From Membranihabitans marinus (GTDB taxonomy: Bacteria; Bacteroidota; Bacteroidia; Chitinophagales; Saprospiraceae): 41,781 nt of DNA. The stretch lies in NCBI RefSeq assembly GCF_021729155.1, contig NZ_JAJQYA010000021.1, positions 1-41,781 of the forward strand. Direction: 5' to 3'. Made by a program: the position numbers and the translations under genes. The first letter of the stretch is position 1, and every line of letters begins with the position of its first letter. The notes under the pieces were generated by a model that ran no database searches, was not told the origin of the DNA, and worked only from the letters and a program-made list of their open reading frames with translations. This document shows, piece by piece, positions 1-41,781 of the stretch.

Positions 1-246
1 CGTTACTTTAAAAAATTTTTATTTTAGCACCATGAATTCACTAGAACTATAAATACACACTTTTCTGAACACTACCTCCCAAGCTGAAAAACGCAGAGTT
101 GTAAAACCAAGTTTTTTTTAAAGTAGATCTCTATTGATTATAAGCGATCTATAAATTAGTAATAGGGTTAAAATCAACTAGTCAATCTAATACAGGATTA
201 TTAATTAAAACAGTAAGCTTTTTTTAGGACGAGTCACTTTCATTCG

Positions 247-285
247 TCCACCCCCACCTTTCAGGTACCCCCGCCAGCGGGGGAC
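247..285 (-). repeat. GC-rich palindromic repeat, copy A
   Basis: A core hairpin at 268-283 has 7-bp arms (CCCCCGC / GCGGGGG) around a CA loop, flanked on its left by a C-rich arm (251-255) and the text TCCACCCCC. Copy B at 451-480 carries the same core in opposite orientation with the same GGGGGTGGA flank. The strong local contrast with the AT-rich surroundings and the presence of two copies suggest a dispersed REP-like element. Confidence 0.65.
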
Positions 286-450
286 ATTATCGATTTAGAA
301 TAAAAAAATAAAATTCTAGATCTATGAATGAATTCGAATAAAAATTTAAAACATCCACAAATGTTTGTTTAATTGTCTGGAAAATAAATTGCAAAAGTTG
401 AACAGGCTATTTCGCTTATTTATTTCAAATAAAATATCAAGATATCTTAT

Positions 451-480
451 GTCCCCCGCTGGCGGGGGGTAGGGGGTGGA
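451..480 (+). repeat. GC-rich palindromic repeat, copy B (inverted relative to copy A)
   Basis: The core at 453-468 is the exact reverse complement of 268-283 in copy A, and it is followed by the same G-rich flank ending in GTGGA. Copy B is shorter than copy A by about nine bases between core and flank. The two copies face each other across about 165 bp with no gene between them. Confidence 0.65.
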
Positions 481-648
481 ATGATAGCATTTTTTTCTAT
501 CCAAATGTGTATAGTCGCATCAAACTCGTCAATACGATTAAGAACTTCCCAAGCGATACTGTCCAATCGACAAATTGAAAGCATATACCCCTATCTGTGT
601 AAATATGTGTTATTCTGATGCAAAAATAAACCTATTCCCTCGATCTAG

Positions 649-1482
649 TTAATTACTCACTTTCTCCGTCAATTCATTGACCAATACCGGCCAATCCGTT
701 TGAATAATATTGGATTTAGTCAATAGCAATTTCTCAAATGAACCATACTTTTTCTTTGCTAAATCCCTATCTACATCCCCCAAAGCATTGATCCATACAT
801 GACAGTTTCGATCATGTAAATAATCTGCCAATTCTGGACTGGCAAAAGAAGGATCTACATGGACAGCCCAAGGCTTGTATCTCTCATACGCATCCTTGGC
901 CATCTTGTCGTCGTAAGCTCGAGGCATAATTTTCCATTCAGGATGTAAGGCATAGACTTTGTCTAACACTTCCCAATCACTGTCAAAAAAGAAAACACTA
1001 TTCCCGGTTTTCGTCTCCTCAATCACTTTAATAATTTTCTCTATTTGCTCCGTCTTAATATCGAGATCAAACAAGACTTTATTTTTCCCAAATGTCAATG
1101 CCTCTGCCAACGTCGGCACAGTATGCTCTGTTTCCTGACCTTTGTGCAACAATCTCATGGCCTTTAGTTGAGCCAAGGTAAAAGAAGACAATTCCCCTTT
1201 GGAATTCGTAGTGCGATCTACTTTGCTATCGTGCATCAATACCGGAATACCATCGGCGCTAATCCGAATATCTATTTCCACTATATCAATCCCATTCACA
1301 ATGGCTTCGTCGATACATGCAATTGAATTCTCAGGTACATGGACGTGATAACCTCTGTGCGCAGCCACCAAGATTTCATCTTGAGCGAAGTCGTTATAAG
1401 CCAATTTAGGTGTTGAACAACCTAAAACAAATGCCGCAATTAGACCTAAGAACAGGCCATTCACTAATCTAAATGATCTCAT
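649..1482 (-). CDS. Glycerophosphodiester phosphodiesterase family lipoprotein
   Basis: The 277-residue protein begins with a lipoprotein signal peptide ending in VLGC (Cys22), so it is probably membrane-anchored and periplasmic or surface exposed. The GDPD signature follows: AHRG at 41-44, PEN at 50-52, metal ligands E69 and D71, and the conserved H84-D85. The family hydrolyses glycerophosphodiesters to glycerol-3-phosphate and an alcohol; relatives act on lipid headgroups or on glycerol-phosphate polymers such as teichoic acids. The length is normal for a single-domain member. It is the last gene of a tightly spaced operon, 2 bp after the preceding phosphatase gene, which places it in a phosphoester-releasing gene set. 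Start ATG at 1482 is chosen because it gives a complete lipobox leader. The exact substrate cannot be read from the sequence. Confidence 0.88.
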   Translation of the reverse strand: MRSFRLVNGLFLGLIAAFVLGCSTPKLAYNDFAQDEILVAAHRGYHVHVPENSIACIDEAIVNGIDIVEIDIRISADGIPVLMHDSKVDRTTNSKGELSSFTLAQLKAMRLLHKGQETEHTVPTLAEALTFGKNKVLFDLDIKTEQIEKIIKVIEETKTGNSVFFFDSDWEVLDKVYALHPEWKIMPRAYDDKMAKDAYERYKPWAVHVDPSFASPELADYLHDRNCHVWINALGDVDRDLAKKKYGSFEKLLLTKSNIIQTDWPVLVNELTEKVSN

Positions 1483-1484
1483 AA

Positions 1485-3392
1485 TTATTTTTTATAGTAA
1501 AATTTCAAATCGGACACCGGATGTCTTTCCCCGTTCGGCCCCTTATAATCCCATCTGATATACTGGTAATATCGATGGGTTTGATATTCCAACTCAAAAG
1601 GATGCAAGCCTTTTTCGAGATAGACTTCCGTAGTCACATCCACTTCGCGATTATACTCCTCCATCTTTAATTCATCGTGAAGGTAAAAGCGGAATATATG
1701 GTATCCGTGCCCATAGAATCTATAATATCCCGATTGGGGAATGTCCATATATCCTTGATAAGATACTCCCCAATCTTTGCCTTTATTGGGCAGTTCTTCA
1801 AAATCCAACCCCCTCACTACTCCTTCTTTGTCCAGCTTTAACTGAGTGGAAATATGTTTTTTCTCATCTTGCATTTTTCCGGTGTAATAATCATATCTTA
1901 ATCCGGCTTCGAAAGCATTGGTTTTTTTCTCTGCTTTCAGATAATTTACTTTTTCAAAGCTTAAATCAGCCATGGGACTCTGTCCGTTATCATTGATGGC
2001 AATGGCTTTTAATTGGGTGGTTTTATTTAAAATAATCTTACCGTTGACTCTTTTCCCATTCTGAGCACTGGGTATTGAACCATCGGTAGTATAATAAATA
2101 TTATCGGCGGGATTTACCGTATTCAATTGTACTTGCAAGGTATCCGTAAAAATCCTCGTTTCGCGAATCGGACGAGGTGTTACTGGAGGTAATTGAGCAA
2201 ATGGGGTCTTATCTCTGCTTTTGTCTAAAGTAAACTGATCAAATAACAAACCATTTTCATCGATGGCTTGGTATTGAAGGGTCTCGTCATTGACGGCGAC
2301 ATAGGCATAGTGAAAGGTGGTTCGAACCTTATTGGTAAACCATGATCGCGTAGGAGAAGCTTCTTCTAATCGTCCACCTGAACCTCCTACATTGATATAG
2401 TGAATGCCATTTTTCACATCCACCTTGTTGTCCAACAGTGGCCATGTTCTTTCATACATATGAATATGACCATAAAACACAATATCCACTCCATATTTTT
2501 CATACAGAGGAACCAACATTTTCAATTCGTCATCACCTTGGGTGGATTTTTCATAGTTGGTATCGCCAAAATCATTTTCCTCAGTAGAATACGGCGGGTG
2601 ATGGTGTACAATGAATTTCCACTTAGCAGTAGAACGAGCCAATGCATGCTCCAGCCAATGGTACATCACCGTACCAGGCTCCTGATATTGATCGGTATCA
2701 ATCATGAAAAATTCTGCATTTCCATAGGTAAATTGGTAAAAATGCTCAGGTTCAGGATTTTTAAAATACTCATAATAATAAGCCGCATCGTGTTCGTGAT
2801 TACCCAAAATGGTAAACATCGGGATTTGTTTCATAAATCCATGCGAAGGGGCAAAAAAGTCGTGCACCCACTCTTCCTTTCGATAGCCCAAACCAACCAA
2901 GTCCCCTCCGTGAACGGCAAAATCTGGTCGATCTCTCAATGCTTGCTTCGTCACTTTACCCCATATATCCGGATTGCTTTGCGAATCACTAAATACGGTA
3001 AAAGCATAAGGAGAATCCTTTTTGACCGCAGTTTTAAAAGGCAACACCCCAGTACGAATGGTGTCTCCAAATTCAGTAATCGAAGTCACTCGATAAAAAT
3101 AATTAGTCTCCACTTCCAAATTAGGCAAAGTCACTTCGTGCAACAATGTAAAATCCTTGTTTTCTAGACGTCGATCCAATACAGCCGCATCCACATTATA
3201 CCTAGCAGCTCCAAACTCTACCAAGGACTGGCTCGGCGAATTGGTCTCCCACATCACTGTTATCTCAGTTTGAGTGGCGTACTGGAGGTAGGGTTTTATT
3301 AAAAATCCAACTTCACTATCAGATAATTTCTGACCATGAGAAAAAAAAGGAAAAACAAGGAGAAACAGTAGAATCAGCTTTTGGAATTTCAT
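1485..3392 (-). CDS. Secreted purple-acid-phosphatase-like metallophosphoesterase with PA14-like tail
   Basis: The protein has 635 residues. A signal peptide (about 1-20) is followed by a fibronectin-like N-terminal domain typical of purple acid phosphatases (about 30-120). The calcineurin-like catalytic core carries its metal motifs in order: D136 (DSQ), D164 (GGD), N198-H199 (GNHE), the HHH at 263-265 and GHIH at 308-311. After the core there is a chitobiase C-terminal-like segment (YYTTDGSIP, about 432-441) and a PA14-like beta module (about 497-632) with an RFYGHGYHIF pattern. The last two domains usually bind carbohydrate, so the phosphatase is probably aimed at a glycan. It shares family with the next gene upstream (3443-4690) but is about 220 residues longer because of this tail. 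The gene lies inside the minus-strand operon. Confidence 0.88.
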   Translation of the reverse strand: MKFQKLILLFLLVFPFFSHGQKLSDSEVGFLIKPYLQYATQTEITVMWETNSPSQSLVEFGAARYNVDAAVLDRRLENKDFTLLHEVTLPNLEVETNYFYRVTSITEFGDTIRTGVLPFKTAVKKDSPYAFTVFSDSQSNPDIWGKVTKQALRDRPDFAVHGGDLVGLGYRKEEWVHDFFAPSHGFMKQIPMFTILGNHEHDAAYYYEYFKNPEPEHFYQFTYGNAEFFMIDTDQYQEPGTVMYHWLEHALARSTAKWKFIVHHHPPYSTEENDFGDTNYEKSTQGDDELKMLVPLYEKYGVDIVFYGHIHMYERTWPLLDNKVDVKNGIHYINVGGSGGRLEEASPTRSWFTNKVRTTFHYAYVAVNDETLQYQAIDENGLLFDQFTLDKSRDKTPFAQLPPVTPRPIRETRIFTDTLQVQLNTVNPADNIYYTTDGSIPSAQNGKRVNGKIILNKTTQLKAIAINDNGQSPMADLSFEKVNYLKAEKKTNAFEAGLRYDYYTGKMQDEKKHISTQLKLDKEGVVRGLDFEELPNKGKDWGVSYQGYMDIPQSGYYRFYGHGYHIFRFYLHDELKMEEYNREVDVTTEVYLEKGLHPFELEYQTHRYYQYIRWDYKGPNGERHPVSDLKFYYKK

Positions 3393-3442
3393 TCTATATT
3401 AATATAAAAGTGTTATCATTTAAAAATACCTAGTGCAATATT

Positions 3443-4690
3443 CTATTTCTCTATTAAAATATTACCCTCTGATGATTTCTGTAAGTCGAACGCATCGTAC
3501 AACTTTCCATCAGCTGTATAACTTCGGTATTGTAATACATCATTATCTGTGGTCAATACTTGATAGAGTTGAAGATTACTTCCCCCTTTCTGCATCCAAT
3601 CTAAGTCCCCAACATCATACATTTTGGGACCACTTACAGAGACCACATACATCGTACCTTCATTACCTGGCCCCTTCTCATCGAGCATTCCTCTACCATA
3701 ACCGTGATCGTGGCCTTGTAAAACCAAATCCACATTGTATTTATCCAATATAGGCTTGAAAGCCTTTCTCAATTTGGGATTATCACGATTGGGTTTGGTA
3801 CTATAAAATGGATAATGCAAAGTAAGGATGGTCCATGGCTGTTTGGTTTCCTCTAACACTGCTTCCAACCATTCCACCTGTGCCAGTCTCAGTTCTGGAT
3901 CTTCATCGATTTGTTCACCGTCCAAGGAGATCACTCTTACCGAAGGGTAATCGATATAATAGCAAGCACCATATAAAGCCTCCTCACCTTCAGGCCCATT
4001 TTCAGGCAAGGTAAAGTGAGTTCGCCATAATGGAGAGAGAATAACATTGGTATATTCATGATTACCTGGCGTCATAATCGATGGGACGGTCCGATGGATA
4101 AACCCACCGGCTTTGTACCAATCACCCCATTCTACATCATTGTACCCCTTATTCACCAAATCTCCGGCATACAATAAGAACTTTGCATGAGGTACGGTGG
4201 CATAAGCTTGTCTAAGCACCCTCGACCATTGACTGTGTAAATCATTTTGGGGATCACCCAAATAAATGAAGGTAAAACTTGAATCGGGATGATCAACAGC
4301 CAGATCAAATTGAATCCATTCACTCCATCCATCCTCGGGGTTTCCCACTCGATACATATATTTTATCCCCGGAGTCAAGCCGTCAATTTTAACTCGAAAA
4401 TTTTTAGTGATTAAGGTTACTCCGTTATACTCTACAGTATCAATACGCATATCGGCTTCTTTACTTTCAAAAATTGAAAGATCGACAACGGGATTTGGGA
4501 TGGCCGGTCCATATTGAATGACTCCCTCATTCACTGCCATAGGAACCCGCCATGTTACGGAAACACCTGTATGGCCTTCTTCCAAAGGATTGAGCATAAT
4601 ACGTGATGGACTTTGATCGCTCTGGCCATAAGCCTGAGTTCCATTCAATCCACAAAATAAAATAGTAATTAAGAAAAAATATAAACGCAT
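3443..4690 (-). CDS. Secreted purple-acid-phosphatase-like metallophosphoesterase
   Basis: The 415-residue protein has a signal peptide (about 1-22), a fibronectin-like purple acid phosphatase N-terminal domain (about 30-130) and a calcineurin-like core. All expected metal-binding motifs are visible: GDPQ at 145-148, AGDLVN with D177, GNHEY at 209-213, H292 in TLHYP and GHDH at 326-329. The enzyme should release phosphate from an exported phosphomonoester or phosphodiester. It is a shorter paralogue of the adjacent 1485-3392 product and lacks the chitobiase-like and PA14-like modules. It begins 5 bp after the membrane-protein gene stop, so co-transcription is very likely. Confidence 0.88.
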   Translation of the reverse strand: MRLYFFLITILFCGLNGTQAYGQSDQSPSRIMLNPLEEGHTGVSVTWRVPMAVNEGVIQYGPAIPNPVVDLSIFESKEADMRIDTVEYNGVTLITKNFRVKIDGLTPGIKYMYRVGNPEDGWSEWIQFDLAVDHPDSSFTFIYLGDPQNDLHSQWSRVLRQAYATVPHAKFLLYAGDLVNKGYNDVEWGDWYKAGGFIHRTVPSIMTPGNHEYTNVILSPLWRTHFTLPENGPEGEEALYGACYYIDYPSVRVISLDGEQIDEDPELRLAQVEWLEAVLEETKQPWTILTLHYPFYSTKPNRDNPKLRKAFKPILDKYNVDLVLQGHDHGYGRGMLDEKGPGNEGTMYVVSVSGPKMYDVGDLDWMQKGGSNLQLYQVLTTDNDVLQYRSYTADGKLYDAFDLQKSSEGNILIEK

Positions 4691-4695
4691 AATAA

Positions 4696-6006
4696 TTATT
4701 CTGTATGTTCCACCGCATTTCCAAATCTCTTTCTCAAACCAGGTACCTCATCATGGCTATTGATGGAAATTACGGCTAAAATAAAAAGTGTAATGACAAT
4801 CCCAGCTAAAAACCGCTTTAATATAATATTAAGCTGTGCTTCCTCAACCATTTTATTAAATACCTCTTTGGGTCTTGCCGCATATAATAGAAATAAGACT
4901 GCAATCAAATTGGGGATTGCCAAATCGTCAGAAGTAAATTTATAGGCGTAAAGAGTGCCTGACGATATCGTCCTCAAGAAAAAATACCACAACCAAAATG
5001 CCGCAAATGCCCAATAGGCCGAAAGATAACTCACTTTATCAGTCGTCGTCTTTCTAAACTGTAGTCCGATGACTACTAAGGCAATAAGACATAATACTGC
5101 GACCTGAATCCACTGCGACTGTACATAAGACAGTACATCTGTCATAGACAATCGCTCTGCCATTTCTGCCATCTTTTTCCAGTGAAAAGTATTGACTATT
5201 ACCAAAAAAGGTATAAACAAAAAGACCAATACCCCTGACCATTGATGAGCCATTCGCGAGGCCAATGGCATTTCTGGCCATGACCGGCTATACACTGCAT
5301 ATGCCATACCCAATCCACCGCAGAATCCAATGGAATATTCCATAACATTCCACCAATTAAAAGAGATTCCACTTACATGGCCCATGGTTTGAATAAAATT
5401 CCCAAAGGCAAATCCAAATCCAGCCCCAGCCATACCGTATAGAGCTACAAATAAAGCATTGGTATAACCATTGCGTCTCATATACCAAGCCAATGCCACA
5501 GCAGCACCAAGACAGGCTGCCCATAGTTCTGATCTTGGCGGTGTCATCAACAATTCAAATTGATATATTAACGCCCCCCAAGATATAATAGCACCGGCCA
5601 CCATTTGGGTAATTAACTCCGCCCAATTAGGCTTTTTATCCTTTGAAGTTTCCAAAATAAGGCCGGTAAATCCTCCACCTAAAAATCCAAACAATCCTCC
5701 AATGACGAGGAGGCCATATAATCCAAAACTCACATTGAGCAAGTCTATCCCTCGGCCATATCCAATGACTCTGCCATAACTAATCATGCCCGTCATTCCC
5801 CAACCAATGGCTCCGATGGCCATGATGACTGGCCAATTTCTAATCCAATCCTTACGACCAGATGCAAGGACTAAACTCAAAACACCAATGGCTCCAGCCC
5901 AAGCTGCACCGTATTCGTGACCAAATCGTCCTCTGATTGCCCATGCAGTGCCCAAAGTCATCATCACGATCAATATCGCCGTCCATTTGCCTTTCGATGT
6001 TTTCAA
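4696..6006 (-). CDS. Polytopic membrane protein of unknown function
   Basis: The 436-residue protein is strongly hydrophobic, with roughly ten to twelve possible membrane helices and a Gly-rich N-terminal half containing segments such as IRGRFGHEYG and ISYGRVIGYGRG. I do not recognise a named family. The frame opens with TTG at 6006, one base after the TAA of the upstream gene (TAA-A-TTG); no in-frame ATG lies upstream, and the next ATG codons (residues 15-16) would cut into the first helix. The near-overlap with both neighbours (gaps of 1 and 5 bp) shows it belongs to the operon. A role in moving or sensing products of the surrounding hydrolases is possible, but this is inference from position only. 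Confidence 0.75.
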   Translation of the reverse strand: MKTSKGKWTAILIVMMTLGTAWAIRGRFGHEYGAAWAGAIGVLSLVLASGRKDWIRNWPVIMAIGAIGWGMTGMISYGRVIGYGRGIDLLNVSFGLYGLLVIGGLFGFLGGGFTGLILETSKDKKPNWAELITQMVAGAIISWGALIYQFELLMTPPRSELWAACLGAAVALAWYMRRNGYTNALFVALYGMAGAGFGFAFGNFIQTMGHVSGISFNWWNVMEYSIGFCGGLGMAYAVYSRSWPEMPLASRMAHQWSGVLVFLFIPFLVIVNTFHWKKMAEMAERLSMTDVLSYVQSQWIQVAVLCLIALVVIGLQFRKTTTDKVSYLSAYWAFAAFWLWYFFLRTISSGTLYAYKFTSDDLAIPNLIAVLFLLYAARPKEVFNKMVEEAQLNIILKRFLAGIVITLFILAVISINSHDEVPGLRKRFGNAVEHTE

Positions 6007-6007
6007 T

Positions 6008-7108
6008 TTAATTAGATTTTGAAGCTTCTATAATATCATCTACAGATCCATGCCAAAAAGCCACTTTTTCACGCTGCCAGGTATATACTGCCGCTACATT
6101 GTTTCCCCATGCGACGATGGAAGGATAAGAAAATTCATCATCGGGAACACCAGTCTCAATATTCCATTTATGTGGCCATGTTTTTCCATTGTCTTCAGAA
6201 ACCGCCATTGTCAATGGAGCTCTATCGCCCCAGTTTTTGTCATCGGGATTGTACAACAACACCAATCGTCCATCTTCTACTTTCACCAAATCGATACCAC
6301 TATTGGGATTAGGCAAATCCGTTTTATAAATCGGCGTCCAAGTAGCGCCATAATCTTTAGAGTCTGCACGACCTATTACACCATCACCAGTACGAACCAA
6401 CATATGTACTTGCCCAGGTGAAGATTCCCATAAAGTAGGCTGAATTGATCCTTTCCATTTGAATATTTCTCTATCCATTTCAATGTATGGTGTCATGGTC
6501 CAAGTTTCACCTTCGTCCTTGCTAATATCGACAAAAGAATCCCATTGACCTTCCTCATGTGAGGCAGGAGCCAACCAATCGCCATTTGACAAAACAATAA
6601 TTTTATTTTTTACAGGACCTCGCCCTCCGCGATCACCAGGTACCAATTCCTTCGCTTCCGACCAAGTTTTACCATGATCTTTGCTCACAGTATACCAAGT
6701 CTCCCAAGTTGGAATTTCCTTACCCACTTTAAAATACAAAATAATACTTCCATCGGGTTTGGTAAACAATACAGGATTCCAATGGGGATCTTCTCTAATC
6801 TTCATTACCTCCAAGGGATCAGACCACTGTCCGGGCTCTCCGATGGAAATCCAAATTCCCACATCGTCATTCTTTTCCTCCGTTCCTCCAAACCAAGAAA
6901 CAATATATTGACCATTATCCATACGAGCAAGGGTAGAAGCATGACACTGCGCAAAAGACTTATTTTGTTCGAAAACAAAATCTTTTTCTGGTCCAACCAC
7001 AACTTCAGTTACCTCCTCTTCCTCTTTAGATTGTTGACTTTCGGTATTGCTTTGACAGCCAAAGAAGACCAACAATATCATACAATAATACAATAGGTTT
7101 CGCTTCAT
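6008..7108 (-). CDS. BNR-repeat (sialidase-fold) lipoprotein
   Basis: An ATG at 7141 is also in frame, but the ATG at 7108 gives a clean lipoprotein leader ending in FFGC (Cys18), so 7108 is preferred (366 residues). Four Asp-box motifs of the form S-x-D-x-G-x-TW occur at residues 142, 196, 250 and 304, exactly 54 residues apart, matching successive blades of a six-bladed propeller. The FGGTEEKNDD segment near residue 73 resembles the BNR_2 group often labelled exo-sialidase. I do not see the FRIP-type arginine motif of classical sialidases, so true sialidase activity is doubtful; other glycoside-binding or glycosidase roles are possible. The gene sits 40 bp after the deacetylase gene in the same operon. 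Confidence 0.8.
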   Translation of the reverse strand: MKRNLLYYCMILLVFFGCQSNTESQQSKEEEEVTEVVVGPEKDFVFEQNKSFAQCHASTLARMDNGQYIVSWFGGTEEKNDDVGIWISIGEPGQWSDPLEVMKIREDPHWNPVLFTKPDGSIILYFKVGKEIPTWETWYTVSKDHGKTWSEAKELVPGDRGGRGPVKNKIIVLSNGDWLAPASHEEGQWDSFVDISKDEGETWTMTPYIEMDREIFKWKGSIQPTLWESSPGQVHMLVRTGDGVIGRADSKDYGATWTPIYKTDLPNPNSGIDLVKVEDGRLVLLYNPDDKNWGDRAPLTMAVSEDNGKTWPHKWNIETGVPDDEFSYPSIVAWGNNVAAVYTWQREKVAFWHGSVDDIIEASKSN

Positions 7109-7148
7109 AGTTTTTAAATTAGATGGTGTTTCCCTTTTCATAATATAT

Positions 7149-8228
7149 TTATTTTACTTTTTTTCGCCTTTCCATTACGTCACGATAGGTGGTGACAATT
7201 ATACCCTCTGATTCGAGATAAGATCTTAATTTTTCATCCATCATAGCCAACATATCCCCTTGTCTTCGCACTCCAGAAGCTGAGATTTCACCAAAAATTT
7301 CTGATGGATCAGTACAATGCATCAAGACCATGGTCAATCCCGGTTGTAACAATTCAAATGTCGCAATAAATTTATCTGTATAAAATGATTGAATATTCGC
7401 CTCAGTTCTTTCCATGTCCTTTGGAAAATCCCAACCATAACTCATATTATGTAAATCGTCCATCACTGGCAACCCCAAAGACCATACTTGTGCCCCAACC
7501 AATGGTGCTTTGTTTACTACTTCGGGCACTGGTACATCCATACCTTCCTTCCATTTTCCACTTTTAATCAATTCACCCTTGGCGCGCAATCGATATTCCT
7601 CTTTCAAAATGGAATTATGTCCTCCTGGAAACATAATTGGAATCTGGTATTCAGCCCCTATTTTAATATAGCGCTTAAGAAATTCTTCATCGGCAAACAA
7701 TGTTCCCATATGTGAATCGAGGTGAGTGGGCTTGAAGCCCATAGTCAGGGCACGATCTATTTGTGCTCTAATTTCTGCTTCTACTTCATCACCCGAGCTG
7801 TGTTGGATGACTTGCTCTACATTTCGCCACATGGCACCTTCTTCATCTACCAACCCAGGCACTGAGGGCTTGCCCATGAGTGGTCCCCATCGATAGTTTT
7901 TCCATTCCGATGTAAGCGTTAAATGGAGTCCAGCATCCACTGTCGGATTGGCCTTGATATATTTTACAATAGCTGGCACCCAAGGACAGGGCATCATCAC
8001 ACTAAATGAACTGGCCACTCCATGGTCCACAGCATTGATCGTCCCTTCGTTGCTATCCCATGACATTCCCGCATCGTCTACGTGAAGTATAATTACTTTG
8101 GCATCTTTTGGATAGCCCAATTTTTCAGCATAAGTCTCTTGACCTATGGCTATACCCCCCCAGATGGTACATATCAAAAAAGCCAGCATTCGCTGTGGTA
8201 TTATAGAATTGATTACATTGTTTATCAT
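7149..8228 (-). CDS. ChbG/YdjC-family carbohydrate deacetylase, secreted
   Basis: The 359-residue protein carries the YdjC-fold metal motifs: D51-D52 in HVDDAG, H102 in AGLHLTL, and H169/H173 in THLDSH; a further His lies in LMHCTD near the C terminus. The family removes N-acetyl groups from chito-oligosaccharides and related amino sugars. A hydrophobic segment at about 14-30 ending in AIGQ looks like a signal peptide, so unlike cytosolic ChbG this copy is probably exported. ATG at 8228 is the upstream choice; Met14 is an alternative giving a shorter leader. It is 9 bp after the FG-GAP gene. The presence of a membrane acetyltransferase in the same locus hints at acetyl-sugar processing. Confidence 0.85.
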   Translation of the reverse strand: MINNVINSIIPQRMLAFLICTIWGGIAIGQETYAEKLGYPKDAKVIILHVDDAGMSWDSNEGTINAVDHGVASSFSVMMPCPWVPAIVKYIKANPTVDAGLHLTLTSEWKNYRWGPLMGKPSVPGLVDEEGAMWRNVEQVIQHSSGDEVEAEIRAQIDRALTMGFKPTHLDSHMGTLFADEEFLKRYIKIGAEYQIPIMFPGGHNSILKEEYRLRAKGELIKSGKWKEGMDVPVPEVVNKAPLVGAQVWSLGLPVMDDLHNMSYGWDFPKDMERTEANIQSFYTDKFIATFELLQPGLTMVLMHCTDPSEIFGEISASGVRRQGDMLAMMDEKLRSYLESEGIIVTTYRDVMERRKKVK

Positions 8229-8237
8229 CGTATTTAC

Positions 8238-10232
8238 TTATTTGTTCTCCTTGTAATAAAAATGACCATCTTCAGCACCGATTAACAAATCCAGACGTCC
8301 ATCCTTATTCCAATCTACCGTAGTTGGACTGGTTGTATGACCGGCTAATTTGGTATCGGAAAGTGGCCCCATGTTTTCGAAATAGACCTTGCCATTTTCA
8401 GTTTTGATATTCTTCAAGAAATTAACATTTTCACTATTCACCAATAGATCTTTTGCTCCATCTCCATCATAATCCACAACCATTAGTTTAACTCGTCCAC
8501 TTCCTCCATGTTCTCTAACATTCAATTGCAAAAGACCAGGAATACTATCCCGCACTCTATTTTTGGAATCGTACTTAGAGATATCATTAGCATAAAAAAT
8601 GCGCTGTCCAGGAGCCAACATATATTGATCTCCTTTTTTAAATCTTTCAAAATAACTGAGGTAGCCCTCGTGATCCAACATAATCAAATCCGTCATACCA
8701 TCTTCATTCCAATCGATTGCATAAGGGGTTGTTCGCCATTGAGTGGATAATTCATTGGGTCCCGGTGTCCACCAATTCCAATCTACTAATTGAGGTTCAG
8801 AATCACCCCAATCCACCTTAACAGGTTGAGCCGCTGCCAATTTAGGCGCAGTAGCACTGCCAATATTTTTATACCAAAGGATTTTTCCCCAAATAGAATT
8901 GACCACTAAATCCAACAATCCATCCATATCCCAGTCGGCTACAGAAAGAGTAGTATACCCCCATTTGGCTTCGCAGGGCCCTTGAATAGATCCATTGTCT
9001 CCAGCCTGAATACGCAAAATTTCATCTCCGGCTTCCAAACGTTTTGGATTGGCCCACTTTGGTGGATATTGACCATCTAGATTTTCTATAAAGGAAATAT
9101 ACCCAGCAGAATTACCAGCAATAATGTCTTCGTCGCCGTCGCCATCCCAATCCACACTGACTGGAGTGACCAAAGCGCCAAATTTCAATAAATCAGACTT
9201 CTGTTGGAAATAGTAAGGATCTTCAAATATCGGCATTCCATCTTCAAATTGACCACTGTGTTTTACATATGCCACACGACCATCTTCGTCACCTACAATG
9301 AGGTCCACATGGCCATCTTTGTTCCAATCTAAGGCAACTGGCAATATCATTTCCAAATCCATATGGATAATGCCGCCCTTGTTTTTTAGATATTGACCTT
9401 TTTTATAAACCGGATTATTACGGCTGCCTATATTTTCAAAATAAGTAAACTTATCTACAAATTCTCCACAGATTAAGTCTAAATCCCCATCACCGTCAAA
9501 GTCAGCAAAACTGGGTGATGGCGCTCCATAAACATCCAAATCTTTGCCCTCGACTTGGATTCTTCCTTTGTGAACATAAGATCCATCTACGTTCTCCATC
9601 CAGTACACATAACCGTGCAAAGGTCCATTGGTCCAGACACCTTCATCGTTGTAGGCATTGTCCCAACCATAATCAAACCAATTGTCAACACCAATAATAA
9701 TATCGGCATCACCATCACCATCATAATCCACATAAGTACATTGATCAAAACGAGGCTTCTTAGGCAATTCACCGTGAATGCGATCCATGGAAAAGATTTC
9801 TTTCTTTTCCCAATTATCGGTTTTAAAATTAACGATTTCCACTCCGGGCAACATGACCCTGGGTTGTCCATCTACATAAGAAACCTGAATATTTTTACTC
9901 CCGTTACCTATCCTTACAGGTGGTTCAAATACGGGATATTCTTCATCTGGGCTGGTATTTTCAAAAAGGTAAGTCCCCTTAAAAGGAGTATCGGGACAAG
10001 ATACCACCATATCGATATCGCCATCATCATCATAATCCATGGGCAATGGCCAAGCCCATAACCCCACACCAAGATCGGCAGTCACCTCATCATTGTTGTA
10101 TAATATAGTCTTTAGGTCTCCTTTGCTGCCAAAAGTATTCACTTGTTCAGCCGCTGGTTCTTCTGTTGAAGTACAACTATAGGAAGCCAAATATATCAGT
10201 GCAAAAAAAAACAGATTGTATTTCATATTCAT
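8238..10232 (-). CDS. FG-GAP/VCBS-repeat lipoprotein
   Basis: The frame can be read from a TTG at 10238, but the ATG at 10232 (or 10226) gives a normal lipoprotein leader ending in a Cys about 20 residues in (ASYSC). The roughly 664-residue protein contains nine calcium-loop motifs of the D-x-D/N-x-DG-x-x-D type, such as DYDGDGDAD, DFDGDGDLD, DWNKDGHVD, DWDGDGDED and DWNKDGRLD, spread through the whole length. This is the pattern of an integrin-like beta-propeller. Such proteins are surface exposed and often bind glycans or assist attached hydrolases; no catalytic motif is visible. It is the first gene after the long terminator at 10261-10346 and heads a seven-gene block ending with the glycerophosphodiesterase. 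Confidence 0.82.
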   Translation of the reverse strand: MNMKYNLFFFALIYLASYSCTSTEEPAAEQVNTFGSKGDLKTILYNNDEVTADLGVGLWAWPLPMDYDDDGDIDMVVSCPDTPFKGTYLFENTSPDEEYPVFEPPVRIGNGSKNIQVSYVDGQPRVMLPGVEIVNFKTDNWEKKEIFSMDRIHGELPKKPRFDQCTYVDYDGDGDADIIIGVDNWFDYGWDNAYNDEGVWTNGPLHGYVYWMENVDGSYVHKGRIQVEGKDLDVYGAPSPSFADFDGDGDLDLICGEFVDKFTYFENIGSRNNPVYKKGQYLKNKGGIIHMDLEMILPVALDWNKDGHVDLIVGDEDGRVAYVKHSGQFEDGMPIFEDPYYFQQKSDLLKFGALVTPVSVDWDGDGDEDIIAGNSAGYISFIENLDGQYPPKWANPKRLEAGDEILRIQAGDNGSIQGPCEAKWGYTTLSVADWDMDGLLDLVVNSIWGKILWYKNIGSATAPKLAAAQPVKVDWGDSEPQLVDWNWWTPGPNELSTQWRTTPYAIDWNEDGMTDLIMLDHEGYLSYFERFKKGDQYMLAPGQRIFYANDISKYDSKNRVRDSIPGLLQLNVREHGGSGRVKLMVVDYDGDGAKDLLVNSENVNFLKNIKTENGKVYFENMGPLSDTKLAGHTTSPTTVDWNKDGRLDLLIGAEDGHFYYKENK

Positions 10233-10238
10233 AGTCAA

Positions 10239-10454
10239 GATAGTATAGATTCAAATAAAAAAGGATCATGTCCGCCCACATCAATTATTATCATTCTGCA
10301 TTTCACAATTGCAATAATAGATGATATTCAGGCGGATATAATCCTTAAAAATGGTTAAAATCTCACTATTTCCTTTTACTTATTCTTGCCATAACCAATA
10401 GTATATTGGCATCGCAGTAAGTGTTTAGGGTAAAAAGTAATAATTAATATCTAT
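10239..10454. other. Intergenic spacer between two operon blocks
   Basis: This 216-bp gap is the largest break inside the locus. It contains the long hairpin at 10261-10346 described separately. The remainder (10347-10454) is AT-rich with no reading frame. I find no exact TAnnTTTG promoter element for the downstream FG-GAP gene here. Confidence 0.5.
10261..10346 (-). terminator. Long-stem intrinsic terminator after the PafA-like gene
   Basis: The outer arms AAGGAT/ATCCTT and TCCGCC/GGCGGA pair almost continuously, about 16 bp with one mismatch. The inner sequences (ATCAATTATTAT against ATAATAGATGAT) extend the stem imperfectly, giving an 86-nt hairpin. Read on the minus strand it is followed at once by a run of six T. 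It therefore fits a rho-independent terminator downstream of the phosphatase gene at 10455. The length is unusual for a simple terminator. Confidence 0.65.
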
Positions 10455-12104
10455 TTAGTCGACTATCTCCTTAATGGGATGTCCTATGTTGCCACTAGGC
10501 ATCTGAATTTTCAACATCGCAGCCAATGTCGGTGCAATGTCAGCCATGCCCACTTGTCGACTGGTCTGACCATGTTCAATATTCCACCCCATCCATACCA
10601 AAGGAATGTGTGCATCATAAGGATACCATGCTCCGTGAGTAGCTCCATTTCTACTGCCGCCTTTCCACTGAGGCATAAAGATTAATGTAATATCACCATT
10701 GCGCTTAACATTGTAACCATTAACTAATTTTGATTTTAAAATTTCAGGTACAGCTGCTTCCCCTAATTTATCATTGACCAAAGCATCCACAATACCGGGA
10801 TGTTGACGCAATTTATAAATCATAAAGTCATACAATTTATCTACATCAGCACCAGATTTAAACACTTTGTCCCAATCCAAATATAGGTGGTAACCAGCAC
10901 TTGCCTCAATTACTTTATCGATATTGAATTTATCACTTACTGCTTTATTAAGCTCTTTGATAAACTCCTTGTCAAAAGTACCCGTAGGCAATTTATTTTC
11001 TTCTAAAAATCCTGGAGATTGTGCAACACCGTGATCTGCGGTAATAAAGAATAAATAACCATCTCTGCCATATTTTTCATCTAAATACGCAAAAAACTCA
11101 GCAAATTCTTTATCCATTCGCAAGTAAGTATCTTCTATTTCGATGGCATTTGGCCCAACAGTATGACCCAATCCATCAGGGGTAGAAAAACTAACGGTCA
11201 ACATATCGGTGAATTCACCTTGTCCCAGATTTTCACCCTCAATCGCTGCTTTAGCAATATCAAAGGTAATGGAATTTCCAAAGGGTACATTTTTCAAAAG
11301 ACCATAGCTATCTCCTCTCAATTTTGACAAATCATAAGGGAATACTGGAGCTTCTTTTCCTCCTAAGATATTCTCATAATCGTTGTTGTCTTTCGCACTT
11401 TGTACGTAAGTATCGATGGGATATAAAGTATTCCACGTTTGATTTAAATATTTATCCGCTAACCTCCTATTATTAAAATCTTGAACCCACTTAGGCAAGT
11501 TTTCAAAATAATAAGTACTTGAAACAAAATTACCAGAACCATTATCAAACCAGTAAGCTCCGTCAGAAAGATGCCCTGAAGGGAAAATCGCACCGCGATC
11601 CTTAAAAGAAACACCAACTACTTTACTTCTAAAATTATTGGCCAATTTCAACTCATCTCCAATGGTTGTCGTCCAAAGATTTACAGGAGATCTAGAGTAT
11701 CCACTGCTCTTACCACCACCAATGGTTTGAGCAACGGTGTCCTCTGCACAATAAACCGTGCGTTTGAGTACATCGTCATACCAATCATTTCCCGCAATAC
11801 CGTGAATAGCTGGCACGCTACCAGTATATACACAAGTATGTCCACATGCAGTTACTGTTTGGGCATAATCGATCTGCGCATTTTCACAGGTAAATCCCTC
11901 CCGTAACATTCTTTTAAATCCTCCGTCAACATATCGATCTTGATACCTATATAAGAAATCCCATCTCATTTGATCCACGACTACCCCTACAATAAGTTTA
12001 GGCTTCGACGCTTCAGGATTCACCTGCTGAGCCTCGGTTTTCGATGGTTGAATAAAGGCTATAAAAATCAATAATAGAGCTGTGTATAAAGTTTTCATTT
12101 TCAT
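10455..12104 (-). CDS. PafA-like alkaline phosphatase / type I phosphodiesterase superfamily
   Basis: The 549-residue protein has a signal peptide (about 1-25, ending KTEAQ) followed by the alkaline phosphatase superfamily fold. D44 in VVVDQMRWD is the first metal ligand. The TACGH segment at 85-89 matches the nucleophile motif (normally T/S-x-PGH), making T85 the probable nucleophile; Cys replaces the usual Pro. Later metal motifs are DGLGHTVGP, TADHGV and ATHGAW near the end. It resembles the broad-specificity, phosphate-insensitive PafA phosphomonoesterases of Flavobacteria. It should act in the periplasm. The gene is 3 bp from the acetyltransferase gene and is the last of its block before a strong terminator. 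Confidence 0.85.
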   Translation of the reverse strand: MKMKTLYTALLLIFIAFIQPSKTEAQQVNPEASKPKLIVGVVVDQMRWDFLYRYQDRYVDGGFKRMLREGFTCENAQIDYAQTVTACGHTCVYTGSVPAIHGIAGNDWYDDVLKRTVYCAEDTVAQTIGGGKSSGYSRSPVNLWTTTIGDELKLANNFRSKVVGVSFKDRGAIFPSGHLSDGAYWFDNGSGNFVSSTYYFENLPKWVQDFNNRRLADKYLNQTWNTLYPIDTYVQSAKDNNDYENILGGKEAPVFPYDLSKLRGDSYGLLKNVPFGNSITFDIAKAAIEGENLGQGEFTDMLTVSFSTPDGLGHTVGPNAIEIEDTYLRMDKEFAEFFAYLDEKYGRDGYLFFITADHGVAQSPGFLEENKLPTGTFDKEFIKELNKAVSDKFNIDKVIEASAGYHLYLDWDKVFKSGADVDKLYDFMIYKLRQHPGIVDALVNDKLGEAAVPEILKSKLVNGYNVKRNGDITLIFMPQWKGGSRNGATHGAWYPYDAHIPLVWMGWNIEHGQTSRQVGMADIAPTLAAMLKIQMPSGNIGHPIKEIVD

Positions 12105-12107
12105 TAT

Positions 12108-13211
12108 TTATATTTTTATAAAGATCTTGTTTTTATAGAGATAATAAATGGGGATGTAACATAAAAAACAAAACATTAACGCCCATAGAAGTGAAACAAA
12201 ATACACGTCAAGACCAATACCTGTTAATCCACTCATAAACAGAGACCTCATGCTTTCACCACCAAAGATGGAAGTATGAGTTAACACTGGCAATACACCA
12301 GACAATACATAAGCAGTAATGGCATTGGAACCAAATACAATTCCAAAGAAGGTAAATTGTCGTTTACCCAACATATCGATGATATAATAAGAAGCTCCCA
12401 AAGTCATGGCCGCCAAACCCGATGTATACAAAACATAGGAACTCGTCCATAAATTTTTATTAATCGGAAAAAACCAATTCCAAATACTCCCTAAAGTAAA
12501 GGCGATAAAACCACCCAACATCATCCAAATAACTTTGTCTTGTTGACTTCTATCACTCTTTAATAAATGACCAATAAGAAGCCCTGTCACCCCTGTTCCA
12601 ATAGCGGGCAAAGTACTCAAAATACCTTCAGGATCCCATGTCCCTTGATACATCGATCCCGGCATAAGGATACTGTCAATCCACGCGGCAATATTTTTAC
12701 CTGGTTCCAACAACACCTCTCCATAAGCGGGATGAGGGACCAAAACCATGATTAGATAATAGACGACCAACAGTCCGATACCTACCTTCCACTGTGTTTT
12801 CTCTGAAGTGTATAGATACAGTAGTGAACATGCTAGAAATACAATGGCAATTCGCTGCAGTACACCAGCAATCCTCACGGAACCAAAATCAAATTCAGGA
12901 AACAAATTTAAAAACACCCCCAACAAAAAGATGGTAATGGATCGTCTGATTAATTTGGGTACCATATCCTTGATCTGCTTGCCTTTGGCCAATTGGTTAG
13001 AAAAAGCCAAAACAATAGACACACCTACGATAAAAACGAAAAATGGAAAGACAAAATCAGTAGGAGTGATGCCATTCCACGCAGCATGTTCCAATGGCCC
13101 GTACACATATTCGTCGGACCCAGAAGTGTTGACGACTATCATGCCTGCTATAGTCAATCCTCTGAAAAAGTCGAGAGAGATTAACCGCTTTGATGTTTTA
13201 TTTTCACTCAT
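12108..13211 (-). CDS. HGSNAT-like transmembrane acetyltransferase (DUF5009-type)
   Basis: The start is set at the ATG at 13211 (MSENKTSKR); the longer frame reaching 13259 would run into the preceding gene. The 367-residue protein has about ten membrane helices. Its N-terminal signature (SLDFFRG, then HAAWNGITPTD and FPFFVFIVG) closely matches the human lysosomal heparan-alpha-glucosaminide N-acetyltransferase as I know it, with H42 in the position of the conserved luminal His. That enzyme passes acetyl from cytosolic acetyl-CoA across the membrane to a terminal glucosamine. The bacterial relative may therefore acetylate amino sugars in the periplasm. It lies 11 bp after the 720-residue protein gene. 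The substrate is inferred. Confidence 0.82.
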   Translation of the reverse strand: MSENKTSKRLISLDFFRGLTIAGMIVVNTSGSDEYVYGPLEHAAWNGITPTDFVFPFFVFIVGVSIVLAFSNQLAKGKQIKDMVPKLIRRSITIFLLGVFLNLFPEFDFGSVRIAGVLQRIAIVFLACSLLYLYTSEKTQWKVGIGLLVVYYLIMVLVPHPAYGEVLLEPGKNIAAWIDSILMPGSMYQGTWDPEGILSTLPAIGTGVTGLLIGHLLKSDRSQQDKVIWMMLGGFIAFTLGSIWNWFFPINKNLWTSSYVLYTSGLAAMTLGASYYIIDMLGKRQFTFFGIVFGSNAITAYVLSGVLPVLTHTSIFGGESMRSLFMSGLTGIGLDVYFVSLLWALMFCFLCYIPIYYLYKNKIFIKI

Positions 13212-13222
13212 GATAATGGGGT

Positions 13223-15385
13223 TTAAGGTTGAATAAGATTTAAATAACGCGCCATCCAATAAGGCAGTAAATACTCATCTCCGGCCAATTCACTTCGGCC
13301 TCCATTGCCACCATCCAAATCAAATGGATTGGCATTGTGCCTAATGGTTGCTCGCTCTGCTGGTGATAGTAAGGTCTCAGTCGTTTGCTCCCTAAAATTG
13401 TCGGGAAGAAGCTCTAAATCCTTTCGATGTGAATTGTTTATCCGCCATCTCACCATATCCATTTGAAATTCCCTTAAATGCCATTTTACCGAAGGCAAGT
13501 CAACATCTCCAGTAGTTCCATATGCTATAGTACTCCACAATGCATTGCGCTCTGGTTTTTCGATGGTGAAGTGGTCGGTAATCACTTCGGAATAATTATC
13601 TTGTAATTCTTGATTGAAAGCGTAGTGGTACAATATCCAGTAGGATGGAAATGCCATTTCATCGTCTGAATGATTCCATCCACCTTCGCCCATATTATGA
13701 CCTGCATATACATAGCCTGGAGTAGAAGCTATCTTGGACAATGGAATTTTTATGTTGTCCAAATACCCGTGTTCCTCAAACAATCTAAAAGCCTCCGATT
13801 TGTATTTTTCATCACCTGTCAATGCATAGGCCAATTGCAAACCTGCAGTTATGGTAATACTACCCAGTTTGCGATCGACAACAGATTCTGGATACCAGTT
13901 TAAATATTCTGGATTCCATCGTCCCCACAAGGTGGGCTTGCCATCGGCATCTACAAAATAGTAATCATTGTCGATAATATGACTCATTATCTGATCAATA
14001 AAATCGGCCACTCTTTTCTTTTCACTTAGATTGAGATCTAAATGCTTATCCAATATCCCTGCTACCCAGATGTAAGCGACAAACTCATCACTACTCGTAT
14101 GACCTTTCCACTCCCACTCTTCTTCTTGACTATCTCTCCATCTTTCGGGATCAGACACTTTAAATCCCTTGCGTTCAAAAGTTCTAGAAGGGAAACCCTT
14201 TAATGGATTGATAGAAAGCAATCGCTCAAAAGACTCGAATGATTCCATGGCATTCTTTTTGGCCTCAGGGGAACGCGTGGTAGCATATCGAAATACTTCA
14301 CTTCCCAAATAAAAGGCCGTCCACAAGCCATCGTTGTCCGTATCCACCATCTGCGCCGTGGTTATGTCTCCCGGAGTTGAAAACTTTACTTCTCCGATTA
14401 ACCCCATACGAAGATGTCTCTTTCTTATTTTTTTATAAAAATATTCAGCTTTCTCTTCCAATGTCATCGATTTGAAATAAACCTCAGATATAGAATTTCC
14501 AGTCAAGGCATAGGCATTGCCATCTCTGTCTACACAAAGATCTGCCACTTTATCTTCGACCAACCATCGCTTGGAGGCATAATAGTCAAATTCCTTTAAA
14601 TCAGTAGTGGAAAACATTCCCATATCTGTTCCAGCCCATAATACACCTTGGGCATAGGTCATAGAATGTACTTCGACTACAGGTAATTTACCGGTTAGGG
14701 CCTGTACTTCATCACCCGATTCCACACCTACCGAATAAATACCTTGGCTAGATCCTACGTATAGCTGTCCATCTCCTACCGTCCAACTAAGAATATCATC
14801 ACTGCTCACCAATGGTTCAAAACGACCATCTTTGTATTTGGATATTCCATATTCTGTATGGATATAAAAGTCATCGCCTTCAGCGAGAATATCAATAATT
14901 TTTTCGGCCTCTCTGCCTACGGTAGAACCGTCAGCAGTAAACATAGCAAACTGTTTTCCTCCAGTCAAAAGTACTTTACCACTCTCCGATACCGCCATTT
15001 GTTCATACACATTGGCATCTAATTTTTGATATATTGTCCCCGCATGAGCATTGGACAAATAATGATCATCGTAGAGATAATACAAAATACCAGTACCACT
15101 CTGAACCGTTATATCTTGGGGGATAAGATTTTCCAATGGACTATACCGCCTATCCTTGACCAACAGATCTTCGAGTATTATATATACCCCTTTATTGGTC
15201 AATGCAAATACATTGCGATCTCTATCACTTACAATCTTACTGATCTTCAATTCGGAATCGGCCAATTTAAGCCCATACTTTTTTGAAATAGGTTGTAAGT
15301 AAGGTAGATCTTTGAAACTTTGTGCCATCGCCACCGAGACACAAAACATCAACATACCGAACATTAAACTTTTCAATTTCAACAT
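13223..15385 (-). CDS. Secreted propeller plus helical-toroid protein of unknown function
   Basis: The 720-residue protein has a signal peptide (about 1-21, ending AMAQ). Residues about 40-300 form short repeats of the kind seen in two-component-regulator propeller domains (for example NVFALTNKGVYII and GVLWAGTDMGMFST). Residues about 330-720 are helix-rich with Trp/Tyr/Asp motifs (WGRWNPEYLNWYPES, GHNMGEGGWNHSDDE) that resemble (alpha/alpha) barrel carbohydrate enzymes. I do not recognise a named family and cannot identify catalytic residues with confidence. The combination of a ligand-sensing-type propeller with an alpha/alpha toroid in a secreted protein is uncommon. The gene is tightly packed between the glycosidase-like gene (12 bp) and the acetyltransferase gene (11 bp). 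Confidence 0.72.
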   Translation of the reverse strand: MLKLKSLMFGMLMFCVSVAMAQSFKDLPYLQPISKKYGLKLADSELKISKIVSDRDRNVFALTNKGVYIILEDLLVKDRRYSPLENLIPQDITVQSGTGILYYLYDDHYLSNAHAGTIYQKLDANVYEQMAVSESGKVLLTGGKQFAMFTADGSTVGREAEKIIDILAEGDDFYIHTEYGISKYKDGRFEPLVSSDDILSWTVGDGQLYVGSSQGIYSVGVESGDEVQALTGKLPVVEVHSMTYAQGVLWAGTDMGMFSTTDLKEFDYYASKRWLVEDKVADLCVDRDGNAYALTGNSISEVYFKSMTLEEKAEYFYKKIRKRHLRMGLIGEVKFSTPGDITTAQMVDTDNDGLWTAFYLGSEVFRYATTRSPEAKKNAMESFESFERLLSINPLKGFPSRTFERKGFKVSDPERWRDSQEEEWEWKGHTSSDEFVAYIWVAGILDKHLDLNLSEKKRVADFIDQIMSHIIDNDYYFVDADGKPTLWGRWNPEYLNWYPESVVDRKLGSITITAGLQLAYALTGDEKYKSEAFRLFEEHGYLDNIKIPLSKIASTPGYVYAGHNMGEGGWNHSDDEMAFPSYWILYHYAFNQELQDNYSEVITDHFTIEKPERNALWSTIAYGTTGDVDLPSVKWHLREFQMDMVRWRINNSHRKDLELLPDNFREQTTETLLSPAERATIRHNANPFDLDGGNGGRSELAGDEYLLPYWMARYLNLIQP

Positions 15386-15397
15386 AATCTTCTGTTT

Positions 15398-17728
15398 TTA
15401 ATTTTTAATCAACCAAACTTCATTTAACCTAGATTGATACCTCCAGTTTAAATGACTTTCCTCCAATTCCTTCCATGTTATTGTAAGTTTGCCATCGGCC
15501 GTCAATTTTTTGGGAACAGAAATTTCAACAACTTCACCGGTCTTAATTCGCTCCTCTATAAATTTCAACTCTTCACCATCTGCAATGGTCTGGATTTGTC
15601 CTACCCCTGTCATCCTAATAGAATACTGGGCATTGATATCCAATCCACCATATTTCATGGCCTTAGGCCAATTCATATTAATCATCCATGCCAATCGAGC
15701 CTTGCTATAGCCAGATTCCCACCAGTCAAATCCTGGATTTTCACTTAACTCTAACAAAGCATCGTTTTGCGGTGCTGTAATCTTTACGACATGATTGCTT
15801 TTATATATATTCCCTATATCGTCATAAAAACTACCAGGACCGGGGTTCTCCCAGCTACCTATGGTTTTTAATCGCGCTATTTTATCGGCTTCCTTCCATT
15901 CAGCCATTTTCTCAAATTCATCTTCTATCCACCATTTGTTATTCAACGGACGATCAATAAACTCAATCACTCCACTACGCTCTGGATTTCGAGCTTGATA
16001 CAATGGCACACTAGGTTGGTAGCCAATGACTTCAAACAAATCGTCGCCTAAGTGATAAATTTTATTTCGCCATGGATCTTTTTTAAATTTCTTTTTAGAC
16101 TTCTCCAATATGTGATACACAGAATCTATTACGACCTCAGATGACAATGTACCACTCTTCATCATCACCTCATTGGCTTGCCCTTCCAATTTTTCTTCAT
16201 ATATAAATCGCTTGCGTTGAAAGGCATCGTAATAGGCGCGCATCAAGTACATCTTCCATCGCCAAGCTTCCCATACTTCATCCAATTGCCCCCTTTCATT
16301 GATGGCTTCAAACAAGGCCAAAGTTGAATTAATACTTCCATTGTACTTGGCCGCTCCGTCCCAATTCGTCTCCAAGGCCATCAGAGCATCGGCAATATCA
16401 TCGGATTGCTGTGAATCGATAAAGTAATTGGCATAATCTCTGACCAGTTCCAATATATCACTCTCTCTTTCCATGCCCAATCCAGACCAAATCATCTTGT
16501 TTAAGTCGTCGTGCATACCATCGGAATAAGTGATAAATCCATCGGTATAATCAGCGGTGTGTAAGAATATGTTTTGATATCGCAAAGGTTGGGGATTCAC
16601 CGGTTCACGCCCCAAGGTGAAATTAAAGACGGGATCCCACCACCAGTTAGGGTATTGACATCTCACCGTATGGGTAATATCGGGATAGTGTCTCAATTTA
16701 TACTCCGAAGCAATGGCAGCTCTGGTTTCCGACATAGGGGGGCTACTCGGCCCTGCGACCAAACCATCCATCCAAGCCGTATGATCTTCGTCTAAGAAAT
16801 CATATACATATTGAGTCTCTTCGGGCTTGAATCCCTGCATTGACAACCATAATTTGGCATGAGGATGGTACTTTTGAGCAAGATCTGCCATTTTTTTCAT
16901 CATTGGCAATACCAATTCTGGTGGATTGCTGCCAGGGTCTCCTCCAGGTACAAATATGGCATCTAATCTCGGCAATTCTCTATAGAAAGAATCCGCTTTT
17001 TGCAAATAAGCTTCGCTCTTTTCCCCGTCATTCAAGTCAAACTGAATCGGTGCCCACATCCAATAATCGAGATTGTATTTGTTACATATTTTACTAATTT
17101 CAATATTCATATCCCAATTGGACAGGGTAAAATGAATAGGGCTATCTTCGTGAAAAGGAATGATCTCTACAGCATTAGAACCAAATACAATAAGGTCTTT
17201 AATGTATTGTTCATATTCGTCAACCGTCCAAGCATCATAAGAATTGGCGGTATTTCGATATCCCAACTGATGACCTCTGATATCCTTGTATGGCTGTACT
17301 GAAGTCGAATGACCTTTCCATTCCAAGCCTTGGGTAAAATTCACCTTTCTTAAAAAGAAACCTATCCCAAACAAAGTCCCTCTAAAATCCCTACCCTGAA
17401 TATATACTTGACCATCGTGAGACAATACCCGATAACTATCGGCCTTACCAGGCAATGGATATTTGGTCAATAGAGGTTTCATTCCCTTAGGCCAATCTTT
17501 AAAATTTGCATCGACGATTAACAGATCAGCAGCATCAGCTTTGGATACAAGGTTCAAACTATCTACACCGCGAATGAACAATTCTTCCTGTAGAAAATCA
17601 ATACCAGTATTTTTCATTTCATTAAATACCGGAGTGGTTTGATAAATCGACTTTAGAACTGTGGATTGCTGAGCAAAGGTTATATTCACAAAACACAGAA
17701 AGGCAAGAAATAATAAAATTTTTCTCAA
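15398..17728 (-). CDS. Secreted glycoside-hydrolase-like protein with GH20/GH67-type N-terminal domain
   Basis: The 776-residue protein has a signal peptide (about 1-19, ending TFAQ). An N-terminal alpha/beta domain like the one preceding GH20 and GH67 catalytic barrels (about 30-145, including DLLIVDA and GRDFRGTLFGIGFFLR) is followed by a probable TIM barrel starting at IRGHQLGYR and including EIIPFHED, YWMWAPIQFD and FVPGGDPG. A helical region and a beta-rich C-terminal part follow. I cannot assign a CAZy family. It is the only clear glycosidase-type fold in the locus. The frame opens with TTG at 17728; no in-frame ATG lies upstream and the next would remove the signal peptide. It is 30 bp after the PqaA-like gene. 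Confidence 0.75.
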   Translation of the reverse strand: MRKILLFLAFLCFVNITFAQQSTVLKSIYQTTPVFNEMKNTGIDFLQEELFIRGVDSLNLVSKADAADLLIVDANFKDWPKGMKPLLTKYPLPGKADSYRVLSHDGQVYIQGRDFRGTLFGIGFFLRKVNFTQGLEWKGHSTSVQPYKDIRGHQLGYRNTANSYDAWTVDEYEQYIKDLIVFGSNAVEIIPFHEDSPIHFTLSNWDMNIEISKICNKYNLDYWMWAPIQFDLNDGEKSEAYLQKADSFYRELPRLDAIFVPGGDPGSNPPELVLPMMKKMADLAQKYHPHAKLWLSMQGFKPEETQYVYDFLDEDHTAWMDGLVAGPSSPPMSETRAAIASEYKLRHYPDITHTVRCQYPNWWWDPVFNFTLGREPVNPQPLRYQNIFLHTADYTDGFITYSDGMHDDLNKMIWSGLGMERESDILELVRDYANYFIDSQQSDDIADALMALETNWDGAAKYNGSINSTLALFEAINERGQLDEVWEAWRWKMYLMRAYYDAFQRKRFIYEEKLEGQANEVMMKSGTLSSEVVIDSVYHILEKSKKKFKKDPWRNKIYHLGDDLFEVIGYQPSVPLYQARNPERSGVIEFIDRPLNNKWWIEDEFEKMAEWKEADKIARLKTIGSWENPGPGSFYDDIGNIYKSNHVVKITAPQNDALLELSENPGFDWWESGYSKARLAWMINMNWPKAMKYGGLDINAQYSIRMTGVGQIQTIADGEELKFIEERIKTGEVVEISVPKKLTADGKLTITWKELEESHLNWRYQSRLNEVWLIKN

Positions 17729-17758
17729 GATTAGAGGGGTTTTATAAGCTAGAATAAA

Positions 17759-19135
17759 TTATTGTTGTTTCTCCAAATATAAATCATCTTTTCCAATGAC
17801 GTACATTCGACTACTTAAAGAGTATTCTTTTTCTACATCTCCAGAATAAACCAAATTCCAATATGTCGCTGTGAACCCTTCTTTGGGTTTGTCCACATTG
17901 GTCTCAAAGCTATTAGCATTGTTGAGATTTATTTTTTCAACCGCCCATTCTTCATCTCTAAAATCGCGATCGCTGGATGTTGCCGTCCATTTTTCAATAT
18001 AAGCCACTGGCTCGTCTGAAGTCACCGACCAATTAAAACCACTGTCGTGACCTTTGTGTTGGTATTCAATGGTAGGGGTTTCATCTTCAATTACACGATC
18101 GTGAAAAAACTCAGACAGCACTTCAAATGCTTCTTGTCCCCCAGCTAAATCGTGTCCAGCATTAGGCGTATAAAAAATATAATTATCCCCTGGTATTTCG
18201 TCAATATAGTTTTTAACTGCATCTACTGGCCAATAGGCATCATTGGTTCCTATAAGCAACAATTTTGGCTTGTCTAGCTGAGCTCTATAGGAATAGGGAT
18301 CGATCATTTTCACCAGTTCTTGTCCAGATTCTGATGCAATATCTTGAGCGACGCCCAATCTTACATAATCTTGTATCTCTATACTGTAATCACCCCATGA
18401 GGCGACTTGATAATCTACGTTCACTGGCATATTCAATACATCGATCACACCAGGAGCTATAGCCTTTACTCGATCATCGTTGGCTCCAGTCAACCAAGTT
18501 GTCCAACCTCTTTTCGAGAATCCAGTCAAAAGAAACTCATCGATTTGAATTCCTATTTTTTCATTACAATATTCTTGCATAGCATCCATCCCTTTGACCA
18601 CACTTTTGACCATGGGGAATAGTAATGGCCAGGTAAAGTCGCCATCATTTTTATAATTATGTAGGGTAAATGAGATAAGCGCATCCTCGGTCAAGTTGTC
18701 AAAGAGGGGTTGGTTGGGCACTTGTTTAATCACCGCTGTAATGGCTTTGTTATCTGTGGCGATTTTCAACGCGCCTTTTACGTGTTTGTCATCTAAGCTA
18801 GGATGACTTAATTTTTTGTTATTTCCTCCGGTTATTAGCAATAGCGCTTCGGATTCTACGACATCATCGGGCACGATAATGGTCAGGGAATGTTCCCATA
18901 CGATGTCATGCCATTTTTGAGAGGTCAATTTTACTTGATGGATACTGACTCCATTTTCTTTGATTACATTTTCAGCTACCCACTCATAGGTACTGTCTTC
19001 ATGCTGTAAGTAATGCCTTAGAGCGTTGTCGGCGTTGGTGGCTTCTACAGGAGCAGTAGCTGCAGGGTTTTCTTGGCAGGATAATAAGAACCCCAAGCAT
19101 AGAAAGGAAAGACATAAAATAGGTAGTGATTTCAT
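17759..19135 (-). CDS. PqaA-like (PhoPQ-activated pathogenicity-related) alpha/beta-hydrolase lipoprotein
   Basis: The 458-residue protein has a lipoprotein leader ending in LLSC (Cys20). The family features are visible: SQKWHDIVWEH at about 72-82, ITGGNN at 101-106 and GFSKRGWTTWLTG at 205-217. A Ser-Asp-His triad can be proposed as S207, D299 (GTNDAYWP) and H328 (NAGHDL). The PhoPQ_related family is an alpha/beta hydrolase group first known from enterobacterial PhoPQ regulons; its biochemical reaction is not firmly established. In this setting an esterase acting on a decorated glycan is likely. It is the first gene after the susD terminator and so begins the second transcription block. Confidence 0.83.
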   Translation of the reverse strand: MKSLPILCLSFLCLGFLLSCQENPAATAPVEATNADNALRHYLQHEDSTYEWVAENVIKENGVSIHQVKLTSQKWHDIVWEHSLTIIVPDDVVESEALLLITGGNNKKLSHPSLDDKHVKGALKIATDNKAITAVIKQVPNQPLFDNLTEDALISFTLHNYKNDGDFTWPLLFPMVKSVVKGMDAMQEYCNEKIGIQIDEFLLTGFSKRGWTTWLTGANDDRVKAIAPGVIDVLNMPVNVDYQVASWGDYSIEIQDYVRLGVAQDIASESGQELVKMIDPYSYRAQLDKPKLLLIGTNDAYWPVDAVKNYIDEIPGDNYIFYTPNAGHDLAGGQEAFEVLSEFFHDRVIEDETPTIEYQHKGHDSGFNWSVTSDEPVAYIEKWTATSSDRDFRDEEWAVEKINLNNANSFETNVDKPKEGFTATYWNLVYSGDVEKEYSLSSRMYVIGKDDLYLEKQQ

Positions 19136-19155
19136 AATTGTAGTTTTAAGAAAAA

Positions 19156-19180
19156 ATCCGGCTCTTTGACAGAGCCGGAT
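19156..19180 (-). terminator. Intrinsic terminator after susD
   Basis: A perfect 10-bp stem (ATCCGGCTCT / AGAGCCGGAT) with loop TTGAC is followed on the minus strand by a run of six T. It lies 38 bp after the susD stop and 21 bp before the next start codon. It should end most susCD transcripts and let a minority continue into the enzyme genes. Confidence 0.88.
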
Positions 19181-19217
19181 CTTATATAAAATTAATATAA
19201 ATGATTACTTCAAACCA

Positions 19218-20855
19218 TTAGTATGGTTTACCAGTACCGGCAATTAACCAAGTTTTAGACCAAGCACTGTTTTTCTCATTTTGAGAAAAGTTAGTGGTCT
19301 CTAATCTCTCAATTGCTGTACTTGCATTTGATGAATTAAAGTTCAATTCATTACTTCCATAGATATATCGCAATGGCAATACAGAACGAGCGGCAACTGA
19401 ACCTGTTTGAAGATCAGGTAAACCAGTTCTTCTATAGTCAAACCATGCTTCTTGAGCAGCTGTCCAACTAGCGATCCATTTTTGCTCAATAATCTGCTCC
19501 AAACTACCATCATAAGCTACATTGGCTTGAGCTAAATAGTCTGCGGCTGCATCACCAACACCCCACTCTTCCAAAGAAGCAGTCACTGCTTCATTGTAAT
19601 AGCCTTCAGCACCACTCAACCATCCTTTATGTGCGGCTTCTGCCAAAAGGAAATTCACTTCTGTGTATGTCATCAATCGAGCATTCAAAAGATCACCACT
19701 TGCATCTCGATACATTTCATTAAGATAAGATACAAATTTGTTCTCTGAAGTCTGACCTGGAGTTGGATTATAATTAAAACCAGAAGGCAATCCTAAATGA
19801 GTAGGTAAACCAACATAATCTTGATTAGTACTAACCGCAACCAACGACACAGAATCTTGCTCAAAATATCTTATGCCATCAATAATGGTATTGTGTTCAA
19901 TAGTACCTTTTTGTTCTTCTGTGATAAATTGCGTAGGGATTTCCACTTTTTCAAACCAAACCGCAATTCTAGGATCGTTCTTAGATCTCAAAGACTCTAC
20001 TAAAGTAGCTGCGGGTCGAATTCTTCTATAGTTAGATCCATTAGTATCATCAAATCTTGGATCAGCATTGGCAGGCCAAGCGTCACTATCTGATTGCCCT
20101 AAGAATGGCATAAGGGCACTGTCGTCGTTACTTTGAAAAATATCACCACTTTGTGCAACACTTACAAAATCACTTTGTACATCCATTTTATTGGACACTC
20201 TCATCAAATATCTCAACAGCAATGAATTGGCAAATTTTTGCCATTTTACAGGATCTCCGTTGTAATAAACATCTGCACTCGGCAAGATCTCTTTATAAGA
20301 ATCTTTAGGCGAAGACAACAACTGAGCTGCTTCTTTCAAATCGGCAATTACACCTTTGTATATCACTTCTTGTGAATCGTATTCAGGCAACAAATTTTCA
20401 TTACCACCGTCTATACCATTCAAAGCATTAAGATATGGTGCATCTCCCCAAAGGTCAGCAATTTGACCAAATAAGAAGGCTTTCATCACCAAAGATACAC
20501 CTTGATGAAATTTCAAATCTCCTTCTACAGCTTTGTCGTATACCGCTTTATTATTTCTAAGGATGTTGTAATAACCTCCCCAGTCTTGAGGACCCCAGTC
20601 ATAACTATTGTGACTACCAAACCAAGCATCCTTTTGAGTGTGTTGCATAATTCCTGCTCCTGTACCATAGCCCATACTGTTATAGGTTTTGGCCGTTTCA
20701 GTCAACACTGTCGCCAAAATCAAATTGGCATTTGCTTTTTCTATAGCTATTCCATTGGGATTGATATTCAACTCTGTCAAATCTTTACAAGACTGAAGAG
20801 ACAATGTCAATCCTAAGAATAGAACTAATACAAATATATTTTTACTATTTCTCAT
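19218..20855 (-). CDS. SusD-like nutrient-binding lipoprotein (SusD-like_2 type)
   Basis: The 545-residue protein has a lipobox leader ending in LQSC (Cys23) and the N-terminal pattern LTELNINPNG, with GAGIMQHTQK a little later, typical of the SusD-like_2 (RagB-related) group. The C-terminal half has the EAWFDYRRTGLPDL segment common to SusD proteins. It should sit on the cell surface as the lid of the SusC channel and bind the polymer or oligomer to be imported. It lies 11 bp after susC and is followed by a strong terminator. Length is in the normal range. The ligand cannot be deduced from this sequence. Confidence 0.93.
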   Translation of the reverse strand: MRNSKNIFVLVLFLGLTLSLQSCKDLTELNINPNGIAIEKANANLILATVLTETAKTYNSMGYGTGAGIMQHTQKDAWFGSHNSYDWGPQDWGGYYNILRNNKAVYDKAVEGDLKFHQGVSLVMKAFLFGQIADLWGDAPYLNALNGIDGGNENLLPEYDSQEVIYKGVIADLKEAAQLLSSPKDSYKEILPSADVYYNGDPVKWQKFANSLLLRYLMRVSNKMDVQSDFVSVAQSGDIFQSNDDSALMPFLGQSDSDAWPANADPRFDDTNGSNYRRIRPAATLVESLRSKNDPRIAVWFEKVEIPTQFITEEQKGTIEHNTIIDGIRYFEQDSVSLVAVSTNQDYVGLPTHLGLPSGFNYNPTPGQTSENKFVSYLNEMYRDASGDLLNARLMTYTEVNFLLAEAAHKGWLSGAEGYYNEAVTASLEEWGVGDAAADYLAQANVAYDGSLEQIIEQKWIASWTAAQEAWFDYRRTGLPDLQTGSVAARSVLPLRYIYGSNELNFNSSNASTAIERLETTNFSQNEKNSAWSKTWLIAGTGKPY

Positions 20856-20866
20856 TATTATTTTTT

Positions 20867-23800
20867 TTAGAAGTTTGCAGATAATTTGATTCCAATCGGC
20901 AATACAAATGGAGTTACATTATATCTCTCAATCCCTTGCTTAAATGAACCATTCCCTTCTGGCTGGAATGCTCTCTCTGGATCAATACCTACATCAGCTT
21001 TGGTCCACAAAATGATATTTCTACTATATACAGACAATGCAAGATTATCCATTTTCACGTTAGACATCCAAGCTTTTGGAAATTGATAGGTCAATGAAAT
21101 TTCACGCAATTTCACAAAAGAAGCATCAAACATCGCAGCTTTAGTAAAGTCCCAAGGATAGTTGTCCGCTAAAGGAATCATTTTCGTTCCTTCTCCACCT
21201 AAGTTTTCAAAGTAACCCAAGAAATTACCATCAGCATCATATTCCGGAATCACACCAGGGTTAAACACCCCACTTCCCAATGTCAATCCTAAGTCTTCGT
21301 AGAAAAACTCATATCCACCTAATTCAGGAGTTGGTCCACCAACTCTAGCTGTTTGATTAACAATTAACTCATCGGCATTGGCTTTCAAGTAATCTGCAAT
21401 ATTCCCATTAACATCGTTAGGATTAATAATTTCATCCAATTGACGTTGTGTAGCAAAATCAGACTCAGAGTATCTGTATGTTTGAGAAACAAATTGTCCA
21501 CCTTGTCTCCAATCTAAACTTGCAGAAAGGGTGAAATTTTTATATCTAAATGAAGATTGTAGCCCAATAATGAAATCTGGATTGTAGTTACCGATTTTCA
21601 CTAAATCGTTAACCCCACTTTTACTATTCCAAGATCCACCATCGTCTAATATTGGCCAACCGTAGTAAGGTGAACTTTCATCCTCTACTGTTACTAATTT
21701 TCTGTCGTAGATATTTCCTATATCATCACCTACCCAAGTATAAGCTCCTCCTTTGGCATCGGTCCAAAAATTATAAAAATCGATACCGTCAGCTAATTCT
21801 TCAATTCGAGTTCTATTGAAACTGTAATTAAGATCTACATCAAACCCTATATCTTTTGTTGAAATCAATGTTGATCCTATAGACAATTCCAAACCTCTAC
21901 TAGACACCAATCCAGCATTGATCAACTTAGTAGAATAACCAGATGATTGCGGCAAGGATAATGGCAAGATTTGATTTTCATTGTCTGAATTATAATAAGT
22001 GGTGCTAAATCGAATTTTGTCTTGAAAAAGAATCAAATCTCCACCAAACTCAAGTGAAGTAACGATTTCTGGTTTCAAGTCTGGCGTCAACAAAGTACCT
22101 GAAGTAGACAATCGAGAAACATCACCCCATGCACCAGCATTACCCAATGTAGCCAACAATCTATAAGGACCTGTATCATTACCCACTTGTGCCCAACCAG
22201 CTCTTAATTTCACCATATCTACATTATTGCCCATATTAAATATATTGTTCAACAATGCACTTACTGTAGCTGATGGATAAAAATATGATCGATTCGCTTC
22301 AGGCAATGTACTCGACCAATCATTTCTAGCTGATAAATCTACGTAAACCATGTCTTTATAACCAATACTTGCCAATCCATATACACTATTAATGGCTTTT
22401 TGGCTCCAAGAACTTCTATATTCCAAGTTAGACGGTAGAATATTAGATACATTATATAGACCAGGCAAGGTCAAGCTACTACCTTCTTGAGAAGAAGAAG
22501 ACGCTTTTTGATACATTAAGTTACCCCCTGCAGAAGCTGAGAATGAAAAGTCACTCACGTATTTTCTATAGGTCAACAACAATGAAGCATTACTTTCTGA
22601 TCGTGCTATTTTTGAAATACCGTAAGCTCCTTGTTGATTTCTACCATAGCTATAAGGTATAATAGATTCTCTTTCCTCACTCAATCGATCCAAGGCATAG
22701 GTAAAAGTCGCTGTTAAATCATCAGTTAATTTATAATCCAAGCCAATGTTTCCATAAACTCGATCTCTATTGAATGAATTATCCACTTCATAAGCCAAGA
22801 AATAAGGATTGTTGTGATCAGGCACTTGATATTGTTGAATATCTTCTACAGCCCAATAATCTTGAAGAGTAGTGATGTCTATATGAGGTGATACCGCATA
22901 AGCCCATTGCAATGGATTCGTTCCTCTATTACCTGAAGGTACATTGTTAGAGTGTGTTCTCCCCACATTGATATTGGTATTAAAAGACAATCTCTTATTA
23001 ATATCATAATTAGCACTTAAATTCAATGAATTTCTGTACAAATCAGACCCTGGGATAATTCCTTCATTGTTCATATTAGTATATGAGGCTCTAAAAGAAC
23101 TAGTCGCACTACCACCACTAATGGCTATATTATTGGTATTGGTAATACCAGTTTGCAAGAAGTTTTCTACATTATTAGGATAAGATTTCAACAAAGAAGG
23201 AACGGGATTTCCATCAGCATCCAAAGGACTGTTAAACTGGATGGCACTTTGTCCTATATCCAATTGTGGTCCTAATCTAGCTGCACTACCTTCTTCAATA
23301 ACCAATGGTCCACCGGTCAATTGTCCCCATTGTTCTTCAGTAAATGGAGTCACACCTGTTGCAAACAAACTATGATACTTCAAATACTCATATGGTCGAT
23401 CGAAGACCACACTACTATTCAAAGAAACTTTCATCTTTTGATTTTTCTGACCAGTTTTAGTGGTAATCAATACAACTCCATTACCTGCTCTTGAACCGTA
23501 TAAGGCAGATGCACCTGCACCTTTTAAGATAGATACATTTTCAATATCTGAGGCATTTAAATCAGAAATAGCATTCCCATAATCCACGATATTTCTACTC
23601 CCTACCTCTGAAGTATTCCCTGCAAATGAATTTTGGACAGGCACTCCATCAATCACAAACAAAGGTTGATTGTCTCCAGACAATGAAGTTGCTCCACGAA
23701 TGATCATACTTACTGAAGATCCAGCATTTCCTCCTGAACTATTAATAGTTACACCAGGAGCCTTACCAGACAATGCATTCAACACATTCTCCTGTATTAC

Positions 23801-24226
23801 TTCATTCAATGAGCCACCATCGATTTCTTCAACAGCATAACCCAAAGATTTTTTCTCTCGCGAAATACCCAAAGCCGTTACCACTACTTCATCCAAAGTA
23901 GCAGAATTCACTTCCAATTGAATTTGAATGGAAGCTCTACCATTTACAGGCACTTCTTGTGATAAGTATCCTATATAAGACACCAATAAAACAGCATCAG
24001 AGGCCACATCCTTCAATGCAAAATTCCCATCAAAATCGGTTGAAGTACCATTGGCGGTACCCTTTACCAGCACATTCACCCCAATTAGAGGCTCATTGTT
24101 TTCGTCGACCACAGTACCAGTCAATTCGTCTATTGCACCAATATCCGCATAGGATAAATTTGGATTAAGCAACAAACAAAACAACAGGGACAATACGACA
24201 CCCATTTTTTGTACACTTAGTTTCAT
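20867..24226 (-). CDS. SusC/RagA-like TonB-dependent outer-membrane transporter
   Basis: The protein has about 1119 residues. A signal peptide (about 1-28) is followed by a carboxypeptidase-regulatory-like domain with TGTVVDENNEPLIGVNV (about 38-54) and a TonB plug containing LDEVVVTALGI, RGATSL and PLFVIDGVPV, the SusC signature region. The rest is a beta barrel ending in Phe (KLSANF), as expected for outer-membrane proteins. The start is the ATG at 24226; a TTG one codon earlier is less likely. It imports a ligand captured by SusD using TonB energy. It is first in the transcription unit, with a candidate promoter about 210 bp upstream and a divergent AraC gene. Confidence 0.95.
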   Translation of the reverse strand: MKLSVQKMGVVLSLLFCLLLNPNLSYADIGAIDELTGTVVDENNEPLIGVNVLVKGTANGTSTDFDGNFALKDVASDAVLLVSYIGYLSQEVPVNGRASIQIQLEVNSATLDEVVVTALGISREKKSLGYAVEEIDGGSLNEVIQENVLNALSGKAPGVTINSSGGNAGSSVSMIIRGATSLSGDNQPLFVIDGVPVQNSFAGNTSEVGSRNIVDYGNAISDLNASDIENVSILKGAGASALYGSRAGNGVVLITTKTGQKNQKMKVSLNSSVVFDRPYEYLKYHSLFATGVTPFTEEQWGQLTGGPLVIEEGSAARLGPQLDIGQSAIQFNSPLDADGNPVPSLLKSYPNNVENFLQTGITNTNNIAISGGSATSSFRASYTNMNNEGIIPGSDLYRNSLNLSANYDINKRLSFNTNINVGRTHSNNVPSGNRGTNPLQWAYAVSPHIDITTLQDYWAVEDIQQYQVPDHNNPYFLAYEVDNSFNRDRVYGNIGLDYKLTDDLTATFTYALDRLSEERESIIPYSYGRNQQGAYGISKIARSESNASLLLTYRKYVSDFSFSASAGGNLMYQKASSSSQEGSSLTLPGLYNVSNILPSNLEYRSSWSQKAINSVYGLASIGYKDMVYVDLSARNDWSSTLPEANRSYFYPSATVSALLNNIFNMGNNVDMVKLRAGWAQVGNDTGPYRLLATLGNAGAWGDVSRLSTSGTLLTPDLKPEIVTSLEFGGDLILFQDKIRFSTTYYNSDNENQILPLSLPQSSGYSTKLINAGLVSSRGLELSIGSTLISTKDIGFDVDLNYSFNRTRIEELADGIDFYNFWTDAKGGAYTWVGDDIGNIYDRKLVTVEDESSPYYGWPILDDGGSWNSKSGVNDLVKIGNYNPDFIIGLQSSFRYKNFTLSASLDWRQGGQFVSQTYRYSESDFATQRQLDEIINPNDVNGNIADYLKANADELIVNQTARVGGPTPELGGYEFFYEDLGLTLGSGVFNPGVIPEYDADGNFLGYFENLGGEGTKMIPLADNYPWDFTKAAMFDASFVKLREISLTYQFPKAWMSNVKMDNLALSVYSRNIILWTKADVGIDPERAFQPEGNGSFKQGIERYNVTPFVLPIGIKLSANF

Positions 24227-24418
24227 CAATAATTGTTTTTTCGTGTTAGTTAAAAAAAAAGCCCTATATACTATGAAATGCGAAATATCGCAAACTCATA
24301 TCCATAATTTAATGCAATGGTATTGTTAACTTAACATAACCCATTCCTTTATTGGCAAAAAACACCTGACCTAAAAAAAAATCACAGTATCCAAATTTCA
24401 AATACCCATTTTTTTTGA

Positions 24419-24472
24419 ACCTAAGTCAATATTTTTCACCCTCCAAAGTTAAATTTGTTAACACCTAGGTCA
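24419..24472 (-). promoter_or_regulatory. Candidate susC promoter with flanking direct repeats
   Basis: On the minus strand TAACTTTG (24444-24451) matches the Bacteroidota -7 consensus TAnnTTTG exactly. Nineteen bases upstream ATG takes the place of the -33 TTG. Two near-identical decamers, ACCTAAGTCA (24419-24428) and ACCTAGGTCA (24463-24472), lie on either side with 44 bp between their starts, about four helical turns. They could bind the divergent AraC regulator. The predicted susC leader would be about 210 nt. Confidence 0.4.
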
Positions 24473-24780
24473 TTTGTAGATACTATCCAAAACACATACT
24501 ATTCTATCTTTTGATACTTTATTGCCTACAGTAAAAATACTTTAAATAGCTGAGATTGAGAAATAAGAATATTTTATATTTAATTTACCTTAATTAACAT
24601 TTGTTTATAATTTTAAAAAAAATCAACTTAAACAAAATCTAAATATAGATTTTTTCAATAATAACACCAAACACACAATAACACTACTCAAACACATAAA
24701 ATAAAAAAATATAATTTCACTATATATTCACATCACAATATTATTCCAACACAAATCCTTCCTCTAATTACCATTAATCT

Positions 24781-24822
24781 CACACAAAAATTCAGAGACA
24801 AAAGTAGATGCACACAAAAATT
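24781..24822 (+). promoter_or_regulatory. Perfect 12-bp direct repeat upstream of the AraC gene
   Basis: CACACAAAAATT occurs at 24781-24792 and again at 24811-24822, exactly 30 bp apart, about three helical turns. The second copy covers the place expected for a -33 box if TATTTTG at 24833-24839 is a degenerate -7 element. The arrangement is typical of tandem AraC-family half-sites and would fit autoregulation. Confidence 0.4.
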
Positions 24823-24893
24823 ACTACAATACTATTTTGACTTTACATTTTAAAATTGCTATATTCATCCACTTTAATGGGTAAAAATACTAT

Positions 24894-25814
24894 ATGAAAC
24901 CGATTTTAAGAAAAGTAGATTCCAATGCAGAACACTCTTTTAGTGTCAGAGAAAATGTATATCCTTTTCTATATAATTACTGGCATTATCATCCCGAAGT
25001 CGAACTTACTTATATTAGAAAAAGTTCGGGAACTCGACTGGCCGGAGACAGTATCGATCGATTTAGCGATGGTGATTTAATCCTTCTCGGCCCCAATCTC
25101 CCCCATATGTGGCGAAACGACGATGTGTATTTTGAAAAGTCGTCAGACCAACATATTGAAGCCGTAGCCATTCATTTTAGAGAAGACTTTTGGGGAAGTA
25201 CATTTTTGGACTTACCGGAAAACAAACACATTAAAGAATTAATTAGAAAATCTAAACGAGGATTAAAAATAAAAGGCAAGACCCATGCCATTATCTCTCA
25301 GCAAATGGAAACCATCTTGCAGGTTAAAGGCACTAAACGCATCTTACAGTTATTGCAAATACTAGACATCCTCGCTTTATCAGAAGAATTGGAACCACTG
25401 TCGAGTCAGGGATTTATCGACGACTACAAAATGGATCCCAATGATAAGATTAACGAAATATACCAATACACCCTTTCTAATTTTAAAAATGGCATTAGCA
25501 TTGACGAAGTGGCTCAACACGTACACATATCCCCCAATTACTTTTGCCGGTATTTCAAAAAAAGAACCTCTAAGACCTTTATTGAATTCGTTACCGAACT
25601 AAGGGTAGGTCATGCCTGTAAACTCATACTCGATGGCAATCTCAGTATTTCTCAGATTTGCTATGAAAGTGGATTCAACAACTTATCCAACTTCAATCGC
25701 AAATTCAAGGAATTGACCGGACAGGCACCCAGCGATTACTACAAAGAATACTCCAAAAACAACAGCATCTCCAACCTTCACCCCAATGTAATCAGAGATC
25801 TAGAACACAACTAA
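24894..25814 (+). CDS. AraC-family transcriptional regulator
   Basis: The 306-residue protein has an N-terminal cupin-like sensor domain (WHYHPEVELTYI at about 30-41, GDLILLGPNLPHMW at 60-73) and a C-terminal AraC DNA-binding domain. The two helix-turn-helix units are at about 202-223 (IDEVAQHVHISPNYFCRYFK) and 251-272 (ISQICYESGFNNLSNFNRKF), followed by the usual GQAPSDYY. The sensor domain is of the type that binds sugars. Divergent orientation from susC makes it the likely regulator of the locus, replacing the hybrid two-component or ECF sigma regulators of many other SusCD loci. Two repeat sets in the intergenic region are plausible operators. The gene is followed by a bidirectional terminator. 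Confidence 0.92.
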   Translation: MKPILRKVDSNAEHSFSVRENVYPFLYNYWHYHPEVELTYIRKSSGTRLAGDSIDRFSDGDLILLGPNLPHMWRNDDVYFEKSSDQHIEAVAIHFREDFWGSTFLDLPENKHIKELIRKSKRGLKIKGKTHAIISQQMETILQVKGTKRILQLLQILDILALSEELEPLSSQGFIDDYKMDPNDKINEIYQYTLSNFKNGISIDEVAQHVHISPNYFCRYFKKRTSKTFIEFVTELRVGHACKLILDGNLSISQICYESGFNNLSNFNRKFKELTGQAPSDYYKEYSKNNSISNLHPNVIRDLEHN

Positions 25815-25822
25815 TACCAAAA

Positions 25823-25852
25823 AAGCAGTCCTCATTTCACTGAGAACTGCTT
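25823..25852. terminator. Bidirectional intrinsic terminator
   Basis: Arms AAGCAGTCCTCA (25823-25834) and TGAGAACTGCTT (25841-25852) form a 12-bp stem with one mismatch and a six-base loop. On the minus strand it is followed by a T run; on the plus strand a weaker T-rich stretch follows. It lies between convergent genes ending at 25814 and 25903. Confidence 0.75.
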
Positions 25853-25902
25853 CACTTTTATTGTAACATTCGCAAATTAAACGAATTACATTTTATAATT
25901 GA

Positions 25903-26553
25903 CTAAGGCAAAGGCCTTACCATAACGTCTTTAAAATAGACGATACTTTTGGGATCGTGTGCCTGAAAAGCAAATGTACCACTGGTCAACACCCTAAACT
26001 GTCTATCCCCCTCCTCTCTTTTCGGATTATCTGGCTCAGTATAGTCCACTACCACGGTATCATTGATCTTGATAATGATTCTCTTCCCCTCTACTTTAAT
26101 GTACTCTGTAAACCACTCATCATCTCCTACATATCGCTCAGCCACCTCAATTACATCATACAAACTTCCCGTCTTTTTCCAATCGCCGTGGGTATTATTG
26201 ACCTGGACCTCGTACCCTATCTTGGGCCAAGAAGTCTCTTGGTATTTGGTATGAATGTATATCCCTGAATTTGAGTTTGACATAGTCTTCACCTTAGTCT
26301 TGAATTCAAAATTCTTAAAGTTATGATTTTCCACATCTCCTACGTAATACAAATGAGCTTTGGGTCCATTGACCTTAATACAACCATCCTCTATGGAGAA
26401 ACTAGACGCATTGGTACCGACCTTCCAACCATTTAAGGTCTGACCGTCAAACAATGAAATCCAGCCCTTGTCGCTGTCCATAGCATTTTGGGTCATCGAG
26501 CGATTACATCCCATACTCAACACAATGAGAATGAGCAAACTAAATCTATACAT
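25903..26553 (-). CDS. DUF1080 (3-keto-disaccharide hydrolase family) lipoprotein
   Basis: The 216-residue protein has a lipobox leader ending in LSMGC (Cys16). The DUF1080 jelly-roll pattern is clear: WISLFDGQTLNGWKVG at about 31-46, a central NSGIYIHTKYQ and a late GTFAFQAHDP. The family includes hydrolases of 3-keto-glycosides and is frequently encoded next to Gfo/Idh oxidoreductases, as here (26639-28102). The protein is probably periplasmic or surface bound. A strong hairpin between the two genes should reduce read-through, so this gene may have lower or separate expression. I see no exact promoter motif in the 85-bp gap. Confidence 0.87.
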   Translation of the reverse strand: MYRFSLLILIVLSMGCNRSMTQNAMDSDKGWISLFDGQTLNGWKVGTNASSFSIEDGCIKVNGPKAHLYYVGDVENHNFKNFEFKTKVKTMSNSNSGIYIHTKYQETSWPKIGYEVQVNNTHGDWKKTGSLYDVIEVAERYVGDDEWFTEYIKVEGKRIIIKINDTVVVDYTEPDNPKREEGDRQFRVLTSGTFAFQAHDPKSIVYFKDVMVRPLP

Positions 26554-26580
26554 ATTCCATTTTTATATTCTTAAAAAATC

Positions 26581-26618
26581 AAAACTCCCCTAATATTAAA
26601 TAAAATTAGGGGAGTTTT
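26581..26618 (-). terminator. Perfect 14-bp intrinsic terminator/attenuator
   Basis: AAAACTCCCCTAAT (26581-26594) pairs perfectly with ATTAGGGGAGTTTT (26605-26618) around a 10-base loop, with T-rich sequence after it on the minus strand. It follows the oxidoreductase stop by about 20 bp and precedes the DUF1080 start by 27 bp, so it either ends the transcript or attenuates expression of the second gene. Confidence 0.85.
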
Positions 26619-26638
26619 TAAATATATTCTATTAAAAT

Positions 26639-28102
26639 TTATACACCTAAGGACCAACCCGAACGATATTCTCGTTTTACGTATTGATTGGCCTCATCGT
26701 AGTTGGTTACTTTCATATCTTTGTAATCCCATTCCAATTTGGTATTAGCACCAGGGTAATCAAATCCACGTCGATTGGTTCTAGGCTTAGGAATATCAGC
26801 AACCCTAATCGCCAAATTGGCCATTAGAACCGCTTCGGTCAACGGTCCAGATTTGTCAAATGAAGCAGACAATTCTTTATTGCCATATCCCGCGATACAC
26901 CCTTCTACCCACTGAGCATAGTGGCCGTCAGCTCCACCGGGAACACGATCCAATTTTTGTTTTACTTTCACTTCCTCATTTCTAGACAATGGAAGTAATC
27001 TAGGATTGGCAGCATATTCGCTGGCCATCATCTTACCTTTAGTCCCTTCAAACAAGATACCGCTATTGCCATCTCCAAAGAGCTCGTTGGCTCCTAATTC
27101 TTCAGGTCTTTCCGGCTTAATACCTCCGTCCATCCAATGAAATTGGATAGGCCCCTTAGTCTTCTTGGTTTTGGGGAAGGTCAATGTTGCGCTACTTGAA
27201 GGCGGGCAACTATCAGGGAAAAATCCTCGTTTGCCAAAAGCTACATACACACTTCCCACACTGGCTTGAACATCGGTGGCATACTGAAGATCCAAAACTC
27301 TAAATGGAGCCTCCATCAAATGACAACCCAGGTCACCCAATGCCCCAGTTCCATAATCCCACCAACCTCGCCAGCTACCTGGGATCAAATTGTCTACATA
27401 ATCTTTATATGGTGCCGTACCCAACCAAAGATCCCAATTAAGTCCCTTGGGCACTGGTGGCTTTTCTGTAGACCAAGGAATACCTTGAGGCCAAACCGGT
27501 CTATTCGTCCAACATTTAACTGTATGTACATCACCGATCACACCGGCATCATACCATTCAACCAATTGTCGAACACCATCACCAGAAGCACCCTGGTTCC
27601 CCATTTGAGTCACCACCTTATACTTTTTAGCGGCTTCAGTCAATACTCTAGCTTCGAAGATATCATGAGTCATGGGCTTTTGAACATAGACGTGTTTGCC
27701 CAGCTGCATGGCAGCCAATGCACTCACGGCATGAGTATGATCAGGAGTGGACACCGAAACTGCATCGATGTGCTTATGCTCTTTTTCCAACATTTCACGC
27801 CAATCCGTATAATACTTGGCTTTGGGAAATCGCTCTCTTGACTCTACACTTTGTCTATCATCTACATCACATAAATAGGCAATCTCCGCTTTGCCACTTT
27901 CGTAAAAATGACGCAAATCAGACCGACCTTTGCCACCTACTCCAATACCTGCAACCATTAATTTATCACTGGGAGCCAAATATCCTTTACCTCCTAGGAT
28001 GTGACGGGGCACGATCATGAATCCAGCCGCCGACACTGCAGCTGATTTTAAAAATTCACGCCGCTTATGTTGGTCGTGGGATTCTACATTTTCATTTTTC
28101 AT
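26639..28102 (-). CDS. Tat-exported Gfo/Idh/MocA-family oxidoreductase
   Basis: The ATG at 28102 is preferred over the longer frame to 28174 because it places a twin-arginine signal near the start (KRREFLK with R14-R15), giving 487 residues. A Rossmann motif GIGVGGKG follows, with VSTPDHTHA and VQKPMT in the expected places of the family, the latter replacing the common EKP. GALGDLGCHLMEAPF supplies the conserved catalytic-region His. Tat export implies folding with NAD(P) bound before transport. Such enzymes oxidise sugar C3 or related positions, and with the neighbouring DUF1080 protein this suggests keto-glycoside breakdown in the periplasm. A promoter candidate at 28272 is flanked by direct repeats. 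Confidence 0.9.
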   Translation of the reverse strand: MKNENVESHDQHKRREFLKSAAVSAAGFMIVPRHILGGKGYLAPSDKLMVAGIGVGGKGRSDLRHFYESGKAEIAYLCDVDDRQSVESRERFPKAKYYTDWREMLEKEHKHIDAVSVSTPDHTHAVSALAAMQLGKHVYVQKPMTHDIFEARVLTEAAKKYKVVTQMGNQGASGDGVRQLVEWYDAGVIGDVHTVKCWTNRPVWPQGIPWSTEKPPVPKGLNWDLWLGTAPYKDYVDNLIPGSWRGWWDYGTGALGDLGCHLMEAPFRVLDLQYATDVQASVGSVYVAFGKRGFFPDSCPPSSSATLTFPKTKKTKGPIQFHWMDGGIKPERPEELGANELFGDGNSGILFEGTKGKMMASEYAANPRLLPLSRNEEVKVKQKLDRVPGGADGHYAQWVEGCIAGYGNKELSASFDKSGPLTEAVLMANLAIRVADIPKPRTNRRGFDYPGANTKLEWDYKDMKVTNYDEANQYVKREYRSGWSLGV

Positions 28103-28227
28103 TTTAATAACATTTAAAGTGATCAATTTCAGTCCATTATTCACTCCATTATTCATGAGCAAACAATCCGACAAGAATTTGTATTTAATTGGATTATTTA
28201 ATAAGTAGGCAAATCATAAAATAAATA

Positions 28228-28294
28228 TACGCCAATCCACCTATTCATATTACCTTACTCACCAATTTACCCAAATTTAATAGATTACGCCAAT
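28228..28294 (-). promoter_or_regulatory. Candidate promoter with TACGCCAAT direct repeats
   Basis: TAAATTTG on the minus strand (28272-28279) matches TAnnTTTG. The nonamer TACGCCAAT occurs at 28228-28236 and 28286-28294, one copy on each side. The unit lies 126-192 bp before the oxidoreductase start codon. No matching -33 TTG is seen at the right spacing. Confidence 0.33.
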
Positions 28295-28306
28295 GCTTTA
28301 TTAGAC

Positions 28307-28334
28307 TAAAATAGCCTAAAACGATACTATTTTA
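28307..28334 (-). terminator. Possible terminator after the FAH-family gene
   Basis: TAAAATAG (28307-28314) and CTATTTTA (28327-28334) form an 8-bp AT-rich stem with a 12-base loop, 35 bp after the stop at 28369. The stem is weak and no clean T run follows, so this is a tentative call for the end of the sugar-acid operon. Confidence 0.35.
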
Positions 28335-28368
28335 TCCTATGATAAAAAACAAAACTTCAAACCCTGCT

Positions 28369-29220
28369 TTACTTCTGTAATACTGCCACAGTATTTACCA
28401 ATTCACCAATACCGTCTATACTAATAGACACCACATCTCCAGCAGCCAAAGTAAAACTATCTGGGGGAACAATCCCAGTACCTGTCATCAAATACACACC
28501 TACTGGAAAAGTATAACCATACATTAAATAGTCTTTTAATTCCACTTCATTGCGCTTCATCTGATCTATGCCGATGGACTCATCAAAACATACTTCTCCT
28601 CCTCGACTGATTTTTAGTCGAATTTGAGTATTGGCCTTAAACACCGACTCCTTAGGCACATAAAGGCATGGTCCTAATGCTGCACTTTTTTCATACATCT
28701 TAGCCTGTGGTAGATAGAGGGGATTTTGTCCTTCTATACTTCTCGAACTCATGTCATTGCCAGCAGTATATCCCTCTATACTTCCTTCACTGGTAATAAA
28801 TAAAGTCAATTCAGGCTCGGGTACATCCCAAGTAGAATCCGGTCTAATATTGACTTCGCCCAATGGACCAACTACCCGCGCTGCGGTAGACTTAAAAAAC
28901 AGTTCCGGTCGCTCTGCAACATATACTTTATCGTAAAAATCTCCTCCTTCCTTGGATTGAGATTCTGCCATCCTAGCGTTCTTACTGCGTAAATAAGTAA
29001 CCCCAGAAGCCCAAACTTCTTGCTGTCCAATCGGTGGCAACAAAGTCAACTTACTTATATCAAAATTGACCAAAGGCAATCGATCATCGAGGATAAGTTT
29101 GACCTTCGCTCGTAGATGCACTTGATTGACCAAATCATCCCATCCATATTCTTTAAGTGAATAGTATTGGTCTTTGAAGAATACGATAATGCCTTCCTCT
29201 TTTGTATTATATATTTTCAT
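28369..29220 (-). CDS. FAH-family hydrolase/dehydratase, probable 2-keto-3-deoxy-pentonate dehydratase
   Basis: The 283-residue protein contains [11 protein letters not shown] (about 70-80), AERPELFFK (102-110), metal ligands E135 and E137 in VPEPEL, D156 in GNDMSSRS and K174. These segments resemble the FAH-superfamily 2-keto-3-deoxy-D-arabinonate and -xylonate dehydratases (KdaD of Sulfolobus, XylX of Caulobacter), which form 2,5-dioxopentanoate. That product is the substrate of the aldehyde dehydrogenase encoded at the head of the same operon (33489-35069), which supports the assignment. A different acylpyruvase-type hydrolase role cannot be excluded. It is the last gene of the operon, 54 bp after the transporter gene. 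Confidence 0.8.
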
Positions 29221-29274
29221 TGGTTTAATTTTTACAATTGCAAAAAATCATTTAAAATTTCAGGATTATATATT

Positions 29275-30762
29275 TTAATCTATTTTCAAATTAGACTCAT
29301 CTTTCTTACCCAAGAACATAGAGACCACAAAACCCAACAAGAAGATAACAGCTGTTGCAATGACTATGGTCAAATAACTGTGCAGAACGGGGTCGTCACT
29401 CGTCCCCATAAGAAAAGGAACAACACTTAACCATATAATAACTCCGATACCGGCCAACACACCGACAATGGCTCCTGTTTTGACTGCAGTCTGAGTAAAG
29501 GCTCCCAATAAAAACAATCCCAACATACCACCACTAAATACCGAAGCGAGTTTCCACCACACATCCAATACACTTTCCACATTGATCATGGCCAATCCAA
29601 CAATTACACCCAATACCCCAATGGCTGCTGAGGCTATATACAACACTACAATGGGTTTGTGATTGCCATTTTTATTAAAAAATCGCTGATAATAATCGGT
29701 GTATATCACAGTGGCTCCACTATTGAATGATGTAGATACCGTACTCATTCCAGCTGCAAAAATGGAAGCTATTAAAAGTCCAGTGATCCCAGAAGGCAAT
29801 TGATTGACAATAAAGAAGGGAAATACTTTATCCGCTTGGTCCATACTCTGCAATTCTGGAGGAAGCACTCCTGCATCTGATTGATAATACACATACAACA
29901 ATGTCCCCAAAAACATAAACAACAATGAAACCGGGATATAGAGCAATCCACCCCAAAGTGCAGAACTTCCCGCTTCCTTATCCGAAGATGAGGCAATATA
30001 CCGCTGTACATAGTTTTGGTCAATACCATAGTTTTGAAGATTGATAAACACCCCGTATATCAGTACGACCCAGAAAGTGGCCTTATCCAATTCGAATCCA
30101 AAACTACCCAGACTAAACTTGCCGGCCTCACTACCTACTTCTACCACGGTAGTCATACCTCCAGGTATAGCAAACAACAAATAAACCGTACATATCAAAG
30201 CACCTCCGATCAACACAATACCTTGAATAGCATCGGTCCAGATCACAGCTTGAATACCTCCTAGCATGGAGTATATCAATACCGTAATACCGGTGATCAA
30301 TATAATGACGGCTATACTCCAGCCCGTAATGGTGTTGATGGTGATGGCCAAAAGATACAATATAGTACCCACTCGCATAACTTGAGTCATCAAATAGCAG
30401 GCAGACACATAAACTCTAGCCCAGACCCCAAATCGTGCCTCCAAGAAGGTATAAGCTGAAGGACTGTTGATTTTTCTGTAAAGAGGAACGAAATACTTTA
30501 CTGCAATCAAGGCAGCTATAGGAAGAGAAAGACTAAATACAAAGGCATTCCAATTGGTTTGATAGGCGTTGCCAGGCAATGCCAAATAGCTAATACTACT
30601 GACAAAAGTAGCAAAGATGGACATGGTCACTGCCCATGCTGGAAAATTATGTCTACCTGTAGTATAGGCCTCAGAAGACTTATTGTGTTTGTAAAATGAT
30701 GCCCCAAAAAGTGTTATACCTGCTAGGTACACAAAAAATACAACAAGGTCTAACCAATTCAT
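29275..30762 (-). CDS. Sodium/solute symporter (SSS family)
   Basis: The 495-residue protein shows the usual SSS pattern of about 13 membrane helices, starting with LDLVVFFVYLAGI and including the SISYLALPG segment, the SMLGGIQAVIWTDAIQG motif and the ASIFAAGMSTVSTSFNS motif that belongs to the sodium/sugar symporter core. Members import sugars, uronates, sialic acids or related organic acids with sodium. Its place among sugar-acid catabolic genes suggests a uronate, aldonate or aldarate as cargo. It lies 66 bp after the DHDPS-family gene, across a short hairpin, and 54 bp before the FAH-family gene. Confidence 0.9.
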   Translation of the reverse strand: MNWLDLVVFFVYLAGITLFGASFYKHNKSSEAYTTGRHNFPAWAVTMSIFATFVSSISYLALPGNAYQTNWNAFVFSLSLPIAALIAVKYFVPLYRKINSPSAYTFLEARFGVWARVYVSACYLMTQVMRVGTILYLLAITINTITGWSIAVIILITGITVLIYSMLGGIQAVIWTDAIQGIVLIGGALICTVYLLFAIPGGMTTVVEVGSEAGKFSLGSFGFELDKATFWVVLIYGVFINLQNYGIDQNYVQRYIASSSDKEAGSSALWGGLLYIPVSLLFMFLGTLLYVYYQSDAGVLPPELQSMDQADKVFPFFIVNQLPSGITGLLIASIFAAGMSTVSTSFNSGATVIYTDYYQRFFNKNGNHKPIVVLYIASAAIGVLGVIVGLAMINVESVLDVWWKLASVFSGGMLGLFLLGAFTQTAVKTGAIVGVLAGIGVIIWLSVVPFLMGTSDDPVLHSYLTIVIATAVIFLLGFVVSMFLGKKDESNLKID

Positions 30763-30811
30763 ATGATTGCTTTTATATATTCAAAATTAAAAAAATCCTA
30801 TTCCTATTCAC

Positions 30812-30830
30812 AAAAAAAGCCCAATGGCTT
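30812..30830 (-). terminator. Short hairpin with T run between operon genes
   Basis: On the minus strand AAGCC-ATTG-GGCTT (30817-30830) overlaps the stop codon at 30829-30831 and runs into a string of T (to 30812). The stem is only 5 bp, so it may act as a partial terminator that lowers transporter expression relative to the upstream enzymes. Confidence 0.45.
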
Positions 30831-31782
30831 ATGCCACTACCTCTGCTTGCTGAATCCCGATTCGATCGCACAGAGTTAAAAACCGTTGATACAATGCTTC
30901 GATCTCTGTAATATCAGCAGCTTCCAATTCAGGTACATCTTTCCGAGTATTTACCGCCATCGGCAAACCTCTAAGTTGCAAAAAGTATTTAGCAGACAAA
31001 GGATACTTGTGATGAACTATTCCATCGTTTTCCACTAAAAATTGCTCTACGGCCACCAAATCATCTGAAATATCTTCTCCTCTGCCATTTTCCCATAAAT
31101 AGGTGTACAATTCGGGATAAAAATTAGCTCCAATTGGCGATATACCCGCTCCTCCATTGCGGATTGAATCCAATGCATCAGGAGTATGGGCATTGTATAT
31201 GGCCAGGGAACTACCTTTGGCGGCTTCAATTTTCTCAACCACTACTTCTGCCACACAAGAAGTATCTTTGGAATAAATAAATCTATTCTCCTTCGCCAAT
31301 TTTCCTATTAAAGCAGGCGACAATAATCTTTTATAAGGCACTGGACACTCGTACAATCCCAACGGAATATCCTCTGTTTCCTCCAAAATAACCCGAATCG
31401 ATTCCTCCAAAACAGAATCATCTTCATCTTCTCCAGCCAACAAACCGGTAATTAAGACCACACCGTCCACTCCGGTTTCACTTATCTTGTTGATAAATGC
31501 CGCATTCTCATGGGCATCAGTATAGAAGGTACCTGTAGTCAATACGGGTACAATACTCGTATCGACCACGGCTTGAGTTAGATCCAAACGCTCATTTTCA
31601 TCCAACTCATACATCTCACTGGACAAACAATTGGCAAATAAACCGTGAACACCAGCTGACTCATACCATTGAATCAAAGCTTTCAAACCAGGGTAGTTAA
31701 TTTTTAAATCTTCAGTCAATGGAGTAACCATTACTGGCCAAATTCCCTGAGGGATAGTAATTATATTATTATTTGAATTCAT
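30829..31782 (-). CDS. DHDPS-family lyase, probable 5-dehydro-4-deoxyglucarate dehydratase-like
   Basis: The 317-residue TIM-barrel protein has the Schiff-base lysine K172 in YSKDTSC and the tyrosine Y144 in GLYECP, both conserved in the dihydrodipicolinate synthase / N-acetylneuraminate lyase family. VMVTPLTEDLKIN at the N terminus is typical. In this operon, between a UxaA-type dehydratase and an oxoglutarate semialdehyde dehydrogenase, the best-fitting role is decarboxylating dehydration of 5-dehydro-4-deoxyglucarate (KdgD) or dehydration of a 2-keto-3-deoxypentonate. A simple 2-keto-3-deoxy-sugar-acid aldolase is an alternative. It starts 13 bp after the UxaA-family gene stop. Confidence 0.82.
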   Translation of the reverse strand: MNSNNNIITIPQGIWPVMVTPLTEDLKINYPGLKALIQWYESAGVHGLFANCLSSEMYELDENERLDLTQAVVDTSIVPVLTTGTFYTDAHENAAFINKISETGVDGVVLITGLLAGEDEDDSVLEESIRVILEETEDIPLGLYECPVPYKRLLSPALIGKLAKENRFIYSKDTSCVAEVVVEKIEAAKGSSLAIYNAHTPDALDSIRNGGAGISPIGANFYPELYTYLWENGRGEDISDDLVAVEQFLVENDGIVHHKYPLSAKYFLQLRGLPMAVNTRKDVPELEAADITEIEALYQRFLTLCDRIGIQQAEVVA

Positions 31783-31795
31783 TTTTTATAGTTTT

Positions 31796-33448
31796 TTATA
31801 GAGATACACCTCGTTTCCAAGGGATAAAATCGTTTTGTTCTAGCGCTACTGCCTTAGGGGTATATTCACCAGAAGCAGTGGCAATAATCATTTCTAAAAG
31901 TTCATCGGCTAATATTTCGGAATCCTTGGTTCCTGTAATAATTTCACCGGCGTTGAAATCGATAAAATCACGTAATTTATTGTAAATATGTGTATTACTA
32001 GATATTTTTATAACTGGAGTTACAGGGTTTCCAGTAGGAGTTCCCAAACCAGTGGTAAACAATATCAAATTGGCTCCAGAACCAGCCATAGCTGTAGTGG
32101 ATTCTACATCATTCCCAGGAGAACAAAGTAGGGTCAGACCTTTTTTACTAACCATTTCAGGATAATCCAATACATCTTGAACCGGGGAATGGCCCCCTTT
32201 TAATGCGGCACCAGCGGATTTAATCGCATCGGTAATCAATCCATCCTTGATATTTCCAGCTGAGGGATTGGAATCAAATCCAGAACCTACAGCCTCAGCA
32301 CTTCTCTCGTATGCATAGATGAGTTCTTTAAATTTGGTGGCCACAGTTTTGTCCACACATCGGTTGATCAAGGATTGCTCCACCCCTGACAATTCGGGAA
32401 ATTCAGACAAAATCACACTGCCATTCAAACCCACAAGACGATCAGACACCTTGCCTACTAATGGATTGGCCGAAATACCGGAAAATCCATCAGAACCACC
32501 ACACTCAACCCCTAAAATAAGTTGATCTAAACCAGCAGGCTGTCGATCTTGTTTATTGGCTTCAGCCATACCATCAAAAGTTTGACGTATAGCATCCAAC
32601 AACATTTGTTCGGTAGAATCATATCTCTGCTGTTCAAAGAAATAATAGGGCTTATTGGTATTGGGAATTCTTTTTTCCACTTCAGCCACCATCATTTCCT
32701 CTTGGACGTTTTGGCACCCCAAACTCAATATAGTAGCACCAGCCACATTGGGATGAGCGATATATCCAGCCAACAACCCAGTCAATGTCGCCGCATCTTC
32801 ACGAGTACCACCGCAGCCCATCTGATGTTGCAAGAATCGCACACCAGATATGTTTTTAAAATAGTTGTGATATTTGGGCAGAGCCACTTCTTCCAATACA
32901 TCAGCACCATTGCCGTTAAGGGATTGACCCGCTTCATGAGAAGCACAAAGATTGCTTAAATAATTGGTGTAGAAATTCTCCTTTCCAGCTCCAAAAACAT
33001 CTTTAAATGCTTTTTCCAGAACCGAAACATTGCGATTTTCACAAAACACCAATGGAATAACCAACCAATAATTGGCAGTTCCCACTCGACCGTTTTCGCG
33101 GTGAAACCCCATGAATTGCCTGTTCTTCCACTTATCCACATTAGGTGGTGTCCATTGATACTGACCTGCATCGTCATTGACTTCATATCCGGATACTGCA
33201 TGTCGGAGATTACCGGTGTGGATCAACTCTCCTTTTTGAATATCGGCAGTTACTTCTCCCACCTTCAATCCATACATCCACACTTCTTCCGATACTTTAA
33301 AATCTCTAGTGGCCAATTTATGCTTAGCCTGGATATCGTTTTTTAAAGTGATAGAACTTCCGTTATATTCCACTACTTGTCCTTCCTTCAAATCCTGTAA
33401 GGCTACCCATACATTATCAGAGGGATGTATTTGCAAAACACTCTTCAT
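31796..33448 (-). CDS. UxaA-family sugar-acid dehydratase (altronate/galactarate dehydratase-like)
   Basis: The 550-residue protein has the two-part structure of UxaA: an N-terminal SAF domain (about 1-95, beginning MKSVLQIHPSDNVWVALQDL) and a C-terminal catalytic region with TANYWLVIPLVFCENRN, HQMGCGGTRED, LGVECGGSDGFSG and GLGTPTGNPV. The family dehydrates D-altronate to 2-keto-3-deoxygluconate or galactarate to 5-dehydro-4-deoxyglucarate. Because the neighbours process 2-keto-3-deoxy acids to 2-oxoglutarate, rather than by KDG kinase and KDPG aldolase, a galactarate-like or novel aldonate substrate is favoured. It is 40 bp from the dehydrogenase gene and 13 bp from the lyase gene. Confidence 0.87.
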   Translation of the reverse strand: MKSVLQIHPSDNVWVALQDLKEGQVVEYNGSSITLKNDIQAKHKLATRDFKVSEEVWMYGLKVGEVTADIQKGELIHTGNLRHAVSGYEVNDDAGQYQWTPPNVDKWKNRQFMGFHRENGRVGTANYWLVIPLVFCENRNVSVLEKAFKDVFGAGKENFYTNYLSNLCASHEAGQSLNGNGADVLEEVALPKYHNYFKNISGVRFLQHQMGCGGTREDAATLTGLLAGYIAHPNVAGATILSLGCQNVQEEMMVAEVEKRIPNTNKPYYFFEQQRYDSTEQMLLDAIRQTFDGMAEANKQDRQPAGLDQLILGVECGGSDGFSGISANPLVGKVSDRLVGLNGSVILSEFPELSGVEQSLINRCVDKTVATKFKELIYAYERSAEAVGSGFDSNPSAGNIKDGLITDAIKSAGAALKGGHSPVQDVLDYPEMVSKKGLTLLCSPGNDVESTTAMAGSGANLILFTTGLGTPTGNPVTPVIKISSNTHIYNKLRDFIDFNAGEIITGTKDSEILADELLEMIIATASGEYTPKAVALEQNDFIPWKRGVSL

Positions 33449-33488
33449 TGTTATTATTTAGTATTGAACTTAATGAGGTTCAAGGGAA

Positions 33489-35069
33489 TTATAAATTATT
33501 TTTTGACCATTCACCATTTAGCAATCGCCAAACACCCAATACATTTTCATTTTTCAATTCATCGGGCAGCAATGCTTCAGGATAGGCCTGATAGGCAACT
33601 GGTCTGGTAAATCTCAAAATAGCTGTACCTCCTACTGAAGTTGTTCCAGGTTGGGTGGTAGCGGGATAGGGCCCACCGTGAACCATACTATAATTGACAG
33701 CGACACCGGTCGGGAAGCCATTGAATATAGTTCGGCCGGCCAATTGCTCTAATTTCTCTGCCAAACTAGCTGCGGTAGCTTCATCGCCTTCCTCGGCAAA
33801 AATAGTGGCAGTGATTTGACCTTCAAGCAATGACAATAACTCGGGCAATTCTGACTCTTCAATACTTATGTGGAGGGTTGTAGGACCGAAAACCTCGGTC
33901 AACACCGATGGATTCGCTTTTAAGGTAGCGAGGTCTACCTGAAATAATCCCGGCTTCACTCTAATACTTTCACTGTAGTCTACCGACAACAATTTTTCTA
34001 CTCCTGCTACATTTTCTAGCGATTTTACACCGGAACAATATGCCTTGGCTATTCCTTCTGTCAACATTACCCCTTCTGGCTGTGCTTCTAACACCTCTAC
34101 CAATTGATTGACAAACTCAGTAGATTCGGCGGATTTAAAAGTGACAAACACCCCTGGATTAGTACAAAATTGTCCTACTCCCAAGTTAATTGATCCAGCA
34201 AAATTTTTGGCCATCTCTGCACTGTTTTTAGCAATGGCATTGGGCAAAAAGAAAATCGGATTTACACTACCCATCTCAGCATATACAGGGATAGGCACTT
34301 CTCTTCTATTGGCCAATTCAAACAAGGCCTTACCACCTCTATACGACCCAGTAAAACCAACGGCCGTGATATGAGGATTTTCCACCAAAGTACCTCCTAC
34401 TTGATGGGCATTGCCATATACCATTGAGAAAACACCTTCTGGCATATTCAATTTTTGTGCGGCTTTTAGGATGGCCTCTGCTACCAGCGCTGATGTTTGA
34501 GGATGAGCAGGATGAGCTTTGAATACCACGGGACAACCAGCTGCCAAAGCAGATGCGGTATCGCCACCAGCCGTAGAAAATGCCAATGGGAAATTACTCG
34601 CTCCAAAAACAGCTACCGGTCCCAAAGGGATTTGAATCTGTCTGATATCGCCTTGGCTTCCACTCTGTTCCGCCGTGGCGCAATCGATAATGGGTCGTCT
34701 CCACGATCCCTCTCTCAATATTTTAGCAAAAAAACGCAATTGACCAGTAGTCCGCCCGCATTCGCCATTTAATCGGGGCAATCCCAAAGCCGACTCTGCA
34801 TTGGCTACTTCGACCAAAGTTTCTTTTACATTTTCTATTTCATCGGCAATGGCATCCAAAAATGCCGCCTTGTCTTTTCCTGAAGTTTTGCGATATGTTT
34901 CAAAAGCCTGACTGGCCAATGCACAAGCTCGATTGACTTCAGACGGAGTTGCATCGGCAAAATCCGGTCCAATTTTGGAGGATTTCGCAGGATCATATGA
35001 CTGAAACAATTGGTCTCCTTCCTTGGAAACACCATAACCTATTCGCTGTTGATCAATAATATTTGACAT
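33489..35069 (-). CDS. 2,5-dioxopentanoate (alpha-ketoglutarate semialdehyde) dehydrogenase
   Basis: The 526-residue aldehyde dehydrogenase carries N159 in GASNFPLAFS, K184 in FKAHPAHP, E265 in AEMGSVNP and the nucleophile C302 in VGQFCTNPG. The HPAHP and QFCTNPG patterns are characteristic of the NADP-type 2,5-dioxopentanoate dehydrogenase group, which oxidises alpha-ketoglutarate semialdehyde to 2-oxoglutarate, the last step of oxidative uronate, aldarate and Weimberg pentose routes. It is first in the operon, and the following genes supply enzymes that form its substrate. The 5' region contains an 84-nt nested palindrome and a candidate promoter at 35248. Confidence 0.9.
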   Translation of the reverse strand: MSNIIDQQRIGYGVSKEGDQLFQSYDPAKSSKIGPDFADATPSEVNRACALASQAFETYRKTSGKDKAAFLDAIADEIENVKETLVEVANAESALGLPRLNGECGRTTGQLRFFAKILREGSWRRPIIDCATAEQSGSQGDIRQIQIPLGPVAVFGASNFPLAFSTAGGDTASALAAGCPVVFKAHPAHPQTSALVAEAILKAAQKLNMPEGVFSMVYGNAHQVGGTLVENPHITAVGFTGSYRGGKALFELANRREVPIPVYAEMGSVNPIFFLPNAIAKNSAEMAKNFAGSINLGVGQFCTNPGVFVTFKSAESTEFVNQLVEVLEAQPEGVMLTEGIAKAYCSGVKSLENVAGVEKLLSVDYSESIRVKPGLFQVDLATLKANPSVLTEVFGPTTLHISIEESELPELLSLLEGQITATIFAEEGDEATAASLAEKLEQLAGRTIFNGFPTGVAVNYSMVHGGPYPATTQPGTTSVGGTAILRFTRPVAYQAYPEALLPDELKNENVLGVWRLLNGEWSKNNL

Positions 35070-35118
35070 GTATCTTATACTTTATTTTTAAATTAATAAA
35101 CCTTATGGTAAAAGTGAT

Positions 35119-35202
35119 GAATAAGGCAGGGCCATTGTTTGTAATATTTTTCTAATACTGGTATTATTTTGACTTTGTTAAGACAAAGTCTCTGCCTTAT
35201 TC
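35119..35202 (-). promoter_or_regulatory. Nested palindromic leader before the sugar-acid operon
   Basis: Outer arms GAATAAGGCAG (35119-35129) and CTGCCTTATTC (35192-35202) pair over 11 bp. Inside them are two more palindromes: TAATAC-TG-GTATTA (35153-35166) and GACTTTG-TTAAGA-CAAAGTC (35171-35190). Together they could fold as a three-way junction in RNA or act as separate operator sites. The element lies 50-133 bp before the dehydrogenase start and downstream of a candidate promoter. Neither strand has a good T run after the hairpins, so a simple terminator for the upstream GT39 gene is less likely. Confidence 0.5.
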
Positions 35203-35247
35203 CATACTTGAGTACAAGGAACTGAAACACAATAGAAATTACTATCT

Positions 35248-35255
35248 CAAAATTA
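35248..35255 (-). promoter_or_regulatory. Candidate -7 promoter element for the sugar-acid operon
   Basis: TAATTTTG on the minus strand matches TAnnTTTG exactly. It lies about 180 bp before the start codon at 35069 and just after the GT39 stop. No TTG is present at the normal -33 spacing, so the call is tentative. If used, the transcript leader would contain the whole nested palindrome. Confidence 0.3.
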
Positions 35256-35267
35256 TATTATTTCAAG

Positions 35268-36782
35268 CTATTTTTCGGCGCTCTTAAGATCTGACAATAA
35301 GTAAATTGAATAAAAATAGACTGGCCTCCCACGTCTAGTGATGACAATCTTCCTCGGCTCACCTATTACACGGTATTTCTCCTTCAATTCATCGGACATA
35401 TTGTAGTTATATCTCGAAGACGAAATAAAATAAGCCGATCGAGGCAAGGTATCTAACTGGCGATATTGATTGACAAAATAGTAGTGGTGTTTTTCATTCA
35501 TATTTCCATCAACCAAAAGAGTGCGGTTCTTTCGGTAACCAATATAGTAATCCAATTGGCCGGCGGGAAACCAATTTCTAGTATATATTACCACATTGCT
35601 ATCCAATAATCCAGCCTCCTGATCTAAGGCTATTAAATCATCCATTTTGTCGCTCAATTGATGCCATCCATATAGATCTAAACTAAAATCATTGCGCCCC
35701 ATTCGAGGATCATCGACCGTGGATGAAAGGTTTAAGAACCCAGTATGTATTTGGACCAAAGCCAATAGTAGGAAAAACACAAAAAAACCGTAGCTCCAAT
35801 ATAAAACCTTCTTTGACCATTGAAAATAATGCCAGCCCAAAGCCGCTATTAAGAACAATGAATAATAGGCTGGCCCACTCCAATGGGGCAAGGTCTTATT
35901 GAACAAAGACATTAATACTACAACCAGAGCCAAAGGAAGACCTGTAGCCAGCAAGAATACCAATTTGTTGTTTTTAAATGCCCGCCTCCTGTAATTAAAG
36001 CCAAAAACAGCGACCAAAACCACCATCACAAAATTGAATGGATTGTTATATAAAATCTGCCCTCCTATTTCTTGAAAGAAATAATCCCACAATATTTTAA
36101 AACTATCATTACCTACTCGATTGCCGTGAAAATTAAACGACAGCCATTCGTGATGATAATTCCAATACAGTACGGGTAGAAAAAACAACATGGGAAAACA
36201 CAACGCCAACCACACCACTACGGACCGCAGTGATTGCGGAGATTTCAATATAAAATACAATCCAGCTCCCAGCAACAAGAACACGTTGTGATATTTGGCC
36301 AGCAAACCAAGCCCCACTGCAAAAGAAAAATACCACAACCAATGTATTTTTTGATTTTCTATATAGCTGAGAAAGAAATACATGGCCAATAACCACAAAA
36401 AACTCTGTGGGGTATCGGGAAGAATAAACAATCCTAAAACCACACTATTGTATATAGACCCAGCGCTCATTACCAGGGCCATAAGACCAATATTTTCATT
36501 GAAAAATCGCTTGCCAATTTGATAGACTAAATACAGATTGGCCGTTCCCACCACTAAGGGCAATATTCGCACCGTGAATTCTGTATTCCAATAATAATTT
36601 AATGTAGTCAACCGAATCATCCATCCCACCATGGGCGGATGATCAAAATAACTCCAACTCGGATACAGACCGTACATGGTATAATAAGCTTCGTCCACAC
36701 TTAATTCTGTCGACAGAGCAGCGATAAGCCTGACGGCAAAATGGCTAATTAATACAAGGTACAGTATCCTTTTATTCGACAT
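35268..36782 (-). CDS. GT39/ArnT-like membrane glycosyltransferase
   Basis: The 504-residue protein has about eleven or more membrane helices and the N-terminal loop motifs of the PMT/ArnT superfamily: D30-E31 in SVDEAYYTMYG and FDHPPMVGW at about 46-54. Members transfer a sugar from a polyprenyl-phosphate donor to a lipid or protein acceptor on the periplasmic face. A long soluble C-terminal part (about 370-504) follows the helices. It lies 14 bp after the PAP2 gene, and the pair would fit lipid or envelope glycan modification with recycling of the lipid carrier. The acceptor is unknown. Confidence 0.87.
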   Translation of the reverse strand: MSNKRILYLVLISHFAVRLIAALSTELSVDEAYYTMYGLYPSWSYFDHPPMVGWMIRLTTLNYYWNTEFTVRILPLVVGTANLYLVYQIGKRFFNENIGLMALVMSAGSIYNSVVLGLFILPDTPQSFLWLLAMYFFLSYIENQKIHWLWYFSFAVGLGLLAKYHNVFLLLGAGLYFILKSPQSLRSVVVWLALCFPMLFFLPVLYWNYHHEWLSFNFHGNRVGNDSFKILWDYFFQEIGGQILYNNPFNFVMVVLVAVFGFNYRRRAFKNNKLVFLLATGLPLALVVVLMSLFNKTLPHWSGPAYYSLFLIAALGWHYFQWSKKVLYWSYGFFVFFLLLALVQIHTGFLNLSSTVDDPRMGRNDFSLDLYGWHQLSDKMDDLIALDQEAGLLDSNVVIYTRNWFPAGQLDYYIGYRKNRTLLVDGNMNEKHHYYFVNQYRQLDTLPRSAYFISSSRYNYNMSDELKEKYRVIGEPRKIVITRRGRPVYFYSIYLLSDLKSAEK

Positions 36783-36796
36783 ATTCTACGATTAAT

Positions 36797-37438
36797 CTAT
36801 GCCCACCTTACATCGGCAAATTCGAACCATGTATACAGGGTTCTAGCAAACAAAAAGAAAACTAAAATGGACAGCACACTTCCCCCTACAACATCTTCCA
36901 AAAAATGCTGAGACAAATACACCCTTGAATAAGCGACTCCGCATGCAAAAACCGCAAACAATACCTGAATCCAAGGCTTTTTACCATATAAATACGCACA
37001 AAACAGCATTAAGGTCACTATGGAAGTAGTATGACCAGAAGGAAAGGTATTCCACGAATGTATTTTTACCCCATCTACCAATTGTAAGGCTCCTTCGGTA
37101 AAATACCCCATGGGTCGAGGCATTCCATTAAATACTACCTTTTTAAAAAATTGAGCCAACAATCCGGCAATCAGACAAATGGAAAAACCTAGAAAGAGAA
37201 ATCTGATCTTACTTTTGGCCTGACTATAACCGGCCAACATGGCCAAAACCAGCACCACAACACCATCGCCTAAATAGGTTAAATACACAAAGAATCGATC
37301 GAAACCTCTACCACACAAAGAATTGAGCATCAAATGCAGTTGGGCTTTGGGAAATAAAACTATTAATACAACACTTACAAACAGGAATACAAAAACCGTG
37401 ATTATAAAAGGTCTGAGGCGATTGAATAAAGGCAACAT
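36797..37438 (-). CDS. PAP2-family membrane phosphatase
   Basis: The 213-residue protein has about five or six membrane helices and the three PAP2 motifs: a K-to-RP motif ending at R108-P109 (KKVVFNGMPRP, one residue longer than the usual spacing), PSGH at 133-136, and SR(x5)H(x3)D with R172, H178 and D182. The family removes phosphate from lipid phosphates such as undecaprenyl diphosphate, phosphatidic or phosphatidylglycerol phosphate, or lipid A. It is upstream of and nearly contiguous with the GT39 gene. Start ATG at 37438 precedes the first membrane helix. Confidence 0.9.
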   Translation of the reverse strand: MLPLFNRLRPFIITVFVFLFVSVVLIVLFPKAQLHLMLNSLCGRGFDRFFVYLTYLGDGVVVLVLAMLAGYSQAKSKIRFLFLGFSICLIAGLLAQFFKKVVFNGMPRPMGYFTEGALQLVDGVKIHSWNTFPSGHTTSIVTLMLFCAYLYGKKPWIQVLFAVFACGVAYSRVYLSQHFLEDVVGGSVLSILVFFLFARTLYTWFEFADVRWA

Positions 37439-37763
37439 AAAGAGTTGAATATTTGGGAGTCAACAAAACGGGGGATAGGACGACTACCATTTCATTAACA
37501 GCCAAAACCTTCCTCCAAATTTTCGAGGACTAAATTAATTCGCCCCCCAGACAAAGAGCCTTTATACCTCTTTATCAAATCTTTACCAAAATGCTAATAA
37601 ATTATAAACAGAAAATTATATTCTTCAAGAAAATCCATCAATGATATTTCCCTGTCGTAAATAATGAAAGAAATATATTAATAAACTATCCACCTTTAGG
37701 ATTAGACTACATAAAGCGAAACCGACTTACAAATGATTTACATTATCAATTCATCAATTACAA
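37439..37763. other. Intergenic region between PAP2 and NAD+ synthetase genes
   Basis: This 325-bp AT-rich stretch contains no supported gene. A weak TCCTC/GAGGA stem occurs near 37513-37531. No exact TAnnTTTG element is seen on the minus strand for the PAP2-GT39 pair. No strong terminator is seen directly after the NAD+ synthetase stop at 37764. Confidence 0.5.
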
Positions 37764-39401
37764 TTAAGAAAGATACTTTCCGACAATAGGCATTCGCCGC
37801 CCCATGCCAAAAGCCTTGCGACTAACGCGGATGATGGGTGGCGCTTGATATCGTTTAAATTCATTGATGTTGACCAATCGCAGTATTCTAGCCACCAAAG
37901 CCTCGTCATAGCCACGATCAATTATATCTTGTGGACTCATGGTTTCTTCGATATATTGATACAATATTTCATCCAGTATATCGTATTCTGGCAAGGAATC
38001 GCTGTCCTTTTGGTCAGGGCGCAATTCGGCCGATGGTGGCTTAACAATAGAATTGACAGGTATCACTTCTGAATCTTTATTGATGTATCGCGCAAGTTCA
38101 AAAACCTCGGTCTTGTACACATCGCCCAAAACCGACAATCCTCCAGCCATATCGCCATACAAGGTACCGTAACCCACAGCCGCTTCACTCTTGTTGGAAG
38201 TATTCAATAATATATTGCCAAATTTATTGGAGATCGCCATTACAAACAGACCTCGAATACGAGCCTGGATATTTTCTTCTGCCACATTAAAGGGACGCCC
38301 TTCAAACACGGGATTCAGGGTCTCTAAAATGGCCTGATAGGAAGACTCAATATTCAATATATTGGATTGAATTCCCAGATTATCGACTAAATCCATGGCA
38401 TCTTTAACCGAATGGTCAGATGAAAACTGGCTGGGCATCAAGGCCACTCTTACATTCTCAGCACCCAATGCACGCACAGCGAGAGCACAGGTAACCGCAG
38501 AATCAATACCTCCAGACAAACCCAACACCGCTGTTTTGAACCCAAGTTTATTGAAATAATCCTTAATCCCTAGAACTATGGCGTCGTGAATAAGGGTAAT
38601 CTTGGTTTTATCTTGTACATTTTCCTCCCGTGCACTGGTAATTTCAGAAAGATTGAATACCGATAAAGCCTCCTCAAAATAGGGCATTTCAGCTACCACT
38701 TTTCCTTCTTGATTAACCACCAAAGATCCACCATCGAATACCAATTCGGTCTGTGCTCCACAGTGATTGATATAGAAAAATGGAATCTTGTATCGATCGA
38801 CATTTTCTTTGAGTACAGCAATTCTGTCCTCAGCCTTGGTATAATCAAAAGGCGAGGCGGAAACATTTATTACAAAATCTGGATTTTCATCCATGACTTC
38901 GTCCAATGGACAGATGGTGTACATCGGATTTTCATTGCCCACATTCCAAATGTCTTCACAAACCGACAACGCAATTTTTTTGCCTTTAAAATGAACTATG
39001 CCAAATTCATTGCCCGCTTCAAAGTAGCGATTTTCATCAAATATATCATAGGTAGGAAGCAAAGCCTTGTGTTGTACATATTCAATCTTACCTTCATTTA
39101 AGAAATACACAGAATTGTACAAATCCTTACCTTCCAAAACTGGGTTTACTGTGGGCGCTCCTACTACAATGGCAATATTATTGGACAATTTCACCAACTT
39201 TTCTAATAATTGATTGGACAAGTCTATAAAATCATCAAAATCCAAAAAGTCCCGTGCCGGATATCCCGTAGTCGCCAATTCACTAAAACAGACAATATCT
39301 GCCCCTTGTTTCTCCGCCGATTCAATAGCGGCCTTCATTTTGAGATAATTTCCTTCAAAATTTCCAATGTGATAATTGATCTGGGCAATAGCTATATTCA
39401 C
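37764..39401 (-). CDS. nadE: Glutamine-dependent NAD+ synthetase
   Basis: The 545-residue protein joins an N-terminal nitrilase-type glutaminase, with triad E41 (FSELATTGYP), K112 (HKALLPTYD) and C148 (LSVCEDIWN), to a C-terminal synthetase with the ATP loop SGGIDS at 296-301. It converts nicotinate adenine dinucleotide to NAD+ with ammonia drawn from glutamine. Length and domain order are normal. The frame starts with GTG at 39401, and its first residues MNIAIAQINYHIG match the nitrilase start, so this codon is well supported. It is a single-gene unit facing the divergent hydrolase gene. Confidence 0.96.
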   Translation of the reverse strand: MNIAIAQINYHIGNFEGNYLKMKAAIESAEKQGADIVCFSELATTGYPARDFLDFDDFIDLSNQLLEKLVKLSNNIAIVVGAPTVNPVLEGKDLYNSVYFLNEGKIEYVQHKALLPTYDIFDENRYFEAGNEFGIVHFKGKKIALSVCEDIWNVGNENPMYTICPLDEVMDENPDFVINVSASPFDYTKAEDRIAVLKENVDRYKIPFFYINHCGAQTELVFDGGSLVVNQEGKVVAEMPYFEEALSVFNLSEITSAREENVQDKTKITLIHDAIVLGIKDYFNKLGFKTAVLGLSGGIDSAVTCALAVRALGAENVRVALMPSQFSSDHSVKDAMDLVDNLGIQSNILNIESSYQAILETLNPVFEGRPFNVAEENIQARIRGLFVMAISNKFGNILLNTSNKSEAAVGYGTLYGDMAGGLSVLGDVYKTEVFELARYINKDSEVIPVNSIVKPPSAELRPDQKDSDSLPEYDILDEILYQYIEETMSPQDIIDRGYDEALVARILRLVNINEFKRYQAPPIIRVSRKAFGMGRRMPIVGKYLS

Positions 39402-39435
39402 GATTCTGTCTTTTAATGATTGTTTGATAACGTCG

Positions 39436-39443
39436 CAAAAATA
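39436..39443 (-). promoter_or_regulatory. Candidate nadE -7 promoter element
   Basis: TATTTTTG on the minus strand fits TAnnTTTG and lies 35 bp before the GTG start. A -33 TTG is not clear at the right distance. Confidence 0.38.
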
Positions 39444-39499
39444 GTATATTCGAACCAGTACAGATAATTTTTAAAGCAACGATAGTCTAAATTTCTATT

Positions 39500-40213
39500 A
39501 TGCAAATTCTTAACAACTTGTTTCAAGTAGGGGGCGATCTCAACGGCATCACCTTCGATGCGCCCGATGCCTTGTGGAACGATGGCAATTCCTACATTCT
39601 TTCAACTCCCAAAGGTCTTATAATGTTTGATTGTGGTTGTGGCGACACCATGGACCAAATTTTCGACAACATGAGATATTGGGGTTTAGATCCTCAGGAC
39701 ATAGTCTACTGCCTCTTCACCCACGCCCACTTCGACCATGCCGGCGGTGCTCACATCCTTAAATCGAGAGGGGTGCAATTGATCGGACTACCAGATACGG
39801 CAGACGCCATTGCCAATGGAGATGACCGCTGTTGCGGATACCTCTATCACAAGACCTTCAATCCTACTACGATGGACTATATCGCTGAAGATGGCGAAGT
39901 ACTGCGTTTGTTGGACATAGAGATAAAGACCATGCATCTACCTGGTCATTCGATGGGATGCACGGCCTATTTTCTAGAATGGGAAGAGCGGAGATTGGTC
40001 TTTAGCGGAGATGTAATTGGCACCTTGCTCAGTGGTCACTTTGGTTGGAGTGGATCCATCGATTTTGACAAGGAAAAATACATTTTATCGCTTTTGAAAT
40101 TCTCGAAAATAGATACCGACATTATGTTGCCCGGTCATGGGATGATATACTTTCACCGTCCTCGAATTCGGGTGGAAGAGGCACTCAATGCCGCCTTAAT
40201 GGAATGGAGATAA
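39500..40213 (+). CDS. Metallo-beta-lactamase-fold hydrolase
   Basis: The 237-residue protein has the complete metal-binding set: H75, H77, D79 and H80 in THAHFDHAGG, H150 in LPGHSMG, D171 in FSGDVIG and H213 in LPGHGM. This is a full glyoxalase-II/MBL-type single domain. The family covers thioesterases, lactonases and other hydrolases, and the substrate cannot be told from the motifs. An unusual CC pair (111-112) in a mid-chain loop is visible. The gene is alone on the plus strand, divergent from nadE with a 98-bp gap. Confidence 0.88.
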   Translation: MQILNNLFQVGGDLNGITFDAPDALWNDGNSYILSTPKGLIMFDCGCGDTMDQIFDNMRYWGLDPQDIVYCLFTHAHFDHAGGAHILKSRGVQLIGLPDTADAIANGDDRCCGYLYHKTFNPTTMDYIAEDGEVLRLLDIEIKTMHLPGHSMGCTAYFLEWEERRLVFSGDVIGTLLSGHFGWSGSIDFDKEKYILSLLKFSKIDTDIMLPGHGMIYFHRPRIRVEEALNAALMEWR

Positions 40214-40566
40214 GACTTAAATGGATAGGCTTAGCTTTTTGCTATGTAAAACATTCATTGGGTTCGCCAAAACTCATATTCAATTTTAAATTATTACATT
40301 ATTTAATAATCAAATGTAAATATTTAAAAAAACGTAAATTTTAAAATTGAATGCTCAATAAATCACACAATAAAAAATATTCATTATATTGTAAGTGAAA
40401 TTATATTTTTATACAACACTCACTTAAAATTTTGAATATGAAGAAAGTAAATCTTCGAATCAACCTTTCCATCAAAGACTAGATTGTTTTTCATTATTAC
40501 AACGATGATTCCCCAAAAGACTAGCCAGCAAGACTATCCATTTAATCATCTAATATCTACCATAAT
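40214..40566. other. AT-rich intergenic region with palindromes
   Basis: The 353-bp stretch has no long frame. It contains the nested palindrome at 40278-40352, a 6-bp inverted repeat TAAGTG/CACTTA (40392-40426) and a 14-codon frame at 40438-40482 (MKKVNLRINLSIKD) whose status is unclear. Confidence 0.5.
40278..40352. repeat. Nested AT-rich inverted repeat
   Basis: ATTCAATTTTAAA (40278-40290) pairs perfectly over 13 bp with TTTAAAATTGAAT (40340-40352). Inside the 49-base loop TTACATT and AATGTAA form a second 7-bp stem. It may end transcription after the hydrolase gene or extrude as a cruciform; no G+C-rich stem is present. Confidence 0.5.
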
Positions 40567-41106
40567 ATGAATCACCTAAAAGTCATAGCTTATAGTCTAC
40601 TCCTCATTCCATTGTGGGGATCTTGGTTGTTGGATAATATCGTCAGTAATTCCTATTTGGTTTTTCTCTGCTTTGTTGTGACGGCCATCTCCTTTGATAT
40701 CCTACGGAATACCGTATTGATTAAATTGCCCAAGCCTCATCAACCACTAGTGTTTTTAGGCCCAGCGATCTATTTAATCACACTGGTGGTCATTCAACCA
40801 TTTAATTGGTTATTTTATTTCAGCCAACCCATTATCTGGATTTCAATATTCTTTTTTCTTACCTATAAGTATTTACACAACCTATTTCCTTTTGCCTATA
40901 AGAAATGGATGGGTGTTCTTGGATTTGCCCTGTTTTACACCCTCAGTGTATATCCCTATGCCAGAATAGCCAGTATGTACGGACCTAAAATCGACCAACA
41001 CAACACCACCGAAGAAAGTCAACCCAATGAGGATGCAGGTGTACAAGAAAGTATTATGCCCGTGGATGTATTTACTAGGTTGGAGAGAGAAACCAAGACA
41101 GAATAA
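40567..41106 (+). CDS. Small polytopic membrane protein, tandem copy 1
   Basis: The 179-residue protein has about five hydrophobic segments (for example VIAYSLLLIPLWGSWLL, YLVFLCFVVTAISF, VLGFALFYTLSVYPYA) and a polar C-terminal tail rich in Glu, Asp, Thr and Gln from about residue 140. I do not recognise the family. The following gene (41228-41773) is a paralogue with the same length and order of segments. The last 80 residues differ at only three positions, whereas the middle part is clearly more divergent. Both start MNHLKVIAYSLLLIPLWG. Confidence 0.8.
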   Translation: MNHLKVIAYSLLLIPLWGSWLLDNIVSNSYLVFLCFVVTAISFDILRNTVLIKLPKPHQPLVFLGPAIYLITLVVIQPFNWLFYFSQPIIWISIFFFLTYKYLHNLFPFAYKKWMGVLGFALFYTLSVYPYARIASMYGPKIDQHNTTEESQPNEDAGVQESIMPVDVFTRLERETKTE

Positions 41107-41114
41107 TGATATTT
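40915..41114 (+). repeat. Direct repeat, copy 1 (3' part of tandem paralogue)
   Basis: These 200 bp match 41582-41781 with six differences (at 40973, 41041, 41044, 41046, 41061 and 41064). The match includes synonymous sites and eleven bases after the stop codon's first bases (TAATGATATTT), unlike the more diverged upstream halves of the genes. Confidence 0.85.
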
Positions 41115-41121
41115 AAAGTTA

Positions 41122-41145
41122 GTCCTAGGTTTGAAGGCCTAGGAC
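41122..41145 (+). promoter_or_regulatory. Palindrome overlapping a candidate promoter before copy 2
   Basis: GTCCTAGG (41122-41129) and CCTAGGAC (41138-41145) form a perfect 8-bp stem with an 8-base loop. TAGGTTTG at 41126-41133 inside it matches TAnnTTTG, placing a possible start about 85 bp before the copy 2 ATG. It could equally be a terminator hairpin after copy 1, though no strong T run follows. Confidence 0.35.
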
Positions 41146-41227
41146 ACCGTTGTTAAAACCAGGGTAATTCTAAAGAAACGACTTACATCTATGCCATTTA
41201 AATCGTTATTATACAAATACTTAAATC

Positions 41228-41773
41228 ATGAATCACCTAAAAGTCATCGCCTATAGTCTTCTCCTCATCCCTCTCTGGGGATTATGGTTATTGGACAACC
41301 TCACAACCAACACCTATTTGGTATTTCTCTGTTTTGTAGCGACGGCCATCTCATTCGACTTAATGCGGGAATCCGTCTTAGTGAAATTACCCAAATCTCA
41401 TCGTCTTTTGGTATTCTTAGGTCCTATAATTTACATAATGACTATGATTGTATCTATAGCAAAAAATCCATTCTGGCTCTATATTATCAGTAATCCCATT
41501 CTTTGGATTTCTATATTTTTCTATCTCAACTATAAATATTTGCACAATCTATTCCCCTTTGCCTATAAAAAATGGATGGGGGTTCTTGGATTTGCCCTGT
41601 TTTACACCCTCAGTGTATATCCCTATGCCAGAATAGCCAATATGTACGGACCTAAAATCGACCAACACAACACCACCGAAGAAAGTCAACCCAATGAGGA
41701 TGCAGGTTTATACGAAAGTATTATGCCAGTTGATGTATTTACTAGGTTGGAGAGAGAAACCAAGACAGAATAA
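41228..41773 (+). CDS. Small polytopic membrane protein, tandem copy 2
   Basis: The 181-residue protein is the paralogue of 40567-41106, with the same five hydrophobic segments and polar tail. It is two residues longer in the central loop (MTMIVSIAKNPFWLYI region against LVVIQPFNWLFYF in copy 1). The function is unknown. The gene is complete; the sequence ends 8 bp after its stop, inside the repeated segment, so a third copy beyond the window cannot be ruled out. Confidence 0.8.
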   Translation: MNHLKVIAYSLLLIPLWGLWLLDNLTTNTYLVFLCFVATAISFDLMRESVLVKLPKSHRLLVFLGPIIYIMTMIVSIAKNPFWLYIISNPILWISIFFYLNYKYLHNLFPFAYKKWMGVLGFALFYTLSVYPYARIANMYGPKIDQHNTTEESQPNEDAGLYESIMPVDVFTRLERETKTE

Positions 41774-41781
41774 TGATATTT
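41582..41781 (+). repeat. Direct repeat, copy 2, reaching the window edge
   Basis: This is the partner of 40915-41114 at an offset of 667 bp. It includes the 3' part of the second paralogue, its stop and the first bases after it. The right boundary of the repeat cannot be set because the window ends inside the match. Confidence 0.85.

Follow-up and report, generated by a model that had tools for sequence, protein, structure and literature searches.

A SusCD-type locus of Membranihabitans marinus that gathers phosphoesterases and may serve a phosphate-bearing amino-sugar glycan

Results

Gene content of the locus

The window analysed here, by which we mean the whole stretch of 41,781 nucleotides from Membranihabitans marinus, carries a tightly packed set of 14 genes on the minus strand between positions 649 and 24229, as delineated by open reading frames and family profiles (Table 1). 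The adjoining susC and susD homologues, with susC likely starting at the ATG at 24226, mark it as a probable SusCD-type polysaccharide utilisation locus. The 13 intergenic gaps measure -37, 1, 2, 3, 5, 7, 9, 11, 12, 30, 50, 82 and 216 bp, so that an earlier note's description of gaps of mostly 1-50 bp holds for most of them, the exceptions being the two larger gaps and the one overlap. From this same-strand packing we infer co-transcription of the 14 genes, hereafter the predicted operon. Every gene named in the earlier note is present on the minus strand within these limits, and two were absent from its list: P720 and a polytopic membrane protein, for which Pfam, NCBIfam and a PDB profile search gave no match and which has homologues in 9 of 80 relatives (see below). 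A PDB sequence search with the PqaA-like protein likewise returned no match.

Table 1. Features of the predicted operon and its flank
Feature	Position	Strand	Evidence
SusC/RagA TonB-linked outer-membrane transporter	20867..24229	-	TIGR04056 636 bits vs 368 cut-off; Plug, CarbopepD_reg_2
SusD-like lipoprotein (SusD-like_2)	19218..20855	-	PF12771 2.2e-79
PqaA-like (PhoPQ_related), putative lipoprotein	17759..19135	-	PF10142 4.7e-104; lipobox-like motif
P776, putative exo-glycosidase, TIM barrel	15398..17728	-	predicted structure, GH84/GH20/GH67-like layout
P720, beta-propeller and C-terminal helical domain, signal-peptide-like start	13223..15385	-	predicted fold
HGSNAT/NagX-like transmembrane acetyltransferase	12108..13259	-	PF07786 (HGSNAT_cat) 6e-10
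PafA phosphomonoesterase	10455..12104	-	NF042991 731 bits; 5tj3 E 6e-179
FG-GAP repeat protein	8238..10238	-	PF13517 8e-30
YdjC/ChbG-like carbohydrate deacetylase	7149..8228	-	PF04794 7.5e-52; DD and DxH motifs
BNR_2 sialidase-fold protein, four Asp-boxes, putative lipoprotein	6008..7141	-	PF13088 2.4e-72
Polytopic membrane protein	4696..6006	-	no Pfam/NCBIfam match
PAP-N and calcineurin-type phosphoesterase 1 (PAP1)	3443..4690	-	PF16656, PF00149; GDPQ, GDLVN, GNHE, GHDH; PAP structures matched
PAP-N and calcineurin-type phosphoesterase 2 (PAP2)	1485..3392	-	Metallophos and Pur_ac_phosph_N; CHB_HEX_C; sub-threshold PA14 match
GDPD, putative lipoprotein	649..1482	-	PF03009 2e-28; HRG, ExD, HD motifs
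AraC regulator, divergent from operon	24894..25814	+	PF12833 6e-23
Sugar/sugar-acid block: 3-keto-disaccharide hydrolase, GFO/IDH/MocA, FAH, SSF transporter, DHDPS family, galactarate dehydratase family, ALDH	25903..35069	-	family profiles

Phosphoesterases

The PafA protein scores above the NF042991 equivalog cut-off of 650 bits and, aligned to 5tj3, keeps TVT, GNDW and KDR, which we take to be the catalytic regions. A profile search found it to be the only PafA copy in the genome, which contains five PAP-N genes above cut-off and four GDPD genes (five matches). One PafA, two PAP-N and one GDPD gene lie within 23.6 kb of 5.40 Mb, where post hoc arithmetic gives an expectation of about 0.04; the gathering of phosphoesterases at the locus exceeds chance.

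Purple acid phosphatases have a metal-binding Tyr three residues past the second Asp. PAP1 (GDLVN) and PAP2 (GDLVG) carry Asn or Gly at this site and therefore fall outside the strict definition; across the PAP cluster, a simple regular expression found Asn there in 19 of 32 members, left 6 unmatched and showed no Tyr among the matches listed. What had been called two purple-acid-phosphatase-like enzymes are thus PAP-N/calcineurin-type phosphoesterases in which the metal-binding Tyr is replaced.

As a control we used 20-kb stretches around 20 other SusD-like_2 places in the same genome, drawn from 43 matches of which some are weak and some overlap. Nineteen of the 20 showed no match to PAP, PafA, GDPD or PhoA, and the remaining one had a 67-bit PAP match, on the other strand from SusD. 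BNR matches occurred in four of the 20 and are therefore not specific. Outside the control set, one further SusC/D neighbourhood (L162) has a PAP-type gene next to a paralogue of P720. The SusD loci of relatives (L109-L138, 30 in all) gave no match, at about 4 kb each too short to act as a control.

Acetyl-group and carbohydrate-active enzymes

The HGSNAT/NagX-like protein reaches 189 bits with the NagX model (cut-off 480) and is not filed as a NagX glucosamine N-acetyltransferase, although by sequence it probably works like one; the YdjC protein reaches 69 bits with the ChbG deacetylase equivalog (cut-off 227) and belongs to the wider YdjC family. Because both score so far below the cut-offs of the characterised models, acetylation of the target is a point that we infer. 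Among carbohydrate-active enzymes, BNR_2 and YdjC are recognised by family and P776 by its predicted-structure fold only; Pfam searches across the operon found no glycoside hydrolase family except the sialidase-fold BNR_2. Sialic acid was considered as the substrate on the strength of BNR_2, DHDPS and SSF, and finds no support: BNR_2 matches NanC sialidases weakly and partially (E 3e-9), and the nearest PDB entry to the window's DHDPS protein is YagE.

Neither P776 nor P720 has a match in Pfam or NCBIfam. The predicted structure of P776 (pLDDT 82.7) matches enzymes of families GH84, GH20, GH138 and GH67, with a best E of 2.5e-14 and, over the 50 matches listed, a TM by query length of 0.32-0.44 and an identity of 9-14%. 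These glycosidases carry an Asp-Asp or Asp-Glu pair. P776 shares their layout of a small domain followed by a TIM barrel but has PGGDPG in place of the pair, a motif that follows a barrel strand in each of 22 homologues. On the model, we regard P776 as a putative exo-glycosidase. For P720, the fold match covers the propeller among the top matches. In a phylum sample of 198 genomes, with at most five candidates scored per genome, P776 was found at E 1e-80 in two, the window's own and one other.

Conservation of the locus

Relatives were anchored on P720, and from 548 confirmed P720 relatives 80 were selected; contig edges cut some of the stretches, genes are longest-ORF calls, and clustering at 28% identity may have divided single families or joined separate ones. 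SusC/D is present in 49 of the 80 and, judged by sequence, the conserved core is SusCD with P720 (and P776). Membranihabitans maritimus (L009) retains 12 of the 14 genes with their order unchanged. A second relative (L012) holds ten window families, including PAP1 and PAP2 and lacking PafA and FG-GAP, with sulfatase-like genes after PAP, while a Membranihabitans marinus stretch (L010) has P720, PafA and the downstream genes and no SusC/D.

A phosphoesterase cluster occurs in 25 of the 49 SusC/D-bearing relatives, in scattered clades: PAP in 23 and PafA in seven, in separate parts of the tree, while other loci have PhoA or a second type of PAP. These counts leave out three Metallophos, two GDPD and two Sulfatase domains found by Pfam in 86 of 117 unassigned neighbour proteins of at least 200 aa. 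The other 24, among them Fodinibius sediminis and five loci from Chitinophaga, have no such cluster in their stretches, some of which are cut by contig ends. The phosphatases are therefore a recurrent but optional part of the locus. Their membership, for which the earlier note had proposed a synteny check, is borne out by many Chitinophaga as well as by M. maritimus and Fodinibius roseus, but not by these 24 relatives or by L010. Among uninterrupted same-strand runs, a phosphoesterase is found in 18 of 42 with SusC/D against 11 of 38 without; independent tree pairs show no link between the two (median p 0.45 over 9 pairs, a number too small to settle the matter). On the P720 tree of 79 rows, a quick build with a long-branch warning, the phosphoesterase label needs 14 changes, 13 of them forced by starred branches.

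These data bear on the reading that the locus serves an ordinary or sulfated glycan, with the phosphatases hitch-hiking or acting on unrelated substrates and the sole PafA co-transcribed by chance. The relatives lacking phosphoesterase clusters are consistent with it, as are the sulfatase-like genes in L012 and beside this genome's own P776 and P720 paralogues, and PafA is described as a general, widespread enzyme in one Flavobacterium study (PMC8812569). However, two PAP-N enzymes, PafA and GDPD stand together here, against one weak match in 20 other SusD stretches, and PAP, PafA and alternative phosphatases recur in separate parts of the tree; we consider the reading unlikely. Since the paralogues of P776 and P720 adjoin sulfatase-like genes or, on contig C2, have neither a phosphatase nor SusC/D within the 14 kb examined, phosphate need not define the decoration.

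Seven of the 80 relatives' runs also contain a GH2 cluster that carries an exo-glucosaminidase Ig domain, and three a GH20 cluster (one member of each was scanned); Pfam detected ROK in three and glucosamine-isomerase-type domains in three of the 86 further neighbours. By their family assignments, the neighbouring genes are more suggestive of an amino-sugar glycan than of a teichoic-acid or glycerol-phosphate polymer. The latter had been proposed as the target, and GDPD does close the operon, with tblastn matches in 6 of 80 relatives; yet a GDPD cluster occurs in only 3 of 49 SusC/D relatives, with two more among the 86 neighbours, and no glycerol- or ribitol-use family was found among the operon genes. 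The proposal thus lacks specific support and is very improbable.

Regulation and the neighbouring sugar-acid block

The divergent AraC protein possibly regulates the operon; three of the 80 relatives (L011, L029 and L074) have homologues in their stretches. Among the 49 SusC/D relatives, ECF or FecR clusters are found in 21, LacI in six and AraC in three, which are the types usual for carbon loci. With up to three mismatches allowed, 8 E. coli-type Pho-box-like sites occur in the window where 3.8 would be expected, a total reached in 3 of 100 shuffles. None lies in the interval between susC and AraC, the consensus being the E. coli type, from which a Bacteroidota box may differ, and four are inside the operon, all in coding sequence. 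The familiar Bacteroidota-type promoter pattern has one match in the window, outside the operon, with 2.5 expected; shuffles give 61.5 sigma-70-like sites (sd 7.3) and 12.1 terminator-like sites (sd 3.5), where the window has 74 and 15.

Another reading is that phosphate, not carbon, is the purpose, with SusCD importing organophosphorus from which the enzymes free phosphate under phosphate limitation. Flavobacterium offers a published precedent, in which SusCD sits beside phosphomonoesterases and phosphodiesterases and is induced by low phosphate (PMC8115612); GDPD and PafA would suit general organophosphorus, and the excess of Pho-box-like sites agrees. Against this stand the positions of those sites and the carbon-type regulators of the relatives. 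Phosphate scavenging has no need of a glycosidase-fold protein, a deacetylase or an acetyltransferase, and the operon genes show no match to a phosphate-transporter family, its membrane protein having no family. Expression of Flavobacterium pafA is, moreover, reported to be insensitive to phosphate (PMC8812569). We find this reading rather doubtful.

Whether the sugar/sugar-acid block is linked to the operon is uncertain. DHDPS-family matches occur in 16 and SSF in seven of the 80 relatives. The GarD and SSF homologues of M. maritimus, at 27-31 kb of a contig, are not adjacent to its locus, which occupies 63.7-85.9 kb of its contig. F. sediminis (L011) is the sole relative with AraC and SSF homologues in the locus stretch, its GarD being elsewhere. 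With 11 of the 80 relatives' genomes searched, membership of the block in the same system was partly rejected, on the M. maritimus arrangement.

Discussion

The unusual set of phosphate-removing enzymes makes a sugar polymer decorated with phosphate the probable substrate of the operon. Our favoured reading, at a probability of about one half, is a SusCD locus that acquires carbon from an anionic glycan bearing phosphate and amino sugar. The phosphorylated target of the earlier note thus survives as the best reading, backed by synteny for the phosphatases and tempered by the 24 relatives that do without them. Gene content, family matches, motifs and synteny are observed, whereas the locations, the enzyme activities and the sequence of events described next are predictions. 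In this scheme SusC/D would bring oligosaccharides into the periplasm, where GDPD and the two PAP-N phosphoesterases may open phosphodiesters or remove phosphate, and PafA would take off terminal phosphomonoesters whatever the phosphate supply, the sugars being unmasked by their joint action. PqaA and YdjC could strip off esters or N-acyl groups; glycosidic bonds would be cut by P776, probably together with P720 and BNR_2; and the NagX-like acetyltransferase may re-acetylate free glucosamine at the inner membrane.

More tentatively, the locus could be the best-equipped member of an undescribed SusCD class for phosphorylated amino-sugar/uronate glycans, disseminated by transfer through Bacteroidota and Balneolota, with P776 founding a new glycosidase family and P720, a propeller with a helical domain, a new class of carbohydrate-cleaving enzyme. 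Candidate substrates of such a class would be glycosyl-inositol-phosphate sphingolipid headgroups, GPI glycans and LPS cores. Glycosyl-inositol-phosphoryl-ceramide and GPI were considered because phosphodiesterases and glucosamine-type enzymes are present and five relatives' runs include a ceramidase-like cluster; outside this reading we set them aside, the one ceramidase-like member scanned being marginal (34.9 bits against a cut-off of 32.1). Among the titles listed by a literature search, none concerned such a locus.

Organic phosphorus frequently occurs in sugar-bound form, and the literature we found on its use by Bacteroidota consists of the Flavobacterium Pus and PafA work only. A conserved locus in culturable species, with two core families that have no Pfam or NCBIfam name and the sole PafA inside, offers a place to test phosphoglycan feeding and to seek new glycosidases.

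Comparison with known systems

Like classical polysaccharide utilisation loci, the operon combines SusC, SusD and predicted exported enzymes with an adjacent AraC regulator; unlike them, it has phosphoesterases instead of Pfam-recognised glycoside hydrolases, the sialidase-fold BNR_2 excepted. Its PafA resembles that of Flavobacterium and Elizabethkingia (5tj3) at the equivalog level and in its active-site regions, but sits inside a SusCD operon, as PafA clusters do in the stretches of 7 of 49 SusC/D relatives. In Flavobacterium, PafA is reported to be a constitutive enzyme required for growth on sugar phosphates (PMC8812569). The phosphate utilisation systems of that genus (PusCD, PUSI-IV) are SusCD loci with phosphatases, defined by low-phosphate induction and carrying PDEs or PhoA1 (PMC8115612). 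By gene content alone, our operon shares with them a SusCD pair co-localised with phosphomonoesterases and phosphodiesterases, and differs in having PafA, PAP-N enzymes and GDPD together with P720, P776, PqaA, YdjC, BNR_2 and the NagX-like protein. The suggestion of an undescribed type therefore needs narrowing, as SusCD loci with phosphatases are already published as Pus: the general idea is known, we found no described match for this gene set, and what is new here is the lineage with P720 and P776.

Gene content of the operon

The genome (5.40 Mb, 78 contigs; the window is positions 1-41781 of contig C13) carries here a minus-strand operon of 14 genes in the order SusC, SusD, PqaA, P776, P720, HGSNAT/NagX-like, PafA, FG-GAP, YdjC, BNR_2, polytopic membrane protein, PAP1, PAP2 and GDPD, with gaps of -37 to 50 bp except for PqaA/SusD (82 bp) and FG-GAP/PafA (216 bp). 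The gene list of the earlier note is thereby confirmed, with P720 and the membrane protein to be added.

Features of the window and of related stretches
Feature	Position	Strand	Observation
Operon	24229-649	-	
P776	15398..17728	-	putative exo-glycosidase, 776 aa
P720	13223..15385	-	propeller + helical protein
PafA	10455..12104	-	phosphomonoesterase
PAP1	3443..4690	-	
PAP2	1485..3392	-	
Repeats	1-650		interspersed; many of the genome's other contigs carry matches to 247-293, 442-481 and 173-236
Inverted repeat	268-287 / 449-468		20 nt, perfect
Window start	1-79		99-100% match to terminal or near-terminal sequence of two other contigs
Possible sugar-acid route	25903-35069		3-keto-disaccharide hydrolase, MocA protein (glycoside 3-dehydrogenase-like, 473.7 of 750 bits), FAH, SSF, DHDPS, galactarate dehydratase family, ALDH
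Tandem duplicate	40567-41106, 41228-41773		small membrane-like protein without Pfam match
L162, same genome	G000:C55:42000-61999		P720 paralogue adjoining PAP-type gene, amid genes resembling sulfatases and SusC/D (sulfatases, SusD named by eye); outside control set
L095, same genome	G000:C33:5000-24999		P776 paralogue between two sulfatase-like genes (named by eye), GDPD gene after the second
Pair, same genome	C2		P776-P720 with neither phosphatase nor SusC/D in a 14-kb stretch
L161, another genome of the class	G205:C17		P776 paralogue accompanied by HGSNAT-like genes and, named by eye, ROK-like and metallophosphoesterase-like ones; found independently of P720
L017, relative	12140-16230		P720, then 3-hexulose-6-phosphate-synthase-like, two dehydrogenases, IolE/IolO-like, YhcH; then DHDPS, GH20-cluster gene, MocA

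PafA scores above the curated cut-off of its NCBIfam model, and it aligns along its length (27-548) with 5tj3, the TVT, GNDW and KDR active-site regions being kept. The GDPD keeps its HRG, ExD and HD motifs. The two enzymes described as purple-acid-phosphatase-like (PAP1 and PAP2) retain the GD, GNHE and GHxH blocks, but Asn or Gly takes the place of the purple-enzyme Tyr, and the first block contains Gln; there a regular expression finds GDAQ in 20 of the 32 members of the relatives' PAP cluster. Judged by these residues, PAP-N calcineurin-type phosphoesterases is the better name.

Neither P776 nor P720 has a Pfam or NCBIfam match. The P776 profile weakly matches GH84 and GH67 enzymes in their N-terminal parts (E 2e-4 to 1e-3), and its AlphaFold2 model (pLDDT 82.7) matches structures from GH84, GH20, GH138 and GH67, with a best E of 2.5e-14 and TM of 0.32-0.44 (normalised by query length). 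In all 22 homologues PGGDPG directly follows strand 257-260, which we count as the fourth barrel strand. P720 is predicted (pLDDT 94.3) as a sensor-type propeller with a helical C-terminal half, for which comparison of the whole model gave no fold match among the top rows; Asp, His, Trp and Arg positions that never vary in this half suggest an enzyme.

Comparison with the genome and with relatives

Genome-wide there are one PafA, five PAP-N genes over the cut-off plus one under it, and four GDPD genes (five matches). As a control, 20 other SusD-like_2 places, chosen among the matches listed for this genome (43 in all, some weak), were taken as 20-kb stretches, several overlapping, and searched with profiles built on relatives' clusters (threshold 1e-8). 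PafA, GDPD and PhoA occurred in none of the 20, and PAP in one (67 bits, opposite strand to SusD). BNR matched in four and the P720 propeller in one, so these two are not specific to the operon.

Among the best 80 of 548 loci found via P720, tblastn (1e-10) detected SusD in 51, SusC 47, PAP1 24, PqaA 22, P776 22, YdjC 18, BNR 18, DHDPS 16, HGSNAT 11, PafA 10, membrane protein 9, PAP2 9, GDPD 6 and FG-GAP 3. By ORF clusters, SusC or SusD is present in 49 and a phosphoesterase in 31, including 25 of those 49 (PAP 23, PafA 7, PhoA 5, GDPD 3, second PAP type 3). Uninterrupted same-strand runs contain a phosphoesterase in 18/42 cases with SusC/D and 11/38 without; therefore SusC/D presence does not predict phosphoesterases.

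In Membranihabitans maritimus (L009) the order is SusC-SusD-PqaA-P776-P720-HGSNAT-PafA-FGGAP-YdjC-BNR-membrane-PAP up to the end of the stretch; seven Chitinophaga loci (L016, L023, L032, L033, L056, L070, L076) have SusC-SusD-PAP-P776-P720, followed by PafA in all except L016 and L076; and Proteiniphilum has LacI-DHDPS-PKD-SusC-SusD-P720-PqaA-YdjC-PAP-PAP-GH2. Five other Chitinophaga loci (L024, L028, L031, L034, L035), however, have neither PAP nor PafA, and 24 of the 49 SusC/D-bearing loci show no phosphoesterase cluster in their stretches, some of which are cut by contig ends. M. marinus (L010) has P720, PafA, FG-GAP, YdjC, BNR and the membrane protein, with no SusC/D within the stretch.

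On a quick P720 tree (79 rows, with a tool warning on long branches) the phosphoesterase label needs 14 changes, 13 on starred branches, against 24.8 in shuffles, and is therefore clustered but repeatedly gained or lost. Because the window's nearest rows mix Saprospiraceae with Balneolaceae, and its SusC is closer to Fodinibius (67-68%) than to M. maritimus (49%), the sequences suggest transfer.

Function and known systems

The operon's parts match use of a phosphorylated amino-sugar glycan, which would be imported, dismantled in the periplasm and used as a carbon source. In Flavobacterium, PafA is reported to be constitutive, with expression insensitive to phosphate, and to be required for growth on sugar phosphates (PMC8812569). 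The phosphate-bearing target proposed earlier fits these parts, but sits less well with relatives lacking phosphoesterases, with the sulfatase-like genes beside the P776 (L095) and P720 (L162) paralogues, and with the C2 pair. The rival explanation is a phosphate-acquisition locus, as in the Phosphate utilisation system (Pus), the SusCD and phosphatase loci of Flavobacterium (PMC8115612). As to the suggestion of an undescribed type, a word-matching literature search, with most subscription journals outside its coverage, found no description of this gene set; phosphatases in such loci have, however, already been named as targeting phosphorylated polysaccharides, in a later paper that cites the Pus work (PMC10405439).
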